Source: Phyllobacterium myrsinacearum
Lineage (GTDB): Bacteria > Pseudomonadota > Alphaproteobacteria > Rhizobiales > Rhizobiaceae
NCBI RefSeq assembly: GCF_014138285.1
Contig: NZ_JACGXN010000005.1
Location: 186,001-250,000 of the forward strand
Length of the DNA stretch: 64,000 nt
Direction: 5' to 3'
Part shown: piece by piece, positions 1 to 64,000 of the stretch
How positions within the stretch are numbered: position 1 is the first letter of the stretch
Layout of the letters: each line of letters starts with the position of its first letter
Position numbers and translations under genes: made by a program
Notes under the pieces: model-generated
What the model was told of the DNA's origin: nothing
The model's database searches: none
What the model saw: the letters and a program-made list of their open reading frames with translations, nothing else

Positions 1-1273
1 TGACCTGCTCTGCTTCGGACAGGCCATCATAGGCAACTTCGTCGAAAGCGTCTTCCGGCGCAACTGTAACGGATTGCTTCGGCAGAAGAACAGTAACTTT
101 TTGTCCGACGCCCCGCAGTTTCTCTTCACCCAGCGTGGTCCATTCACCGCCACAATAGGTAGCAAACGCCTGGCTGGCGACGACTTCACGCGAATATTTC
201 TTGGTCAGGCCCTGCAGCCGCTGAACCTCGTTAACCGCCGAGCCGAAGGCGGAAAAGGTCAGCCTGTCTTTCAGGCCGACATTGCCGAACATAACGTTGC
301 CCACATGCAGGCCTATGCCGTAGCGAATGTCGCTGAGGCCGTCTTTGCGCCGTTCGCGATTAAGCTCGGCCACACGCGCCTGTGCCTTGAATACGGCTGA
401 CAGAGCGGCCTGACAGGCCACTTTTGATGGGTCTTTGTGCCGGCCGCAGGGGTAGACCGCAAGAAAACCATCGCCCATGAAGCTCAGGATTTCACCGCCA
501 CCACGATTGAACGGCGCTGCAATCGCGTCGAAGAAATGGTTCAATGTGTCAATATAAGCTTGGCGGCCTTCCTTTTCGGCAAGCATGGTCGACTGGCGCA
601 TGTCGCCCATGACAAGCGCGGCGCGGATTGTTTCGCCATCTCCGCGACGGATCTGGCCGTTAAGGACGCGCTTGCCGGCATTGCCGCCGAGATACGTTGA
701 CAGCATGTTGTCGGCAAGTTTGCCGAGAACAGCCATCTTGGCAGCAACGGCGAGGTGGTTTTGCAGTTTCAGGAGAGCGCCGATCATGCTTTCGCTGAAA
801 CCCGCACTGCTGTCTGTCGACCAGGAACCCATCATGCCCTGTGTCGACTCGCCGCTGAATGGCTGAACAAAGGCGAGATAGTCCGTCACGCCCTCTTTTC
901 GCAGCTCTTCAAAAATCGGAAATTCGTTTGGACCATCGGTGTCGATGCGGCGGCGGACATGCTCGAGATTGTTGCACAGAAGATAGTAATAGGGGCTCAG
1001 CAGAAAGCGTTCAGGCTTTTCCCCCGGCGTATGCCTGTAACCTTCAACCACAAGGCCGCTTGAACGCTGCCATGTAAAGCCAAGCGCATCATACAGCGGG
1101 TGCAGCATGGAGAATGTCAGGTGGACGCGTGCAATGGGCAGACCCGCAGCCGCGATACGTTCACAAAACCCGCGCACGATTGTCTCAAGATTTTCACCGG
1201 CGAGGGAAGAGCGTGTGAGCCAGTCAGCGACTTTATCGAGAAGTATGGCGGATACGTCAGTTTGCGTGCTCAT
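1..1273 (-). CDS. Class III adenylate/guanylate cyclase-domain protein (C-terminal end beyond the window)
   Basis: The frame reads from ATG at 1273 off the left edge, so 424 residues are visible and the end is missing. AAGGACG lies just before the ATG. Residues 1-200 form an N-terminal region I cannot name. From about 215 a class III cyclase catalytic domain follows: VMGDMRQS (D224) and GGGEILSFMGDG (D268) supply the two metal-binding aspartates, and later VNEVQRLQ carries the Asn and Arg that stabilise the transition state. The product is expected to be a cyclic nucleotide. The position that is usually Lys in adenylate cyclases of this type (compare EVLKFIGDG) is Ser264 here, so adenine specificity is not assured. 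It is followed upstream by a long gene-free gap and appears to be transcribed alone. No transmembrane segment is evident in the visible part. Confidence 0.85.
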   Translation of the reverse strand, partial: MSTQTDVSAILLDKVADWLTRSSLAGENLETIVRGFCERIAAAGLPIARVHLTFSMLHPLYDALGFTWQRSSGLVVEGYRHTPGEKPERFLLSPYYYLLCNNLEHVRRRIDTDGPNEFPIFEELRKEGVTDYLAFVQPFSGESTQGMMGSWSTDSSAGFSESMIGALLKLQNHLAVAAKMAVLGKLADNMLSTYLGGNAGKRVLNGQIRRGDGETIRAALVMGDMRQSTMLAEKEGRQAYIDTLNHFFDAIAAPFNRGGGEILSFMGDGFLAVYPCGRHKDPSKVACQAALSAVFKAQARVAELNRERRKDGLSDIRYGIGLHVGNVMFGNVGLKDRLTFSAFGSAVNEVQRLQGLTKKYSREVVASQAFATYCGGEWTTLGEEKLRGVGQKVTVLLPKQSVTVAPEDAFDEVAYDGLSEAEQV

Positions 1274-1766
1274 CACTCGTCCTTGTTCTTGCGGATCACG
1301 CACCAGATCAAGACATCGTTCCGCGATCGACCGGGCACAAGAAAATCATACCCAAAACAAGCAGATACGGAGACAGGATGGGCGAACCGGAGAGTGGTGT
1401 CAACGCTGACAGCAGGGGCGCCAGCCTGTGTTGCCTCTCCGGTATGGCTCAAGCGGATGACTGGGCGGATGGTCCTCTGTCGATTTTCGTTTTCGTTCTT
1501 TTGCTGAAATGGGAATGTCATGGATCTGAAACAATAGCGAACGGCAGGATAATGCACGTTGTCGGCAGGTCTCCTGACAGGCTCCTGTCAGGATGGGGCT
1601 CTCTCGGAATTTTGGTCTCATCAACTGTTTGTGAGGGGTGCGGTAGAGGGGCTCTTGCTTGACAGCAGTGCCCGGAGCAGCCATCTAAACCGGGACGAAT
1701 TCCGGGCCTTCGTGCGCCCTCAATCGCACCCGTTTCGCGCGGTGTGCCCGCAAAGAAGAGATCGCC
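1274..1766. other. Gene-free divergent intergenic region
   Basis: This region separates the cyclase (minus) from the sugar dehydrogenase (plus) and must hold both promoters. Short open frames here have no recognisable protein content. The only clear structure is the hairpin at 1572-1593. Confidence 0.6.
1572..1593. promoter_or_regulatory. Perfect inverted repeat (9-bp arms, 4-base loop)
   Basis: TCCTGACAG at 1572-1580 is followed by GCTC and then CTGTCAGGA at 1585-1593. There is no T-run on either side, so it does not look like a rho-independent terminator. It lies about 175 bases before the sugar dehydrogenase start and may be an operator or an RNA hairpin. Confidence 0.45.
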
Positions 1767-3110
1767 TTGGCCATTTCCTCCTCCCCGTTCCAGGACCTTT
1801 CCAGCAAGATCGACGTGCGTACCGCCCATGCGGGCGTCATCGGGCTCGGCTATGTGGGGCTGCCACTGGCCATAACCCTTGCCCGCAGCGGATTTTCCGT
1901 AACGGGATTTGATATCGATCCGAAGAAAATTGTCGCCCTCGACGCGGGCCGGTCCTATATCGAGGCGGTCACTGACGCTGCGCTTATGGCGGAGATGTCG
2001 AAGGACAGGTTCCGTTCCACGAATGATTTCACACAACTCGCCCAATGTGATGTGATTGTCATCTGCGTACCGACGCCGTTGACAAAGCACCGCGATCCCG
2101 ATCTGTCTTTCGTCGAGGCAACCTGCCGCTCGATCGCCTTGACACTCCGGCCGGGCCAGCTGGTCGTGCTTGAATCGACGACCTATCCCGGCACAACCGA
2201 TGATGTGGTCAAGACCATTCTTGAAAAGACCGGCCTGAAATCCGGCAAAGATTTCTTCCTCGGATTTTCGCCGGAGCGTGAAGATCCCGGTAATCGCGAT
2301 TTCCAGACATCGACGATACCGAAAATCGTTGCAGGTGACGGCGAAGAAGCCAGCCAATTGATGCAGGCTTTCTATGGCGCAGCGGTCAAGACCGTCGTCC
2401 CGGTTTCATCCAATGCAACGGCTGAGGCGGTCAAACTGACCGAGAATATTTTCCGGGCCGTGAACATCGCGCTCGTCAATGAGCTGAAGACTGTCTACGC
2501 GGCGATGGGGATCGATATCTGGGAAGTTATCGAAGCGGCGAAGACCAAGCCTTTTGGCTATATGCCTTTCTACCCCGGTCCGGGGTTGGGCGGGCACTGC
2601 ATCCCGATTGATCCTTTCTACCTCACGTGGAAATCGCGTGAGTATGAGTTGCCCACCCGCTTCATCGAACTTGCTGGAGAGATCAACTCGGCCATGCCGC
2701 GTTATGTGGTCGGCAAGCTTGCCGAAGCGCTCGATATCAGGCTGGGCAAGGCGCTGAGCCGCTCACGCGTTCTGGTTCTCGGGCTTGCCTACAAGAAGAA
2801 TGTGCCTGACATCCGCGAAAGCCCGTCGCTCCGCCTGATTGAGATCATCGAGGAACGCGGCGGCAGGGCGGATTACCATGATCCGTTTGTCGGCGAGATA
2901 CCCTCAACCCGCGAGTACATGGCGCTGAAAGGCCGAGCGTCTGTGCCTCTGGATGAGAAAACGGTGAAATCCTACGATGCTATACTGGTGTCCACTGATC
3001 ATGATGGTGTTGACTATGCCTCACTGGCCAAATGGTCGCCCTTGATTGTCGATACGCGCAACATTTTCACCAAGCTTGGCCTCGCCGCGGAGCACATCGT
3101 CAAATCATAG
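1767..3110 (+). CDS. Nucleotide-sugar dehydrogenase (UDP-glucose/GDP-mannose dehydrogenase family, WbpA/VipA type)
   Basis: This 447-residue protein matches the family length. It should oxidise the C6 hydroxyl of a UDP-hexose or UDP-HexNAc twice, using NAD+, to give a uronic acid for surface polysaccharide. The Rossmann motif G26-L-G28-Y-V-G31 is near the N-terminus; GPGLGGHCIPIDP carries the catalytic C278, and K223 sits in AVKLTENIFR. The C-terminal sugar-binding domain is complete. The start is TTG at 1767, supported by AAGAAGAG seven bases upstream. No other polysaccharide genes are adjacent, so the exact substrate cannot be read from context; the 4-dehydrogenase WbpA/VipA subgroup (UDP-GlcNAc or UDP-GalNAc) is my best guess from the overall sequence. 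Confidence 0.85.
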   Translation: MAISSSPFQDLSSKIDVRTAHAGVIGLGYVGLPLAITLARSGFSVTGFDIDPKKIVALDAGRSYIEAVTDAALMAEMSKDRFRSTNDFTQLAQCDVIVICVPTPLTKHRDPDLSFVEATCRSIALTLRPGQLVVLESTTYPGTTDDVVKTILEKTGLKSGKDFFLGFSPEREDPGNRDFQTSTIPKIVAGDGEEASQLMQAFYGAAVKTVVPVSSNATAEAVKLTENIFRAVNIALVNELKTVYAAMGIDIWEVIEAAKTKPFGYMPFYPGPGLGGHCIPIDPFYLTWKSREYELPTRFIELAGEINSAMPRYVVGKLAEALDIRLGKALSRSRVLVLGLAYKKNVPDIRESPSLRLIEIIEERGGRADYHDPFVGEIPSTREYMALKGRASVPLDEKTVKSYDAILVSTDHDGVDYASLAKWSPLIVDTRNIFTKLGLAAEHIVKS

Positions 3111-3121
3111 AGCGCTGGCCG

Positions 3122-3143
3122 CCGGGGGCATATCAAACCCCGG
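3122..3143. terminator. GC-rich hairpin between convergent genes
   Basis: CCGGGG at 3122-3127 pairs with CCCCGG at 3138-3143 around a 10-base loop, just after the dehydrogenase stop and between two convergent genes. No T-run follows, so terminator function is only suggested by position. Confidence 0.3.
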
Positions 3144-3165
3144 TCAGAAACAGGCATTTGCGAGA

Positions 3166-4320
3166 TCAGGACAATTTGGCCTTGAGATTGCTTGCCGCCA
3201 TGGCATAGCCGCCGGATGCTCCGTCAATGAAATGCATGTGATTGCGCGACATGGGCGTTGGAACGAAACAGGTCATCAAAGCCGTATCCTGCCTGTGCAG
3301 ACCATAGCGGGCAATCCCGGCCTTCGCGGCTTTTTCCAGCAGGGTCTCGATGCGCTGCAATCTGCCTGCGTCAATATCGATCGTCATTTTCAGGCCATCG
3401 TCAAACTTGCGAAAATCCGAGTTCTGCGCCACGTCGCGCTTGTACTGTTTAGGATCAAAATTGCCGGCTTGCAGGCCCAGCCTGTCCAGCGCAACGGTCA
3501 GGGCGATTTGAGCCAGAATCGCAATCTTGCGCAGGAAGCGCTTGCCTTTGGGGGCAGAGGCGCGCGCCTCGGTTTCAAGACCGCTCGTGTTGAATGAAAT
3601 GGGCGGTCCTTCCGCCGGCAGCGGGTGAGAGCCGCGATTCTGTTCCGCAGCAATGGCGATAATTTGCGCTACAAGATCCTGAAACGGCGCAGTGGCCCCG
3701 GCATCGCCCGGAACGGCGATAATCGACAGGATTTCACCGTTACGAGCCTGAATGGGATTCCACCGGCAGGAAAGGCCAGTCAGGTCCGGGCGCACTCCTG
3801 ACGGCGCAGCTTCAATAGAATATTTGCCGGCTTTCATTTGGGCTTCGGCCCAACTGCTGCCGCCACCGGTAAACATGGCATAGAAGACATCCGGACTGGC
3901 GCTGAATCGCGCCACCCGCACCTCAAGACCCTGAGCCTTGATGTCGCTCATGGGCACAAGCGCTGCACGCAACGTCAGTTGCAGATCATCCTGCACCCAG
4001 GCCTGAACCGAGGCGAGTGCTTCGCGCGCCTGTGCGGTGGCCGACGCGGGAATTGCGACCAGTGCGCCATCGCCGCCAAAAACGAAGGGATAATCCCGCC
4101 TGCCAAGTGCGTTCAGCAGGGCGGAAATCACGCTGGCTCCCGCCATGTTCACCGCCTTGTAGTGCCCGGCTTCAATGGCTTTCGTTGATCCGACAATATC
4201 GGCTACCGCCAGCATCCAGTCGCCGGGGAGCGGCCGGTAATTGTTCGCATCCGCCACGCCTTCGAACTCGACGAAGACAGGAAGTGTGTCAAAAAAACTG
4301 TCGTTTGAGGTTGCAGCCAT
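3166..4320 (-). CDS. DUF3095 family protein with cyclase-like fold
   Basis: The whole length (384 residues from ATG 4320) matches the DUF3095 family as I know it; its biochemical function is not established. The N-terminal half has signs of a class III nucleotide cyclase fold: AVADIVGSTKAIEAG resembles the first metal-binding strand and FVFGGDGALVAIP resembles the second (GDG). The C-terminal third (from about KGKRFLRKIAIL) is family specific and ends in a conserved block around RNHMHFIDGASGGYAMA. A TTG at 4329 would add three residues; neither start has a good ribosome-binding site. It is a single gene, convergent with the dehydrogenase. It may be a second cyclic-nucleotide enzyme in the same 4 kb, or a degenerate regulatory relative. 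Confidence 0.75.
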   Translation of the reverse strand: MAATSNDSFFDTLPVFVEFEGVADANNYRPLPGDWMLAVADIVGSTKAIEAGHYKAVNMAGASVISALLNALGRRDYPFVFGGDGALVAIPASATAQAREALASVQAWVQDDLQLTLRAALVPMSDIKAQGLEVRVARFSASPDVFYAMFTGGGSSWAEAQMKAGKYSIEAAPSGVRPDLTGLSCRWNPIQARNGEILSIIAVPGDAGATAPFQDLVAQIIAIAAEQNRGSHPLPAEGPPISFNTSGLETEARASAPKGKRFLRKIAILAQIALTVALDRLGLQAGNFDPKQYKRDVAQNSDFRKFDDGLKMTIDIDAGRLQRIETLLEKAAKAGIARYGLHRQDTALMTCFVPTPMSRNHMHFIDGASGGYAMAASNLKAKLS

Positions 4321-4329
4321 GAAAGGCAA

Positions 4330-4806
4330 TTAGCACATTGCACGGAAACAGGCGACGGGTCAGCGCGGACGGCACAAAAGAAGGAGCGTTTGACTGGTCG
4401 AACATTTTCCTGAATCCGCATCAGATGCGGTATGGGGCGTGCTCGCAGAGGTTGTGTTTGTGCAGGTGCGCTTCAGAGCGACTCACTCTTATGACCGGTT
4501 CTTGAGGTAAAATGCCCGAAAATTTGAATAGAGTTACGCCAAGAATGATGTTTCGTTCAGCGTTTGGTGCAACTGTTACTGACAATCACAGATTGCAGGC
4601 AGATTTGTATCTAGGTGAACAACCAAAAATTGTTTTTTTGCAGCAAATATGTGAAAAAGTGCAAATACAATTGTTCATCGTCTTGTCTGCCTGCGGGTCT
4701 CGTGCGAGCATGAACACGCTATTTAATTCACTGAAATTAAAAGCTATCTGAAATCCACAAGACTACCGTTGCGGAAGCCCGCAGTTTGCAGGCGAAGAGG
4801 AATGAC
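4330..4806. other. AT-rich gene-free region upstream of the vjbR-like gene
   Basis: About 480 bases between divergent genes (DUF3095 and the LuxR-type regulator). The part from about 4500 to 4760 is markedly richer in A+T than its surroundings and presumably contains the promoter of the LuxR-type gene. An open frame at 4512-4751 has unconvincing composition and I do not call it. Confidence 0.5.
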
Positions 4807-5610
4807 TTGTATCCGATGTTGCTCGAACTGACGCATTTCCCCGATTTCCAGAAGGGTCTGTTCAAGGATGCGGTAGCTTCCGACACGCTGGCAATGCTGC
4901 GCGAAGTCAAGCAGCAGACAGACTGCCGCTATGTAGCTCATGTGGGTCATCCCGAGCCTCGGCCGGGCAGTGACGTGGTCGATGAGAATGTGTCGCTGCT
5001 CATGACCTATCCGGTCAGCTGGATGTTACGCTACCTTGCCAAGGACTATTACAAGATTGATCCGGTGATGCAGGGCATGAATCTGTTTCCGCCCCGTGCT
5101 GATGCACCCGGAACGATCCGTAATCTGAGTGCCGACACAACACTTTCTCTCACCGTGAAGCGTTATCTCAAGGACGGCGAGCGGCGCGGTCTCGGCAATC
5201 TGCATTTGGCAATCTGCGCGACGAATGCTTTTGGCTTCCGCGGGATCACGCTCCTGAGCTTCGATGTCGCGGAGGGAGATCAAAGCGAATTTATCGACCA
5301 CAGGCGCAAGCTTTTGTCGGTGGCATCGGCACGCATTCACAATGCGCTGCATGGCACGCGCAATCCGGCGCTGGCCGCGATCGTTGCCAACCTTCTGACA
5401 AAGCGTGAGATTGATTGCCTTTTCTGGGCTGCGAATGGCAAAACCGATGGCGAGATCGGCGAAATTCTCAACATCGCGCGCTGGACAGTGGTCACCTATC
5501 TGCAGAATGCCAAGAACAAGCTCGGCTGTTCCAACAGAACGTCGACCGTTGCAACTGCTCTTGCACTTGGAGTGATCGACATACCTACGGTTGCCAAGGC
5601 CTATTTGTAG
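4807..5610 (+). CDS. vjbR: LuxR-type quorum-sensing regulator, VjbR-like
   Basis: This is a 267-residue transcription factor with an N-terminal acyl-homoserine-lactone binding domain and a C-terminal LuxR helix-turn-helix. The ligand-pocket residues of TraR/LuxR are kept with correct spacing: W72, Y76, D85 and P86 in SWMLRY...IDPV. The DNA-binding part (from LTKREIDCLF, residue 197) is, from memory, very close to Brucella VjbR, including AANGKTDGEI and ARWTVVTYLQNAK. VjbR controls flagellar and type IV secretion genes in Brucella and there also lies next to flhB, which matches this position. TTG at 4807 is preceded by GAAGAGGA at five bases; ATG at 4816 aligns with the start of VjbR and is the alternative. 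No luxI homologue is in the window. Confidence 0.85.
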   Translation: MYPMLLELTHFPDFQKGLFKDAVASDTLAMLREVKQQTDCRYVAHVGHPEPRPGSDVVDENVSLLMTYPVSWMLRYLAKDYYKIDPVMQGMNLFPPRADAPGTIRNLSADTTLSLTVKRYLKDGERRGLGNLHLAICATNAFGFRGITLLSFDVAEGDQSEFIDHRRKLLSVASARIHNALHGTRNPALAAIVANLLTKREIDCLFWAANGKTDGEIGEILNIARWTVVTYLQNAKNKLGCSNRTSTVATALALGVIDIPTVAKAYL

Positions 5611-5618
5611 AAAAGGCT

Positions 5619-6056
5619 CTAGGCCTGCGCTGAGGCTGACAATTGCGGCAGGCGCGCGTTTTCGAAAGCCTGAGCCAGCAATGCCGTATTCTCTGCGGGC
5701 GTATGGCCCGTTTCGGCAAAGCGCACATGGTGCAGGTCAATTTCGGTACTTTCAGAAGACAGCGTCAGCCGGAAATAGGCGTTAACCCCCATATTGCTGA
5801 ATTCCAGGTCGAGCATGACTTTGGGCGGTGTGTTCCAGTCCAGCGCATACTCGCCGCCGAGACCGAACGTCAACGTTTCCGGATAGAATGTCAGCTCCGT
5901 CGCGGAATTGACGATATCCGCAATGTTGCCGAACAATTCACATCGTACAAAGGCAATATAGTCAGCAACATCGACAAGACGAAGATCCTGAATGACCTCC
6001 GTCAGATGGCTTGAAATGATATCGACCCGGGCAACCGAATATTGAGTTCTCTTCAT
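5619..6056 (-). CDS. Conserved flagellar-locus protein of unknown function
   Basis: A 145-residue soluble acidic protein with no signal peptide or membrane segment. I do not recognise a domain. It starts 30 bases after the flhB stop on the same strand, so it is the last gene of the motA-fliM-fliN-fliG-flhB operon. A gene of this kind also follows flhB in Brucella as I recall. It contains alternating beta-rich stretches (ATELTFYPETLTFGLGG, PPKVMLDLEF, AYFRLTLSSESTEIDL) suggesting a beta-sheet fold. Its position implies a role in motor or export-gate assembly or regulation, but that is inference from context only. Confidence 0.6.
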   Translation of the reverse strand: MKRTQYSVARVDIISSHLTEVIQDLRLVDVADYIAFVRCELFGNIADIVNSATELTFYPETLTFGLGGEYALDWNTPPKVMLDLEFSNMGVNAYFRLTLSSESTEIDLHHVRFAETGHTPAENTALLAQAFENARLPQLSASAQA

Positions 6057-6086
6057 CTGCTGCTTATCCGATTGGAAACAGTTTTA

Positions 6087-7151
6087 TTATTTACGTCGTA
6101 CATTAACGAATTGGATCAGTTCTGCCACTGCTTTGTAGAATTCTGGGGCGATGGCGTTGTTAACTTGAACTTGCTTATACAGTGCGCGTGCCAGTGCCAC
6201 GTTTTCGAAAACCGGTATATCATTCGTCTCCGCGATCTCCCTGATCTTGAGGGCAATCAGGTCCTGCCCCTTGGCGACCACAATAGGTGCTGGATCTTTC
6301 GCCGGACTGTAGCGGAGAGCAACGGAGAAGTGTGTCGGATTTGCGACGATCAGCGTGGCGGTCGGGACCGAGGCAATCATACGCTGGCGCGCCCTGTCGC
6401 GGCCAAGCGAGCGTAGTCTTGCCTTCAGCAGGGGGTCCCCTTCCGCCTGCTTGTATTCGTCCTTGATTTCCTGCTTGGTCATACGCAGTTCACTGCGCCA
6501 GTGAATGCGGGCCCAGGCAAGGTCGAACGCTGCAAGTGCCGTTACGGCAATCGTCACCGATGCCAGAAGCCGGGTAATGTTGTTGCGGATCAGTTCGGGC
6601 AGCTGACTGGGCTCGGTGATGATCGTATCGACGAAGAAATGACTGCTGCGGAAGAACATCATGAAAACGATGATGCTGGCGGCTGCGAACTTGAAGACTG
6701 ATTTCAGAAACTCTACCCGTCCGGTCGATCCGAAAATACGCGACCAGCCCTTGGCAATGGATACGCGCGAGAACTGAGGCTGAATACGGTCAAACACCAC
6801 GCGCGGCGCATTTTGCAGGACCGACGCGAGAATACCCGCCGTGGGGATGATGATGAAAACGGGGAGCAATGCCGCGCCGACAGCCATGCCGACGATACCA
6901 AACAACTGCCGGGCGTCCTGCGCGCTGTTCAGGCGCCATTCCTCCGGCTTGTCGAGAAGCGCCGAGAGAAATGCGACCAGCTTTGATCCGCTCGGGACGG
7001 CAACGAACACCATGATGACGAGAAATGCCACGATGGAGGCGAGAATGGGAGCTTCACGCGAAACGGGAAGATTGCCCTTTTCGACGGCATCACTGATTTT
7101 CTTCTCAGTTGCCTCTTCGGTTTTGCTCTCTTTGTCAGCATCGTCTGACAT
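6087..7151 (-). CDS. flhB: Flagellar export gate / substrate-specificity switch protein FlhB
   Basis: FlhB is an inner-membrane part of the flagellar type III export gate that switches export from hook to filament subunits after self-cleavage. The 354-residue length is standard. The charged N-terminus (DKESKTEEATEKK), four hydrophobic segments in the first 220 residues and the autocleavage site NPTH at 271-274 followed by FSVALRY are all present, so the switch should be functional. The start is ATG 7151. The preceding gene fliG ends 185 bases upstream; that gap is filled by a palindromic repeat element, unusual in an otherwise tight operon. Confidence 0.97.
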   Translation of the reverse strand: MSDDADKESKTEEATEKKISDAVEKGNLPVSREAPILASIVAFLVIMVFVAVPSGSKLVAFLSALLDKPEEWRLNSAQDARQLFGIVGMAVGAALLPVFIIIPTAGILASVLQNAPRVVFDRIQPQFSRVSIAKGWSRIFGSTGRVEFLKSVFKFAAASIIVFMMFFRSSHFFVDTIITEPSQLPELIRNNITRLLASVTIAVTALAAFDLAWARIHWRSELRMTKQEIKDEYKQAEGDPLLKARLRSLGRDRARQRMIASVPTATLIVANPTHFSVALRYSPAKDPAPIVVAKGQDLIALKIREIAETNDIPVFENVALARALYKQVQVNNAIAPEFYKAVAELIQFVNVRRK

Positions 7152-7154
7152 GCT

Positions 7155-7323
7155 CTAGTGGTCCGATTCTGACATTTGCAACCCTTTGATACGAGCCAGT
7201 TTGGCCAATGTCAGAATCAGAGGACCACCAGCAAGTGTGACGTTCTGGTGGAACCTTCAATGTGGCATTCGCTTGTTCCGCGTGATGCCGAGTGGGACGC
7301 GAATGTCAAATTCGTTCCACTAG
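7155..7323. repeat. Double palindromic intergenic element between fliG and flhB
   Basis: Two tandem imperfect palindromes of about 75 bases. The first runs from 7155 (arm TAGTGGTCCGATTCTGACAT) to 7230 (arm AATGTCAGAATCAGAGGACC). The second runs from 7247 (GTGGAAC...CATTCGC) to 7323 (GCGAATG...GTTCCAC). The outermost ends, CTAGTGGTCCGATTCTGACA and the reverse complement CTAGTGGAACGAATTTGACA, also match each other at most positions, so the whole block is a nested inverted repeat. It is probably a REP/MITE-like mobile repeat; similar TAGTGGAACGAATTTGACA sequences are familiar to me from rhizobial intergenic regions. Confidence 0.7.
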
Positions 7324-7336
7324 CAGCATCCGCCGA

Positions 7337-8365
7337 TCATGCTTCAGTTTCTTGCGGCTCGAGTTTGATATCGCCGCGTTCGGCCAGGGCAATTGCCGTG
7401 CGGGCAATGGAGCGGCGTGCTTCCGTCACCGTATTGGCGTTGATGTTCGTCTGGCTCGACAATTCAGTCTCAACCATGCGGCGGCCACGGGTCGACAGGG
7501 ACTGGAGGATGAGCTCCTGCAGGCGCGGCTCGCAGCCGTGCAATGCGGAGGTGACCACATCGGTCTGGATTTCATCGAACAGGATGAGGCGCGCCCGCTG
7601 CGATATGCGCACGATATCCTCGAAAGTGAAGAGCTTGGCCTTGATCTTGGCAAGATCTTCGGCGCCGAGTTCGGTAAGGCCGGCGAGCAACTCGTCGATC
7701 TCCGATTTTTCCAGCTGGTTGATGATATTGGCAACCGTTCCGTGGTGGCTCTTTTCCGAGCCTGCATTGTCCTTGCCGGTGATCTCGCGCTGCAGGATCC
7801 CTTCCAGCATCGCAATTGTCGACGGGCCGACCTTGCGGATATGCAGTGTGCGCTGGATGATTGCACCGCGCTCCTGCGGCGCAAAGCTGATCAGCAGGCG
7901 AGCGGCAATGTCGGATGGCAGGCGTGAAATAACATAGGCTGTCACCTGCGGGTGCTGCGTCGTCAGATAGGTCTGGAGCACGTCGAGCGAAATGCGCGGA
8001 AGGATATCCCATACGGATTCCTGTGTCAGCAATTCCGGGCGGCGGTTCTCGATGACGGCGCTGGCTTCTTCGGCCGACAGGGTCTCGCGCAGCAAGCCCT
8101 CGAAGCGCATTCCGGCTTCGGAAACGGGGGCTCCATCGGCAAAAGCGTTCTCGAATTCCTTGACCAGCTCTTCGAAGTCACCGGGTGTAATCGGCTCGAG
8201 CTTGCGCGCATGCCCGGCAAGTGAACGCAGATCATCGGCATTGAAATGTTTGAGAAGCCGCGATGCGGAAGGCCGTCCGATTGCCACAAGCAATGCTGCC
8301 ACCTTCTCCGGGCCGCTGAGGTCCTGGATGGCGTTTTCACCTTGAGGTGTTTCTTGATCGCTCAT
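7337..8365 (-). CDS. fliG: Flagellar motor switch protein FliG
   Basis: FliG is the rotor protein of the C-ring that couples the MotA stator to rotation. The 342-residue protein has the usual layout: N-terminal FliF-binding domain (GPEKVAALLVAIGRPSASRL), middle FliM-binding domain with the EHPQ-like motif (TQHPQVTAYVISRLPSDIAA), and C-terminal torque domain (LFTFEDIVRISQRARLILF...ALHGCEPRLQELILQSLSTR). The C-terminal charged residues that contact MotA are in the expected region. The gene is third from last in the minus-strand operon, 47 bases after fliN. Confidence 0.97.
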   Translation of the reverse strand: MSDQETPQGENAIQDLSGPEKVAALLVAIGRPSASRLLKHFNADDLRSLAGHARKLEPITPGDFEELVKEFENAFADGAPVSEAGMRFEGLLRETLSAEEASAVIENRRPELLTQESVWDILPRISLDVLQTYLTTQHPQVTAYVISRLPSDIAARLLISFAPQERGAIIQRTLHIRKVGPSTIAMLEGILQREITGKDNAGSEKSHHGTVANIINQLEKSEIDELLAGLTELGAEDLAKIKAKLFTFEDIVRISQRARLILFDEIQTDVVTSALHGCEPRLQELILQSLSTRGRRMVETELSSQTNINANTVTEARRSIARTAIALAERGDIKLEPQETEA

Positions 8366-8412
8366 GCGGTCTGGCTTCTCGTGTTTTTAAGGGTATGCGA
8401 AAGAAGTGTGTT

Positions 8413-8766
8413 CTAGTTGCCGCTGCCGATCACTTCGGTCAGGCTGACACCAAAGCGTGACGAGTCATCTTCAAGGACGATCACTTCACCGCGGGCAATC
8501 ACCCGGCCGTTGACGACGATATCAACCGGGTCGCCGATCTGTTTATCGAGCGTCACTACCGCACCCCGGCCAAGCTTCATCAGGTTGGCGACCGGCATTG
8601 AAGTGCTGCCGAGAACAACCTGCACGTCAACAGGAATGCCCATGATGAGATCGATATTGGGCTTTGATCCCGCAGGTTTGCGGCTGGGCTGGGACTCGTC
8701 GCGCTTGAGATCTTCGATTGCCTCGTTGAGCTCGTCTTCGATGGAATTCTTGTCGGAAATGGCCAT
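8413..8766 (-). CDS. fliN: Flagellar motor switch protein FliN
   Basis: FliN forms the lower part of the C-ring and helps dock export substrates. From ATG 8766 it is 117 residues: a variable charged N-terminus with DELNEAIEDLK, then the SpoA/FliN C-terminal domain (GIPVDVQVVLGSTSMPVANLMKLGRGAVVTL split around residue 50, then DPVDIVVNGRVIARGEVIVL). A TTG at 8784 would add six residues; neither start has a strong Shine-Dalgarno sequence. It lies between fliG and a small membrane-protein gene in the operon order typical of Rhizobiales. Confidence 0.95.
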   Translation of the reverse strand: MAISDKNSIEDELNEAIEDLKRDESQPSRKPAGSKPNIDLIMGIPVDVQVVLGSTSMPVANLMKLGRGAVVTLDKQIGDPVDIVVNGRVIARGEVIVLEDDSSRFGVSLTEVIGSGN

Positions 8767-8790
8767 GGGATGAATCCGGTTCAAACTGGG

Positions 8791-9279
8791 TTAGAGGACG
8801 ATGTTCGCCACATCAGCGCTGCGAACGATGCGATTGACGAAAACGGGCAGGACTTTTGCCGGCGTGGACGGCTCGCTGCGCGCGGGCGCTGCGGCCGGTA
8901 CACCCGCGGCAGGCTGTGCAAAAGGCACGGAAGCGGTCACCCGCTGGCCGGCATCGGTCGCCGGGAAAGGATGCACATTGTTCTTGAATTCGTTCTTGGC
9001 CCGCTCGACCAAATGAATGGTGCGGGTCATTTCGGAACGGGCACGATCGGAATCCTTCAGCGTGGCTTCAAGACGCACACTTTCGTCACGACAGGTCTCG
9101 CGCTCGTTTTGCAGGAAGAGCAGCGCCTGTTCGAGGCTTCTGGCGGAACCTGCCACCTGCTGTGCCATGGCGTGGCTCATGGCTGTCAGCCGGTTGGCTT
9201 TGCGCAAGGCGACGAAGAAGACCGCAAGTCCTGTTGCTATCAGGGCAAGAGAAATGAGATTAGCCAGCAGCAAGCTCAT
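8791..9279 (-). CDS. Membrane-anchored coiled-coil flagellar operon protein (DUF6468-like)
   Basis: A 162-residue protein with one N-terminal membrane segment (SLLLANLISLALIATGLAVFF), then a helical, probably coiled-coil stretch (about residues 30-95) and a Pro/Ala-rich linker before a conserved-looking tail (VLPVFVNRIVRSADVANIVL). I chose ATG 9279 because GAGGAGGA in the end of fliM lies about nine bases upstream and the open frame before it has no membrane-protein character. The start overlaps the 3' end of fliM by 20 bases, indicating translational coupling. Small proteins of this layout occur between fliM and fliN in alphaproteobacterial flagellar operons; the DUF6468 name is from memory and tentative. 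Function unknown. Confidence 0.65.
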   Translation of the reverse strand: MSLLLANLISLALIATGLAVFFVALRKANRLTAMSHAMAQQVAGSARSLEQALLFLQNERETCRDESVRLEATLKDSDRARSEMTRTIHLVERAKNEFKNNVHPFPATDAGQRVTASVPFAQPAAGVPAAAPARSEPSTPAKVLPVFVNRIVRSADVANIVL

Positions 9280-10195
9280 CGAGCAGGTCCTCCTCTTCAT
9301 TGATCGGGTCGGTAATACGTACGGTGAAAGCGGTTCCGGTCTTGCCGAGGCGGCACTTGTAGAGCGCCTGTTTGCCACTGCGCAGCCGCACCTGATTGAT
9401 CGCATCCTTCGGCAGCTGCAGCACCTGGCCCGGTTTCAACAGGGCAATCTGCTCCAGTGTCATGGAGCCCTGCTGAATGAAGGCTTCGATGTCGATATGG
9501 GCGCGGCTGACCTCGAGGCGCAGCTTCTTCGCCCAGGTCGGATCAGAGTGATGTGCCGGCTGCTGCAACATCCGTGCAATCGCATCCTGCATCGGGCGGA
9601 AGCTCGACCGAGGCATCATGATGATGATCTGACCGCCGTGGCCGCCGACCTTCAGAAGCATGGTGCAGCAGATCATTCGCGTATCGTTGACGGAAGCAGC
9701 GGCAAAATGTGCGGCCTCCGTCAGTTCGGCGATCTGGAACAGGCCTTCGCCACCACCTGAGAACATGTGATCCAGCGAGGAGGTCACATCCGAGAATATC
9801 TGCCGGGCCACACCCAGATCGACGGATGTCATCGGCCGGTGTGGCGGGTTTTCCTGGCTTGCGCCGGAGCCGAAAAGTGCATCAATGCCGCAGTCGACAA
9901 AGGCGCGATCGGCGGCGAGCAGCAGTCTTGATCCCCATTTGACGACCTGCACCGTTCCAATAAGCCCGGAACGCAGCAACGTGCTTGAAATGGCGTCCTT
10001 CTCGATGGATTCCATGCGGACGAATTCCGTTGAAATGGCCACATCGGTCTGGCTGGCTATCTTGCCGGCAAAGGTCGTTGCGAGGTCGCGAAAGACGGTC
10101 TCGAGCGATTTGAGATCATCCACCGACATACCGGCAGCCCGCAGGATGCTTTCTGCCAGTACATCAGGTCTTTTCTGTTCTGCCTCGACATCCAT
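9260..10195 (-). CDS. fliM: Flagellar motor switch protein FliM
   Basis: FliM is the middle C-ring protein that binds CheY-P. This 311-residue protein is the divergent rhizobial form, recognised by position and by the C-terminal SpoA domain (LEQIALLKPGQVLQLPKDAINQVRL split near residue 240, and LYKCRLGKTGTAFTVRI). The middle CheC-like domain contains DALFGSG and SDVTSSLDHMFSG. The EIDAL CheY-binding motif of enterobacterial FliM is not obvious at the N-terminus (DVLAESILRAAG), as in other rhizobial FliM. The start lies eight bases after the motA stop; the end overlaps the next gene. Confidence 0.9.
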   Translation of the reverse strand: MDVEAEQKRPDVLAESILRAAGMSVDDLKSLETVFRDLATTFAGKIASQTDVAISTEFVRMESIEKDAISSTLLRSGLIGTVQVVKWGSRLLLAADRAFVDCGIDALFGSGASQENPPHRPMTSVDLGVARQIFSDVTSSLDHMFSGGGEGLFQIAELTEAAHFAAASVNDTRMICCTMLLKVGGHGGQIIIMMPRSSFRPMQDAIARMLQQPAHHSDPTWAKKLRLEVSRAHIDIEAFIQQGSMTLEQIALLKPGQVLQLPKDAINQVRLRSGKQALYKCRLGKTGTAFTVRITDPINEEEDLLDELAAG

Positions 10196-10203
10196 TTTTC
10201 AGC

Positions 10204-11076
10204 CTATGCCGCCTGCTGCATCGGGACGGTCGAAATCGTTTCCTGCTCGACCACATCGATGGATGGGCGATCATAGGCCGAAATCGTTTTGCGGCCATAC
10301 TCGAGAGCGATCTGTGGCAGGGCGCCGTTCATGTAGGCAAGCAGTGTCTGCTTGACGATCATATAGAGACGGTTCTGCTTTTCGCGCGTCGTCTTGATCT
10401 TGGTGGCAATCGGGCCGACCACGCCATAGGAAAGAAAGATACCGGCAAAGGTGCCGACCAGTGCAGCACCGATCAGGTGGCCCAGCACCTCCGGAGATTC
10501 ATTCAGGGCGCCCATGGCCTTGATGACACCGAGCACGGCGGCAACGATGCCGAGCGCCGGCAGACCTTCGGAAATGGCCACCATGGCATGATATGGCTTG
10601 AGCTTGTCGCGGGAGATCGTATGGATTTCCTCGTCCATCAGAGCTTCGATCTCATGGGAACGTGCGTTGCCGATGATGATCAGGCGGCAATAGTCGCAAA
10701 TGAACTGGGTAAGATCGTGGTTCTTGAGCACGCTTGGGAATGCCTGAAAAATCAGCGAATCGTTCGGATTGTCGATGTGGACTTCCACCTCGTTGCGCGA
10801 CTTGGCGCGCAGCTCGCGCATCAATGCATAGAGCACGCCCAGCACATCGAGGTAGTCGCGTTGTTTGGGAACCTTGTTGGTGAAGGCTTCCATGCAGGCA
10901 CGGCCCGTATCCTTGACCGCTGAAAAAGGATTGGCGACGAGGAAGGTGCCAAGTGCGGAGCCGCCGATAATGACGAACTCCCAAGGCTGCATGAGGACGC
11001 TGACGTGCCCGCCCATGGCAATGAAGCCGCCAAGGAGACACCCCATCGTTACAACAAGTCCAACAAGGATACCCAA
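10204..11076 (-). CDS. motA: Flagellar stator proton-channel subunit MotA
   Basis: MotA forms, with MotB, the proton-driven stator around the rotor. The 290-residue protein starts at TTG 11076 ([17 protein letters not shown]), preceded by AGGAGAG at about five bases; a start further upstream would put untypical residues before the first membrane helix. Four membrane segments are visible: two at the N-terminus and two around residues 170-225 ([35 protein letters not shown]). The cytoplasmic loop has the charged residues that face FliG. It is the first gene of the minus-strand flagellar operon; a shared flagellar promoter motif lies 44 bases upstream of the start. Confidence 0.95.
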
Positions 11077-11120
11077 TGCACTCTCCTGCAAATATTGCCA
11101 GCAATGGAGCACTATCAAGT

Positions 11121-11141
11121 GCGGCTTGCGTGAACCTTGCA
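11121..11141 (-). promoter_or_regulatory. Flagellar promoter motif for the motA operon
   Basis: Read on the minus strand, GCAAGGTTCACGCAAGC occupies 11141 to 11125: two GCAAG half sites 11 bases apart. The motif is repeated before five other flagellar units. It ends 44 bases before the motA TTG, and TGATAG at 11118-11113 could be the -10. The role as FtcR/Rem site is inferred. Confidence 0.55.
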
Positions 11142-11181
11142 GGCACAGACAGGGTCATGACCGGGCGATAACGGGCGGACA

Positions 11182-11198
11182 GCTTCAGGCAAGCTTGA
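11182..11198 (+). promoter_or_regulatory. Flagellar promoter motif for the DUF1217-flgF-fliI unit
   Basis: CTTCAGGCAAGCTTGA matches the shared motif (TTC A/G C/G G C/T AAGC), with a weak upstream half (GACAG). It points in the plus direction, so the motA/flgF intergenic region carries one copy for each divergent unit. It ends about 40 bases before ATG 11240. Confidence 0.5.
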
Positions 11199-11239
11199 TT
11201 TGGCAAAGATAAGGGAAAGCTGTGGGAGTGCCGGTGCAA

Positions 11240-12019
11240 ATGATCAATACGATGACAAGCTACAAATTGATCTCTTCGGATCTGACGCGCTCTTTGACCC
11301 GCGTGGCCAAGGAACCTGCGGTTCAACGCGATACGGATTACTATCTGAAGAATATCGGCAACGTGAAAACCATCGACGATTTCATGAAAGATGATCGTCT
11401 CTATAAATATGCCATGAAAGCCATGGGCCTTGAGGACATGACCTTCGCCAAGGCTTTTATCCGCAAAGTGCTCACGGAAGGCACCGGCAAGGACAGCTTC
11501 GCCAGCAAGCTGACCGACAAGCGTTACCTTGAATTTGCGACAACGTTCGATTTTGCCAAGCTCGGCGACAAGGCGACCAGCGATCCGGCTGTGCTGAAGC
11601 CCGTGACCGACAAGTATGCGCGGCAAACACTGGAAAAAGAGGCCGGACAGGACAATGAAGGCGTACGGCTTGCGCTCTACTTCGCACGCAAGGCTCCGAC
11701 AATCACCAATGCCTATGAAATCCTTGGCGACAAGGCGCTGCTGAAGGTTTTCCAGACGACCTTCTCCATCCCGACACAGACATCCAACATGGATATCGAC
11801 CGTCAGGCCAAGATGGTCGAGGACAAGATTGACCTTGCGTCCCTGAAGGACCCTGCCAAGCTGGAAAAACTCATTACCCGCTTCACCGCCATGTACGAAA
11901 TGAACAATCCGTCGACGGCCTCCACCGCTCCTTCGCTGCTTATCGGGGGAAGTATGACCATTGGCATTTCACAAAGTATCCTGGCCACCTTGCAGTCGTT
12001 CAAGCTTGGGGGCCGCTGA
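11240..12019 (+). CDS. DUF1217 family flagellar-locus protein
   Basis: A 259-residue helical protein with no membrane segment, matching the DUF1217 family that is found before flgF in rhizobial flagellar clusters. Sequence features include repeated alpha-helical blocks with LxxF/Y spacing (DFMKDDRLYKYAMKAMGL, KRYLEFATTFDFAKLG, RQAKMVEDKIDLASLKDP). I chose ATG 11240 because its distance from the upstream promoter motif fits the other flagellar units; a GTG at 11222 in the same frame would add six residues. The stop overlaps the flgF start (TGATG), so the two are coupled. Function is unknown; location suggests export or rod assembly. Confidence 0.75.
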   Translation: MINTMTSYKLISSDLTRSLTRVAKEPAVQRDTDYYLKNIGNVKTIDDFMKDDRLYKYAMKAMGLEDMTFAKAFIRKVLTEGTGKDSFASKLTDKRYLEFATTFDFAKLGDKATSDPAVLKPVTDKYARQTLEKEAGQDNEGVRLALYFARKAPTITNAYEILGDKALLKVFQTTFSIPTQTSNMDIDRQAKMVEDKIDLASLKDPAKLEKLITRFTAMYEMNNPSTASTAPSLLIGGSMTIGISQSILATLQSFKLGGR

Positions 12020-12741
12020 TGGAAAATTCGATCTATGTCGGGTTGTCGTCGCAGATATCGCTGGAGCGCCGTCTGGATGCGCTCGCGCATAATGTAGCGA
12101 ACATGTCGACGCCGGGCTTTCGCGCCACGGGTATGAAATTTGAAACCATGGTGTCGAAGGCCGCGGAGGATTCCAGCTTCGTTTCCGCCGGACAGAGTTA
12201 CATCAAGACAGAGGCAGGCCCGATCACGCAGACCGGGAATCCCCTTGATATGGCCGCAAAGGGCGATGTGTGGTTTTCCATGCAGACACCGGCCGGACAG
12301 GTTTTCACCCGCGACGGGCGTATGCAGATGTCGACGACGGGCGAACTTCTTTCCATCAAGGGATATCCCATTCTTGATGCCGGCGGCCAGCCGCTGGTGA
12401 TCGATCCGAATGGCGGTCCGCCGGAGATTTCCGCGGACGGCGCGGTCTATCAGAACAAACGCCAGTTGGGTTCAATCGGGCTGTTCACGATCAACCCCAA
12501 TGCCAAGCTGACCTATTTCGACAATTCAGCCATCATTCCAAGTGTCGCGGCGCAGCCCGTTATCGATAACCCCCACGCTGGTGTCCTTCAGGGCGCGATC
12601 GAAGGCTCGAACGTCGATGCGATCGGTGAGATGACCCGGCTAATGAGTGTCACCCGGGCGTTTGAACGCGTGGATGCCTTGTTGCGCGGCAATGAAGGGA
12701 CATTTTCCGAAGCCATCAAGACGCTCGGATCAAAAACCTGA
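12019..12741 (+). CDS. flgF: Flagellar proximal rod protein FlgF
   Basis: FlgF is one of the proximal rod subunits exported through the type III apparatus. The 240-residue protein has the N-terminal rod/hook motif (YVGLSSQISLERRLDALAHN then VANMSTPGFRATGMKFE) and the C-terminal partner helix (GEMTRLMSVTRAFERVDALL). Its length is normal. It begins inside the stop codon of the DUF1217 gene and is followed 31 bases later by fliI. Confidence 0.93.
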   Translation: MENSIYVGLSSQISLERRLDALAHNVANMSTPGFRATGMKFETMVSKAAEDSSFVSAGQSYIKTEAGPITQTGNPLDMAAKGDVWFSMQTPAGQVFTRDGRMQMSTTGELLSIKGYPILDAGGQPLVIDPNGGPPEISADGAVYQNKRQLGSIGLFTINPNAKLTYFDNSAIIPSVAAQPVIDNPHAGVLQGAIEGSNVDAIGEMTRLMSVTRAFERVDALLRGNEGTFSEAIKTLGSKT

Positions 12742-12772
12742 TGCGCCATCTTTCTGACCTGGCCGGATAAGC

Positions 12773-14149
12773 ATGCAGGATCTGGAAGCAGCCCTGCCGT
12801 CAATGAGCAGCGGGACGGGAAGTCTCGAGGCGCTGGCGCGGCTTGTCTCGCAGGTCATGACAGCTCCAGCCCCTGTGGCCATCGGTGGTTATGTGACAGA
12901 AGTATCGCGCTCGGCAATCGGTGTGCGTGGTATTTCGGAGCGGGCTCAGCTTGGGGATATGGTGACCATCCGCAGTGATAATCAGTTACATCCCGCCGAA
13001 GTGGTGCGGATCGGGCAATCGCAGGTGCTGGTCAAGCCGTTTGATGACCGGATCATGCCCTCGCTCGGAACACCGGTTTTTCCCGAAGGACCGTTCCGCA
13101 TTGCACCCGCGCCCGATTGGAAGGGAAGGGTGATCAATGCCCTTGGCCTTCCGCTCGACGATAAGGGGTTGCTGACGGCTGGCAACGATCCAAAGCCAGT
13201 CGATTGTGCGGCACCGCTCGCAATGAACCGCAGCCGTGTCGAAACTGGTCTGCGCACGGGCGTGAACGTGGTCGATGTCTTCGCACCCATGTGCTTCGGC
13301 CAGCGCATGGGCGTTTTCGCCGGATCCGGTGTCGGCAAGTCCACACTGCTTGCGATGATGACCAAGGCAACGGATTTTGACACGGTTATTCTGGCCTTGA
13401 CGGGTGAACGCGGCCGCGAAGTGCGTGACATGCTGGAAGACACCATGGCTGGCAAGCTTGGCAAGACTGTTACCGTTGTATCGACGGGGGACGAAAGCCC
13501 GATGATGCGGCGGCTCGCGCCGAACACCGCGACAGCGATTGCCGAGTATTTCCGTGATCGCGGCGACAATGTTCTTCTCATCGTCGATTCCATCACACGC
13601 TTTGCCCATGCGGCGCGCGAAATCGCGATTGCCGCAGGCGAGCCGCCTGTGTCCAGAGGCTATCCGCCGAGTGTTTTCAGCCAGTTGCCGCGCCTGCTTG
13701 AACGGGCCGGGCCCGGATCGGGGAATGGCGGGACAATCACTGGCATCTATGCGGTTCTGGTTGATGGCGATGATCACAATGACCCGGTATCCGACGCAAT
13801 CCGCGGCACACTGGACGGACATATCGTGCTCGACCGCAGCATCGCCGCGCAAGGCCGTTTCCCAGCCATGGATATTCTCGGGTCTATTTCGCGACTGGCG
13901 CAGCACAACTGGTCGGCCGATCAGGCAAAACTCGTCACCAGCCTGCGCGGTCTGATTGCCCGTTTCGAAGAGACCCGCGATCTGCGGATGATCGGGGCCT
14001 ATCAGGCGGGGAGTGATCCCCTGCTCGACCAGGCCGTCCATCTGGTACCACGCATTTATGACGCTATGCAGCAAACACCGGCCACGCCGCTTTCAATGGA
14101 TCCCTATAGCGATCTTGCAGCGGCACTCCGGCCAAAGGAGGGGGCATGA
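12773..14149 (+). CDS. fliI: Flagellum-specific export ATPase FliI
   Basis: FliI is the hexameric ATPase, related to F1 beta, that energises loading of flagellar export substrates. At 458 residues it is full length. Walker A is GSGVGKST at 184-191; Walker B lies in NVLLIVDSITRFAHA; ALTGERGREVRDML and the C-terminal export domain (IGAYQAGSDPLLDQAV) follow. It overlaps the next gene by four bases (ATGA). A FliH-like partner is encoded further on at 23828. Confidence 0.97.
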   Translation: MQDLEAALPSMSSGTGSLEALARLVSQVMTAPAPVAIGGYVTEVSRSAIGVRGISERAQLGDMVTIRSDNQLHPAEVVRIGQSQVLVKPFDDRIMPSLGTPVFPEGPFRIAPAPDWKGRVINALGLPLDDKGLLTAGNDPKPVDCAAPLAMNRSRVETGLRTGVNVVDVFAPMCFGQRMGVFAGSGVGKSTLLAMMTKATDFDTVILALTGERGREVRDMLEDTMAGKLGKTVTVVSTGDESPMMRRLAPNTATAIAEYFRDRGDNVLLIVDSITRFAHAAREIAIAAGEPPVSRGYPPSVFSQLPRLLERAGPGSGNGGTITGIYAVLVDGDDHNDPVSDAIRGTLDGHIVLDRSIAAQGRFPAMDILGSISRLAQHNWSADQAKLVTSLRGLIARFEETRDLRMIGAYQAGSDPLLDQAVHLVPRIYDAMQQTPATPLSMDPYSDLAAALRPKEGA

Positions 14150-14718
14150 CAAAACAGAAATCTGCTGACGTACCGGCCGCAGGCGACGCGGCAACGGAAA
14201 CACCGCCACGCCAGCGCGACAAGCGTTTCGACGGCTATATCAAGGGCGCGGGCTTTTTCCTTGCCATCATCTGCGCCATCCTGCCCTTTGTCATGTATTA
14301 CGACATTCTGGAAGCACGGCCCAAACCGGAAATGGCGAGTAAAGCCGTTCGTGATCCGCTCGACCGGTCAAACCAGAAGGTTGTACGCAAGAACAATGGC
14401 AGCGAGACTCCCCAGTCAAAGACGAGGGATGGCGCGCTTGATCCGATGACGACGGCCACCACATCGGCTTTGACCGGCGACCGGCTTGCGGGGATCAATG
14501 CCGCCAGCAAACAGCCTTTCCCGGAGAAACCCGTTTTTCTTGTGCGCGAAGTGGTTGGTGGTCTGGTGATGATCGAAGACAACAGCGGCTACTGGTTCGT
14601 CGAAAAGGGATCACCTTTGCCCGATGGAAGCACCCTTGTAGCGATTGAACGCGGCACGTCGGCCGGGGCATGGCAGATCAAGACATCCGACGGGGAAGTG
14701 ATCAGCCGCACGAATTGA
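14146..14718 (+). CDS. Single-span membrane protein of the fliI unit, unknown function
   Basis: A 190-residue protein with a cytoplasmic N-terminus rich in charged residues, one membrane helix near residues 32-50 (GAGFFLAIICAILPFVMYY), a disordered periplasmic linker and a compact C-terminal domain (KPVFLVREVVGGLVMIEDNS...GYWFVEKGSPLPDGS) that ends in a short beta-rich segment. The C-terminal part has the feel of small type IV pilus or secretion pilotin-like beta domains, but I cannot assign a family. It is translationally coupled to fliI and conserved in position in rhizobial clusters as far as I recall. Confidence 0.6.
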   Translation: MTKQKSADVPAAGDAATETPPRQRDKRFDGYIKGAGFFLAIICAILPFVMYYDILEARPKPEMASKAVRDPLDRSNQKVVRKNNGSETPQSKTRDGALDPMTTATTSALTGDRLAGINAASKQPFPEKPVFLVREVVGGLVMIEDNSGYWFVEKGSPLPDGSTLVAIERGTSAGAWQIKTSDGEVISRTN

Positions 14719-14763
14719 GCAAATGACTCATCGCACGGTCAGAAGTTCCGAAACTGGCGGCGC

Positions 14764-14785
14764 CGCAAGTCTCACGCAAGATTGA
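14764..14785 (+). promoter_or_regulatory. Flagellar promoter motif for the flgB operon
   Basis: CGCAAGTCTCACGCAAGA at 14764-14781: two exact CGCAAG half sites 11 bases apart, the clearest direct repeat of the six copies. It is followed by CATAGA at 14789-14794 (possible -10), and the flgB ATG is 50 bases after the second half site. Confidence 0.55.
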
Positions 14786-14831
14786 CCGCATAGACTGGCA
14801 CCAGTTGATTGGTTGGGCGCGAGGCAGGTAC

Positions 14832-15212
14832 ATGCAGGGGATTCATCTATTCGAATTGGCATCACGTCAGGCCGAGTGGCTATCCGTCAGGCAGGCCGCG
14901 GTCTCCGGCAATGTCGCCAACGCCAATACGCCCGGCTTCAAAGCCCGGGACGTCGAGCCTTTCAAGGATGTGCTGGAGCAGACGCAGCTGACTATGGCCG
15001 CAACAAATCCGAAACATCTCGAAATCAATGCGTCCGGTATCGCTGCCACCGCTCTGCGCACGGATAAAGGGACCGAACAGAACCATTCGAAGAATACGGT
15101 CAGTCTCGAAGGCGAAATGGTCAAATCGGGCGAAATCAACCGGGAATTTGCCCTCAATACCAGCATTGTGAAAGCGTTTCACCGCATGATGCTGTCGGCA
15201 GTGAAGGGTTGA
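14832..15212 (+). CDS. flgB: Flagellar basal-body rod protein FlgB
   Basis: FlgB is a proximal rod subunit. From ATG 14832 ([20 protein letters not shown]) it is 126 residues, the usual size; earlier in-frame starts lack a ribosome-binding site and add atypical residues. The rod motif [18 protein letters not shown] is near residue 30 and the C-terminal helix includes [20 protein letters not shown]. First gene of a ten-gene operon that builds the rod and its rings. The stop overlaps TTG 15209, an unlikely flgC start. Confidence 0.95.
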
Positions 15213-15217
15213 ACCAG

Positions 15218-15637
15218 ATGTCCGATCCGCTACAGGCGGCACTCAAGGTTGCTGCATCAGGTCTCTCCGCCCAGTCGACACGCCTGCGTATCGTTTCCGA
15301 GAATCTGGCGAACGCGCAGTCGACGGGCAAGACGGCCGGCAGTGATCCGTTTCGCCGCAAGACCGTTTCCTTTGCCACCGAGCTTGATCGCAGCACCGGG
15401 GTAGAGACCGTGCGCATCGCCGAGGTTGGCCACGACGTCTCCGCTTTTATGGAAGAATACGATCCAAGCCATCCGGCGGCCGATGCCAAGGGCATGGTCA
15501 AATATCCCAACGTGAACATGGTCGTGGAAATGGCTGACATGCGCGAAGCCAACCGATCCTATGAAGCCAATCTCCAGGTGGTCAAGCAAGCCCGCGAGCT
15601 GATTGCCATGACCGTCGATCTCTTAAGGAACTCCTGA
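15218..15637 (+). CDS. flgC: Flagellar basal-body rod protein FlgC
   Basis: FlgC is a rod subunit next to FlgB. From ATG 15218 ([20 protein letters not shown]) it is 139 residues; GAAGGG lies nine bases upstream, which favours this start over TTG 15209. The rod motif [20 protein letters not shown] and the C-terminal signature [20 protein letters not shown] are intact. It overlaps fliE by one base. Confidence 0.95.
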
Positions 15638-15966
15638 TGATAGACCAGCTTCTCAGTGTTTCCACCCGCAACGCTCTTTCAAAGTTGTCGGAAACGGTAA
15701 ACCAGACCTCCCTGCCGGGCACATCTTCTCCTGCGGCTGCGGCTGGGCAGCCTTCCTTCGATAATATCCTGTCGCAATTGACGGGATCGGTCACCGGCAA
15801 ACTTGAAAATGCCGAAGCGGTTTCGCTCAAAAGCATGACAGGTGATGTACCGACGCGAGACGTGGTCAATGCCGTCATGGATGCGGAAAAATCGCTCCAG
15901 ACGGCCATCGCCATCCGCGACAAGATCGTCCAGGCCTATCTCGAAATCAGCCGTATGCCGATTTAA
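15637..15966 (+). CDS. fliE: Flagellar hook-basal body complex protein FliE
   Basis: FliE joins the MS ring to the rod. It is 109 residues, with the FliE C-terminal helix region ([34 protein letters not shown]) that defines the family. The start codon overlaps the flgC stop, and flgG begins ten bases after its stop. Confidence 0.93.
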
Positions 15967-15975
15967 GGAATCAGA

Positions 15976-16764
15976 ATGAAAGCGCTCACCATTGCTGCAA
16001 CCGGCATGAATGCCCAGCAGCTCAATCTGGAAGTGATTGCCAACAACATCGCCAATATCAACACGACCGGATTCAAGCGTGCCAAGGCTGAGTTCTCGGA
16101 CTTGCTGTATCAGACCGAACGCAGCGCCGGCGTGCCGAATATGGCGAACCAGAGCATCATTCCCGAAGGCGCCATGGTTGGGCTCGGTGTACAGACATCC
16201 GCCGTGCGTAACCTGCACATTCAGGGCGGTCTCAACCAGACCGGCAACCCGTTTGACGTGGCCCTGACCGGTCGTGGCTGGTTTCAGATTCAGAACACTG
16301 CCGGTGAAACGCTCTATACGCGCGCCGGTGCATTCAACACCAATGCGACCGGGCAACTGGTGACGCTGGATGGCAATCAGGTCGAGCCGAACATCGTGGT
16401 GCCGACCGATGCCATCGAGGTCAAAATCACCGAATCGGGACAGGTCTTCGCCAAGCTCTCCGACCAGACGCCCCTCGTCAATCTCGGTCAGCTGACCATT
16501 GCCAATTTTGCCAACGAGGCCGGTCTCGAGCCGCTCGGGGGCAATCTTTACAAGCAGACCGATGCATCGGGTGATCCTGTCGTCGGCGTGCCGGGCGATC
16601 CGGGCTTCGCTACTTTGAAACAGGCTTATCTGGAAAATTCGAACGTCGATCCGGTCAAGGAAATCACGGATCTGATCACGGCCCAGCGTGCCTACGAGAT
16701 GAACTCGAAAGTTATTCAAGCCGCTGACGAAATGGCATCTGTCGTATCGAAGAACCTGCGCTGA
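15976..16764 (+). CDS. flgG: Flagellar distal rod protein FlgG
   Basis: FlgG forms the distal rod, the drive shaft passing through the L and P rings. The 262-residue length is exact for the family. N-terminal [20 protein letters not shown] and [20 protein letters not shown], and C-terminal [20 protein letters not shown] followed by [11 protein letters not shown], are textbook FlgG. Confidence 0.97.
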
Positions 16765-16772
16765 GGACAATC

Positions 16773-17255
16773 ATGACGGCGGCAAAGATCATCTGGAACT
16801 GGACCATCCGCGTGCTGGCACTTGGCTTGTGCGCGCTGGTCTTTTCCGTTGCCGCCCGCGCCGAACGGATCGCCTTTCTGGTGCCCTCGCAGATCATCTA
16901 TCCCGGCCAGACCATCGGCAATGCAGGCCTGACGGAAAAGTACTTTACCATCCGGGCGAGCGCGGCTGCCCAGTATGTGCTGTCTCCCGACCAGCTCGTC
17001 GGCAAGGTATCGCGCCGGACATTGCTGCCGGGACAACCCATCCTGCTCACGGCCGTCAACGAGCCTGACATGGTCCAGCGCGGCGTCCCTGCCGTACTGA
17101 TCTTTGATACAGGTTCGCTGGTTATCACCGCGCGCGGTACACCGCTTGAAGCAGGGCGCGTCGGCGATTTCATCAAGGTTCGCAATCTCGACAGCGGCAT
17201 CACCGTGTCAGGTACCATTCTTGCCGATGGCCGCATTCAGGTGGGCATGCAATGA
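16773..17255 (+). CDS. flgA: Flagellar P-ring assembly chaperone FlgA
   Basis: FlgA is a periplasmic chaperone for FlgI polymerisation. The 160-residue protein starts with a Sec signal (hydrophobic core VLALGLCALVFSVAARA, cleavage expected after ARA). The SAF domain follows (YPGQTIGNAGLTEKYF; GKVSRRTLLPGQPIL) with the C-terminal FlgA domain (GTPLEAGRVGDFIKVRNLDS, GTILADGRIQV). It is somewhat short but complete. It overlaps flgI by four bases. Confidence 0.93.
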   Translation: MTAAKIIWNWTIRVLALGLCALVFSVAARAERIAFLVPSQIIYPGQTIGNAGLTEKYFTIRASAAAQYVLSPDQLVGKVSRRTLLPGQPILLTAVNEPDMVQRGVPAVLIFDTGSLVITARGTPLEAGRVGDFIKVRNLDSGITVSGTILADGRIQVGMQ

Positions 17256-18472
17256 TGCGGCGTTTCGCAATAGTCTTGCTTGCCCTGCTTGCCACGTCCG
17301 CGGTGCATGCGGGCGAATCCGCTCCCAATGAGAAGGGTTACAAGACCCCCGGTCAGGCGCAGGCCGCCTGGCAGAAGGAAGTTGACGACGGACGCTGGGG
17401 TGGCCCGGCATCCCCGCTTGGTCAGGGCGGTGCTCTTGCCCGGCTCAAGGATATAGCCACCATTCAGGGCGTGCGTGAAAACCAGCTTGTCGGTTATGGC
17501 CTCGTCATCGGCTTGAACGGTACGGGCGACAGCTTGCGCAATGCCCCTTTCACCGAACAGTCCATGCGCGCCATGCTTGACAATCTCGGTATCAGCCCAC
17601 CCGCTGGTACGTCGCGTGCCAAGAACATTGCAGCGGTCATTGTCACCGCCAATCTGCCGCCCTTTGCCGGGCGCGGATCACGGATCGATGTGACGGTTTC
17701 CTCGCTTGGCGACGCAACCTCGCTTTCAGGCGGCACACTTGTGATGACCCCCTTGGCCGGTGCGGATGGGCAGGTCTATGCGGCGGCGCAGGGTAATATG
17801 ATTGTTTCCGGCTTCACCGCGTCGGGTGAAGCAGCAACGGTGACGCAGGGCGTACCCACCAGCGGGCGTATTCCCAACGGCGCGCTGGTCGAAAAGGAAG
17901 TCGCAGGCAATTTTGGTCAGGAAGGTGAACTCGTTGTCGAGTTGCGTCAGCCGGATTTCACGACCGTTGTGCGCATTACCGATACCATCAACGCTTTTGC
18001 CAAGCGCCGCTACAATCAGCCCGTGGCGAAAGAACGTGACGCGAAATCGATCCGCCTGCGCAAACCGAAGAACATGACGGCAGCGCGTTTTCTCGCCGAA
18101 ATCGAAGGTCTTCCGGTGCCGACGGACGAGGTAGCGCGCGTGGTCGTCGACGAGCGCACCGGTACCGTCGTCATTGGCGAGAAAGTGCGGATATCGCGCG
18201 TTGCCATCAGCCATGGCAGCCTGTCTGTCCGGGTCACCGAGACACCAACGGTTGTCCAGCCGGAACCCTTCAGCGACGGCGTGACGGCGGTCGAACCCAA
18301 TACCGATATCCAGGTACAGCAGACGTCGAAGATCGGCATGCTGGGCGGGACGGATCTCGAAAGCCTCGTCAAGGGTCTCAACCAGATCGGTGTGAAACCC
18401 CAGGGCATCATCGCCATCCTCCAGGGCATCAAGACTGCGGGCGCATTGCACGCAGAGTTGGTGGTCCAATGA
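17252..18472 (+). CDS. flgI: Flagellar P-ring protein FlgI
   Basis: FlgI forms the P ring in the peptidoglycan layer. The 406 residues include a signal peptide (MMRRFAIVLLALLATSAVHA). There is a longer than usual spacer before the conserved start RLKDIATIQGVRENQLVGYG, then LNGTGDSL and the C-terminal ILQGIKTAGALHAELVVQ. The spacer (about residues 21-67) is rich in Gly, Pro and Gln and is longer than in enterobacterial FlgI. Four-base overlaps on both sides tie it to flgA and motE. Confidence 0.96.
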   Translation: MMRRFAIVLLALLATSAVHAGESAPNEKGYKTPGQAQAAWQKEVDDGRWGGPASPLGQGGALARLKDIATIQGVRENQLVGYGLVIGLNGTGDSLRNAPFTEQSMRAMLDNLGISPPAGTSRAKNIAAVIVTANLPPFAGRGSRIDVTVSSLGDATSLSGGTLVMTPLAGADGQVYAAAQGNMIVSGFTASGEAATVTQGVPTSGRIPNGALVEKEVAGNFGQEGELVVELRQPDFTTVVRITDTINAFAKRRYNQPVAKERDAKSIRLRKPKNMTAARFLAEIEGLPVPTDEVARVVVDERTGTVVIGEKVRISRVAISHGSLSVRVTETPTVVQPEPFSDGVTAVEPNTDIQVQQTSKIGMLGGTDLESLVKGLNQIGVKPQGIIAILQGIKTAGALHAELVVQ

Positions 18473-18993
18473 GAACAGGGATGACGATACGTCAAAGGTT
18501 CGCTGCAGCTCTGGTCTGCGCACTGGCTATATCCGCGGTGCCCTCCTTCGGCTGGGCGCAGGATGTTGCGCCCAAGGATGAGACCGGGCAGGAAATTGAT
18601 CGCTATTGCACCAATATCACCGACAAGGCCGCTGATGCGCGCTACGCCATGCAGACCCGTGAACTGGAGCAGTTGCGGGTGGACATTGACAGCCGCATTC
18701 AGGAGCTGGAAGCCAAGCGCAAGGAATATGAGGTCTGGTTGAAACGTCGCGATGAGTTCATCGACAAGGCGGAAGACTCCCTGGTCGGCATCATCTCCAA
18801 GATGCGTCCGGACGCTGCGGCGGCACAAATGGCGCTGATGGGCGATGAACCAGCCGCAGCGCTCCTGCTAAAGCTCAATCCCCGTATCTCAAGCGTTATC
18901 CTGAATGAAATGCCGGCGGAAAAATCCTCCCGGCTCGCCCGTGTGATCGTTGGATCGCGTGTGGTCACCACGAAAGAAAGAACCGCGCAATGA
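18469..18993 (+). CDS. motE: MotE, periplasmic chaperone of MotC
   Basis: MotE is the rhizobial periplasmic protein that protects and folds MotC. The 174 residues contain a signal peptide ending near WAQD, a coiled-coil stretch (QTRELEQLRVDIDSRIQELE, AKRKEYEVWLKRRDEF), and the MgtE-N-like helical region typical of MotE (ISKMRPDAAAAQMALMGDEP, AALLLKLNPRISSVILNEMP). Only this rhizobial family pairs the signal peptide with such a tail. Overlaps flgI and flgH by four bases each. Confidence 0.88.
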   Translation: MRTGMTIRQRFAAALVCALAISAVPSFGWAQDVAPKDETGQEIDRYCTNITDKAADARYAMQTRELEQLRVDIDSRIQELEAKRKEYEVWLKRRDEFIDKAEDSLVGIISKMRPDAAAAQMALMGDEPAAALLLKLNPRISSVILNEMPAEKSSRLARVIVGSRVVTTKERTAQ

Positions 18994-19703
18994 AAAAAGC
19001 GGCATCCCTGCTTGCCATCGCCAGTGCTGTCACTCTGGCTGGATGTGCCGACAATTTTCGTGATCTCAACCGTGCGCCGCAGATGTCGCCGGTGGGTGCA
19101 GGCGTCGGTCAGACGTTCAGCGTGTCTGATCCATCCTATTATCCGACGCAGCCGCAGCCCAAGCGCTACTCGCTGTGGCAGGACCGTGCAGCCGGCTTTT
19201 TCCGGGACCCGCGTGCGACCAATCCGGGTGATGTGCTCACCGTGAGTATCGCCATCAACGAAGAAGCGAAGTTTGACAACAAGAACAGCCGTTCCCGTGT
19301 CGCCTCTTCGGTCTATGGCGGCAAGGCGGATATCAGTGGCAGCGGTATCTCGGGAGGTGATCTCGGCGGCAATCTGGACCTCAATTCCGACAGCCGCACC
19401 AAGGGTGAAGGCAAGATCGAACGCTCCGAAAAGATTGTGCTGAAGGTCGCGGCCATCGTCACGAACATTCTGCCGAACGGCAATCTGGTTATCCGGGGTT
19501 CGCAGGAAGTCCGCGTCAATTATGAACTGCGTGTTCTCAACGTTGCGGGTGTCGTGCGTCCGCGCGACATTTCCGGCGACAATATCATTTCCTACGAAAA
19601 GATTGCCGAGGCACGCATTTCCTATGGCGGCCGCGGCCGCCAGAGCGAAACGCAGCAGCCGGCCTGGGGCCAGCAGGTCCTCGATACCGTGGCACCGATC
19701 TGA
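18990..19703 (+). CDS. flgH: Flagellar L-ring lipoprotein FlgH
   Basis: FlgH forms the outer-membrane L ring. The 237-residue protein begins with a lipoprotein signal and lipobox LAGC, so C19 should be lipidated. The family signatures SLWQDRAAGFFRDPRATNPG, VLTVSIAINEEAKFDNKNSR and the C-terminal block (NLVIRGSQEVRVNYELRVLN, GVVRPRDISGDNIISYEKIA, EARISYGGRG) are complete. Confidence 0.96.
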   Translation: MKKAASLLAIASAVTLAGCADNFRDLNRAPQMSPVGAGVGQTFSVSDPSYYPTQPQPKRYSLWQDRAAGFFRDPRATNPGDVLTVSIAINEEAKFDNKNSRSRVASSVYGGKADISGSGISGGDLGGNLDLNSDSRTKGEGKIERSEKIVLKVAAIVTNILPNGNLVIRGSQEVRVNYELRVLNVAGVVRPRDISGDNIISYEKIAEARISYGGRGRQSETQQPAWGQQVLDTVAPI

Positions 19704-19708
19704 ACGAT

Positions 19709-20197
19709 ATGAGCACGCTCGCCGAAGACACGACACCCTCGCCGAAAGCACCGTCCAGTGTGGCGCTGATCGCTGCGGTCGTGGTGCTTACGCTGGTCGC
19801 GGCGGCGGGCGGCTGGTTTCTTGGCAGCCAGCTTGGGCTGAGTGTTCCCGCCGGGCAGGGCACTGCATCCGCTGACAAGTCCCGTCCGGCCTCGGCGGAC
19901 ATGCCGTCCGGCAACGTTGTCGCCCTGAAGCCTATCCTGACGAATGTGAAAATTCCGCAGGATGTCTGGATCAGACTTGAAGCCGGTGTCGTGGCCAAAC
20001 CCGGTGAGAAGATATCCGACGAACTTGCGGCAACGATAGCCGGTGACTTCATGGCGTTCCTGCGAACCGTGAACCTCATGCAATTGCGTGGTGCGGCCGG
20101 ACTTGAATATCTGCGCATGGATCTGCAGGAGCGGGCGCGCATGCGTTCCGAAGGCAAGATCGAGAAAGTGTACATCTGGGCATTGGTGATGGAATGA
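19709..20197 (+). CDS. fliL: Flagellar basal body-associated protein FliL
   Basis: FliL is a single-span inner-membrane protein that supports stators. The 162 residues have an N-terminal cytoplasmic tail, a membrane helix (SVALIAAVVVLTLVAAAGGW), and a periplasmic domain resembling the stomatin-like FliL fold (VALKPILTNVKIPQDVWIRL; AATIAGDFMAFLRTVNLMQL). It overlaps fliP by four bases, as in most rhizobial clusters. Confidence 0.9.
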   Translation: MSTLAEDTTPSPKAPSSVALIAAVVVLTLVAAAGGWFLGSQLGLSVPAGQGTASADKSRPASADMPSGNVVALKPILTNVKIPQDVWIRLEAGVVAKPGEKISDELAATIAGDFMAFLRTVNLMQLRGAAGLEYLRMDLQERARMRSEGKIEKVYIWALVME

Positions 20198-20931
20198 AAC
20201 GGCGTCTTCTGACACCCCTGCTGCTGCTCGTGCTGGGCGGCACTGCCATGGCCCAGACCCCATCGATTCTCGATGGCTTGATCCCGCAGGGCAGTGCGTC
20301 CACCAGCGGCCAGATCATCCAGATGCTGGCGGTGCTGACGGTGCTTTCCATCGCGCCCGGCATCCTGATCATGGCCACAAGTTTCACCCGCTTTGCCATC
20401 GCCTTTTCCATGCTGCGGGCCGGTCTGGGACTGCAGACAACGCCGGCCAATCTTGTCATGATCAGTCTTGCCCTGTTCATGACCTTTTATGTCATGGCGC
20501 CGGTGTTTGACCGGGCTTGGCAAAATGGCGTTCAGCCGCTCGTGAACAACCAGATCACACAGGATGTCGCGATCCGTGAGATCACCACGCCGTTCCGGGA
20601 ATTCATGCTGCGGCAGGTGCGGGACAAGGATCTGCGGCTGTTCGAGGATCTGGCGGATGAGTCGTTCCGTACCAAGGCCAACGAGGCCGTCGACATGCGT
20701 ATTCTCGTGCCGGCTTTCATGATCTCCGAATTGCGCCGCGGCTTCGAAATCGGTTTTTTGATTGTTCTGCCATTTCTGGTGATCGACCTGATCGTCGCGA
20801 CACTCACCATGTCCATGGGCATGATGATGTTGCCGCCGACCGTGCTGTCCCTGCCGTTCAAGATTCTGTTCTTTGTGCTCATCGATGGCTGGAATATTCT
20901 GGTTGGCAGCCTGATACGTTCGTTTTCGTAA
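20194..20931 (+). CDS. fliP: Flagellar export gate protein FliP
   Basis: FliP is a core pore protein of the export gate. The 245-residue protein has a cleavable N-terminal signal (ending near AMAQTP), then the FliP signatures LAVLTVLSIAPGILIMATSF, TRFAIAFSMLRAGLGLQTTP and VLPFLVIDLIVATLTMSMGM. No fliO is found next to it, and FliQ and FliR lie in other units. Last gene of the flgB operon. Confidence 0.97.
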   Translation: MKRRLLTPLLLLVLGGTAMAQTPSILDGLIPQGSASTSGQIIQMLAVLTVLSIAPGILIMATSFTRFAIAFSMLRAGLGLQTTPANLVMISLALFMTFYVMAPVFDRAWQNGVQPLVNNQITQDVAIREITTPFREFMLRQVRDKDLRLFEDLADESFRTKANEAVDMRILVPAFMISELRRGFEIGFLIVLPFLVIDLIVATLTMSMGMMMLPPTVLSLPFKILFFVLIDGWNILVGSLIRSFS

Positions 20932-21005
20932 CCATGAGGAAAAAATTAATCTTGAACCTTATTGAAACTGTAACATTTAAGTCGTAGTCATAACGCTCAT
21001 AACAG

Positions 21006-21061
21006 GTGACCGCTTCGGTTACAGGCATCATGCCGCACTGTTAGGTCGGTTTTAATCCGAC
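21006..21061 (+). promoter_or_regulatory. Flagellin leader with two hairpins
   Basis: The 169-base gap before the flagellin holds a hairpin GTGACCG-CTT-CGGTTAC (21006-21022, one G-U pair) and a second one GTCGG-TTTTAAT-CCGAC (21045-21061) 40 bases before the ATG. If transcribed, both lie in the 5' leader of the mRNA. FlbT, encoded at 33949, is known to act post-transcriptionally on flagellin leaders in related bacteria, so this is a candidate target. The shared flagellar motif was not seen here. Confidence 0.4.
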
Positions 21062-21100
21062 ATGTCCCCATCACATGTATCTTTTATAGGGGCTTTTCCT

Positions 21101-22054
21101 ATGGCCAGCATTCTTACAAACGCGTCAGCAATGACCGCGCTTCAGACACTTTCCGTTACCAACCAGAATCTCGCAACCACTCAGAACCGTATTGCTACGG
21201 GCCTGAAGATTTCCGAAGCTTCTGACAACGCTGCTTATTGGTCGATCGCAACGACCATGCGTTCGGACAATGGTGCAAACTCCGTTATCCAGGACGCTCT
21301 TGGTCTTGGCAGCGCAAAAATCGATACGGCTTATTCGGCGATGAACAAAGCGATTGATTCTGTAAACACAATCAAGAACCTCGTTCTGGCCTCGAAGAAC
21401 GCCAGCCCCGAAGATCGTGCCAAGAACCAGTTGCTGATCAATTCGGCTATTGGCGCCCTGAAGGAAAATGCAGGCGCTTCCTATGCCGGTTCCAACCTGC
21501 TCACCACAGATCAGGCCCTGGACGGCGCTCCTGCAACGGCAAACTTCAGCACGATTGCTTCTTATGCCCGTGATTCGACAGGCAAAGTAACCACTGGTTC
21601 GATTGACGTTGCCTTGGCAAATACCCGTCTCGTCGACACTGGCGGCACTGCAACGACCAAGACAGGCATTCTCGACAAGCAGTTTGCTGTCACCAACGCC
21701 GCTGCAACACCTGTCACGACCCAGACATCGATTCTGACGATCAACGTTTCGGGCGCCGATATCGACAACAAGGCACTTGATGACATCCTGACCGGTGTTG
21801 AAGCTGCTGCAAAGGGCCTCGCTTCCGGCGCTTCACAGCTCGGTGCTGCCAAGACCCGTATCGACAGCCAGAAGTCCTTCATCAGCGCCCTGTCGGACGC
21901 TGTTGATCGTGGTATCGGCACGCTGGTCGATGCTGACATGAACAAGGAATCGGCTCGTCTGTCGGCTCTGCAGGTTCAGCAGCAGCTCGGCGTTCAGGCG
22001 CTGTCGATCGCCAATGCAAGCAACCAGAGCATCCAGCAGCTGTTCCGCAGCTAA
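21101..22054 (+). CDS. fliC: Flagellin
   Basis: This is the filament subunit and the only flagellin gene in the window. From ATG 21101 (MASILTNASAMTALQTLSVT) it has 317 residues; the open frame before this ATG is not flagellin-like. The D0/D1 N-terminal helices include NRIATGLKISEASDNAAYWS, and the C-terminal D0 helix ends QLGVQALSIANASNQSIQQL. The middle part (about 145-225) is short and Thr/Ala-rich, giving a small D2/D3 region as in rhizobial flagellins. It stands as a single transcription unit with a leader on one side and a terminator on the other. Confidence 0.96.
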   Translation: MASILTNASAMTALQTLSVTNQNLATTQNRIATGLKISEASDNAAYWSIATTMRSDNGANSVIQDALGLGSAKIDTAYSAMNKAIDSVNTIKNLVLASKNASPEDRAKNQLLINSAIGALKENAGASYAGSNLLTTDQALDGAPATANFSTIASYARDSTGKVTTGSIDVALANTRLVDTGGTATTKTGILDKQFAVTNAAATPVTTQTSILTINVSGADIDNKALDDILTGVEAAAKGLASGASQLGAAKTRIDSQKSFISALSDAVDRGIGTLVDADMNKESARLSALQVQQQLGVQALSIANASNQSIQQLFRS

Positions 22055-22087
22055 GGATGACGATCCCTCGGGATCGGTTCTGACCTG

Positions 22088-22113
22088 GGCCACGCCTCGT
22101 GCGTGGCCTTTTT
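22088..22113 (+). terminator. Rho-independent terminator after the flagellin
   Basis: GGCCACGC at 22088-22095 pairs with GCGTGGCC at 22101-22108 (8 bp, five-base loop), followed directly by TTTTT. A smaller hairpin GATCCC-TC-GGGATC precedes it. Confidence 0.9.
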
Positions 22114-22120
22114 CTTTGGT

Positions 22121-22141
22121 GCGAACTTCGCGCAAGCTTCG
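22121..22141 (+). promoter_or_regulatory. Flagellar promoter motif for the fliF operon
   Basis: GCGAACTTCGCGCAAGC (22121-22137) continuing TTCG matches the shared motif. TTCGCGCAAGCTTCG followed by TCTCTATG is nearly identical to the copy before flhA. CTATGG at 22146-22151 may be the -10. The motif ends 38 bases before the fliF ATG. A further CGCAAGC lies at 22160-22166. In Brucella, FtcR is known to act at the fliF promoter. Confidence 0.6.
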
Positions 22142-22179
22142 ATCTCTATGGTGACACGACGCAAGCGTGGTGGGCATTA

Positions 22180-23826
22180 ATGGAAAAGAATATCAGACAG
22201 TCTCTTGAGCAGTTTCTGGGCGCCATGAAAAAACTTGGTGCCAGGCGTCTCATCGGGCTCGCCATCGTTGGCGTTACGCTGTTCAGCGCCATTCTTGTCT
22301 CCAGCATTTACCTCAATCGTCCGCAATATGAGACGCTCTATGTCGGCCTCAGCCGTGATGATGTGAACCGTATGGGCATGGCGCTCGGCGAAGCGGGCAT
22401 CCCTTTTGACGTCAAGTCCGATGGAACCTCGGTTCTCGTGCCGTTCGGCAAGGCGGATCAGGCCCGCATGTATCTGGCGGAAAAAGGCCTGCCCACCAGT
22501 AACAATGCCGGATATGAACTCTTCGACAATATGGGTTCGCTCGGCCTCACGTCGTTCATGCAGGAAATCACCCGGGTTCGCGCGCTGGAAGGCGAGATCT
22601 CCCGGACCATCCAGGCCATCCGCGGCATCAAGGCCGCTCGTGTGCACATCGTTCTGCCTGAAAAGGGCAGCTTCCGCCGTGGTGATCAGGCACCGTCCGC
22701 CTCGGTCGTGATCCGCACCGAGGGCGGCTTCTCGTTTGAGTCCGCGCAATCGATCCGCCAGCTTGTGGCGGCCGCTGTGCCGCAACTCACCCCATCGGAA
22801 GTCACCGTACTTGACACCAACGGGCGCCTGCTTGCATCCAAGGATGACGGGTCCAGCGCGGGTGCCGTGATGTCCGCTACGCTGGAACAGAACGTTTCGG
22901 CGTCGGTCGATGACAATATCCGCAAGGCGCTGGCGCCCTATCTCGGCATTGGTCATTTCCAGACCAGCGTTCAGGTTGCCCTCGATACCGACAAGCGCCA
23001 GACAAACGAAACGGTGTTCGATCCGGAATCGCGGGTAGAGCGTTCCGTGCGTGTGGTCCGCGAAAGCGGCGATTCAAAGAATTCGAAGAGCGATAATGCG
23101 ACCGGCGTCGAGCAGAACATCCCGCAGGAAGAAATCCAGAGCAAGAACGGCGACAGCTCCACTGAGAAGACCGACAAGCGTGAGGAACTGACCAACTACG
23201 AAGTCAATTCCAAGACGATCTCCACGGTCAGTGACAGCTATCAGATCAAGCGTCTGTCGATTGCCGTGGTCATTGATCAGGCACGGTTGCTGGCAACCGC
23301 CGGTGTGACGCCTGCACCAGACAAATTTGTCGAACAGCAGATCGCCAAGATCACAGAACTGGTTGCGACCGCTGCTGGCCTTGACCAGAAACGCGGCGAC
23401 GTCATCACCGTGACGGCACTGAACTTCATGGAAGCAACCGACGAACAACTGCAACCGGCCGCAACGCCGCTCTCGGAGACAATTTCCCGGCAGGCGGGCA
23501 GCTTCGTCAATGCCGCCGCATTGATAGTCGCCGTCGGTCTTATCCTGTGGTTCGGTGTGCGGCCGCTGATGCGTGAAATGGGTAAATCGCAGGATGCGCT
23601 GCAGCTTGCCGCAGGCACGGATGTAGCGGTGCCCGATTTCACGGTAGCGGCACGGCCCCAACCGGCGCTGGCGGCCAATTCCGAGCAGAGCCTGCCCTAT
23701 GACGACCTGAGCGAGCTCCGGCGCCGCATGCGGGTCCCGGCGCAGAACCGGCTGGAACAGATGATCGAGATGGATGAAGAGCGTGTCGCGGCGATCCTGA
23801 AACAATGGGTTCACGAGGCAGCTTGA
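22180..23826 (+). CDS. fliF: Flagellar MS-ring protein FliF
   Basis: FliF forms the membrane MS ring on which the rotor is built. From ATG 22180 (MEKNIRQSLEQFLGAMKKLG) it has 548 residues; upstream in-frame codons run through the promoter region and terminator. Two membrane helices are seen, near residues 24-46 and near 440-462. The ring-building YscJ-like domain includes EGEISRTIQAIRGIKAARVH and IVLPEKGSFRRGDQAPSASV. The C-terminal FliG-binding tail ends LEQMIEMDEERVAAILKQWV. Confidence 0.96.
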   Translation: MEKNIRQSLEQFLGAMKKLGARRLIGLAIVGVTLFSAILVSSIYLNRPQYETLYVGLSRDDVNRMGMALGEAGIPFDVKSDGTSVLVPFGKADQARMYLAEKGLPTSNNAGYELFDNMGSLGLTSFMQEITRVRALEGEISRTIQAIRGIKAARVHIVLPEKGSFRRGDQAPSASVVIRTEGGFSFESAQSIRQLVAAAVPQLTPSEVTVLDTNGRLLASKDDGSSAGAVMSATLEQNVSASVDDNIRKALAPYLGIGHFQTSVQVALDTDKRQTNETVFDPESRVERSVRVVRESGDSKNSKSDNATGVEQNIPQEEIQSKNGDSSTEKTDKREELTNYEVNSKTISTVSDSYQIKRLSIAVVIDQARLLATAGVTPAPDKFVEQQIAKITELVATAAGLDQKRGDVITVTALNFMEATDEQLQPAATPLSETISRQAGSFVNAAALIVAVGLILWFGVRPLMREMGKSQDALQLAAGTDVAVPDFTVAARPQPALAANSEQSLPYDDLSELRRRMRVPAQNRLEQMIEMDEERVAAILKQWVHEAA

Positions 23827-23827
23827 T

Positions 23828-24481
23828 ATGGCGCGATCCATTGCCAGCGTGCTCACGGATTTCACGCCGAAACATGTACCGGATGACCGCATAACGGTCT
23901 TTGCGGCCGCAACGCGCGAGCGCGCCGATCCGGGCGATAGTGATACGGCGCCGGAAGATGTTGTCGAACTCATCGATATCGAGCTGAAGATCAAGGAAAC
24001 CTTCGAGCTCGGTCGTGCTGAAGGCCAGTCCGAAGCAGCGGTTCTTTTCGAGGCGGAGAGGCTGCGGCTGGAGCGTGAATTTCAGGAGCAGCTGGCAGGT
24101 GCCGAAGCGGATTTCATGCAACGCATCGGAACGCGCATGTTCGAACAGCTGGGAGAGGGATTGTCCGTCGTATCGGCACAACTCTCCAGCAGTCTTGCAA
24201 CTGTCCTTGCTCCTCTGGTTGAAAAGAATTTGCGTGATCGCGCGGTCACGGGCTTTGCCACGGAAGTGGACCGGCTGACGAAGGGGCTTGAAGCGGTGCT
24301 GCTTGACATCTCCGGCCCGGCACATCTGCTCGATGCTCTGCGTAGACAGCCGGATATTGATCTCATGCGTTTCACGTTCACGCAATCGGACCAGTCGGAA
24401 CTGTCGATGAGGCTCGATGACGTGGTTGTCGAGACGCGGCTTGGTCATCTGATTGATGCGGTGAAGGATACAACCCGATGA
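23828..24481 (+). CDS. FliH-like export ATPase regulator (candidate)
   Basis: A 217-residue acidic soluble protein one base after fliF. It has a long coiled-coil region (VVELIDIELKIKETFELGRA, ERLRLEREFQEQLAGAEADF) and a globular C-terminus with SMRLDDVVVETRLGHLIDAV. The latter resembles the FliH/YscL ending in which a Glu-Thr-Arg-Leu stretch precedes an amphipathic helix. A FliI-stator protein is needed by the system and no other candidate is present, so I infer FliH function. It overlaps motB by four bases. Confidence 0.55.
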   Translation: MARSIASVLTDFTPKHVPDDRITVFAAATRERADPGDSDTAPEDVVELIDIELKIKETFELGRAEGQSEAAVLFEAERLRLEREFQEQLAGAEADFMQRIGTRMFEQLGEGLSVVSAQLSSSLATVLAPLVEKNLRDRAVTGFATEVDRLTKGLEAVLLDISGPAHLLDALRRQPDIDLMRFTFTQSDQSELSMRLDDVVVETRLGHLIDAVKDTTR

Positions 24482-25698
24482 ATATCGATCCTGAAACCCG
24501 CCGCGAAATCGTTATCGTCCGGCGCGGCCGCAACGATGGCGAGGACAGCCACCATGGCGGCGTCTGGAAGATCGCCTATGCGGATTTCATGACCGCGATG
24601 ATGGCTTTCTTTCTGGTCATGTGGCTGATCAATGCGGCAAACGAGGAAACCAAGGCAGCAGTGGCGAGCTATTTCAACCCTGTCAAGCTGATGGACAGGC
24701 AAGCGCGGCCCAAGGGTATAGAGGCGACGGACAACCAGGAAGGCAAGGTTCGCTTCGAGCGGCCCAATTCCACCGATGCGGAAACCAAGAGTGCCCGTAA
24801 CGAAAAGGATCAGCAGTCCAAACCGGAGACGGAAGAGCGGCAGATTTTCAAGGATCCCTATGCGGTCCTTGCGGAAATCGCCACCGATTCCGGTGTGTTG
24901 CAGAACCGGTCGGCCAAGGGTGACGGCGGTTCCAGCAATGCAGGTCCATCAACAGGGGCCGAAGGCGGCGACGCCTATCGCGATCCGTTCAATCCAAACT
25001 ATTGGTCCACGCATGTGGAGGATGATCTCTTTCCGCTGACGGACAGTCCGGCAGTTCCGCCGCCTTCGCAGGAACAGCTGGAAAAGCGAGTGGCCGGTAT
25101 CGATGGCAAGGACGGGGCTCAGGCAGGATCAGCCGAGACAAAGGGTGCGGATTCGGCAAATGCCAAACAGCCCACTGAAACTGGCGTAACTGTTGATCCG
25201 GCAAAGGGTGACAAGCAACCCGATGCCGCGCAGGTTGCGTCCGCGCGCGAACTCGCCGCAGAGATTTCCAAGAAAACCGGTGCGGCGACCGATGAGAAGG
25301 CCCCCGATATCACGGTGGTTCCAACCGAAGACGGTGTCATGATCCAGCTGACCGACAAGGTGGATTACGGCATGTTCGCCATCGGATCGGCCAAGCCCGA
25401 CAAGCGCGTCGTGCAGGTGCTCGACCAGATCGGCAAGATCATCGCGGGGCGCAAGGGTGAAGTCATCATCAGCGGCCATACGGATGCGCGCCCCTTCAAA
25501 AGTGATACCTATGATAATTGGCGCCTGTCATCGGCACGCGCGCATATGGCCTATTACATGCTGACAAGGGGCGGGCTTGATGCCAAGCGTATCCTGCGTG
25601 TCGAAGGCTATGCGGATCGTGATCCCAAAGTGCCGTCAGACCCCTATGCCGCCCAGAACCGGCGTATCGACATCTTCCTGAAAACGGCCAGCAGATGA
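24478..25698 (+). CDS. motB: Flagellar stator protein MotB
   Basis: MotB is the stator subunit that anchors to peptidoglycan. The 406-residue protein has one N-terminal membrane helix with the proton-carrying aspartate D36 (YADFMTAMMAFFLVMWLINA). A very long, charged, low-complexity periplasmic linker (about residues 60-280) follows, then the OmpA-like domain with GEVIISGHTDARPFKSDTYD and NWRLSSARAHMAYYML. The long linker is typical of rhizobial MotB, which interacts with MotC. Confidence 0.95.
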   Translation: MNIDPETRREIVIVRRGRNDGEDSHHGGVWKIAYADFMTAMMAFFLVMWLINAANEETKAAVASYFNPVKLMDRQARPKGIEATDNQEGKVRFERPNSTDAETKSARNEKDQQSKPETEERQIFKDPYAVLAEIATDSGVLQNRSAKGDGGSSNAGPSTGAEGGDAYRDPFNPNYWSTHVEDDLFPLTDSPAVPPPSQEQLEKRVAGIDGKDGAQAGSAETKGADSANAKQPTETGVTVDPAKGDKQPDAAQVASARELAAEISKKTGAATDEKAPDITVVPTEDGVMIQLTDKVDYGMFAIGSAKPDKRVVQVLDQIGKIIAGRKGEVIISGHTDARPFKSDTYDNWRLSSARAHMAYYMLTRGGLDAKRILRVEGYADRDPKVPSDPYAAQNRRIDIFLKTASR

Positions 25699-26906
25699 TG
25701 TGGGGCTCCCGTTTGCGATGGCTTCTGATCGGTTTTGTGGGCTTGCCGCTTGGTATTGCCCGTGCCGATATGCCATCGCCGGAGCCTTATCTTCTGGTGC
25801 GGTCCATGCGCATGCTGCAGGATCAGGTGGCCTCCGGCAAACCTGAAGCTCTGCCGATGCTCAACCGGGTACTTGGCCATATTGCCGGGCAGCTCGAGAC
25901 CACCAAACCGGAGGTCTGGCAGAAGCCAGCCAACGCCTATGCCATTTTGATTTACCTTCTCAACGGCGGCAATCCCCAGGTCGTCCGCACTATCCTGATG
26001 ACCACGAAGCTTGAGTCCATCAGCCCGAAACTCGTTGCCGGCTCGCTGGCCTATGCGGATGGCAATCCGCTCGGCATTGTCGACAACTTCAGCGGCGAGC
26101 TGCCGCCGGATGTTCCAAGCGAGCTCGTTGCGTCCATATCTTTGGTGACGGCGGCCCAGTTGGCCGCCATCGATGCGCCGACAGCCCTGAAGCGTCTGGA
26201 TTACATCCGGTTGACTGCACCGGGCACCTTGCTTGAGGAAGCGGCGCTGCGGCGCGGCCTGATGATGGCGGCCAATCTCGGTGACAAGGACAAGGTCAGG
26301 CTGCTCGCACGCAATTATCTGCAGCGCTTTGCCCTGTCGCCCTATTCGGAAGATTTTTTCCGGCAGCTTGTCGATGCGATCATGGTGCTCAAGAACAAGA
26401 TCAGCGATGACGAGATCGAGGAGATGGCGTCTCTGGCCTGGACCGGTGCCCGTTTGCCCTTTTATCTGCGCATAGCGCGTGGCGCGATCGTTGTCGGCGA
26501 TATGCAGCGCGCCCGGTTCATGTCGGGGAAAGCCGAAGCTTTGGCGCAGTCGCTGAAAGCCGATGATACGCAGGCGAGGCTTTATTTCGGCATCAGCAAT
26601 GTCGGCACGGACAAGACCACGGACGCGATGAAAATGCTGTCGGAATTGCAGAAGGACCGCTTGCATGATCGTGACGTCAAACTGTTGGAAGCAGCAACGG
26701 CCATGGGGGGCAGCATCCTCCAACAGCCTTCTGTCGAGCCGATGGATACGCCGCAGAAAAGCGTTGTGAAAACCGGTTCTGCAACCGCCGGTGCGAAAGT
26801 GAAGATCGATACGCCGAAACCTGAGCCAACGGTTGATCCGATGATTGATGAGACACGCAAGAAACTCGACGCTATTGATGCGCTCCTGGGGAAGGCCAAG
26901 AAATGA
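25695..26906 (+). CDS. motC: Periplasmic motility protein MotC
   Basis: MotC is a rhizobial periplasmic protein that binds MotB and is needed for rotation; MotE is its chaperone. The 403 residues carry a signal peptide (RWLLIGFVGLPLGIARA, cleaved before DMPSPEP) and helical repeats. The family features YLLVRSMRMLQDQVASGKPE and LPMLNRVLGHIAGQL are at the mature N-terminus. It overlaps motB and fliK by four bases. Confidence 0.92.
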   Translation: MMWGSRLRWLLIGFVGLPLGIARADMPSPEPYLLVRSMRMLQDQVASGKPEALPMLNRVLGHIAGQLETTKPEVWQKPANAYAILIYLLNGGNPQVVRTILMTTKLESISPKLVAGSLAYADGNPLGIVDNFSGELPPDVPSELVASISLVTAAQLAAIDAPTALKRLDYIRLTAPGTLLEEAALRRGLMMAANLGDKDKVRLLARNYLQRFALSPYSEDFFRQLVDAIMVLKNKISDDEIEEMASLAWTGARLPFYLRIARGAIVVGDMQRARFMSGKAEALAQSLKADDTQARLYFGISNVGTDKTTDAMKMLSELQKDRLHDRDVKLLEAATAMGGSILQQPSVEPMDTPQKSVVKTGSATAGAKVKIDTPKPEPTVDPMIDETRKKLDAIDALLGKAKK

Positions 26907-28138
26907 CCATCGGACCTGATATGCCTGCCAGATCCCTCAAGGACGCAATTGTCGCCGATAGCGGCAAGGGCCATCGTCTTCCCGTCAAGCAAGCCGCCAA
27001 GGGCAAGGAAGACGTTCCCGATTTCCAGTCCATGCTGGATGTGAAGCCGCTGCGTCTGCCTGTCGAGGCCAGTGATATGATCGCTGGGGAAGATGTTCCG
27101 GAAATCAGGGATGATCCGGAATCGGAAAAGGATAAGGACACGGCAAACGCAGGACCATCCGTGCAGGCCATGTTCGGCCAGTCCATTCTCGCCTTGGAAC
27201 AGCTTCTGGAAAGACAGAGGCAGACCGGTGGGGGCGAGCAGCCACAGCAGGGTAAGCCCGTACGGGCACAGAGTTTTGATGCGAAGATCTCTGACGACAA
27301 GGCAGCCGGAGTGATCGAAAACGCTGATGAGCAACCGATCACAGCCTTGCCGATGATTGATAAGAATGCCAAAGCTGCTGCCTCCGGAAATCCGGATACC
27401 AAGGTCGTTGCAGACACCGAGACCAAGCCTCAGCCGGCGAAGCCGGACGCGCCGCAGCCTCAACCTGTCGAGATTCAATCGGCCGATACGATTGCACCCA
27501 AGGCGCGCGCCAGTGCAAGGCAAGCCCCGGAACAGGCTATCACACCGGCGGCGAGCAATCCTGTGCCTGTGATGTCCGCCGCGCCATCCGCTGACGCGCG
27601 CATCACCATTGACACGCTTGCCGAAGCGGCACCGGCGCCGCAGAGCCATTCTCCGATCACCGACGTCCAGATCATATCGGACCACAGCACGACTGCCGCC
27701 CGGACTTTGGTGATCCAGCTGCAGCCCATCGAGCTCGGTACGGTTACCGCCCGGCTGAGGCTGACCGGAGAGGGCATGCACATTCAGCTTGTGGCCGAAA
27801 GCAAGGCGGCGGCGGAACATCTCGCACGGGACCATGAAGCGCTGGGCAAGGCCCTGCAGCGGGCAGGGGTGGCTGACGATAGCTCGTCTGTCACCATCTC
27901 GGTTGTGGATCGCACAGCCACCGTCGCCAATACCCAGTCAGGCCAGCAGGCTTCGACGGGCCAGGATCAGCAGCCCGGCAGCAGGCCGGGCGGTCAAGCC
28001 AATTCCGGTTCACAGGGAGCGCAGGGCGATCGCTCTTCCAGCCAGCAGCATTTTGGAGACACCAAGGCCGATGAGCGTGACGACAGGACTGCCAGAGCCG
28101 TTTCGGATCGCAATCCTTCTCGCGGCTTGGTTGTGTAG
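26903..28138 (+). CDS. fliK: Flagellar hook-length control protein FliK (MotD)
   Basis: FliK measures hook length and triggers the FlhB switch. Of 411 residues most is low-complexity, Pro/Gln/Ala-rich and poorly conserved, as expected for a ruler. The recognised part is the C-terminal FliK domain (about 270-345): TTAARTLVIQLQPIELGTVT then ARLRLTGEGMHIQLVAES. In rhizobia the same gene was first named motD. Its 3' end overlaps the next gene by 68 bases in another frame. Confidence 0.88.
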   Translation: MTIGPDMPARSLKDAIVADSGKGHRLPVKQAAKGKEDVPDFQSMLDVKPLRLPVEASDMIAGEDVPEIRDDPESEKDKDTANAGPSVQAMFGQSILALEQLLERQRQTGGGEQPQQGKPVRAQSFDAKISDDKAAGVIENADEQPITALPMIDKNAKAAASGNPDTKVVADTETKPQPAKPDAPQPQPVEIQSADTIAPKARASARQAPEQAITPAASNPVPVMSAAPSADARITIDTLAEAAPAPQSHSPITDVQIISDHSTTAARTLVIQLQPIELGTVTARLRLTGEGMHIQLVAESKAAAEHLARDHEALGKALQRAGVADDSSSVTISVVDRTATVANTQSGQQASTGQDQQPGSRPGGQANSGSQGAQGDRSSSQQHFGDTKADERDDRTARAVSDRNPSRGLVV

Positions 28139-28661
28139 CAGTCCGTTCATTGCACAAGCTGTTCGCGCGGATAATCTCTGTGAGCGCGAGATGCACCGGG
28201 CGTCGAGCAAATACGACATTCCGATCGGCATCCTCTATGCCGTCGGATTGACCGAAACGGGGCATAAGGAATCTTTGCAACCCTACGCCATGAACATCGA
28301 AGGCAAGGCGGTCTTCATGCCGTCAGCCGCGGCGGCTGTGGTGAAGTTCAACGAGGCGCATGAACAGGGTGCCAAGCTGATTGACCTCGGTTGCATGCAG
28401 ATCAATCACTATTTTCATGCAAGTGCATTCCCGTCCGTGAGTGCCATGCTGGACCCTGCAACCAACGTGGATTATGCGGCGCGTTTTCTCAAACAGCTCC
28501 GGGCGCGCGAAGGCAACTGGACCATGGCGGTTGCGCGCTATCACGCGGGTCCCAACAATGACCCGGCGCAGAAGCAGTATGTTTGCCGGGTAATAGAAAA
28601 TATGGTGGCTTCCGGCTTTGGAAACTGGACGCAGAAGGCGCGAATGTTCTGTGATAAGTGA
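28071..28661 (+). CDS. Flagellar-locus lytic transglycosylase (SLT domain)
   Basis: The 196-residue product has a signal peptide (IAILLAAWLCSSPFIAQAVR) and a lysozyme-like SLT domain that cleaves peptidoglycan glycan strands. Catalytic Glu is in GILYAVGLTETGHKESLQPY; GCMQINHYFH and MAVARYHAGPNND are further family motifs. ATG 28071 lies inside fliK, with GGAG 11 bases upstream, giving a 68-base overlap. FlgJ in this cluster lacks a muramidase domain, so this enzyme probably opens the wall for the rod, like SltF in Rhodobacter. Last gene of the fliF operon. Confidence 0.85.
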   Translation: MSVTTGLPEPFRIAILLAAWLCSSPFIAQAVRADNLCEREMHRASSKYDIPIGILYAVGLTETGHKESLQPYAMNIEGKAVFMPSAAAAVVKFNEAHEQGAKLIDLGCMQINHYFHASAFPSVSAMLDPATNVDYAARFLKQLRAREGNWTMAVARYHAGPNNDPAQKQYVCRVIENMVASGFGNWTQKARMFCDK

Positions 28662-28799
28662 CCGTGTTAATCTTCGGTAATAAAACGTGAATTTGTTCGC
28701 TTGGTCATCTTTGGTTAAGATGTGCCGTATAAACATTTGAGCATGCGAGTCGTCTCTCGCTCCGTCTCTGTTTCCCCACGAAGATCCCCATTTCAGACT

Positions 28800-28848
28800 C
28801 CCAATAAATTGCGGTCAATTTGTTGGGGATTGTCGGCGAGTCACCGAC
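28800..28848 (+). promoter_or_regulatory. ftcR leader with 28-base palindrome and second hairpin
   Basis: CCCAATAAATTG (28800-28811), CGGT, CAATTTGTTGGG (28816-28827): 12-bp arms with one mismatch, 72 bases before the GTG. A second stem GTCGG-CGAGTCA-CCGAC follows at 28832-28848, the same stem sequence and loop length as in the flagellin leader. It may be an operator or an mRNA structure controlling ftcR. Confidence 0.45.
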
Positions 28849-28899
28849 CCCGCTACGTGTGTGTTGTGTGGGGTTTTTACTGATTCGGAAGGTGGGGTC

Positions 28900-29577
28900 G
28901 TGATTGTAGTCGTCGACGAAAGAAGTCTGGTGACGAGTGGGTATTCGGCGTGGTTCGCCCGTGAGGGCATTACAACAACAGGGTTCGCTCCCGACGATTT
29001 CGGAGACTGGGTTTCTACCGTCCAGCAGAGCGATATTATGGCGGTGGAAGCGTTTCTCATAGGGGAATGTGCCAACCGCAGCCAGTTTCCCCACAAGATT
29101 CGTGAACGCTGCTCGGCACCGGTCATCGCGGTCAATGAAACGCAATCGCTTGAACACACGCTTGAACTGTTCCAGGCGGGCGTTGACGATGTGGTCCGCA
29201 AGCCGATGCACGTCCGCGAAATTCTGGCGCGGATCAATGCGATCCGCCGCCGCTACGGCAACGGCAGTGGCGATACCGGCACGCAGGTTGGTCCGATCCG
29301 TGTCTTCTCCGATGGCCGCGATCCGCAGGTCAATGGCGCCGAGTTCTCGCTGCCGCGCCGCGAGCGCCGTATTCTGGAATACCTGATCGCCAACCGTGGG
29401 CGCCGCTTGAACAAGGCGCAGATCTTCAGCGCGATCTACGGCATTTTCGACAGCGAAGTCGAGGAAAGTGTTGTCGAGAGTCACATCAGCAAACTTCGCA
29501 AGAAGCTGCGGGAACAGCTCGGTCATGATCCGATCGATTCCAAGCGTTTCCTTGGCTACTGCATCAATCTCGATTGA
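28900..29577 (+). CDS. ftcR: Orphan OmpR-type flagellar regulator FtcR/Rem
   Basis: FtcR (Brucella) and Rem (Sinorhizobium) are orphan two-component-type activators of flagellar genes. This 225-residue protein has an N-terminal receiver-like domain and a C-terminal winged helix ([40 protein letters not shown]). The conserved receiver Lys is K101 (DDVVRKPMH), but the end of beta-3 reads AVEAFLIGE, with no obvious phospho-acceptor Asp, suggesting activity without phosphorylation. GTG 28900 is chosen because Brucella FtcR begins MIVVVDE and GGAAGGTGGGG lies just upstream. It is a separate unit between fliK and flgE. I infer that it binds the repeated motif found before six flagellar units. Confidence 0.93.
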
Positions 29578-29641
29578 TCACCTCCTGCTGTTCCGCTGGC
29601 GGCGGGGCAGCCAGAACAAAGATATCTCAAGGCATTCAGGG

Positions 29642-29663
29642 CGTCAGGTTCACGCAAGCATCG
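29642..29663 (+). promoter_or_regulatory. Flagellar promoter motif for the flgE operon
   Basis: CGTCAGGTTCACGCAAGC at 29642-29659: half sites 11 bases apart, same spacing and core (GGTTCACGCAAGC) as the motA copy. TTACGA at 29669-29674 may be the -10. The motif lies 44 bases before the flgE ATG. Confidence 0.55.
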
Positions 29664-29707
29664 CAGGGTTACGATCCTGAACGGAATCATGGCGCAAGGA
29701 GACGGAA

Positions 29708-30994
29708 ATGAGCCTTTATGGAATGATGCGGACGGGTGTATCGGGCATGAATGCCCAGGCCAACCGCCTATCGACCGTGTCGGACAATATCGCGAATTCC
29801 AGCACCACCGGCTACAAGCGTGCCAGCACGCAGTTTTCCTCGCTGGTTCTGCCAAGCTCCGGTGGCGCCTATAATTCCGGCGGTGTGGAAACAGTTGTCC
29901 GCCATCACATTTCCGATGATGGCTCGCTCCGCTTCACTACGTCATCGACTGATCTTGCGCTCAAGGGCAATGGTTTTTTCGTGGTCAATGACAGCAGCGG
30001 CACACCATACCTGACACGCGCCGGTTCCTTCGTCCCGGATGCGCAGGGCAATCTGGTTAATGCGGCCGGCTATTACCTCATGGGCAATCCGATTGTGAAT
30101 GGCCAGACCAATTCGGTCATCAATGGCTATCAGGGACTTGAGAAGATCAACGTCAAGCAGAATGACCTTGTCGCTGATCCGAGCCGCAAGGGCACGTTCA
30201 CGGCCAACCTGCCAGCCGGCTCAGCCGTTATTGACGCCGCTGACCTGCCATCCAATGCGGCTGCCAATACGGCCGGAACGGCAAAATACACCGCCAAGAC
30301 ATCGCTGCAGAGCTTTGACAATCTCGGCAACCTGGTGGTCCTCGATGTTTACTTCACCAAGACGGGTGAAGATCCGGTCACCAAGAATGCCACGTGGGAA
30401 GCGACGGTTTACAACAAGGCTGACGCTGCAGCCAGCGGGGGCTTCCCCTATTCAAAAGCCGCTATGAAAACGGAAAGCTTCACCTTTGATGGCGTCACCG
30501 GCAAGATGACGTCTGGAGACAAGTCCCTCTCGGTGCAGATTCCCAATGGCCAGATGCTCGAGATCGACATGTCCGCCACCAAACAGCTGGCAGGCGACTA
30601 CACGCCGATCGAGGCGAAGATTGACGGCAGCACGCCGAGCCCGATCGAGAATGTCGACATCGCTGCCGATGGTACTGTTGTTGCGCGCTACAAGAATGGC
30701 GCCCAGCGCGCGATCTACCAGATTGCGCTGGCTGATGTTCCCAGTCCCGATAATCTTCTTGTTCTGTCGGGCAACGTCTATGCGACCAGCGCCGAATCCG
30801 GTGATGTCCAGTTTGGCACACCCGGCAAGGGCAGCTTCGGAACCCTGACTTCAGGGGCTCTGGAAGAATCGAACGCGGACATCGCACAAGAACTGACTGA
30901 GATGATTGAAGCGCAGAGAAGCTACACGGCCAATTCCAAGGTCTTCCAGACCGGTGCGGATTTGATGGACGTGCTGGTCAATCTGAAGAGGTAG
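29708..30994 (+). CDS. flgE: Flagellar hook protein FlgE
   Basis: FlgE builds the hook. The 428 residues have the N-terminal rod/hook motif (MSLYGMMRTGVSGMNAQANR, NIANSSTTGYKRASTQFSSL), the D1/D2 hook domain in the middle (SLQSFDNLGNLVVLDVYFTK), and the C-terminal signature EESNADIAQELTEMIEAQRS followed by YTANSKVFQTG. ATG 29708 has AGGAGA eight bases upstream. It opens the hook and filament-junction operon. Confidence 0.96.
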   Translation: MSLYGMMRTGVSGMNAQANRLSTVSDNIANSSTTGYKRASTQFSSLVLPSSGGAYNSGGVETVVRHHISDDGSLRFTTSSTDLALKGNGFFVVNDSSGTPYLTRAGSFVPDAQGNLVNAAGYYLMGNPIVNGQTNSVINGYQGLEKINVKQNDLVADPSRKGTFTANLPAGSAVIDAADLPSNAAANTAGTAKYTAKTSLQSFDNLGNLVVLDVYFTKTGEDPVTKNATWEATVYNKADAAASGGFPYSKAAMKTESFTFDGVTGKMTSGDKSLSVQIPNGQMLEIDMSATKQLAGDYTPIEAKIDGSTPSPIENVDIAADGTVVARYKNGAQRAIYQIALADVPSPDNLLVLSGNVYATSAESGDVQFGTPGKGSFGTLTSGALEESNADIAQELTEMIEAQRSYTANSKVFQTGADLMDVLVNLKR

Positions 30995-31022
30995 CATCCC
31001 AAATGTTGATTGGACCTAAGGC

Positions 31023-32495
31023 ATGTCATTAAGCTCGGCACTCCTTACCGCTCAGAGTGCTCTGACGACGACGTCGAAACAGACAGCGTTGGTATCCCGC
31101 AATATTGCGGGTGCCAACGATCCCAATTTCACGCGTCGTATTGGTTCAGTCGTTAGTGGTCCCAACGGATCGACCTATCTGTCAGTCAGCCGTTCAGCCG
31201 ACGACGCGCTTCTTTCGAAATACATCGAGACGAACAGCCAGCTCGGTGCGTCCGATACCATGAAAAGCGGTCTTGACCGGCTTTCGGGCATTTACTCCGC
31301 CAACAATGCGTCGGGTTCGCCAAGTGCTCTGCTGGGCGACCTGCGCGACTCGCTGCAGCAATACGCATCGCAGCCGGGCAATAACTCTGTCGGCGAAGCG
31401 GCGGTTTCCAAGGCCATCAACCTTGCCAATGCCCTGAACAAGGGTACGAACGATGTTCAGAAACTGCGGCAGGATGCCGACAGCGACATCAATGACTCCG
31501 TCAAGAACATCAATGCGCTGCTGGCAAAGTTTGAAACCGTCAACAACCGTGTGATCAACGGAACGCGGTCCGGTGCTGACGTGTCGGATTTCCTTGACCA
31601 GCGCGATGGTCTTTTGAAGGAGATCTCCGGCGAGATCGGCATCACGACAATGGTGCGCGGCGACAATGATCTGGTGATTTTCGCCGAGTCCGGCGTGACC
31701 TTGTTTGAAGGATCGCCTCGTACGGTCAGCTTCACGCCGACAGCTGCCTTCGCGGCGGGTACATCAGGCAATCAGGTCTATGTCGATGGTGTGCCGCTGT
31801 CGCATGATACATTTCAGCAGCCTTACGGTAGCGGTCGCCTGAGCGGACTGATGCAGCTGCGCGATCAGACCGCACCTGCATACCAGAAGCAGCTTGATGA
31901 AGTCGCGCGCAGTCTTGTCGGCATGTTTGCTGAAAAAGACCAGAAAACGCCGTCTACTCTGCCAGATATTCCAGGGCTCTTCACCTATTCCGGGGCACCG
32001 GCCATGCCCGCGGACGCCACGATCTCGCCCGGTATAGCCGGAACGATCAAGGTTTCCTCGGCCTATATTCTGTCGGAAGGTGGCAGCCCGACGCTGTTGC
32101 GCGATGGCGGCACCAATCCGGCCAACCCGGACTATGTTCAGAATACCGGGGCATCGGCCGGTTATTCTGCCCGTTTGCAGGGATTGATCGGTGCCATCAA
32201 CGCCCCGCGCAGCTACGATGCGGATGCCGGCATCAGCGGGCAACTGAGCCTTGTGGATTATTCCGCCGCCTCGATCAGCTCACTCGAAACCAAGCGCAAG
32301 TCTGTGACTGAAACCAACACCTATAACGGTGTACTGGCCTCGCGGGCGGAGGATGCAATTTCCAATGCATCCGGTGTGAATATCGATGTCGAGATGCAAT
32401 CGATGCTCGAGCTTGAACATTCCTATCAGGCGTCGGCCCGGATTCTGTCCGCGGTGGACGCCATGCTGAACGAACTCTTGAACGCGGTGAAATAG
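31023..32495 (+). CDS. flgK: Flagellar hook-associated protein 1, FlgK
   Basis: FlgK is the first hook-filament junction protein. The 490-residue protein has N-terminal SALLTAQSALTTTSKQTALV and NIAGANDPNFTRRIG, a helical region around residue 150 (VNNRVINGTRSGADVSDFLD, QRDGLLKEISGEIGI) and C-terminal VDYSAASISSLETKRKSVTE and MLELEHSYQASARILSAVDA. It follows flgE by 28 bases and precedes flgL by two. Confidence 0.95.
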   Translation: MSLSSALLTAQSALTTTSKQTALVSRNIAGANDPNFTRRIGSVVSGPNGSTYLSVSRSADDALLSKYIETNSQLGASDTMKSGLDRLSGIYSANNASGSPSALLGDLRDSLQQYASQPGNNSVGEAAVSKAINLANALNKGTNDVQKLRQDADSDINDSVKNINALLAKFETVNNRVINGTRSGADVSDFLDQRDGLLKEISGEIGITTMVRGDNDLVIFAESGVTLFEGSPRTVSFTPTAAFAAGTSGNQVYVDGVPLSHDTFQQPYGSGRLSGLMQLRDQTAPAYQKQLDEVARSLVGMFAEKDQKTPSTLPDIPGLFTYSGAPAMPADATISPGIAGTIKVSSAYILSEGGSPTLLRDGGTNPANPDYVQNTGASAGYSARLQGLIGAINAPRSYDADAGISGQLSLVDYSAASISSLETKRKSVTETNTYNGVLASRAEDAISNASGVNIDVEMQSMLELEHSYQASARILSAVDAMLNELLNAVK

Positions 32496-32497
32496 CG

Positions 32498-33547
32498 ATG
32501 AAAACCCAGTCCATTTCATCCTACATGCTGGCCAATTCGACCCGGAATATTCTGGCGAAGGCACAGGCGGATCTTATCAAGGCGAAGGAAGAGGCTACGA
32601 CCGGCTTTATTTCCGATACCGGCCTCGCGCTCGGCAGCCGCACCGGCCAGTCAATTTCCCTGCGCAAGGAATATGATCGATTGACGGTTCTGACCGAGAC
32701 GAACAATTTCATTGGCCAGCGTATGACGACTTCGCAAAATGCCCTCGGCAATCTCGTCAAGGGTGCAACCGATTTTCTTGGCACCGTCACTGCCCTGCGC
32801 GGCTCGACCGACGGTCATTCCGTTGCCGCAGACAAGGCCAAGAGCGGGTTGCAGACCACAACAGGTCTGGCCAACACAAACTACAATGGCGAGTATGTAT
32901 TTGCCGGCGTGAACACCGATGTTCAGCCGATGGATGATTACTATGCGGATGGCAACCCGGCGCGCGCCGCGATCCAGAACGCCTTCCAGACTCAGTTCGG
33001 TTTTCCCATGACCGATCCGCAGGTGAAGAACATCACCGCGGACCAGATGAAGACCTTTCTCGATACGACCATGACAGCGCAGTTCAGCGCGGGTTCCTGG
33101 TCGACCAACTGGTCATCAGCTTCCGATACCCTGGTCAAAAGCCGCATCGCGCCGAGTGAACTGGCTGAAACCTCGGTCAGTGCCAACAATGCCGGATTCC
33201 GACAGCTGGCCATGAGCTACACCATGGTGGCCGAGCTTTCGAATATCGGTTTGAACCAGGGCGCCTTCGATGCCGTCATGGACAAGGCAATCTCAACGAC
33301 GACCCAGAGCATTTCGTCGCTCACGGGCGCACAGTCCTTCCTTGGCGACGCACAGGCTCGAACCAAGGATGCGACAGACCGCCTGACTGTTCAGATCAAG
33401 GTTCTCAACAGTTCGGTCCTCGATATGGAAGCCGTTGATCCTTACGAGGCCGCCAACCGGGTGACTGCACTGACCACACAGATCGAGGCTTCCTATGCCC
33501 TGACCGTCAAGCTGCAGAGCCTGAGCCTGCTCAATTACCTGAAATAA
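32498..33547 (+). CDS. flgL: Flagellar hook-associated protein 3, FlgL
   Basis: FlgL joins FlgK to flagellin. The 349 residues show a flagellin-like N-terminus (MKTQSISSYMLANSTRNILA, LIKAKEEATTGF) and a C-terminal helix (EAVDPYEAANRVTALTTQIE, ASYALTVKLQSLSLLNYL). No fliD cap gene is in the window, as is usual for rhizobia. Confidence 0.94.
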   Translation: MKTQSISSYMLANSTRNILAKAQADLIKAKEEATTGFISDTGLALGSRTGQSISLRKEYDRLTVLTETNNFIGQRMTTSQNALGNLVKGATDFLGTVTALRGSTDGHSVAADKAKSGLQTTTGLANTNYNGEYVFAGVNTDVQPMDDYYADGNPARAAIQNAFQTQFGFPMTDPQVKNITADQMKTFLDTTMTAQFSAGSWSTNWSSASDTLVKSRIAPSELAETSVSANNAGFRQLAMSYTMVAELSNIGLNQGAFDAVMDKAISTTTQSISSLTGAQSFLGDAQARTKDATDRLTVQIKVLNSSVLDMEAVDPYEAANRVTALTTQIEASYALTVKLQSLSLLNYLK

Positions 33548-33598
33548 TCGCAACGGCTGCGGTTCCCGCGCCCGCTCATGCCGATACCGGAAAGACAT

Positions 33599-33943
33599 AT
33601 GTACCAGGCCCGATACAACGACATCATGGACGACGGCGCGGCGAGCGCCAAGGAACGTGAACGCTCATTGTTCGACCAGTCGATCATGATGCTGGAGGAC
33701 GCGCGCGACGAAGGAGACTATTCCTTCAAAGGCATAGAGGCGATGCAGTTTACATCCCGGCTGTGGGTGATTGTGATCGAAGACCTCGGCAGTCCGGAGA
33801 ACGGCCTGCCGCCGCAATTGCGCGCTTCGCTGATTTCGATAGGCATTTATATCCTCAAGGAGCTTGAAGAGATCCGCCAGGGCAGATCATCCGATTATGA
33901 CGGCATTATCGAGATCACCAGAACCATTCGTGACGGGATCTGA
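33599..33943 (+). CDS. flaF: Flagellin biosynthesis regulator FlaF
   Basis: FlaF works with FlbT to balance flagellin synthesis and secretion in alphaproteobacteria. From ATG 33599 ([20 protein letters not shown]) it is 114 residues, with GGAAAG before the start. Family residues include the helical block LLDQS-like [20 protein letters not shown] and ALISIG-like [20 protein letters not shown]. It is six bases upstream of flbT, the usual pair. Confidence 0.93.
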
Positions 33944-33948
33944 ACATC

Positions 33949-34389
33949 ATGAAAATTACATTGCGTGCCGGTGAAAAGGTCTACATCAACGGCGCTATTC
34001 TGAGTGCGGACCGCAAGGTTTCCCTTGAACTCCTGAACGATGTGACCTTTCTGCTCGAGAGCCACGTCCTGCAGGCGAATGAAACGACAACCCCGCTGCG
34101 CCAGCTCTATTATGCGGCGCAGATCATGCTGATCAATCCGCTCATCAGGCATGAAGCAAACATCGCCTTCAAGCGCATGCTGGGCAACCTGCTGGCAACA
34201 TTTGAAAACCAGCAGATGCTCAAGGAGCTGAAGCTGATCGACGAAATCGTCTGCAACGACCGGGTGTTCGAGGCGCTCAAAGCCATACGCGTACTCTATC
34301 CGCTGGAAGCCCAGATCCTGTCCGGCGATGCGGACTCCAATCATCCCCCCCATTCGGACCAGCCAAACAGGCCGGAGGCAATCGCATGA
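33949..34389 (+). CDS. flbT: Flagellin translation repressor FlbT
   Basis: FlbT represses flagellin synthesis post-transcriptionally by acting on the mRNA leader (shown in Caulobacter; Brucella FlbT has a more positive role). The 146-residue protein has the family pattern: [20 protein letters not shown], then [20 protein letters not shown] and [15 protein letters not shown]. The flagellin leader hairpins at 21006-21061 are possible targets. It overlaps flgD by four bases. Confidence 0.94.
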
Positions 34390-34784
34390 CAACCACTCCT
34401 CTCGTCGGATCGTCAACCGGCAACACATCGGACTCGCCCAAGGCGAACGGTCCCAGTGTCGACTATCAGTCCTTTCTGAAGCTGCTTGTCGCGCAGATGA
34501 AGAACCAGGATCCGACACAACCGATGGACGGCACCGCCTATGTGGCACAGCTCGCCCAGTTCTCGAATGTCGAGCAATCGACGCTGATGAATCAGAAACT
34601 GGATCAGATCCTGGCCAGTGCTTCGCTGTCGCAGGCAGATGGTATCATCGGCCGGACTGTTACAAGCGCTGATGGCAAGATCACCGGTGTGGTGGAATCG
34701 GTCAAGATCTACAGCGATGGCATGATTGCCAAGCTGAAGGGTGGAGCCGAGTTGCCAATCACCGCCGGCATCGTCATCAGTTGA
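34386..34784 (+). CDS. flgD: Flagellar hook-capping protein FlgD (short form)
   Basis: FlgD caps the growing hook. At 132 residues this is the short form typical of Rhizobiales: the conserved N-terminal part is present ([40 protein letters not shown]), followed by a short beta domain ([20 protein letters not shown]), whereas the enterobacterial protein is about 100 residues longer. Confidence 0.93.
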
Positions 34785-34800
34785 TCGCCAGCAGCCAATC

Positions 34801-35067
34801 ATGAATGAGGCCGATGCGCTCGACATCATCAACCAGGCTATCTGGACGGTGATTGTCGCTTCCGGTCCGGCGGTGGGCGCGGCCATGCTTGCCGGCGTCA
34901 TCATCGCGCTGTTTCAGGCCTTGACGCAAATCCAGGAAGTGACGCTGACCTTCGTGCCGAAGATCATCGTCATTCTGGCCGTACTGGCGTTGACGGCTCC
35001 CTTTGTCGGTTCGCAGATCAATACGCTGACTCTGCTCACCTATTCGCGGATCGAAAAGGGCTTCTGA
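34801..35067 (+). CDS. fliQ: Flagellar export gate protein FliQ
   Basis: FliQ is a small two-helix pore component of the export gate. From ATG 34801 (MNEADALDIINQAIWTVIVA) it is 88 residues, exact for the family; membrane helices include GAAMLAGVIIALFQALTQIQ and IVILAVLALTAPFVGS. An upstream in-frame ATG at 34741 lies inside flgD and is unlikely. After it the operon is interrupted by a palindromic repeat before flhA. Confidence 0.95.
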   Translation: MNEADALDIINQAIWTVIVASGPAVGAAMLAGVIIALFQALTQIQEVTLTFVPKIIVILAVLALTAPFVGSQINTLTLLTYSRIEKGF

Positions 35068-35115
35068 GCATCGAGGGTGAACCACGCACGCTTGTTGTGC
35101 AAGAACGAGATGTTC

Positions 35116-35277
35116 TCACCCCCCTCTGCCCTGTCGGGCATCTCCCCCACAAGGGGGGAGATCACATTGACATCAAAGATTTCGCGCTATTTTCAACATT
35201 GCAAATTGCCAGAAATATTAATGAAGGCTGATCTCCCCCCTTGCGGGGGAGATACCCGACAGGGCAGAGGGGGGTGA
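35116..35277. repeat. Large nested inverted-repeat element between fliQ and flhA
   Basis: Two 49-base arms, 35116-35164 and 35229-35277, are inverted copies differing at only two positions, separated by 64 AT-richer bases. Each arm contains its own hairpin, ATCTCCCCC then GCAAG or ACAAG then GGGGAGAT. The arms begin TCACCCCCCTCTGCCCTGTC. I recognise the type (CCCCCTCTGNCCTG...ATCTCCCC) as a widespread intergenic palindrome of Rhizobiales. The terminal inverted repeats and short AT-rich core suggest a MITE-like origin. As RNA it would form a very strong cruciform, likely to stop or attenuate transcription from fliQ into flhA. Confidence 0.8.
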
Positions 35278-35704
35278 ATTGGTCATCAGATTTGCCCTTC
35301 GTAAGAAAAACACACCAACTTATCCAACACTTCTCATCCTCGCGTATTCTCATCGTGTCCTTTCCGGCGGGAATGCTTCCGGAAACTTTCGAAAGTCGGG
35401 AAAGGATCGGCGCTTCGGCCTCGTGGGGAGAAAACCCATGGGACGGGGAGGTTTCGCTGAAGCTGTTCTCTTCATCTGGCGCAGCAGCCGGATGACAAGG
35501 CAGAACAGGCGGAAACGTAAAATCGTCGGGGCGGGTGGTCCTTGGATCGCAAGCATAGCATACAGAATACCCAAGACCCGCGTTCAAAGGACCGCCCGTC
35601 ATTCTCTTCTTTCAATGGCCAGACGCAAAGGTGGGCGTGGCAACGGCGAAATGCGGATTTCGCTCTGTCCAATGATGGAAAATGCCCATCGCGGCCGCTT
35701 TGGC
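35278..35704. other. Non-coding filler with a second inverted repeat
   Basis: About 430 bases with no convincing gene between the nested palindrome and the flhA promoter. Open frames exist on both strands (for example 35279-35713 plus, 35162-35602 minus) but composition is not protein-like and they share no known domain. A second inverted pair, GGGTGGTCCTT (35533-35543) and AAGGACCGCCC (35587-35597), flanks a 43-base stretch. I think the whole interval is eroded repeat DNA inserted within a once-continuous fliQ-flhA operon. Confidence 0.45.
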
Positions 35705-35719
35705 TTCGCGTAAGCTTCG
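35705..35719 (+). promoter_or_regulatory. Flagellar promoter motif for the flhA operon
   Basis: TTCGCGTAAGCTTCG, then CTCCCTATG, matches the fliF copy at 20 of 23 positions including the CTATG that may be the -10 (35724-35728). The upstream half site is weak. The motif ends 34 bases before the GTG of flhA, so flhA has its own promoter despite its operon-like position. Confidence 0.6.
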
Positions 35720-35753
35720 CTCCCTATGCTCGTGCGGATCATAGGAGAATGCC

Positions 35754-37844
35754 GTGCAACAGGTCGCCGTCAAGAAACTGGGAGACAAGGGTTATCTGAC
35801 CGGCAGCGATGTTGGCCTGGCACTCGGCATTGTCATCATCCTCACGGTGCTGTTTCTGCCCGTATCGCCGATGGTGCTGGATATCGGCCTCGCATTTTCC
35901 ATCGCTCTCTCGGTCCTCATTCTCATGGTATCGCTGTGGATTCAGCGCCCGCTCGATTTTTCCGCGTTCCCCACGGTGCTGCTGATTGCCACCATGATGC
36001 GTCTGTCGCTCAACATTGCGACGACCCGCGTTATCCTCACCCATGGCGATGAAGGCTATGCGGCAGCGGGACAGGTGATCCACGGCTTTTCGCAGTTCGT
36101 CATGGGCGGTGATTTCGTCATCGGCCTCGTGGTCTTCGCCATTCTGGTCATCGTCAATTTTCTCGTCATCACCAAGGGTGCCACGCGTATCGCTGAAGTG
36201 GGCGCACGCTTCACGCTTGATGCCATTCCCGGCAAGCAGATGGCCATCGATGCGGATCTCTCGTCCGGCCTTATCGACGAGAAGGAGGCGCAGCACCGCC
36301 GCCGCGAACTGGAAGAGGAAAGCGCTTTTTTCGGTTCGATGGACGGTGCGTCAAAATTCGTGCGCGGCGATGCCATTGCCGGTCTCATCATCACCGCCGT
36401 CAACATTTTCGGCGGTATCATTATCGGTGTCACCCGGCACGGCATGGAAGTCAGCCAGGCGGCTGATGTCTTCACCAAGCTCTCCGTCGGTGACGGCCTG
36501 GTCACGCAGATCCCGGCGCTGATCGTATCGCTGGCCGCAGGCCTGCTGGTTTCCAAGGGCGGTACGCGCGGCTCCACCGACAAGGCGGTCTTCGGCCAGC
36601 TTGGCGCCTATCCCAAGGCCTTGTTCGTGGCAGCGCTCCTGCTGTTCGTCCTGGGTGTCCTGCCCGGTCTGCCGGCCTTTCCCTTTTTCATTCTGGCGCT
36701 CGGTCTTGTGGCGATCGGTATCTCGGTCCCGCGCAAGATTGCGCGCGTGGCAGCTGCAGCACTGGCGGAACAGGTCCAGCAGCGGAAAGCAGCCGAGGAT
36801 GAAGACCGCAATTCCGTCCGCGCATCGCTTGAAACGGCGCAGATCGAGCTTTGCCTGGGCAAGCAGCTGTCTACCCGCCTGATGGCTTCGCAGCTGGAAC
36901 TTGCGCACCGGGTCAACAAGATGCGCAAGAAATTTGCCACCGAGTACGGTTTCGTTGTTCCGGAGATCAAGGTAACCGACGACTTCCTGATCCCGCCGAA
37001 GGTCTATCGCATCAAGATTCACGGAACCGTGGTTGTCTCGCAGGAACTGCGCGTCGGCGAAATTCTGGTTATTCCCGGCGACCGCCCGATCCCCGAAATT
37101 CCGGGTGAAGAGGTGAGGGAGCCCGCATTCGGCATGAAGGCCTATTCGGTACCGGAAACTTTTGCAGCCGACCTCAAGCGCGACAACTACATGACCGTCG
37201 ACAATCTCTCGGTGCTGCTGACGCACCTGAGCGAAATCGTCCGCAACAATCTGGCACAGCTCCTGTCCTACAAGGATATGCGGGCGCTGCTGGACCGGCT
37301 CGGTCCGGAATACCGCAAACTGCTGGACGATATCTGTCCTGCCCATCTTTCCTATTCGGGACTGCAGGCCGTGCTCAAGCTGCTACTGTCGGAGCGGGTG
37401 TCGATCCGTAACCTCAACCTTATTCTGGAAGCCATCGCCGAAGTGGCGCCGCATATCCGCCGTTCCGAAATGATCGTCGAACACGTCCGCATGCGCATGT
37501 CGCAGCAGATCTGCGGCGATCTCGCCGATAATGGCGTGCTTAGCGTCCTGCGCCTCGGCAACCGCTGGGACATGGTCTTCCATCAGAGCCTCAAGCGGGA
37601 CGCTAAAGGCGACATCACCGAATTCGATATCGACCCGCGTCTGCTGGAACAATTCGGTACCGAAGCCAGCACCGCAATCCGCAAGCATCTTGATGCCGGC
37701 GAGCGCTTTGTTCTCGTCGCATCGCCGGAAGCGCGTCCCTATATCCGCATGATCATCGAAAGGCTGTTTGCCACGCTTTCCGTACTGTCCCATGTGGAGA
37801 TCGCCCGTGGTGTCGAAGTCCGGTCGCTCGGAACGATTTCGTGA
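35754..37844 (+). CDS. flhA: Flagellar export gate protein FlhA
   Basis: FlhA is the large export gate protein: eight N-terminal membrane helices that use the proton gradient and a C-terminal cytoplasmic ring that docks chaperones. The 696 residues match the family. GTG 35754 has AGGAGAA seven bases before. The most conserved FlhA blocks are present: [40 protein letters not shown] and [20 protein letters not shown]. Confidence 0.97.
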
Positions 37845-37855
37845 GGCTTTGACGA

Positions 37856-38614
37856 ATGCCGCAGAATCTGGCGCTCAGCGACATGGTGATCGCCGCCCTT
37901 CTGGTCTTTGCCCGTGTCGGGTCGTGCCTGCTGATCATGCCGGGCATATCAAGTCCGCGCATTCCGATGCAGATACGGCTTTTCCTGGCTCTGGCCTGTT
38001 CGTTGATGGTGGTACCGCTCGTGCTCGGGCAGGTTTCGCCCGCAGCCGGTGCGGCGCCTCTGGTGCTGATGCGCATCATCGTTATCGAAGCCATTGTCGG
38101 TGCGATGATCGGCATTCTGGCGCGTATGTATTTCTGGGCCCTACAGTTCATGGCCCACACCATAGCCATGGCCACCGGCTATTCCGGCGCTCCGGGGGCG
38201 GGCATCGAATCCGAGGAGCCACAGGCGGCGATTGCAACCATCGTCACATTCTCGGCATTGCTCATGTTCTTCGTGACGGACCTGCACCTTGAAGTGTTGC
38301 GCGCCTTGCTGTCGTCCTATTCGGCGATCCCGGTGGACGGGGTTTTCCAGCCCGCCACCGCCATGGTCAATCTGACCGATACTTTGTCCAGGGCCTTCTT
38401 CAGCACCATCCGCATCGCGGCGCCGTTCATTGTCTTTGCGGTCGTCGTCAATATTGCGGTTGGGCTGATCAACAAGCTGACTCCGACGATCCCTGTTTAT
38501 TTCATCTCCATGCCGTTCGTGCTCGCGGGCGGGTTGATGCTGCTCTATTTCAGCATGCCGGATCTACTGCGTTTCTTTACCAGCGAGACCGGCAGCTACC
38601 TCAGGAACTTTTGA
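37856..38614 (+). CDS. fliR: Flagellar export gate protein FliR
   Basis: FliR is the third pore component of the export gate with FliP and FliQ. The 252-residue protein has about six hydrophobic segments; RVGSCLLIMPGISSPRIPMQ and the C-terminal NIAVGLINKLTPTIPVYFIS, with the Asn-x-Leu-x-Pro-type turn, are family marks. It starts 11 bases after flhA. Confidence 0.95.
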   Translation: MPQNLALSDMVIAALLVFARVGSCLLIMPGISSPRIPMQIRLFLALACSLMVVPLVLGQVSPAAGAAPLVLMRIIVIEAIVGAMIGILARMYFWALQFMAHTIAMATGYSGAPGAGIESEEPQAAIATIVTFSALLMFFVTDLHLEVLRALLSSYSAIPVDGVFQPATAMVNLTDTLSRAFFSTIRIAAPFIVFAVVVNIAVGLINKLTPTIPVYFISMPFVLAGGLMLLYFSMPDLLRFFTSETGSYLRNF

Positions 38615-38615
38615 C

Positions 38616-39026
38616 ATGGCTATCAGATCAGGGTCACGCACGTCGCTTCAGGGGATGATCAAATTGCAGGGCCTGACAAAGGCCCGGCATGAGATGGAAC
38701 TGTCCCGGCTGACGGCGCAATCGCAGGCGATCGACGAAGAGAACGCGGCGCTGTTCCGCATGCAGGATGACCGCTTCGAAAGCGGCGCTGGTATTGTTCC
38801 CGCCGATCTCATCATGAAACGGCTGGAAACGAACAAGGCGAAACAGGCTCACCTGTCCGGGCAAATGGTGTCTGAAAAACGCAATCTGCTGATGGTCTCC
38901 CGCACGCTGGATATCCTGCGTGACCGGCTCCGCCAGCTCGAGCAGGACATGGAGCGAATCGCGGCGGCTGAAGAAATCGAGGAATATGTCATCCATACAA
39001 TCGCTGGCGGCTCAAGCCTCCCGTAA
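38616..39026 (+). CDS. Coiled-coil protein after fliR, candidate FliJ-like
   Basis: A 136-residue basic helical protein one base after the fliR stop, with AGGA in the end of fliR as ribosome-binding site. It is predicted to be nearly all coiled coil: GLTKARHEMELSRLTAQSQA, MKRLETNKAKQAHLSGQMVS, DRLRQLEQDMERIAAAEEIE. This is the shape of FliJ, a general export chaperone that binds FliI and FlhA, and no other FliJ candidate is in the cluster. The sequence match itself is weak, so this is an inference from fold and context. Confidence 0.5.
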   Translation: MAIRSGSRTSLQGMIKLQGLTKARHEMELSRLTAQSQAIDEENAALFRMQDDRFESGAGIVPADLIMKRLETNKAKQAHLSGQMVSEKRNLLMVSRTLDILRDRLRQLEQDMERIAAAEEIEEYVIHTIAGGSSLP

Positions 39027-39075
39027 GTTTGGACAGGTAAGGTACGACGCATGACACACGATGGGACAATGACTG

Positions 39076-39648
39076 ATGGCCATTAATCCACCTTCCGATC
39101 TGGTGCTGGATGTTGCCAATGCAGCAGATCCGGAAACCTTGCGGGCTTCAGTCGAGAAGCTTCGCAGTCTTGCCTCGGCCCGGGTGGAAGCCCAGACGCG
39201 GCTTTCGCGCGAGACGTTTGCATCCATACAGCAGGCGGGTACCCCGACGGTTTCCATCGGAAGTACAAGTGCGCCAAGCGCACCAAATGCGGCCTACAAG
39301 AAATTTGAATCATTCATGCTGCAGTCCTTTGTTGAATCCATGTTTACCGGCGACAATCAGGCCGTGTTCGGTCAAGGGATTGCCGGCGATTACTGGAAGT
39401 CGATGATGTCGGAGGCCGTGGCCAAGAAAATGGCCGACGCCGGCGGCATCGGCGTGGCGAAGATGCTGGAACAGCAAAGCGCGCAGAAAGCGAAGAACGC
39501 GGCAGCGAGCGAAGCGTCCGCTGCCCCGATCTCAGACAGTTCCACTCAAAAACAGGACTCAAATGTCATTTTGTACCAGATCGAACGGCAACTCATTCAC
39601 AAGCAATTGAAAACGACGAAACCTGTTGACGGAACCGGACAGGGCTGA
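39076..39648 (+). CDS. flgJ: Rod-binding protein FlgJ, without muramidase domain
   Basis: The 190-residue protein contains the FlgJ N-terminal rod-capping domain at about 70-135: KKFESFMLQSFVESMFTGDN, GIAGDYWKSMMSEAVAKKMA, then GGIGVAKMLE. The C-terminal muramidase of enterobacterial FlgJ is absent; a lytic transglycosylase is encoded separately at 28071. The N-terminal 70 residues and the Ala/Ser-rich tail are variable. CheL of Caulobacter is the closest type. Confidence 0.85.
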   Translation: MAINPPSDLVLDVANAADPETLRASVEKLRSLASARVEAQTRLSRETFASIQQAGTPTVSIGSTSAPSAPNAAYKKFESFMLQSFVESMFTGDNQAVFGQGIAGDYWKSMMSEAVAKKMADAGGIGVAKMLEQQSAQKAKNAAASEASAAPISDSSTQKQDSNVILYQIERQLIHKQLKTTKPVDGTGQG

Positions 39649-39674
39649 GGCCGCCAGGATTGGAGGAAATGAAT

Positions 39675-40112
39675 ATGGATGTAGTCAACGATAACGAAAA
39701 GCTTGGCGCTGTGATCGAACATGCGCCGCTTGAATCCCAGATCGAGCCGGCGCTCGAACCTGTCCTCTTTGCGATCAAGCGTCTCGAAGAGGTGGTCGAG
39801 CGTGAAACGCAACTGCTGCTTGACGGCGAAACAATCGATCTTGCAGAAATCAATTCGCACAAGAGCCGCGGCCTGCGGGATTTCAACAAGGCGATGAACA
39901 AGGCCGCGAAAACCGCCGGAATACCGGCCCTGAAATCGCTCCAGCCGGTGCTGGATGCGCTGCGCCAGAAACTGGACCGCAACTGCGACGCCATCAAGCT
40001 GCACCTGCGCGCCGTGACGGAGCTGACAGGTCTCATCCGTGATGCGCTTGAAACGCAGGAAGCCGATGGCACCTACACGGCCCAGCAGATGAGGAACGGG
40101 CAGGGCGCATGA
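39675..40112 (+). CDS. Candidate FlgN-like export chaperone
   Basis: A 145-residue acidic helical protein. ATG 39675 is chosen because GGAGG ends eight bases before; ATG 39669 is too close to it. It has the FlgN layout of a long helical hairpin: IKRLEEVVERETQLLLDGET, INSHKSRGLRDFNKAMNKAA, LDALRQKLDRNCDAIKLHLR, and the Leu-Leu plus later Lys-Ser-Arg pattern of the family. FlgN would be the chaperone for FlgK and FlgL. The similarity is suggestive rather than decisive. Confidence 0.5.
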   Translation: MDVVNDNEKLGAVIEHAPLESQIEPALEPVLFAIKRLEEVVERETQLLLDGETIDLAEINSHKSRGLRDFNKAMNKAAKTAGIPALKSLQPVLDALRQKLDRNCDAIKLHLRAVTELTGLIRDALETQEADGTYTAQQMRNGQGA

Positions 40113-40594
40113 TCCGTATCGTCCTGATCGGCCTGTGGATCTGCGGCGTCGCGCTGGGGTCGTTGTATTTTGCCGTGTGGCAGAATTCAGCGACGGCAGC
40201 CGTTTCATCGCAGAGCAAGGACCTGCTCGATTTCGGCAAGACGGATGTTTTCAGTGTTCCGATCATTCTGGATGGCTCGGTTGAAGGCTATATCGTGGTG
40301 CAGCTCGGCTATACGCTGGACAGCCGCGTGAAAGCCTCGGTCACCGTACCTGTCGCTCCGTTCATCAATGATGAAGTTTTCCGCCAGTTCTACGGGCATT
40401 TTTCCGATGTAAAAGATGTGCAGAAGGTGGAATTTGCCAGTGTCAAACAATCCGTAATTGACGGTGTGAATGCAAAATTTCCCGAACCGCTGGTGCGCGA
40501 TCTGCTTGTCGAGCAGTTCAATTATATCACGGCCAAGGAAATCCGCGACCAGAACACCAAAGGTCTGCCGCGCCAGACGCCTCCAGCTCCATAA
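40109..40594 (+). CDS. Single-span membrane protein at the end of the flhA operon
   Basis: A 161-residue protein with an N-terminal membrane helix (MIRIVLIGLWICGVALGSLY) and a periplasmic domain with alternating beta strands (FSVPIILDGSVEGYIVVQLG; KASVTVPVAPFINDEVFRQF) and a helical end (VRDLLVEQFNYITAKEIRDQ). The topology resembles FliL, but the FliL gene is already present at 19709 and the match is poor. It overlaps the flgN-like gene by four bases, so it belongs to the flagellar operon; function unknown. Confidence 0.55.
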   Translation: MIRIVLIGLWICGVALGSLYFAVWQNSATAAVSSQSKDLLDFGKTDVFSVPIILDGSVEGYIVVQLGYTLDSRVKASVTVPVAPFINDEVFRQFYGHFSDVKDVQKVEFASVKQSVIDGVNAKFPEPLVRDLLVEQFNYITAKEIRDQNTKGLPRQTPPAP

Positions 40595-40600
40595 TTCACA

Positions 40601-40999
40601 TCATAAAGAATAGTATTTTCCGGCAAGTGCACTGAGGACAGCCTCGCTGAGAGGCGGCACATGCGCATCTTCTACGAAGCGCACGCCGAAATCTCCGTCC
40701 TTGTGCCAGACGATTTCAGTCATAAGCGCTCCGCGATGCTGATCGTCGAACAGCCAGAAGCGATTGGGAATGGAACAAGGGGTCACTGTGCGGATGCGGG
40801 CCCCGCCGCCGGCAATATTGTGGAAATGACATTCCGTCAGAAACTGGCCCTCAAGCGTTGCAAGCTTTCCCGAGCGCAGGCGTGTGCGCTTGCGCTCTTC
40901 AATACGCTTTTCCGTCTTGTGGCCGGATTCTGTTGGTGGCATCGATGGTTGGTCCAGCAAGGATTGATAGATCGGCGCGAGCCTGTGTCGTGGAGACAC
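40601..40999 (-). CDS. PilZ-domain protein (c-di-GMP binding candidate)
   Basis: A 132-residue protein convergent with the end of the flagellar cluster. It has the PilZ signature: R36-K-R-T-R40 in RIEERKRTRLRSG, and NIAGGGARI at 61-69 in place of the usual D/N-x-S-x-x-G; the Ser is Ala63. The beta-barrel core continues to GDFGVRFV. PilZ proteins bind cyclic di-GMP and often slow flagella (YcgR) or alter polysaccharide. GTG 40999 is a weak start; ATG at 40942 (MPPTESG) would remove 19 N-terminal residues without harming the domain. Confidence 0.75.
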   Translation of the reverse strand: MSPRHRLAPIYQSLLDQPSMPPTESGHKTEKRIEERKRTRLRSGKLATLEGQFLTECHFHNIAGGGARIRTVTPCSIPNRFWLFDDQHRGALMTEIVWHKDGDFGVRFVEDAHVPPLSEAVLSALAGKYYSL

Positions 41000-41060
41000 A
41001 GTTCTACCGGCAGTTGTCCTTGATGGTATAAGTCCAAAACTATTGCAAAACCGTTATGCT

Positions 41061-41101
41061 GAAAAGGGACGAGCGCCCATCCGGTTGACAGAGCGCTCGT
41101 C
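41061..41101 (-). terminator. Terminator of the ABC importer operon
   Basis: GGACGAGCGC at 41066-41075 pairs with GCGCTCGTCC at 41092-41101 (10 bp, 16-base loop). On the minus strand the stem is followed by CTTTTC, fitting a rho-independent terminator 17 bases after the substrate-binding protein stop. Confidence 0.75.
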
Positions 41102-41117
41102 CTCTCTTGGTGAGATG

Positions 41118-42383
41118 TCAGCGGCGCGGCAGGAGTTTCTGAACTTCGTCGGCAGCGCTGTTCAGGGCTTCCTCCGGCGTGGCGGACTGCTCGACAACAC
41201 GTGAGAGGTTGTCGACGATGGTTTGTGTCACCTTGACGCCGTTCGTGCCGGGGAAAGCATACCAGGGGATCATCAGGTTCATCTGATTGAGTCCGGCCTG
41301 AAACAGCGGGTTCTGCTTGTAGAAATCGGCGAGATATTCCGGTGACTTTGCCGCGAGTTCGTTGTTCGGCACATAGCCCGTTCCGGGAACCACGACCGAA
41401 GCGCCGTAGGGCCCGGCGGCAAACTTGGCAAACTTCCATGCGGCCTGCTGCTTGGCGCTATCCTTGGTCAGGATGACGACGGCATTGCCGCCCGTGGGCA
41501 GATGACCTTTTTCCGGATTGAGCAGCGGCAGCGGTCCGGTGCGCAGGTCAAACTTGCTGCCGACATTCTTGATCGTGTTGCGCAAGGCGCCGGTGGTCTG
41601 GAAGGTGAATCCGACTTTGCCGGCAACGAAGGCCTGTTCACCCGCCTGCTTCGTCAGAACGGGCATGCCGCCTTCCTTGACCAGACGGCTGATCAGGTTG
41701 AAGGCAGCGATGCCTTCCGGGCCGTTGAAAGCGACTTTCTTTTCGTCGGGCGAAAGCATGGTGCCACCGGCACCGAACAGCAGGGCAGAGAACATCCAGT
41801 CATCGCCCTGCCAGCGGAAGTCGATGCCGTCATTGCCGTTGCCCAGCGCCTTGACCTTGGCGCCAAGAGCAATCACCTCGTCCCAGGTCTTAGGCGGCTG
41901 GTCGGGATTGCCGCCCGCCTGCCGGATGAGGTCGGCATTGTAATACATGATCGGGTTCGATGTGGCGAAGGCAAGGCCAACCTGTTGGCCGCCGACCTGG
42001 GCGAGGCGGAGAATGCTATCGCTGAAGCCTTGAGCTGCCATGTCGGATTCCTTGGCGATCAGCGGCTTCATATCAACGTTGACGCCGCGCTCGGCAATCA
42101 TGCGCAGACGGTTGAGGCCGATGAAGGTGATATCGGGCATCTCGGCTGTTCCGGCCTGCCGCAGGATCGTCTGGATGCCTTCCTCATACGTGGCTGAAGG
42201 GCTGACGAAGCTGATCTTGATATCAGGGTTTTCTTCCATGAACTTCTTGGAGATCACATCCATCACGTCCTTGAAGAAGCCGGGCATCGGATAGTGCACG
42301 TTCAGCGTCGTTTCCGCCGAAGCGGGAACAGTGAACGCGGTGGCGATCGCGGCTGCCGCAATCGTCTTTCGGAAGAAGTTCAT
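41118..42383 (-). CDS. ABC importer periplasmic substrate-binding protein (CUT1 type)
   Basis: The 421-residue protein has a signal peptide (RKTIAAAAIATAFTVPASA) and the family-1 extracellular binding fold: LNVHYPMPGFFKDVMDVISK at the N-terminus, and NPIMYYNADLIRQAGGNPDQ with PPKTWDEVIALG in the middle. It binds the substrate in the periplasm for the two permeases and ATPase next to it. The general type covers sugars and glycerol-3-phosphate (MalE/UgpB). The adjacent phosphoesterase makes a glycerophosphate-type or phosphorylated substrate possible, but the binding residues are not decisive. Last gene of a five-gene operon. Confidence 0.88.
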   Translation of the reverse strand: MNFFRKTIAAAAIATAFTVPASAETTLNVHYPMPGFFKDVMDVISKKFMEENPDIKISFVSPSATYEEGIQTILRQAGTAEMPDITFIGLNRLRMIAERGVNVDMKPLIAKESDMAAQGFSDSILRLAQVGGQQVGLAFATSNPIMYYNADLIRQAGGNPDQPPKTWDEVIALGAKVKALGNGNDGIDFRWQGDDWMFSALLFGAGGTMLSPDEKKVAFNGPEGIAAFNLISRLVKEGGMPVLTKQAGEQAFVAGKVGFTFQTTGALRNTIKNVGSKFDLRTGPLPLLNPEKGHLPTGGNAVVILTKDSAKQQAAWKFAKFAAGPYGASVVVPGTGYVPNNELAAKSPEYLADFYKQNPLFQAGLNQMNLMIPWYAFPGTNGVKVTQTIVDNLSRVVEQSATPEEALNSAADEVQKLLPRR

Positions 42384-42408
42384 AATTATCTCCTGGTCTT
42401 GGGAATGG

Positions 42409-43245
42409 TCAGCCTTTGAGGCCGGTGAGGGTGATGCCTTCGATGAAACGCCGCTGTGCCAGCAGGAACGCTGCGACGAGCGGCAGGGTGATGATAAGTG
42501 TTGCGGCCATCAGCGCCCCGTAATCGTCGCCAGCTTCGGCGGCCCGGAAGAACAACAAACCCAAGGGCGGTGTCGCCCGTTCGGTGCCTGTTATGACGAT
42601 GAGCGGCCAGAAGAGGTCGTTCCAGTGTGCAACCACGGAGAAGATCGCAAAGGCTGTGACGGCAGGCCAGGCATTGGGAACGATAACCCGGTTGACGATG
42701 GCGAGTTCCGACATGCCATCCAGCCGGGCGGCCGAGATGAGGTCATCCGGCATGGCGCGGAAGAACTGCAGAAACAGGAAGATGCCGAAGACCGAGATAA
42801 AGAACGGGGCCGAGAGGGCAAAATAGCTGTTCAGCATGCCGGCCTTGTTCAGGGCGACATAGATGGGCAGGGCGGTCGCATGAATGGGGATGAGCAGGCC
42901 GAGCATGACCAGCGTCATCATGGTTTGCGCCGCACGGAATTTCAGCTTGGCCATGGCATAGGCGCAGGGAATGGCGATAACAACCTGAAAGAAGAAGATG
43001 AGGCCGCAGACGATCAGGCCGTTCAACAGGAGCTGGCCCATAGGGACCCGGGTGAAAGCCTTGGCAAGGTTCTCCCACAGCGCCCAGTGCTGCGGCAGCA
43101 GGGTGAGCGAGGAGGAGAAGATTTCCTCGCGGGATTTAGCCGCCGTGGAAATCATCCAGATATAGGGTGCCAGAAAGACAAGCGCTCCGGCGGACAGGAT
43201 GCCGAGGCGCAGGTTGCGCATGGAGAAGAGGGCGGTGTTTCTCAT
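42409..43245 (-). CDS. ABC importer permease (MalG/UgpE type)
   Basis: From ATG 43245 (MRNTALFSMRNLRLGILSAG) the protein has 278 residues with six membrane helices. The EAA loop that contacts the ATPase is DDLISAARLDGMSELAIVNR followed by VIVPNAWPAVTAF. The size and the long first periplasmic loop are those of the second permease of CUT1 importers. It overlaps the preceding permease by four bases (ATGA). Confidence 0.92.
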   Translation of the reverse strand: MRNTALFSMRNLRLGILSAGALVFLAPYIWMISTAAKSREEIFSSSLTLLPQHWALWENLAKAFTRVPMGQLLLNGLIVCGLIFFFQVVIAIPCAYAMAKLKFRAAQTMMTLVMLGLLIPIHATALPIYVALNKAGMLNSYFALSAPFFISVFGIFLFLQFFRAMPDDLISAARLDGMSELAIVNRVIVPNAWPAVTAFAIFSVVAHWNDLFWPLIVITGTERATPPLGLLFFRAAEAGDDYGALMAATLIITLPLVAAFLLAQRRFIEGITLTGLKG

Positions 43246-44186
43246 GTGTAATGCACCCGTCTGTCGAGAACCCGGTACTGCACGAGCATCAGCACGATGA
43301 GGAACGCGAGGAAGATGACTGTCATGGCGGAGGCATAGCCCACCCGCAGATAGACAAAGCCTTCCTGATAGATGGTCCACAGCAGCACTTCCGAACTCTT
43401 GTTCGGTCCGCCCTCTGTCAATGTCTTGACCGTCTCGAACACCTTCACCGCATTGATCACGCTGATGGTTGTCACGAAGAGAGTCGTTGGCCCGAGCATT
43501 GGCCACGTGACCAGCCGGAAACGTTCCCAGCTGCCCTTGGCGCCGTCCACTTCCGCTGCAGCATAAAGCTCGCGCGGGATAGCCGTCAGGCCCGCGAGAA
43601 ACAGCACCATATTGAAACCGACGGACTGCCAGATGCCGATGATCGCCAGACTGATGAGAACGGTACTGCTGCTGCCAAGCCAGTTGGGACCGGCAATTCC
43701 AAGCATGGACAGCATGGCATTGACTGGGCCGATGGTTGGATGCAGCAGGTACTGGAACACTGTGGCCATGGCCACGAGCAACGATGCGACGGGCAGAAAA
43801 TATACGGTGCGGAAGAAGGCCCGGCCACGCGTTTCGCTTTCGATGAGCAGAGCGACGCCGAGGCCGATGAACACGGAAAAGGGTGTGACGATGGCCGTGT
43901 AGACGGCGGTATTCTTGAGTGAAATGAGGAAAGTCCGGTCACCGAACAGTTCGATATAATTGTCGAGGCCGACAAACTGGAAATCGTCATAGCCCAGTTC
44001 ATAATTCGTCAGGCTGAAAACAAAGACGGCGAGCGTCGGCAGCAGTATCAGGACGATAATGAGCACGATCGCCGGAGCGGCCAGCTGCCACGCTACCCGC
44101 TCTTCCCTTCTGGCGGCGCGGATGGCCGCCTGCCGGGCCGTGGTTTGATCTGCAGGGAGAGGGCCGGACACCGCTATCTCACGCAT
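43242..44186 (-). CDS. ABC importer permease (MalF/UgpA type)
   Basis: From ATG 44186 (MREIAVSGPLPADQTTARQA) this 314-residue protein has a cytoplasmic N-terminal tail and six membrane helices. The EAA loop is RELYAAAEVDGAKGSWERFR followed by LVTWPMLGPTTLF. It overlaps the ATPase gene by eight bases and the next permease by four. Confidence 0.92.
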   Translation of the reverse strand: MREIAVSGPLPADQTTARQAAIRAARREERVAWQLAAPAIVLIIVLILLPTLAVFVFSLTNYELGYDDFQFVGLDNYIELFGDRTFLISLKNTAVYTAIVTPFSVFIGLGVALLIESETRGRAFFRTVYFLPVASLLVAMATVFQYLLHPTIGPVNAMLSMLGIAGPNWLGSSSTVLISLAIIGIWQSVGFNMVLFLAGLTAIPRELYAAAEVDGAKGSWERFRLVTWPMLGPTTLFVTTISVINAVKVFETVKTLTEGGPNKSSEVLLWTIYQEGFVYLRVGYASAMTVIFLAFLIVLMLVQYRVLDRRVHYT

Positions 44187-45333
44187 CGACGCTGACCTTT
44201 GCCGGTGCCCGCAGTGGCACACGCAGCCCGTCCTGCCCGAAGACGAGACAGGCATCCTTGTCGATCACAAGCGTAACCGGTGCGCCGGCGCTCAGATGCA
44301 CGACGTCGACGGGTGCAGCCTTGACGACAAGACCGTCTTCAACACCGTCGACTTCAGTCGTCACCAGCACTTCCGAGCCGAGGAATTCCAGCCGGGAGAC
44401 CGTGGCGGCGATACCCTTGGCGCCGTGCGGCTTGAGCTTGATGCGCTCCGGCCGGATACCCAGCTGAACCAGCGTTCCAACCGGCCCGGTGACGCCATTG
44501 ACCACTGCTTTGCCACCGAAGAACACCGCGCCATCATCCGAGGTCGTGGCATTGATGATATTGATGCGGGGGCTGCCGACGAACTTTGCCACCTCGATAT
44601 GGCGCGGGTTGTCATAGATCTCGGCGGGCGGCGCAAACTGCAATACCCTGCCGCCCATCATCACGGCGACCCTGTCGGCCATGCTGAGGGCTTCGGACTG
44701 GTCATGCGTGACGTAAATGGTGGGCACGCCGGTGCGCCGGTGCAGATCAACGATTTCAGCGCGGGTATGCACGCGCAGATTGGCATCGAGATTGGAAAGC
44801 GGCTCGTCCATCAGGAAAACGCCGGGTTGGCGCACGAGCGCTCGTGCCAATGCCACGCGCTGGCGCTGGCCGCCGGACATCTGTCCGGGCTTGCGGTCAA
44901 GCAGATGGTCGATCTTGAGACTGGTTGCTGTGGCCAGTACCTGCTGTTTGATAGCCGCCTGGGTGGTGCTTCTGCCTGCCATGAAACGACCCAGAAAGGG
45001 CATGCGCTGCAGGGTGGACAGATTCCGCATGGCCAGAGGCACCGCAATGTTCTGCTCGGCGGTCAGGTGCGGGTAGAGCGCATAGGACTGGAAGACCATC
45101 GCCACATTGCGATCGGCCGGATGCTCCGCCGTGATCTCGCGATCACCCATCCAGATGCTGCCGGCATCGCCGTGATCGAGACCGGCGGCAATGCGCAGCA
45201 ACGTGCTCTTGCCACAGCCCGATGGCCCGACCAGCGCGATGAACTCGCCGGCCTCAGCCTCAATGCTGACATCGTTCAGAATGCTGTTCGTGCCATAGGA
45301 TTTCGAAATATTCCTGAGGGCAAACGCGCTCAT
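44179..45333 (-). CDS. ABC importer ATPase (MalK/UgpC type)
   Basis: A 384-residue ATPase with Walker A GPSGCGKST (36-44), signature MSGGQRQRVALARALV, Walker B and D-loop FLMDEPLSNLDANLR, and the C-terminal OB/TOBE regulatory domain of the MalK class (about 235-375). It would drive the two permeases on either side. It begins inside the phosphoesterase stop (ATGA). Confidence 0.94.
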   Translation of the reverse strand: MSAFALRNISKSYGTNSILNDVSIEAEAGEFIALVGPSGCGKSTLLRIAAGLDHGDAGSIWMGDREITAEHPADRNVAMVFQSYALYPHLTAEQNIAVPLAMRNLSTLQRMPFLGRFMAGRSTTQAAIKQQVLATATSLKIDHLLDRKPGQMSGGQRQRVALARALVRQPGVFLMDEPLSNLDANLRVHTRAEIVDLHRRTGVPTIYVTHDQSEALSMADRVAVMMGGRVLQFAPPAEIYDNPRHIEVAKFVGSPRINIINATTSDDGAVFFGGKAVVNGVTGPVGTLVQLGIRPERIKLKPHGAKGIAATVSRLEFLGSEVLVTTEVDGVEDGLVVKAAPVDVVHLSAGAPVTLVIDKDACLVFGQDGLRVPLRAPAKVSVDA

Positions 45334-46166
45334 GCGGCCGTCTCCGGTGCCTGCGCTATGCGTGCACGTGGATAGACTTCCTCGATGACGTCATCGAGGA
45401 CAAAGCGGGACAGGCTGTTGATCTCGACGATTTCTGTTTCGGCCCTATCGGCCAGCGTATGGATTGCCGCGCCAAGAATGCGCTCGCCGGGCATGTCGCG
45501 TTCCATGTCCCCGACGATGAAGGAGGAAGCCGGTGCCCAGACAAGACTCGTATTGTTGTGCATGCCCTGCCATGCGCGATGCAGATGGCCGCTCGCATGC
45601 AAAGCCACATCATATTCTTCGATAAGGTCAAGAAGCTTCCTGCGCGGCGCAGGACGAACGCTCCAGTAGCCCGTCTCACCTTCGTCGGCGGCATCTACAA
45701 ACAGCGGCTTGTGTGCGAAGATGGCGATGCGGCGTGTCTCCGCCTCGGCGAGCGCATCTTCGAGCCAATCGAACTGCTCTTCCTCTTCAAGGCTGTCATT
45801 GCCCAGAATGAGGCTGTTGAGGCCCACCAGCCGCCAGCCGTCCATGTCATGAATCCAGCGGTCCGGCCCGATCACCGCGCGCCAGCGGTCGATGCGGGTC
45901 GCGCTGACGGGCTGCGGGCTGCCGGGCATATGGCCAATATCGTGGTTGCCGGGCAGGCTCAGAACCTTGACGGGTAGTTCGTTCAGCAATCCGGCAGAGA
46001 AAGCCAGATCATCCTCGATGTCGGCGCCGTCGATGGAAAGATCGCCCGTATGCACCACCAGATCCGGCTTCTGATCCGCGACCCATTGGGCCAGAGGTGA
46101 CCAGTTGGCATTAAAATGGGCCTTGGAAGGGCTGAGGTGAGTGTCGGTGATCTGGATGATCCGCAC
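45330..46166 (-). CDS. Calcineurin-like phosphoesterase (CpdA/GpdQ type)
   Basis: A 278-residue metal-dependent phosphoesterase with the five family motifs: D8-x-H10 in IQITDTHLS, VVHTGDLSIDG, SLPGNHDIGH, a His in IAIFAHKPLF and ALHASGHLHRAW. Members hydrolyse cAMP (CpdA) or glycerophosphodiesters (GpdQ). GTG 46166 has AGAGAG about seven bases upstream and places the first catalytic Asp at residue 8 as usual; upstream ATGs at 46205 and beyond lack a ribosome-binding site. It leads the ABC importer operon, which favours a role in releasing or processing the transported compound. Confidence 0.8.
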   Translation of the reverse strand: MRIIQITDTHLSPSKAHFNANWSPLAQWVADQKPDLVVHTGDLSIDGADIEDDLAFSAGLLNELPVKVLSLPGNHDIGHMPGSPQPVSATRIDRWRAVIGPDRWIHDMDGWRLVGLNSLILGNDSLEEEEQFDWLEDALAEAETRRIAIFAHKPLFVDAADEGETGYWSVRPAPRRKLLDLIEEYDVALHASGHLHRAWQGMHNNTSLVWAPASSFIVGDMERDMPGERILGAAIHTLADRAETEIVEINSLSRFVLDDVIEEVYPRARIAQAPETAA

Positions 46167-46503
46167 GGGATATCTCTCTTCAAAATTGGACAATGGGGTG
46201 CGCATGCATTGCCGGGAGCAGGTCGAATTCAACCGGACCGGGTGCGGGGTCTTCTTAGGCTTGGTCTGTGACAGCTACGTTTCAAGCCAATGACAATTCG
46301 ATGAACGTCATCGCGTTGCGGGAAACCGTGAAGGGGGGAAAAGCGGCCGCAATTTCTGGTTGATAAGTGGTGAACATTCTCCCGTTCACCATAATTATTT
46401 ACATCTTATCAACCTCGGTCTCGGTAGTCTCAGCACATACCCAGTCAGTTGGCCAATCAGTTGAATTGCGCCCTTCGCCCGCGTTTCGAATGGAGATACC
46501 GGA
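46167..46503. other. Divergent promoter region between the ABC operon and the carboxypeptidase
   Basis: The 337 bases hold no gene. They must contain the promoter of the ABC operon and that of the carboxypeptidase. The nested inverted repeats at 46358-46414 are the only strong structure. Confidence 0.5.
46358..46414. promoter_or_regulatory. Two nested inverted repeats before the carboxypeptidase gene
   Basis: Outer arms GGTTGATAAG (46358-46367) and CTTATCAACC (46405-46414) are perfect 10-bp inverted copies. Inside them GGTGAAC (46369-46375) and GTTCACC (46384-46390) form another. They end about 90 bases before the ATG of the carboxypeptidase. Likely operators or a regulatory hairpin; the factor is unknown. 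Confidence 0.5.
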
Positions 46504-47751
46504 ATGTCGCTCGGTTTTGCTTATCAGGCCGTCTTGCCCCGTTTGAGAATGGCTCTGGTTGCCTGTATCGGCTGCCTTGCCATAGGATCTGCCGATATGG
46601 CGCAGGCGGCTGAGCAGCCGTGGCTGGTTCTCGACGTCTCGACCGGCAAGGTTCTGGGGGAGGACGGAGCAAACACCCCGCACGGACCGGCTTCTCTGGC
46701 CAAGATGATGACGCTTTACCTGACGTTCGAGGCGATCCGCAAAGGCAAGCTGAAGTGGGATGATCGCATTGTCATGTCGGCAAATGCTGCCCGGAAAGTT
46801 CCGGCGAAACTCTGGATGCGGGGCGGCGATACGCTCAGCGTGCGCGAAGCCGTCAATGCCATGATTATCCTCTCTGCCAATGATGCGGCTTCCGCCATGG
46901 GCGAGCATCTTGCCGGGTCGGAAGCGCGTTTTGCACAGCAGATGACTCTGCGCGCGCGGCAGCTTGGCCTCAGAAACACGGTGTTCCGCAATGCATCCGG
47001 TCTGACGGAGAAGGGGCAGATGACAACGGCACGGGACATGGCGACGCTGGGCGTGGCCGTCATGCGCGATTTCCCCAAGGAGTATGGTCTTTTCTCGCAG
47101 AGGTCCTTCGTCTTCCGCGGCAAGCAGATCAACGGCCACAACAATCTGATGTACCGCTATGCCGGTGTTGACGGGATCAAGACAGGTTATACCGACGCTT
47201 CGGGTTTCAATCTGGTATCATCGTTCACTGACAGCAACCGGCACATTGTCGGTGTTGTTCTCGGCGGCAAAACCGGCCGGTCGCGGGATGACCGGATGGC
47301 AGAGCTTCTGACCCGCTACATGCCGCTTGCAAGCGATGGTTCCAAGCGCGGCAGCAACCTTGTCGCCAATGCCGCTGCGGTTCCTATTCCCCAGGCCGCC
47401 AGCAGGTCGGCCAGAATTGCCAAAGCAGAACCGCAGCGCGCACCCGGCATTGCCGAACTTATTGATGAATCCAGTATCGAACAGGGCGACGGCGGGCTGC
47501 AGCCTTTGAAGACAAGCGGCCAGTGGAATATCCAGATCGGCGCCGTGGACACGCGCGCCGATGCCAACCGGCTGCTTGGCAAGGCGGATAAGCTGGTCCG
47601 TTCAATTCTGCCCGAGGCCAAGGGTTATATTGAACCCGCAGCCAAGCGCTTTCGCGTCCGGTTTGGTGGTTTCAGCGATGCGCAGGCCGCAAGCGCGGCC
47701 TGTTCCGAGCTGAAGCGCCGCTCGTTCGCCTGTATTGCATCGCGGATGTAA
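46504..47751 (+). CDS. D-alanyl-D-alanine carboxypeptidase with SPOR domain
   Basis: A 415-residue low-molecular-weight penicillin-binding protein (DacA/DacF family) that trims the terminal D-Ala from peptidoglycan stem peptides in the periplasm. Signal peptide ends near MAQAAEQ. Active-site motifs are S64-L-A-K67 (PASLAKMM), S124-A-N126 and K226-T-G228 (GIKTGYT). The C-terminal SPOR domain (about 338-415, WNIQIGAVDTRADANRLLGK) binds denuded glycan at the division site. GGAGAT lies just upstream of the ATG. Single gene. Confidence 0.93.
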   Translation: MSLGFAYQAVLPRLRMALVACIGCLAIGSADMAQAAEQPWLVLDVSTGKVLGEDGANTPHGPASLAKMMTLYLTFEAIRKGKLKWDDRIVMSANAARKVPAKLWMRGGDTLSVREAVNAMIILSANDAASAMGEHLAGSEARFAQQMTLRARQLGLRNTVFRNASGLTEKGQMTTARDMATLGVAVMRDFPKEYGLFSQRSFVFRGKQINGHNNLMYRYAGVDGIKTGYTDASGFNLVSSFTDSNRHIVGVVLGGKTGRSRDDRMAELLTRYMPLASDGSKRGSNLVANAAAVPIPQAASRSARIAKAEPQRAPGIAELIDESSIEQGDGGLQPLKTSGQWNIQIGAVDTRADANRLLGKADKLVRSILPEAKGYIEPAAKRFRVRFGGFSDAQAASAACSELKRRSFACIASRM

Positions 47752-47756
47752 TTAAA

Positions 47757-47770
47757 AATAGACGTCTATT
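47757..47770. promoter_or_regulatory. 14-base perfect palindrome before the AAA ATPase
   Basis: AATAGACGTCTATT at 47757-47770 lies within an AT-rich 58-base gap, 39 bases before the ATPase start. A perfect palindrome at a promoter position suggests a dimeric repressor site. No repressor gene is adjacent. Confidence 0.45.
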
Positions 47771-47809
47771 CACTTTAAATCAGACGGCAATTGATTTAGG
47801 AATGGACGC

Positions 47810-49063
47810 ATGAGTGATTCCCTGCCTGAAAAAAACGGTCTGATCGAGAGACGTGTCAGACCCCACGTTGAAACCGCCCTGTCAGACACACGCGTGGTGC
47901 TGATCGCCGGTCCGCGTCAGGCGGGCAAGACAACGCTCGCCCGCCAGTTCTCCCGGACCGACAGACCCTATCTGACACTGGATGATGCTGCGACCCTGCA
48001 GGCGGCCCGCACGGATCCCGTCGGGTTCGTTCGTGGTCTGAAACGGGCGGTGATCGATGAAGTGCAGCGCGCACCGGAACTGATGCTGGCCATCAAGGAA
48101 AGCGTCGACACGGATCAGGAGCCGGGGCGCTTCCTGCTGACGGGATCGGCCAATCTTGCCACGGTTCCCGCCATTGCCGATTCACTGGCGGGACGCATGG
48201 CGGTCATACCGCTGCTGCCGTTTGCGCAATGTGAACTGGCGGGAACATCGGGCAATTTTCTCGACCGGCTGTTTGCGGGGGATGATCTGCAACTGGCAGC
48301 GGAACCGGTCACCGGAAAAGCCCTGACGGATATCGTGCTGCGCGGCGGCTATCCCGAAGTCGTGCGCCGGTCAACGGCGGGGCGCCGCAGGGCATGGCTT
48401 GAAGACTATGTTTCCCTCATTCTCGACCGGGACGTCCGGGATATCGCCAATATCGACCAGTTGGACCGCCTGCCACGGCTTCTCGATGTGCTGGCCGAAC
48501 ATGCGGGCCAGTTGACCAACCATTCCAGTTTCGGTGCAGCGCTTGGCCTTTCCAGTGTGACGGCACAAAAATATGTCGCCATTCTCGAACGGCTGTTTCT
48601 CGTGCGCACCTTGCCGCCCTGGTCAACCAATCGCCTGACGCGACTGATCAAGACGCCCAAGCTGCACTTTCTCGATACGGGCCTGCTCGGTGCCCTCAGG
48701 GACACCGATGCGGAGGACGTGCTCAACGATCGCTCCCGGTTCGGCCCGATTCTGGAAAGTTTTGTCGTGTCGGAAATCTTCAAGCTCGCGGCCTGGTCAG
48801 ACCGCCGTCTGACCTTCTCGCATTACCGGACCAAGGACCAGGATGAAGTCGATCTGGTCATCGAGGACAGGCGAGGGCGGGTTATCGGCATTGAGGTGAA
48901 GGCGGCGGCCACCGTGCGCCAGCAGGATCTGCGCGGGCTGCGCCAGCTGCAGGAGGCTGTCGGTGACCGCTTTGTCCATGGCATCGTTTTGCATGACCAC
49001 GACCGGATAACGCCCTTTGGCGAAAAACTCCACGCCATGCCGCTGTCCAGTCTCTGGCTGTGA
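47810..49063 (+). CDS. AAA-type ATPase with DUF4143 domain
   Basis: A 417-residue protein: N-terminal AAA_14 domain with Walker A GPRQAGKT at 34-41, and Walker B within RAVIDEVQRAPEL. The sensor follows at FLLTGSANL. The C-terminal DUF4143 domain (about 200-370) ends in a nuclease-like motif DEVDLVIEDRRGRVIGIEVK (PD-(D/E)xK resemblance: D..E-x-K). Proteins of this type are widespread, often strain-variable, and of unknown function; some may be restriction-like or toxin-like. It stands alone behind a palindromic promoter. Confidence 0.82.
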   Translation: MSDSLPEKNGLIERRVRPHVETALSDTRVVLIAGPRQAGKTTLARQFSRTDRPYLTLDDAATLQAARTDPVGFVRGLKRAVIDEVQRAPELMLAIKESVDTDQEPGRFLLTGSANLATVPAIADSLAGRMAVIPLLPFAQCELAGTSGNFLDRLFAGDDLQLAAEPVTGKALTDIVLRGGYPEVVRRSTAGRRRAWLEDYVSLILDRDVRDIANIDQLDRLPRLLDVLAEHAGQLTNHSSFGAALGLSSVTAQKYVAILERLFLVRTLPPWSTNRLTRLIKTPKLHFLDTGLLGALRDTDAEDVLNDRSRFGPILESFVVSEIFKLAAWSDRRLTFSHYRTKDQDEVDLVIEDRRGRVIGIEVKAAATVRQQDLRGLRQLQEAVGDRFVHGIVLHDHDRITPFGEKLHAMPLSSLWL

Positions 49064-49086
49064 GCGGCGCGGCCGTGTGATGTCGG

Positions 49087-49254
49087 TCAGCCTCTTTCCC
49101 GCTGACTGCCCGAATACGACCGGACGGGCATGCCGATAATATGGCTCAGGGGATCGATGCCCAGATCGACCAGCTGATCGATCGGCAGAGTGTTGAGTTC
49201 GGCAATGGTGCGGCGCGCATTGCGCCAGGCAATATAGTTCCGATAAATGTTCAT
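49087..49254 (-). CDS. Small DUF1127-type protein
   Basis: A 55-residue gene from ATG 49254 to TGA 49087 with GAGG eight bases before the start. The product, MNIYRNYIAWRNARRTIAEL then NTLPIDQLVDLGIDPLSHII, has the DUF1127 (YjiS-like) pattern: a basic helix followed by L-x-x-L-P/D-x-x-L-x-D-L-G-I. Such small Arg-rich proteins in alphaproteobacteria affect RNA turnover and phosphate or carbon metabolism in studied cases. Here the C-terminal part is longer than the core family. Convergent with the AAA ATPase gene. Confidence 0.75.
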   Translation of the reverse strand: MNIYRNYIAWRNARRTIAELNTLPIDQLVDLGIDPLSHIIGMPVRSYSGSQRERG

Positions 49255-49384
49255 CTTGATACCTCATCATTGTTCGCCAAATACGCTTGTGAACACGATG
49301 GAGTATGCGCGGCTGCGCCAAAAGCCGGTATCCCGTTTGGCCGAAGAGATTGCCTGATCCTCCAAGAGTGAGGCGGGGCAGCGA

Positions 49385-49837
49385 TCATCCCTCCGTTTCG
49401 CCGCCCAGCCGGTCGATGTCGCGGCGCAGGATGATGGATGTGGTGACGTCATCCACTTCCTCCAGCAATGCCACCGTGTTGCGTATCGTATTGAGATGAT
49501 TCATCGATGGCACTTCAACCTCGACAATAAGATCAAGCTGGCCGCTGACCGATGAAACGCGGCGGACTTCCGGATGGGCGGCAAGCCGGTCCAGCACTCC
49601 GAGCGCCGGAGTGCGCACAAGGCTGATCAGAAGGAAGGCCGAGATCACGCCCTCGTTCAGGTGTCCGATATCAGCACGATAGCCGCGGATGACGCCGGAC
49701 TTTTCCAGAAAGAGAATGCGCTCGCTGGTTGCACTCCTCGACAGACCGATCTTTCCCGCCAGTGTCTTCAACGGAATTTTGGCATCCCGTGACAGGATGC
49801 TCAGAATGTTGCGGTCCTTTTCATCGAGTTCCTTCAT
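49385..49837 (-). CDS. Lrp/AsnC family transcriptional regulator
   Basis: A 150-residue Lrp-type regulator starting at ATG 49837 (MKELDEKDRNILSILSRDAK), preceded by AGAGGG. N-terminal helix-turn-helix (LAGKIGLSRSATSERILFLE) and C-terminal amino-acid-sensing RAM domain (VRRVSSVSGQLDLIVEVEVP) are intact. It is divergent from the large kinase-aminotransferase fusion (123-base gap), so it most likely senses an amino acid and controls that gene and the binding-protein gene after it. Confidence 0.93.
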   Translation of the reverse strand: MKELDEKDRNILSILSRDAKIPLKTLAGKIGLSRSATSERILFLEKSGVIRGYRADIGHLNEGVISAFLLISLVRTPALGVLDRLAAHPEVRRVSSVSGQLDLIVEVEVPSMNHLNTIRNTVALLEEVDDVTTSIILRRDIDRLGGETEG

Positions 49838-49959
49838 TGCCCTCTTCTCTCCCCCGACCAAATGCCGGTTCTGGCCGTCTTTCTGACGGTCAAACCGGCG
49901 GATTAACGGATGCCCGATTTTGAGGCCCGTGCCAAGCTCCGGAGAAAAGGAGCTGACGT

Positions 49960-52900
49960 ATGATCAATCTATCCCATCCGGCACCGTCATTTTCAAATAC
50001 CGAAGCGCTTGCCATTGCCAAGGCGCATTTTGGTATCGACGGCCGGATCAGTTCTCTCGCCAGCGAGCGCGACCAGAATTTTCGGATAGAGTCCTCCGAC
50101 GGCTCGATCTGGATCCTCAAAGCCGTCAATTCCAGCGAGCCGAAGGATCAGAGCGATTTCCAGACCGCGCTGCTGCATCATCTGGAGGCGAATGCATCAG
50201 ACTTGCCGGTGCCCAGATTGCGCCGGTCGCTGGACGGTCAGGTGCTGGTACAGGTTCAATCCCGGACCGGCGAACGGCATTTCATCCGCATGGTGTCGTG
50301 GCAGGACGGCGATCCGCTGGCTGAACGCGAACGCACTCCGGCGGTTCTGCACAACCTTGGCGGGATGCTCGGACGGCTGGACAAGGCGATGCAGGGGTTC
50401 ATGCATCCGGGTGCACTTCGTACGTTTGACTGGGATATGCGCGCGGCGGGGTTGTCGCGCCTGCGGCTCAATCATATCGACAACGCCGAAGATCGCGCAT
50501 TGCTCGGCCGGTTCATCGACCGGTTCGAAACGCATGTCGCGCCGCGCCTGCCATCTTTGCGCGCCGCCATCATTCACAATGATGCCAATGACTGGAATGT
50601 GCTGGTCGATCCGGAAAATCCCGCCGAGATTGCTGGCCTTATCGATTTTGGCGATGCGCTGCACAGCATCCTGATCGCCGAAGTTGCGGTGGCCTGTGCC
50701 TATTCCATTCTTGACCTCGATGATCCCATCGGCGCGGCAGTTTCCATCGTTGCGGGTTTCCATGCGGAATATCCCCTGCAGGAACAGGAACTGGACCTGC
50801 TGTTCGACCTGATCGCCATGCGGCTCGTGACCAGTGTCACACTGTCGGCCCTGCGCAAGGACAAGACCGGCGACAATCCCTATCTTGCCATCAGCGAGGC
50901 CCCGGCATGGGCATTGCTGCGGCGTCTCGATGCGATTAATCGCGGCTTTGCCACGGCGATCTTCCGCCATGCCTGCGGATATGATGCGTCTGGCGGGGCG
51001 AAGGCGGTGGCCGACTGGATCAAGCGCAACAACCGAAGCTTCGCGCCTGTGCTTGCCCGGCACCCAGCCATGCTGGTCAAAGCATTGGTTCCCTACGGCG
51101 ATCCGGAAAATGCCATGACCGTCTCGTCCGCTGCCCAACGGCCTGACAAGGCAACCGCGTGGTGGGATGCCTATTGCGACGAAAACGGTATCGCGCTCGG
51201 TATCGGCCCGTGGGGCGAGGAACGTTCCGTCTACACCGGCCCGATGTTCGAATCCCGTTTCATTGCCGGGGAGCGACGCACCCGTCATCTCGGGCTTGAT
51301 CTCTTCATGGCGGCAGGCACGAAACTGTTCACTCCTATCGCGGCAATCGTGGCGGAAGTCGTTATCGAACCCGATCCGCTGGGCTATGGCTGTCTTGTCA
51401 AACTCCAACATGCGCCGGACGGCTGTCCGCCCTTTGCAACCCTGTGGGGGCATCTCGGCCATGAAGCTATGACGCGGCTGCGCCCCGGCGATGTGCTCGC
51501 AGCGGGTGATCTCGTCGGTGAAATGGGAGCGCCTGCGGAAAATGGCGGCTGGGCACCGCATCTCCATCTGCAATTGTCGGTGGATACCTCACTGTCGGCC
51601 ACGGACATACTTGGCGTCGGCGAAGCGCGCTATCTCCCGGTCTGGGGCGAGCTCTTTCCCGATCCGGCCAATTTTATCGGGCTGCCGCGCGAGACGTTTC
51701 AGCAGACCGGGCGCAGCAGGGATGCCATCGTTGCGGCGCGCCGCAACGCACTCCTCCCCAACCTCTCCATGTCCTATTCGGAGCCGATCAAGTTCGTGCG
51801 CGGTGAGGGCGTCTGGCTGATCGATGATCGTGGTCGGGCCTATCTCGATTGCTTCAACAATGTCTGCCATCTCGGCCATGCCCATCCAGATGTGGTCAGG
51901 GCCCTGTCGTGGCAAGCGGGCTTGCTCAACACAAACACGCGCTATCTGCACGACAATATCGTCACCTATGCGGAGCGGCTGACCGCCACGTTGCCCGGTG
52001 ACCTGACGGTTGCGACATTCGCCTGTTCGGGCAGCGAGGCCAACAGCCTGATGCTGCGGATGATGCGGGCGCATACGGGCCGCGAGGAGGCGATTGTTCT
52101 CGACTGGGCCTATCACGGCACGACGCAGGAACTGATCGATCTCAGCCCCTACAAGTACAAGCGCAAAGGCGGCAAGGGCCGCAAGCCGCATGTCTATGAG
52201 GCTACCATTCCCGATCCTTACCGGGCGCCTTCCGACTGGGCGCAGGACGAGATTGCCAGTCGCTATGCGGAGAGTGTCGCCGAGCAGATCGAACGGATGC
52301 GCAAGGCGGGCAAGGCCCCCGGCCTGTTCCTTGCCGAGTCCATCCCGAGCGTCGCCGGTCAGGTGTTCCTGCCGGATGGCTACCTCCGGGAAGTCTATGC
52401 GATAGTGCGCGCCGCCGGCGGCATCTGTGCGGCCGATGAAGTCCAGGTCGGTTTCGGCCGCGTCGGCAGCCATTGGTGGGCATTCGAAACGCAAGGTGTC
52501 GTGCCTGACATCGTTACCATGGGCAAGCCTATCGGCAATGGCCATCCCATGGCGGCTGTGGTGACGACGCGCGAGATTGCCGCTTCGTTCAACAACGGCA
52601 TGGAATATTTCAATACATTCGGCGGCAACCCCGTTTCCTGTGCCGTGGGCCTTGCCGTGCTTGACGTGATCGAGCGCGACAATCTCCGGCAGAACGCGCT
52701 GGATACAGGAAACTATCTGCTGCAGCGGTTCGAGGAAATGAAAGCCCGTTACGACATCATCGGCGATGTGCGTGGGCAGGGACTCTTCCTCGGTATCGAG
52801 CTCGTCACGGACTGCAAGACCAAGCATCCGGCCACGGAGATTGCCCGCGCCATCAACAACGGCGCGAAGCAACGCGGTGTCCTGATGGGAACGGAAGGGC

Positions 52901-53013
52901 CGCACGACAATATCCTCAAGCTGCGCCCGCCGATGATCTTCAGCCGGGCCAATGCCGATTATCTCGTCGACGTGTTGGAGGACACGTTCGCCGACGTCCT
53001 GTCGAACCAGTGA
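49960..53013 (+). CDS. Kinase-M23 peptidase-class III aminotransferase triple fusion
   Basis: A single 1017-residue frame with three domains. Residues about 20-340: APH-type kinase, catalytic loop [10 protein letters not shown] (D208, N213) and metal Asp in LIDFGD (D229). About 415-560: M23 metallopeptidase fold with both zinc motifs, H443-x-x-x-D447 ([10 protein letters not shown]) and H534-x-H536 (WAPHLHLQL). About 600-1017: class III PLP aminotransferase fold with PLP Lys K856 ([12 protein letters not shown]) and D826 ([11 protein letters not shown]). The kinase and aminotransferase parts resemble human hydroxylysine/ethanolamine kinases and the phospho-lyases AGXT2L1/AGXT2L2. The likely reaction is phosphorylation of an amino alcohol followed by PLP-dependent elimination of phosphate. 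The role of the M23 domain is unknown. Flanked by a divergent Lrp and an amino-acid binding protein. Confidence 0.85.
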
Positions 53014-53096
53014 CCGGAAACCGAAGAGAAGGAAGAACCGCCGGGGACGGGCTCGGCGGCGGGAAGATTTATTTAATCACAATAAGGGAGAACATC

Positions 53097-54113
53097 ATGA
53101 AACGGACTGCACTTCTGGCTTTGCTGCTCGCATCGGCAGCCTTTACCGTCACCCCCGCCAAAGCCGATACGCTTTCGGTCATCAAGGAACGCGGCCGCGT
53201 CAATTGCGGCGTCAGCCAGGGCGTTCTCGGCTTTTCCAATGCGGACAGCACGGGCAAATGGATCGGCTTTGACGTTGATTTCTGCCACGCGGTTTCTGCG
53301 GCGGTCTTCGGTGATCCCGACAAGGTCAATTTCATCCCGCTTTCCACCAAGGACCGGTTCACGGCGCTGCAATCCGGCGAAGCGGATCTTCTGTCGCGCC
53401 AGACCACATGGACGCTGTCGCGCGATACCAGCATGGGGCTCAAATTCGTTGGCACCGCCTATTATGACGGGCAGGGTTTCATGGTGAAGAAGTCACTGGG
53501 GGTGAAGAGCGCGAAAGAGCTTTCCGGCGCGTCGCTGTGCACGGAGACCGGCACGACGACCGAACTCAATGTCGCCGACTATTTCAAGGCCAACAACATT
53601 ACCTATGAGATCGTCTCGTTCGAACGGCCGGATGAAACTATTGTCGCCCTGAACAATGGGCGCTGTGATGTCTATACAACAGATGCTTCCGCGCTCTATG
53701 CCCAGAGGCTGACCCTGTCCGACCCCGATGCTTTCATGGTGCTGCCCGAGATTATTTCCAAGGAGCCACTCGGACCGGCTGTGCGCCAGGGGGATGACCG
53801 CTGGTTCAACATCGTCCGCTGGACCCTGTTCTCGCTGATCGAAGCGGAAGAACTTGGGATCACGAAAGAGAACATTGCCAAGCAGATGGAATCCGGCAAT
53901 CCATCCATCAAGCGCTTTCTTGGCGCCGAGGGGGATACAGGTGCGCCATTGGGTCTTGATCAGCGCTGGATCTACAACGTTGTTTCGACAACGGGCAATT
54001 ATGGTGAGATGTTCGACCGCAATCTGGGCAAAGGCAGTCCGCTGAAGATTGACCGGGGCATCAACGCCCTGTGGAATGCCGGTGGTCTCATGTACGCGCC
54101 GCCAGCGCGGTAA
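53097..54113 (+). CDS. General amino-acid ABC importer binding protein (AapJ-like)
   Basis: A 338-residue periplasmic binding protein of family 3. From ATG 53097 (AAGGGAG upstream) it has a signal peptide (RTALLALLLASAAFTVTPAK) and the AapJ pattern: TLSVIKERGRVNCGVSQGVL, WIGFDVDFCHAVSAAVFGDP, and ETIVALNNGRCDVYTTDASA. No permease or ATPase genes follow, so it must use another transporter (for example an Aap system elsewhere) or act as a sensor. It lies 83 bases after the fusion gene and may share its transcript. A strong terminator follows. Confidence 0.88.
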   Translation: MKRTALLALLLASAAFTVTPAKADTLSVIKERGRVNCGVSQGVLGFSNADSTGKWIGFDVDFCHAVSAAVFGDPDKVNFIPLSTKDRFTALQSGEADLLSRQTTWTLSRDTSMGLKFVGTAYYDGQGFMVKKSLGVKSAKELSGASLCTETGTTTELNVADYFKANNITYEIVSFERPDETIVALNNGRCDVYTTDASALYAQRLTLSDPDAFMVLPEIISKEPLGPAVRQGDDRWFNIVRWTLFSLIEAEELGITKENIAKQMESGNPSIKRFLGAEGDTGAPLGLDQRWIYNVVSTTGNYGEMFDRNLGKGSPLKIDRGINALWNAGGLMYAPPAR

Positions 54114-54135
54114 AAACAGGTTCTGTCCAACAATG

Positions 54136-54166
54136 AGGGCGAGCGACCCGCTGGATCGCTCGCCCT
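54136..54166 (+). terminator. Terminator between convergent aapJ-like and emrB-like genes
   Basis: AGGGCGAGCGA (54136-54146) and TCGCTCGCCCT (54156-54166) form a perfect 11-bp stem with a nine-base loop, followed by TGTCTTATT on the plus strand. It serves the binding-protein gene; on the minus strand the tail is less T-rich. Confidence 0.8.
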
Positions 54167-54170
54167 TGTC

Positions 54171-55718
54171 TTATTCCATTACCGCGTGTTCCGGCGGTGC
54201 GACGCTTGCCGCGGGCTTGCGCAGCAGGAAGACGAGCGGGATGGCTGCGAGCGACATCAGCATCAGCAGCTTGAAGTCATCCATATAGGCGATGATCGTT
54301 GCCTGCAGGGTGATCATGCTGTCGAGGGAAGCGCGGCCCGCTGCTTTCAGCGGATCGAGATGCTGCATCACCACAGGTGCGTTGAAGGCGTGGTTGAACG
54401 GCGTGACATAGGCTGCAATCGAGGCATGGTTGGTCTGGACATTTTCAACGATCAGCGCCGTGACGATGGAAATGCCGACGCTGGAACCGATATTGCGCGA
54501 GAGATTGTAAAGACCGGTGCCTTCGCCGCGCATGCTCGCGGGCAGGGTGGCAAAGGCAATCGTCGTCAATGGCACGAAGAGGAAGCCGAGGCCCGCACCC
54601 TGGATGAAACCAACCGAAACGATGGTCCATTGCGATACGTCAGGTGTCCAGCCGGTCATGTCATACATGGCCCAGGCGGTGAGCCCGAGGCCGAGCACCA
54701 GCAGGAACCGGGTGTCGACCTTGCCGATGAGGCGGCCGACGATGAACATGCACACCATCGTGCCGACGCCGCGCGGGCCCATGACGATACCCGCCGTGGT
54801 GACGGGATAACCCATGAGCGTCTGCAGATAGGGCGTCATCAGGGCGAGCGAGGCGAGATAGGTCACGCCGACGATGAAGATGAAGAACATGCTGACGGCA
54901 AAGTTCCGGTCGAGGAACAGCCTCGGATTGACGAAGGAACGCTCGGCCGTGAAGGTATGGCTGAGGAACAGATAGAATGCGCCGAAACAGACCAGCGCTT
55001 CCAGCTGGATTTCGCCTGACGAGAACCAGTCAAGCTGTTCGCCCCGGTCGAGAAAGAGCTGCAGCGCGGCAATGGAAAGACTGAGCGTTCCGAAGCCAAA
55101 CCAGTCAAGCTTGGCTTTGAGCTCGCGCCCGGTTTCGGTGACGAAGGCAACAATGCCGGCAAAGGCGAGAAGGCCGATGGGAACGTTGATGTAAAACACC
55201 CAGCGCCAGCTGATATTGTCGGTAAGCCAGCCGCCGATGACAGGTCCAAGCACCGGGCCGACCATGACGGAAACACCGAAAAGTGCCATGGCGGAGCCGC
55301 GTTCCTCGACGGAATAGATGTCGAGGAGGATGCCCTGTGACAGGGGAACGAGCGAGGCGCCGAACAGGCCCTGCAGAAGCCGGAAGGCGACGATCTGCGG
55401 CAACGACTGGGCGATGCCGCACAGCACCGACGCAACGACAAATCCGGCAATGGCCGTGAGCAGCACGCGCTTGCGGCCGAACCGTGCGGCCAGAAAGCCG
55501 GATGGCGGTGTCATGATCGCGGCAGCCACGATGTAGGATGTCAGGACCCAGTTAATCTGATCGGCGCTGGCCGAGACGCTGCCCTGAATATAGGGCAGTG
55601 CCACATTGGCGATCGTCGTGTCGAGCGCCTGCATGATCACGGCGAGGATGACACAGGCCGTTATCGCGCCGCGATTGGCAACGGGCGCGACCCCTGGCAG
55701 TGCTACTGTGTTAGACAT
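54171..55718 (-). CDS. MFS multidrug exporter, DHA2 family (EmrB-like)
   Basis: A 515-residue major facilitator of the 14-helix DHA2 class. From ATG 55718 (MSNTVALPGVAPVANRGAIT) the first helix follows directly. Motif A is present (GFLAARFGRKRVLLTAIAGF) and motif C-like GVSVMVGPVLGPVIGGWLTD shows an antiporter/exporter. It works with the membrane-fusion protein upstream to expel drugs or toxic organic compounds. The start overlaps the end of the EmrA-like gene by eight bases. Confidence 0.92.
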   Translation of the reverse strand: MSNTVALPGVAPVANRGAITACVILAVIMQALDTTIANVALPYIQGSVSASADQINWVLTSYIVAAAIMTPPSGFLAARFGRKRVLLTAIAGFVVASVLCGIAQSLPQIVAFRLLQGLFGASLVPLSQGILLDIYSVEERGSAMALFGVSVMVGPVLGPVIGGWLTDNISWRWVFYINVPIGLLAFAGIVAFVTETGRELKAKLDWFGFGTLSLSIAALQLFLDRGEQLDWFSSGEIQLEALVCFGAFYLFLSHTFTAERSFVNPRLFLDRNFAVSMFFIFIVGVTYLASLALMTPYLQTLMGYPVTTAGIVMGPRGVGTMVCMFIVGRLIGKVDTRFLLVLGLGLTAWAMYDMTGWTPDVSQWTIVSVGFIQGAGLGFLFVPLTTIAFATLPASMRGEGTGLYNLSRNIGSSVGISIVTALIVENVQTNHASIAAYVTPFNHAFNAPVVMQHLDPLKAAGRASLDSMITLQATIIAYMDDFKLLMLMSLAAIPLVFLLRKPAASVAPPEHAVME

Positions 55719-56931
55719 GATCCTTACTGCCGAAAAGGGATTGCAGGAAATGCGGCAGACCGCGCGCATGGCCGGTATCGACCCCGGCGGTGACGCTCAT
55801 TCCGACGCGGAGCGGCGGCTTCCCGGCCATATCGTCAATACTGACGAGCATGGGGATGCGCTGCACAACCTTAACCCAATTTCCGGTTGTATTCTGAGCG
55901 GGCAGCAGCGAGAAGCTGGAGCCGGAGGCAGGGCTGATGCTGGTCACTGTGCCTTTCCATTCAACGCCTGGATAGGTATCGACGGTCACGGTAACCTGCT
56001 GGCCCGGCTTGACATAGGTCAGTTCGGTTTCCTTCGGGCTGGCGGCAACCCACATATGGGTTGTTGAAACGAGACTGAAGCCGGCCTGCGATGCCTGCAG
56101 ATAGGCGCCGACCTGCAGTGAACTCACATTGGTCACGACGCCATCGAACGGCGCGCGGACCGTGGCTGCATCGAAATCGTGCTGGGCCTTGTCCACGGTT
56201 GCCTGTGCTGCAAGATAGGATGGATTCTGCTCGACCGGTTGATCTGCATTGTTACCGAGTTGTGCCAACGTGGTCGCGGCCTGCGCCTTGGCGACGTCGA
56301 CCTTCTGCTGCGCCGCATCCAGATCGTGTTTGGCCTGATCATAGGTTGCCTTGGAGACAGCGGCCGTGTTGGTCAGATCCGCCTGACGTTGCAGGGTCTT
56401 CTGATAAAAGGGAATGTCGGACTCTGCCTGGGCGATTTCGGCCAGTGTCTGCTTGTAGCTCGCCTGCAGGTTCAGGATCTGGTTGCGAACCGTGCCGAGC
56501 TGCGCCTGGGCGCCTTCAAGGGCGATGCGGTACACGTCAGGATTGATACGGAACAGGATCTGACCCTGCTTGACGGTCTCGTTGTCATGCACGTCAACAG
56601 ATGTGACCAGTCCGGATATGTCAGTCGAAACGCCAACCACATCCGCCTGCACGTAGGCGTTATCAGTGGACATGACCTGTCCGCCTGTTACGTAGAAATA
56701 GCCGCCGACTATAAGGGCAATGGGAAGCGCGGCAAAAAGAATGGACCGCGTGCGGCTGCGGCGTGACTTGGGCGGGGCGATGTCAGGCAGCGGGACCGGT
56801 TCGTTGACCCGGGTCGCTGCGGGCGCTTCACTGTTCGCGTCGGCTTTCTCCAGCATGGGCGCCGTGCGCTCCGGTGCGGCAGCCTGATCTGAATTGGCGG
56901 GAGTGCGGGAGGTTGGAGATCCGTCAGCCAT
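55711..56931 (-). CDS. Membrane-fusion protein, HlyD/EmrA family
   Basis: A 406-residue periplasmic adaptor. A disordered N-terminus and one membrane helix (SILFAALPIALIVGGYFYVT) are followed by a split biotinyl-lipoyl domain (TDNAYVQADVVGVSTDISGL at the N-terminal part, APFDGVVTNVSSLQVGAYLQ at the C-terminal part), a coiled-coil hairpin between them, and beta-barrel domains. It links the EmrB-like pump to an outer-membrane channel encoded elsewhere. GGAAGA lies six bases before ATG 56931. Overlaps the marR-like gene by eight bases. Confidence 0.92.
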   Translation of the reverse strand: MADGSPTSRTPANSDQAAAPERTAPMLEKADANSEAPAATRVNEPVPLPDIAPPKSRRSRTRSILFAALPIALIVGGYFYVTGGQVMSTDNAYVQADVVGVSTDISGLVTSVDVHDNETVKQGQILFRINPDVYRIALEGAQAQLGTVRNQILNLQASYKQTLAEIAQAESDIPFYQKTLQRQADLTNTAAVSKATYDQAKHDLDAAQQKVDVAKAQAATTLAQLGNNADQPVEQNPSYLAAQATVDKAQHDFDAATVRAPFDGVVTNVSSLQVGAYLQASQAGFSLVSTTHMWVAASPKETELTYVKPGQQVTVTVDTYPGVEWKGTVTSISPASGSSFSLLPAQNTTGNWVKVVQRIPMLVSIDDMAGKPPLRVGMSVTAGVDTGHARGLPHFLQSLFGSKDHV

Positions 56932-57388
56932 GATGTGTCTTCCTGTCATCGACCGGTGTCTGGCAGGCATCGATCAAATTGGACTTCATAAGGGTTAGAG
57001 TTCGAATAAGGTGCTCGCGGTCCTCGTCTGAAATATTAGACAGGGCCTCGGATCGGGTGGCATCGCCAATGACGCCCATATCGGCCACATGCGGCCGCGC
57101 TTCGTCACGCAGAAAAAGCAGCCATATACGGCGATCGGTGGGGTGCCGCCGTCGTTCGATCAGGTTCCGTTCCTGCAGCTTGTCCAGAATACGCACCAGC
57201 GTGATCGGTTCGATCTCAAGGATTTCGGCCAATCCGGCCTGATGAATCCCCTCGTTCTTCGCCAGATAGGCAAGGGTTTGCCACTGCGACCGGGTCAGGC
57301 CGAGATGTTTTGCACGTTGTTCAAATCGCTTGCGCAGCAGCCGCGCGACCTCGTGCAGCAGAAAGCCAAGTGTGGGCTTATTGTCCAT
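56924..57388 (-). CDS. MarR family transcriptional regulator
   Basis: A 154-residue winged-helix regulator: TRSQWQTLAYLAKNEGIHQA then GLAEILEIEPITLVRILDKL and the wing QERNLIERRRHPTDRRIW. Leading an emrAB-like operon with overlapping starts, it is most likely the local repressor, released by the exported compounds. An inverted repeat at 57409-57422, 21 bases before the ATG, may be its operator. Confidence 0.92.
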   Translation of the reverse strand: MDNKPTLGFLLHEVARLLRKRFEQRAKHLGLTRSQWQTLAYLAKNEGIHQAGLAEILEIEPITLVRILDKLQERNLIERRRHPTDRRIWLLFLRDEARPHVADMGVIGDATRSEALSNISDEDREHLIRTLTLMKSNLIDACQTPVDDRKTHHG

Positions 57389-57408
57389 GATGTGGGGTTT
57401 TGAAACTC

Positions 57409-57422
57409 ATAAGGATGCTTAT
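57409..57422. promoter_or_regulatory. Candidate MarR operator
   Basis: ATAAG-GATG-CTTAT, a perfect 5-bp inverted repeat at the expected promoter position of marR-emrAB. It is short, so the assignment is tentative. Confidence 0.4.
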
Positions 57423-57500
57423 AACAGATACACACATAGCATGTGGACTCATCTTTTAGAAGAGGCAGAGTGTCACAAGTCAGTGAGGCACGCCGCATAA

Positions 57501-57530
57501 TAAAAATACCCGGTCTCAAGGAGACCGGGT
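57501..57530 (-). terminator. Terminator of the ferredoxin-NADP reductase gene
   Basis: ACCCGGTCTC (57508-57517), AAG, GAGACCGGGT (57521-57530): perfect 10-bp stem. Read on the minus strand it is followed by ATTTTTATT. It lies 32 bases after the stop at 57563. Confidence 0.88.
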
Positions 57531-57562
57531 ACGATATTCCAGCGGGATTGTATGGGCAGGCT

Positions 57563-58417
57563 CTAGCCGACGAAAGCTCGCTCGACGACATAGGTCGACG
57601 GATTGTTGTTTGCACCTTCGACAAGGCCGAAGGATTCTAGGATGGCCTTCGTGTCATGGATCATGTGCATTGAGCCGCAGATCATGCCGCGATCGGTTGC
57701 TGGATCGAGAGGCGGCAGGCCCAGATCGCTGAACATCTTGCCGCTCTGCATCAGATCGGTAATCCGGCCCATATGGGTAAATGTTTCGCGTGTCGTCGTG
57801 GTGTAGAGCCGCAGGCTGTCGGCAGCGAACTCGCCGATCAGCGGATCATCCTTGATGCCCTCGACCATTTCGGTGATGTATTTCAGCTCGGCGATATCCC
57901 GGCAGGTCTGGACCAGAATGACTTCTTCGAACTTTTCATAGGTTTCCGGATCGCGGATCAGGCTGGCAAAAGGCGCAACACCAGTTCCGGTCGACAGCAT
58001 GTATAGCCGCTTGCCCGGAAGAAGCGCATCGAGAACCAATGTCCCCGTCGACTTCTTGCGCAGGAGTACCGTGTCGCCGCGCTTGATCTTCTGCAGATGT
58101 TCCGTCAACGGGCCGTTCTCGACCTTGATCGAGAAGAATTCGATCTCCTCATCCCAGGAAGGGCTGGCGATCGAATAGGCGCGGTAGACAGGTTTTTCCG
58201 AATTGGGCAGGCCAATCATGACAAATTCGCCCGAACGAAAGCGGAAGCTTGCGGGGCGGGTGATGCGAAAACGGAACAGCCGGTCAGTGTAATGCCGCAC
58301 TTCGGTTACGGTTTCCGCGTACACATTGTCGGGAATAGGAAATGCGATCGGTGCTGAAACGTCATCCGTTTCATGGGTATTTGCCGCCGTGACGGTCGCT
58401 GACGATGATGCAGTCAT
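57563..58417 (-). CDS. fpr: Ferredoxin-NADP(+) reductase (bacterial Fpr type)
   Basis: A 284-residue FAD enzyme that moves electrons between NADPH and ferredoxin or flavodoxin. FAD motif RAYSIAS, NADP motif LSTGTGVAPF, and the C-terminal ending YVVERAFVG are those of the bacterial (subclass I) reductases. From ATG 58417 it has about 27 more N-terminal residues than the usual 257, a low-complexity Thr/Ser/Ala stretch; the true start may be further in. Single gene, divergent from the cobalamin operon, with its own terminator. Confidence 0.93.
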   Translation of the reverse strand: MTASSSATVTAANTHETDDVSAPIAFPIPDNVYAETVTEVRHYTDRLFRFRITRPASFRFRSGEFVMIGLPNSEKPVYRAYSIASPSWDEEIEFFSIKVENGPLTEHLQKIKRGDTVLLRKKSTGTLVLDALLPGKRLYMLSTGTGVAPFASLIRDPETYEKFEEVILVQTCRDIAELKYITEMVEGIKDDPLIGEFAADSLRLYTTTTRETFTHMGRITDLMQSGKMFSDLGLPPLDPATDRGMICGSMHMIHDTKAILESFGLVEGANNNPSTYVVERAFVG

Positions 58418-58659
58418 CCCTGGGTCTCTCGTTCGATACGTCTTATCAACAAAAATGAAAGAGAGCCGGGCGTTGCTCCATTCACCGTTCAAATCATTCT
58501 CCCGGGGCAAATGCCAGCCGGAACCGCCGGATTTACGCCAGCGAGCCTTATGTAATCGGCTGGGCGGAATATGCAATGGCTGATATTGCAAGGCAGTTCA
58601 GCAAATTATCCGGAACTGATCGTTGACCGCTTCGGGTGCGGTTGCTATCCAGAATGTGG
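58418..58659. other. Divergent promoter region, fpr and btuB operon
   Basis: No gene seen. A short inverted repeat TGCAAT (58572-58577) and ATTGCA (58585-58590) lies about 155 bases upstream of the fpr start. The promoter of the riboswitch-controlled operon must be near 58600-58655. Confidence 0.4.
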
Positions 58660-58846
58660 AATTGGTTCCGCGATCAAAAGCGGATGAAAAGGGAACACAG
58701 TGAGGATGACCCAATGAGGGGCCTAATCCGTGGCTGCCCCCGCAACTGTAACCGGTGAGCGGTCTTCCATAATGCCACTGAAAACGCTTATGCGTGATTG
58801 GGAAGGCGGAAGATCAGCGTTTGATCCGGAAGTCAGGAGACCTGCC
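58660..58846 (+). ncRNA. Cobalamin (B12) riboswitch
   Basis: The region has the fixed blocks of the AdoCbl aptamer in correct order: AAAAGGGAACACAGTGAG at about 58687, the core GGCTGCCCCCGCAACTGTAA (58732-58751), GCCACTG at about 58774, GGGAAGGC at 58800-58807, and the closing AAGTCAGGAGACCTGCC ending at 58846. Binding of adenosylcobalamin would repress the btuB-btuF-btuC-btuD genes that follow. The remaining 190 bases to the start codon would form the expression platform. Confidence 0.95.
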
Positions 58847-59038
58847 CGTTCCGGTCACCCAGCTCGAACACGGGGTGTGTTCTGGCGCGGTCGCTCGTCG
58901 CGGTGACATTTGAAAAAGTGTTGCCGCGTGACGGAGCGATTACAGGTTGAATATTGCAATCCCCCTGTTGCCCTTCCAGTCCGCGGTCCGGTCGTAATCG
59001 CAGGAGATGCTTGGCGTCTCCAATGCCGTGGGGGCGTC

Positions 59039-61000
59039 ATGTTGAAGCAAACAGGTTTTGCTGGGGCTGTATTTATATTGTCGGGCGGTGTTGCCGTCGC
59101 GCAGGACCAAACGGGGGCAGACGGATCGATCACGCTCGATCCCATCTATATCAATCTCGGACAATCGCAGATCGAAGCGGAGAAATCGGGCCGGGCCTAC
59201 ACGGTCATCACGGGGGAACAACTCGTGCAGAACCAGACACGCTATGTGGCCGATGCCCTGCGCCAGGTTCCCGGCTTTGCCGTTTCCCGTGCCGGTTCCT
59301 ATGGCGGGCTGACGCAGGTGCGGGTGCGCGGTGCGGAAGCCAACCATCTTCTCGTCATGATCGACGGTGTGGAAGCCAGCGAGACGGGCAATGGCGAATT
59401 CGATTTCGGCGGATTGCAGGTGGCCGATGTCGATCACATCGAAATCCTGCGTGGGCCGCAAAGCGCGTTCTGGGGTTCGAACGCACTGGCCGGCGTGGTC
59501 AATATCATCACCAAGGGTGGCACGCGTGACGGGTTCAAGATCAGCGGGCGCTCCGAGGCGGGCACGGATGGAACGTGGCTCGGCAATGTCCTGCTGCAGG
59601 GCGGGGCGGAGAATTACGATTTTGCCCTGTCGGGGTCCTATCGCCAGAACGATGGTTTCAACATCTCGAATTTCGGTTCGGAGAAGGACGGCGATAAAAA
59701 CGGAACGATCAATGGCAAGTTCAAGGTCGACATAACGCCCGATATCGTTGTGGACGGCACCTTCCGCTACGTCAACCGCCGCAGCGACCTCGATCTCGAT
59801 GGCGGCTACGGAACGCCCTTTCAGGGACTTGTCGTCGATGGTGACGACCAGACGACCACAAAGGAACTGCTTGGCTCTCTCGGTATCACCTGGACATCGT
59901 TTGATGGTGCCCTGACTCAGAAGGCACGGATCAGCGACACCAATACGCTGCGCGATTATCTCAAGCACGATGAATATATATCCGGCAACGAGGGCAATCG
60001 GCTGACCGGCACCTATCAGGCGATCTACAAGTTTGAAACACCTGCCTTTGCCGATGCCAAGCACCAGATTACGGCGGGCTATGAGGGCGAGCGGGAGACC
60101 TTCCGGCAAAGGCCTGCGGATGCGGATTTCGCCAGCCCGTATTTCGACGCGTCGCAATTCGAGAAACATGACCGGACGACGCATTCTCTGGTGAGCGAAT
60201 ACAGGGGCGAATTCTTCGACCAGCTCTATCTCAATGCTGCGGTCCGCCATGACGCCAATGACCGGTTCAAGGACGCTTCGACCTATAGTTTCGGGGCGGC
60301 CTGGAAAATTCCGGGTTGGGGGACGAGGCTGCACAGCTCTGTCGGAACGGGCATCACCAATCCATCGTTCTACGAGCAGTTCGGCTATATCCCCTCGTCC
60401 TACAAGGGCAATCCGGATCTGCGTCCGGAAAAGAGCCTTGGCTGGGATTTCGGCGTCGAACAGAGCTTCTTCGACGAGCAGCTCGTGGTTGATGTGACCT
60501 ATTTCCAGCAGAATCTCACCGACGAGATCACCAGCATCGCAACGCCGGATTTCCGCTACACGCCGATTAATCAGGATGGGCGAAGCAAGCGCCAGGGTGT
60601 GGAAGTCGCCGCAACGCTCAATCTCACCGGCGGTTTCACCACGACTGCGAGCTACACCTATACGGATGCGAAGGACCCGGACGGCGAGATCGAGATACGC
60701 AGGCCCAAACATTCCGGTTCGCTCAATGCTGCCTATACGTTCTATGAGGATCGGGCCCGCGTTTTCAGCGAGGTGACGTTCAACGGCAAGATGCAGGACA
60801 CGGCTTTCACACCGCCTCTTCCGTCACGGGTAACCCTGAAGGACTATACGCTGGTCAATATTGGTGGCAGCTATAAGTTCAGCGACAAGATTGAAGCCTA
60901 TGCGCGGATCGAAAACCTGTTTGATGAGGATTATCAGGAGGTCTTTGGCTTCAACACGCCGGGCCGGACCGCCTTTGTCGGATTGAAGGGGAGTTTCTGA
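59039..61000 (+). CDS. btuB: TonB-dependent cobalamin outer-membrane receptor BtuB
   Basis: A 653-residue TonB-dependent receptor. ATG 59039 begins a signal peptide (FAGAVFILSGGVAVAQ). The plug domain shows QVRVRGAEANHLLVMIDGVE and VDHIEILRGPQSAFWGSNAL, AGVVNIITKGG. The beta barrel ends with the required aromatic (AFVGLKGSF). The upstream B12 riboswitch and downstream btuF-C-D genes fix its substrate as a corrinoid. An upstream in-frame start at 58910 lies in the leader and is unlikely. Confidence 0.93.
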   Translation: MLKQTGFAGAVFILSGGVAVAQDQTGADGSITLDPIYINLGQSQIEAEKSGRAYTVITGEQLVQNQTRYVADALRQVPGFAVSRAGSYGGLTQVRVRGAEANHLLVMIDGVEASETGNGEFDFGGLQVADVDHIEILRGPQSAFWGSNALAGVVNIITKGGTRDGFKISGRSEAGTDGTWLGNVLLQGGAENYDFALSGSYRQNDGFNISNFGSEKDGDKNGTINGKFKVDITPDIVVDGTFRYVNRRSDLDLDGGYGTPFQGLVVDGDDQTTTKELLGSLGITWTSFDGALTQKARISDTNTLRDYLKHDEYISGNEGNRLTGTYQAIYKFETPAFADAKHQITAGYEGERETFRQRPADADFASPYFDASQFEKHDRTTHSLVSEYRGEFFDQLYLNAAVRHDANDRFKDASTYSFGAAWKIPGWGTRLHSSVGTGITNPSFYEQFGYIPSSYKGNPDLRPEKSLGWDFGVEQSFFDEQLVVDVTYFQQNLTDEITSIATPDFRYTPINQDGRSKRQGVEVAATLNLTGGFTTTASYTYTDAKDPDGEIEIRRPKHSGSLNAAYTFYEDRARVFSEVTFNGKMQDTAFTPPLPSRVTLKDYTLVNIGGSYKFSDKIEAYARIENLFDEDYQEVFGFNTPGRTAFVGLKGSF

Positions 61001-61003
61001 AGG

Positions 61004-61864
61004 GTGAAGCGGGGAAGCCGATGGACTGTAATGAATGGCATGGCGGGACTTGCAACCGCCATCGCACTGTTCGCGGCTGCCCATCCGGCACGAGGCGAGG
61101 CGCCGAAGCGCGTCGTCTCGATGAACCTTTGCACCGATCAGCTGGCGATGCTTATGGCGTCCGACGGGCAGCTCTATTCCGTGTCCCACCTTGCCAAAGA
61201 TCCCGCCGCTTCGGTTCTTGCTGAAGAGGCCGCACCCTTTGTCACCAATCATGGTCTGGCGGAGGAGATATTCCTGATGAAGCCGGATCTCATCCTGAGC
61301 GGCACATACACCACACGGGCAACGGTCGATATTCTGAAGCGGCTGGGATTTCGCGTGGAAGAGTTCCAGCCGGAATCCTCCTTTGACGATATCCGTGCCA
61401 ATGTGCGCCGGATGGGCACCCTTCTGGGACGTGATGCCAGGGCGGAAGAGCTTTTGCAGGCCATGGATGCGGCATTGGCCAGCGTTCCGTCCAGGAGTGC
61501 CAAGACACCCACCATCGCGCTCTACTACGCCAACCAGTTTACATCAGGCCGCGATACATTGGCCGGTGAGGTTGTCAACCGCGCCGGGCTGAACAATCTC
61601 GGCGAAAAGCTTGGTCTGCAGGGCACGCAGAAACTGTCCCTCGAACAGCTGGTCATGGCGAAGCCGGATCTGATCGCCGCGCACGATGCCTATCCGGCTC
61701 CCGCCCTTGCCTATGAGGCACAGGTGCATCCGGCATTTCGGGCGGCGCTGCAGGGGAAAGATCTCATCGACGTGCCCGACAAATACTGGATATGCGGCGC
61801 ACCGTTCACGGCGCAGGCCGTCAAGCTGCTGTCGGATGCGGCACAACGGGAAAGCCACAAATGA
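61004..61864 (+). CDS. btuF: Periplasmic cobalamin-binding protein BtuF
   Basis: A 286-residue cluster A-II binding protein of the FepB/BtuF fold. GTG 61004, three bases after btuB, is followed by a signal peptide (MNGMAGLATAIALFAAAHPA). Family marks are PKRVVSMNLCTDQLAMLMAS, EEIFLMKPDLILSGTYTTRA and the C-terminal QLVMAKPDLIAAHDAYPAP. It delivers B12 to BtuCD. Four-base overlap with the next gene. Confidence 0.9.
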   Translation: MKRGSRWTVMNGMAGLATAIALFAAAHPARGEAPKRVVSMNLCTDQLAMLMASDGQLYSVSHLAKDPAASVLAEEAAPFVTNHGLAEEIFLMKPDLILSGTYTTRATVDILKRLGFRVEEFQPESSFDDIRANVRRMGTLLGRDARAEELLQAMDAALASVPSRSAKTPTIALYYANQFTSGRDTLAGEVVNRAGLNNLGEKLGLQGTQKLSLEQLVMAKPDLIAAHDAYPAPALAYEAQVHPAFRAALQGKDLIDVPDKYWICGAPFTAQAVKLLSDAAQRESHK

Positions 61865-62856
61865 AAGATCATTTCCGTCTTCTGCTGCTGGGCCTCGCGC
61901 TTTTGACCTGCATCATGTTCGTGGCGTCACTGCTTGTTGGTCCCGCAGCACTCGGCACGTCGGACAGTATCCGCGCCCTGCTGATGGGGCAGGGCGATGC
62001 CATCGTGATTGTCATGCGGGAAATACGGCTGCCGCGGGCGCTGCTCGGCCTGATGATCGGCGCAACGCTCGGGCTCTCCGGTGCGGTGCTGCAGGGCTAT
62101 CTGCGCAATCCGCTGGCGGAACCCGGCCTTCTCGGGGTCAGCGCATCGGCGTCGCTCGGCGCAGTGATTGCCATTTATACCGGCCTGTCGTTGGCCTTTC
62201 CGCTTGCCCTGCCGCTGATGGCGCTCGCAGGCGCCGTGCTTGCGGTCCTGCTGGTACAGGCACTGGCCGGTCGCAGTGCCGGCACGTTGACCATCATTCT
62301 CGCCGGTGTCGCCGTATCGAGTTTTGCCGGGGCGATGACGACACTGGCACTGAACCTGTCGCCCAATCCGTTCGCCGCGATGGAGATCGTCTACTGGATG
62401 CTGGGGTCGCTGACCGACCGGTCTATGCTGCACGTGCAGCTTGCGGCACCATTCATCCTTATGGGCTGGGTACTCCTGTTCAGCCTTGGCCGTTCGCTTG
62501 ATGCGCTGACGCTCGGACCCGATGCGGCGGCCAGCATGGGCATCAACATCAAACGGGTTCAGCTCTTCGCCATTCTGGGCACGGCGGCATCCGTCGGTGC
62601 GGCGACGGCGGTTGCGGGTGCCATCGGGTTTGTCGGCCTTATCGTGCCGCATGTCCTGCGCCCGCTTGTGGGTGCCCGGCCTTCGCGCCTGCTTCCAGCC
62701 AGTGCGCTTGGCGGCGCCTCGATGCTTCTGGGTGCGGATATTCTGGCGCGCCTGATTGCGCCCGACCGCGATTTGAAGCTCGGTGTGCTGACGGCGATCA
62801 TCGGCGCACCGTTCTTCCTCTGGCTTGTGTTCCGCACGCGGAGGGGAATGTCATGA
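61861..62856 (+). CDS. btuC: Cobalamin ABC importer permease BtuC (FecCD family)
   Basis: A 331-residue permease with about ten membrane helices. ATG 61861 overlaps the btuF stop (ATGA). FecCD signatures: REIRLPRALLGLMIGATLGL, SGAVLQGYLRNPLAEPGLLG and FVGLIVPHVLRPLVGARPSR. The cytoplasmic loop contacting BtuD is in this last segment. Confidence 0.94.
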   Translation: MKDHFRLLLLGLALLTCIMFVASLLVGPAALGTSDSIRALLMGQGDAIVIVMREIRLPRALLGLMIGATLGLSGAVLQGYLRNPLAEPGLLGVSASASLGAVIAIYTGLSLAFPLALPLMALAGAVLAVLLVQALAGRSAGTLTIILAGVAVSSFAGAMTTLALNLSPNPFAAMEIVYWMLGSLTDRSMLHVQLAAPFILMGWVLLFSLGRSLDALTLGPDAAASMGINIKRVQLFAILGTAASVGAATAVAGAIGFVGLIVPHVLRPLVGARPSRLLPASALGGASMLLGADILARLIAPDRDLKLGVLTAIIGAPFFLWLVFRTRRGMS

Positions 62857-63653
62857 CCCTCCTCAACCTTTCCCGCCTGCATGTCACACTCGGAACGCGA
62901 CGCGTCCTGCACGATATCTCGCTGGATGTCGGGGCCGGTGAACTCATCGGCCTGATCGGTCCCAATGGTGCAGGCAAATCCACATTGCTCAAAAGCGTTC
63001 TTGGCCTCGTCCCGTCATCAGGCGGGATCAGGATTGCCGGAACCGCTGCTTCCCGGCTGAGCCTCCGCGAGCGGGCCAAACACATCGCCTATCTGCCGCA
63101 GGACAGGGAAATCAGTTGGGCCGTGTCGGTGGAACATCTCGTAGCGCTCGGGCGCACCCCCCATTTGCGCGGGTTCTCCGGACCTGGCGCAAACGATGTT
63201 GCGCTCGTCGAGAGCGCCATGCAGCGCATGGAGATTGCGGCGTTTCGCCATCGCTCGGCGCTGGAACTGTCCGGCGGCGAGCGGGCACGGGTGCTGATTG
63301 CGCGGGCACTTGCACAGGATGCGGCGCTGCTGCTGGCGGACGAGCCGACGGCGGGCCTCGATCCGGCGCATCAGATCGCTCTCATGCAGTCGCTGGCGAA
63401 TATGGTGGGCCAAGGCACTTCGGTTGTCGTTTCGCTGCATGATCTCGGCCTTGCCGCCCGCTGGTGCACGCGGCTTGTGCTGATCCACGAAGGATCGATC
63501 GTGGCGGACGGCATTCCCGCTGACGTGCTGACCGTCGATCACATGCGCGGGATTTATGGGGTCGAGACCTATCTCGAGAAGACCGCACAGGGACTGATTG
63601 TCCAGCCTGTGGCTCTCGTCGGCACTTCACATGATACAGCAGGGAAACGGTGA
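62853..63653 (+). CDS. btuD: Cobalamin ABC importer ATPase BtuD
   Basis: A 266-residue ATPase of the iron-siderophore/B12 class: Walker A GPNGAGKST (36-44), signature LELSGGERARVLIARALAQD, Walker B and D-loop ALLLADEPTAGLDPAH, switch His in VVVSLHDLGLAARW. It pairs with BtuC; overlapping ATGA start. Confidence 0.94.
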   Translation: MTLLNLSRLHVTLGTRRVLHDISLDVGAGELIGLIGPNGAGKSTLLKSVLGLVPSSGGIRIAGTAASRLSLRERAKHIAYLPQDREISWAVSVEHLVALGRTPHLRGFSGPGANDVALVESAMQRMEIAAFRHRSALELSGGERARVLIARALAQDAALLLADEPTAGLDPAHQIALMQSLANMVGQGTSVVVSLHDLGLAARWCTRLVLIHEGSIVADGIPADVLTVDHMRGIYGVETYLEKTAQGLIVQPVALVGTSHDTAGKR

Positions 63654-63991
63654 TGGATCAGCTGCGTGTGCTCCTCACGAAACACATGGCGCTCTGGCAG
63701 TCCAGCTGGAGCATGGGGACATTCGGTGCCATAGCCTATGCTCCTGTCGAAGCGGTGGAACTGAAGAAGCGGATGGTAACCGCCATCAGCGACGGGACGC
63801 CGTGCTCGGCGTTTAAAAAGCCGGCAACGCGGCTTGAGCGCTCGACCCTGCGGGTTGGTTTGCGCCAGCAACTGGCCTTTGCCCGGTCACAAGGCGATCA
63901 TGAACGCGCCGAGACAATTCTTGCATGGCAGAAGGCCTTCGACCGCGAAGCCGGGGAAGCCGAGACGGACGACGACTCGCCCGGTCACTGA
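63653..63991 (+). CDS. Small unknown gene at the end of the cobalamin operon
   Basis: A 112-residue mostly helical protein whose ATG overlaps the btuD stop (TGATG), so it is part of the riboswitch-controlled operon; a GTG one codon earlier is equally possible. No signal peptide, membrane helix or known domain is apparent. The N-terminal part has aromatic residues (MALWQSSWSMGTFGAIAYAP), the middle is basic, and the C-terminus is acidic (FDREAGEAETDDDSPGH). Coupling to a B12 importer suggests a role in corrinoid handling, but nothing in the sequence proves it. Confidence 0.6.
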   Translation: MDQLRVLLTKHMALWQSSWSMGTFGAIAYAPVEAVELKKRMVTAISDGTPCSAFKKPATRLERSTLRVGLRQQLAFARSQGDHERAETILAWQKAFDREAGEAETDDDSPGH

Positions 63992-64000
63992 TACCTAGCC

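What the first reader, a model, noticed from the sequence alone, without database searches (positions are those of the whole stretch)
11121..35728. Shared promoter motif before all six structural flagellar transcription units
By reading each intergenic start I find the same element before motA (minus, 11125-11141), DUF1217/flgF (11182-11198), flgB (14764-14781), fliF (22121-22141), flgE (29642-29663) and flhA (35705-35719). Core TTC(A/G)(C/G)G(C/T)AAGC, often with a second GCAAG 11 bases upstream (exact in flgB and motA). It ends 34-50 bases before each chosen start codon, and a TATG/ATAG-like stretch follows 6-9 bases after it in most copies. The flagellin and ftcR leaders lack it. An 11-base direct repeat is the usual geometry for OmpR-type dimers, and the only such regulator here is FtcR/Rem, so I infer this is the FtcR box overlapping the -35 region. 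The fliF and flhA copies agree at 20 of 23 positions.
Basis: partly seen in the sequence, partly recalled or inferred. Interest (0 to 1): 0.78.

Follow-up and report, generated by a model that had tools for sequence, protein, structure and literature searches.

The report
Shared flagellar promoter box, probably FtcR's
Six flagellar operons in this soil bacterium, and probably a seventh, begin with the same 22-base repeated sequence that looks like the docking site of the regulator FtcR, and the same sequence marks flagellar operons in related bacteria that carry FtcR.

Summary
Observation confirmed and extended. An unseeded search of the six leaders scores 142.6; 300 control sets peak at 119.8. 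A model built from other genomes ranks the six copies 1-5 and 7 of 8 matches in the 6-Mb Phyllobacterium genome. The element is a tandem 11-mer, GCCAGCTTCGC-GCAAGCTTCGC, followed at fixed spacing by a TAnnnT -10, with no -35 consensus. In relatives it heads the same operons, and was in 0 of 100 ftcR leaders. A weaker seventh copy precedes flgJ. In 20-kb regions around flhA it occurs in 16 of 20 FtcR-type clusters of other families and 0 of 20 clusters of the other flagellar type, including six genomes that hold both. FtcR as its reader is well supported, but inferred: no binding data. Against it stands a published ChIP-seq motif for Brucella FtcR, TGTGGGCA (PMC9456535, passages), which is at background here (1 of 288 leaders). 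No earlier description surfaced in ten searches of the held library; two key papers (Rotter 2006, Leonard 2007) were not held.

The parts
11119..11140 (-). box before motA (motA, fliM, fliG, flhB run on the minus strand); -10 TAGTGC at 11109-11114
   Evidence: relatives 17 of 17
11178..11199 (+). box before DUF1217/flgF/fliI; weak copy, -10 displaced
   Evidence: relatives 7 of 11
14765..14786 (+). box before flgB; -10 TAGACT at 14791-14796
   Evidence: relatives 6 of 18
22121..22142 (+). box before fliF; -10 TATGGT at 22147-22152
   Evidence: relatives 11 of 11 and 52 of 56
29643..29664 (+). box before flgE; -10 TACGAT at 29670-29675, one base later than usual
   Evidence: relatives 19 of 20 and 64 of 70
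35699..35720 (+). box before flhA; -10 TATGCT at 35725-35730
   Evidence: relatives 17 of 17 and 40 of 46
39012..39033 (+). probable seventh box, before flgJ (ATG 39076); -10 TAAGGT at 39038-39043
   Evidence: 12.1 and 10.9 bits; same place in the genus; weak with model R1, 4.0 bits; outside the genus rare
28861..29577 (+). ftcR, OmpR-type regulator; no box in its own leader
   Evidence: Trans_reg_C 55.3 bits, Response_reg 25.5 bits below its cut-off of 30.2; ftcR leaders 0 of 20 and 0 of 80 with box

Best explanation
The element is operator and core promoter of the early (class II) flagellar operons. Two FtcR subunits bind head to tail on two 11-bp half-sites (GCMAGCTTCGC twice) at about -38 to -17, stand in for the missing -35 sequence, and bring housekeeping RNA polymerase to the TAnnnT -10 four bases further on. 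Making FtcR thus switches on the motA, DUF1217, flgB, fliF, flgE and flhA units together, and flgJ in this genus. Flagellin is not a direct target, and ftcR itself answers to other inputs. Shown by sequence: the element, its repeat and spacing, its gene set, its co-occurrence with FtcR. Inferred: that FtcR is the protein, that it activates, where transcription starts, and the extent of each operon.
For: Unseeded discovery; genome-wide rank; repeat of exactly 11 and fixed -10, TA at one offset in 155 of 181 sites and TAnnnT in 120 of 181 though the -10 was not used for choosing; operon heads only; FtcR-type clusters 16 of 20 against 0 of 20, six dual-system genomes 6 of 6 against 0 of 6; 31 of 31 genomes with FtcR and FlhA have 3 or more matches, 0 of 8 without FtcR (p 1.6e-8 ignoring kinship); two genomes without FlhA, FlgG and FliP keep ftcR with a box before flaF. 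In print: Leonard et al. are cited as showing FtcR binding upstream of fliF (PMC9456535, passages); Rem activates class II genes (PMC9812332; PMC8429497).
Against: No binding or start-site data. PMC9456535 reports TGTGGGCA as the FtcR motif with gel shifts. 4 of 20 FtcR-type flhA regions and 8 of 19 ftcR regions in other families have no site of 12 bits; several named distant relatives score low (Methylocapsa, Lichenibacterium). flgB has it in only 6 of 18 relatives and DUF1217 in 7 of 11. Model R1 found no site in G028 and G036.
Confidence: 0.82

Rival explanations
1. A LuxR-type master regulator (VisN/VisR, or the LuxR-like protein of this window) reads the box and FtcR acts elsewhere.
For: VisNR sits above Rem in Sinorhizobium and Agrobacterium (PMC9812332, PMC8429497, passages); a LuxR-like HTH is encoded in the window (43% over 56 aa).
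Against: A VisR-like sequence at E below 1e-18 is in 5 of 199 order genomes, all of the own family, while the box is in other families; PMC8429497 states that Bradyrhizobium diazoefficiens and Azorhizobium lack visNR but have rem homologues. A head-to-tail 11-bp repeat is not the usual inverted repeat of LuxR proteins (recalled). The query was a 90-aa piece that I took for VisR by its motif.
Confidence: 0.05
2. Another OmpR-type regulator, for example CtrA or one not encoded in the cluster, reads the box.
For: The repeat fits the whole OmpR/PhoB class; FtcR is not the only such protein in the genome (22 matches in G000).
Against: The known CtrA site TTAA-N7-TTAA (recalled) is not in the consensus. 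The box follows the FtcR-type cluster and is missing from the second cluster of the same genomes.
Confidence: 0.07
3. The element is the two-part promoter of an alternative sigma factor, with no activator.
For: Fixed spacing to a -10-like hexamer.
Against: The strongest block, GCAAG, ends only 10 bp before the -10, too close for a -35; and the element is an 11-bp tandem repeat.
Confidence: 0.05
4. Chance or composition.
For: Bare core near background; motif-like DNA can arise inside genes, for example in flhB.
Against: reversed controls 0 and at most 1 per group.
Confidence: 0.01

Closest known systems
FtcR (Brucella), Rem (Sinorhizobium, Agrobacterium), LafR (Bradyrhizobium), ActR (Azorhizobium): OmpR-type flagellar masters
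   Same: The protein here is an orthologue by identity (called so and the papers' descriptions); same class of target genes.
   Different: In the passages I saw no operator of this sequence is given; the one FtcR motif given is TGTGGGCA (PMC9456535).
PhoB (Pho box) promoters of E. coli (recalled)
   Same: Tandem 11-bp half-sites that take the place of the -35 before a sigma-70 -10.
   Different: Different half-site sequence; here only 4 nt separate the second 11-mer from the -10.
CtrA-dependent flagellar promoters (recalled; PMC6180460 seen in a search listing only)
   Same: OmpR-type flagellar master regulator; half-sites 11 bp apart near -35.
   Different: TTAA-N7-TTAA is not the consensus here.

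Membership tests
OmpR/PhoB-type operator | direct repeat with an 11-bp period | tested here: met
   self-comparison 3.05 at offset 11, at most 0.34 at other offsets 5-15; in the seven window copies the two halves agree at 4 to 8 of 11
OmpR/PhoB-type operator | placed at the -35 region before a -10 at fixed distance | tested here: met
   TA at one offset in 155 of 181 sites; the start site itself is not mapped
OmpR/PhoB-type operator | bound by a dimer of the regulator | not testable with these tools
   no binding data
FtcR/Rem/LafR regulon promoter | at the head of class II flagellar operons, not inside them | tested here: met
FtcR/Rem/LafR regulon promoter | co-occurs with FtcR and is absent without it | tested here: met
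   exceptions among FtcR carriers are told
FtcR/Rem/LafR regulon promoter | contains the published FtcR motif TGTGGGCA | tested here: not met
   1 of 288 leaders of the six genes, background 0.0023 per 260 bp; in the window only fliF within one mismatch
FtcR/Rem/LafR regulon promoter | bound and activated by FtcR/Rem | not testable with these tools
   needs footprint and reporter assays
CtrA box | TTAA-N7-TTAA | tested here: not met
   consensus of 181 sites

The most novel reading that the evidence does not exclude
This 22-bp box is the order-wide operator of FtcR/Rem/LafR, so that the published motif TGTGGGCA does not describe its flagellar targets; and FtcR plus box is a module that outlives the flagellum: two genomes without FlhA, FlgG and FliP keep ftcR, a box and flaF (with flbT in one), which hints at a use of FtcR, FlaF and FlbT outside flagella.
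Probability: 0.4. Interest if true: 0.65.

Novelty: new member of a known kind. Interest (0 to 1): 0.55.

Why it matters
Rem, FtcR and LafR are known flagellar masters of rhizobia and their kin, but the held literature gave me no operator for them except an 8-mer that fails here. A defined 22-bp box with fixed promoter geometry makes their direct targets predictable across an order, separates basal body, hook, motor and export operons (box) from flagellin and ftcR (no box), and makes a published motif directly testable.

Tried and rejected
Bare core as genome-wide predictor: rejected, 44 against 29 for the reversed pattern.

Window site 6290-6311 (-): rejected. It lies in the codons of the conserved C-terminal part of flhB. 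In 14 of 21 relatives a site of 12 bits or more lies upstream of the homologous next gene, but at another place; most of these share one sequence and by my reading they are flhB C-terminal codons too (not tested further). Site 10354 of L084 is taken as the same kind.

Window site 60260 (13.7 bits with the own-family matrix): inside ORFs far from the flagellar genes, taken as background. Genome matches C4:87564 and C8:6582: inside an ORF that reads like a metallo-beta-lactamase-fold protein and one that reads like rpoD (names by my reading).

Off-cluster sites in relatives, 20 of the listed ones fetched: nine lead into fliF, motA, flgB or DUF1217 units (L340, L341, L343, L347, L351-L355); 11 do not (L339, L342, L344-L346, L348-L350, L356-L358), among them dnaK-like and ctrA-like genes. 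Some of these 11 may be chance; L350, the second strongest of the list, was looked at and left unexplained.

Not used: structure prediction and fold search, which would not decide DNA binding.

Selection to know of: the relatives' sites were picked with a matrix from the six window copies, so that test is not fully independent. R1 used 36 of the 60 sites, chosen by eye for a recognisable -10; 24 were dropped; its sites include the same genus. One search dropped genes with a match starting after residue 30, most with under 40% coverage, cross-hits, and those with under 200 nt upstream. One search did not filter cross-hits for the TGTGGGCA count. One search kept 181 of 257 sites after removing near-duplicates. 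One search kept the best 80 of 564 loci.

Full report
Setting. The window lies in a 5.97-Mb genome of 40 contigs. The nearest named FtcR records are Phyllobacterium, best 98% identity, so I take it as Phyllobacterium. Flagellar genes were named by family models and by homology; some names (motB to motE) are recalled.

Observation. The six copies stand at the stated places. A motif search without a prior pattern, on 110 nt upstream of each of the six starts, returned this element in all six. Its score of 142.6 exceeds all 300 control sets drawn from the window (mean 103.5, sd 4.2, max 119.8).

Genome-wide test. A sequence-only model (R1) from 36 sites of other genomes, some of the same genus, gave 8 matches at E up to 10 in this genome: the six copies at ranks 1-5 and 7 (150 of 1665 first-look candidates were scored). 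The E-values are modest (0.003 to 1). The other two matches lie inside unrelated ORFs. In the window alone, filters off, the six are ranks 1-6. A matrix from 38 sites of relatives outside the genus also puts the six first, 16.0-24.8 bits, the next being 12.3; ten Markov sequences gave maxima of 4.6 to 16.1. With a matrix from 32 own-family sites the order is fliF 23.7, motA 20.2, flgB 19.9, flhA 19.1, flgE 13.9, then two non-promoter sites at 13.7 and 12.1, DUF1217 11.3 and flgJ 10.9.

Anatomy. From 181 non-redundant sites (of 257), chosen by the 14-base core only, the consensus is GCCAGCTTCGC then GCAAGCTTCGC: one 11-mer twice, differing at one base. The matrix compared with itself scores 3.05 at offset 11 and at most 0.34 at the other offsets from 5 to 15. 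TA stands at one fixed offset in 155 of 181 sites, TAnnnT in 120. If TAnnnT is the -10 (TATAAT recalled), the box covers about -38 to -17 and nothing like TTGACA precedes it. In the window the -10 begins 4 nt after the box in motA, flgB, fliF, flhA and flgJ, 5 nt in flgE and about 10 nt in DUF1217.

Gene set. In 20 own-family genomes (two stretches each), a site of 12 bits or more was upstream of motA 17 of 17, fliF 11 of 11, flhA 17 of 17, flgE 19 of 20, DUF1217 7 of 11, flgB 6 of 18, flgJ 2 of 14, fla 1 of 27, flgF 1 of 18, flgG 1 of 19, ftcR 0 of 20, and 0 for the other internal genes tested. In the 80 named loci: fliF 52 of 56, flgE 64 of 70, flhA 40 of 46, fla 8 of 54, flgJ 3 of 31, flaF 2 of 72, flgF 2 of 2, flgG 1 of 2, motA 0 of 2, flgB 0 of 2, ftcR 0 of 80, and 0 for the others. 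The reversed control was 0 throughout. motA, DUF1217 and flgB were not in the training set.

Seventh copy. The site before flgJ scores 12.1, 10.9 and 4.0 bits with R1. In Phyllobacterium a like site with a TA at the -10 stands at the same place in 10 of 10 usable loci of 12 tried (L065 and L170 are one genome), at 5.0-19.4 bits. Outside the genus it is rare. I call it probable.

Who reads it: co-occurrence. In the own family 102 of 121 genomes have FtcR (E up to 1e-60) and 100 of these have FlhA of this type; the two others are G028 and G036. In the order sample, 47 of 199 have FtcR (E below 1e-45) and 42 of these have an FlhA 59% or more identical to this one; no genome without FtcR has it (my count from the listings). 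In a class sample of 190, FtcR was found in this genome only (at least three of the 190 are this genome or its order).

Who reads it: site tests. With the own-family matrix, 20-kb regions around flhA gave: FtcR-type clusters of other families 16 of 20 with a site (36 sites, reversed 0); other flagellar type 0 of 20 (reversed 1). The latter are 13 from genomes without FtcR (one, G034, of the own family), six from genomes that hold both types, and one from G234, which has FtcR on another contig. In the six dual genomes the FtcR-type cluster has 2-3 sites, the other none. The four FtcR-type regions below threshold peak at 7.7-11.1 bits. Around ftcR itself in other families 11 of 19 regions have a site (reversed 1). 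With R1 in 41 family genomes, all 31 with FtcR and FlhA have 3-12 matches; the eight without FtcR have 1, 0, 2, 2, 1, 0, 0, 0; G028 and G036 have 0.

FtcR without flagella. G028, G036, G137 and G191 have FtcR but no FlgG or FliP match; G284 has no FlgG and one FliP-like match at 35%. In G028 and G036 the matrix finds a box of 15.8 and 15.6 bits between ftcR and flaF, followed by flbT in G036, though R1 found none. No such arrangement was seen in the other three.

The protein. FtcR has an OmpR-type DNA-binding domain and a receiver domain below the Pfam cut-off, in keeping with the aspartate-less Rem of PMC9812332 (passages). Its closest solved relatives by sequence are OmpR/PhoB-type response regulators.

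Rivals. A VisR-like sequence at E below 1e-18 is in 5 of 199 order genomes, all own family. The published FtcR motif TGTGGGCA (363 ChIP sites, motif in 118; PMC9456535, passages) is in 1 of 288 leaders of the six genes and 0 of 100 ftcR leaders, with a background of 0.0023 per 260 bp. That paper reports gel shifts on ftcR and betI leaders, so FtcR may have other targets, but this motif does not explain the flagellar leaders here.

Literature. Ten searches listed no paper in which I saw an operator of this sequence. I saw passages of PMC9456535, PMC8639532, PMC10469942, PMC9812332, PMC8429497, PMC7003649, PMC8513845, PMC9731437 and PMC3616915; the last has one passing mention of motility. No paper was read whole. 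Rotter 2006 and Leonard 2007 are not held, so an earlier description there is possible.

Noticed in passing
L084 8985-10173 (G028) and L360 9603-11154 (G036): Two genomes without FlhA, FlgG and FliP keep ftcR next to flaF (and flbT in G036) with a box between.
   Followed up: partly
window 35116-35277: A palindromic repeat of about 160 bp (83% identical to its own reverse complement), with copies in several relatives, lies in the 687-nt gap between fliQ and flhA; other Phyllobacterium loci have gaps of 71 to 705 nt. The flhA box lies downstream of it.
   Followed up: partly
window 4786-5610 (+): ORF with a LuxR-type HTH (43% over 56 aa to a VisR-like piece) beside the flagellar cluster; a possible upstream regulator of ftcR, like VjbR in Brucella (recalled).
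   Followed up: no
window 5619-6056 (-): 145-aa protein after flhB without a Pfam match, conserved beside flhB in relatives.
   Followed up: no
window 8791-9405 (-): NCBIfam names this protein a BAB2_0123 family type IV secretion effector (175.8 bits, cut-off 100), though it sits between fliM and fliG, where fliN would be expected.
   Followed up: no
L346 and L349: Two similar-looking proteins of 210 and 229 aa without a Pfam match, each with a box-like site upstream.
   Followed up: no
L350 198-240 (G014): Second strongest R1 match in 41 genomes (25.2 bits), with no clear flagellar gene downstream.
   Followed up: partly
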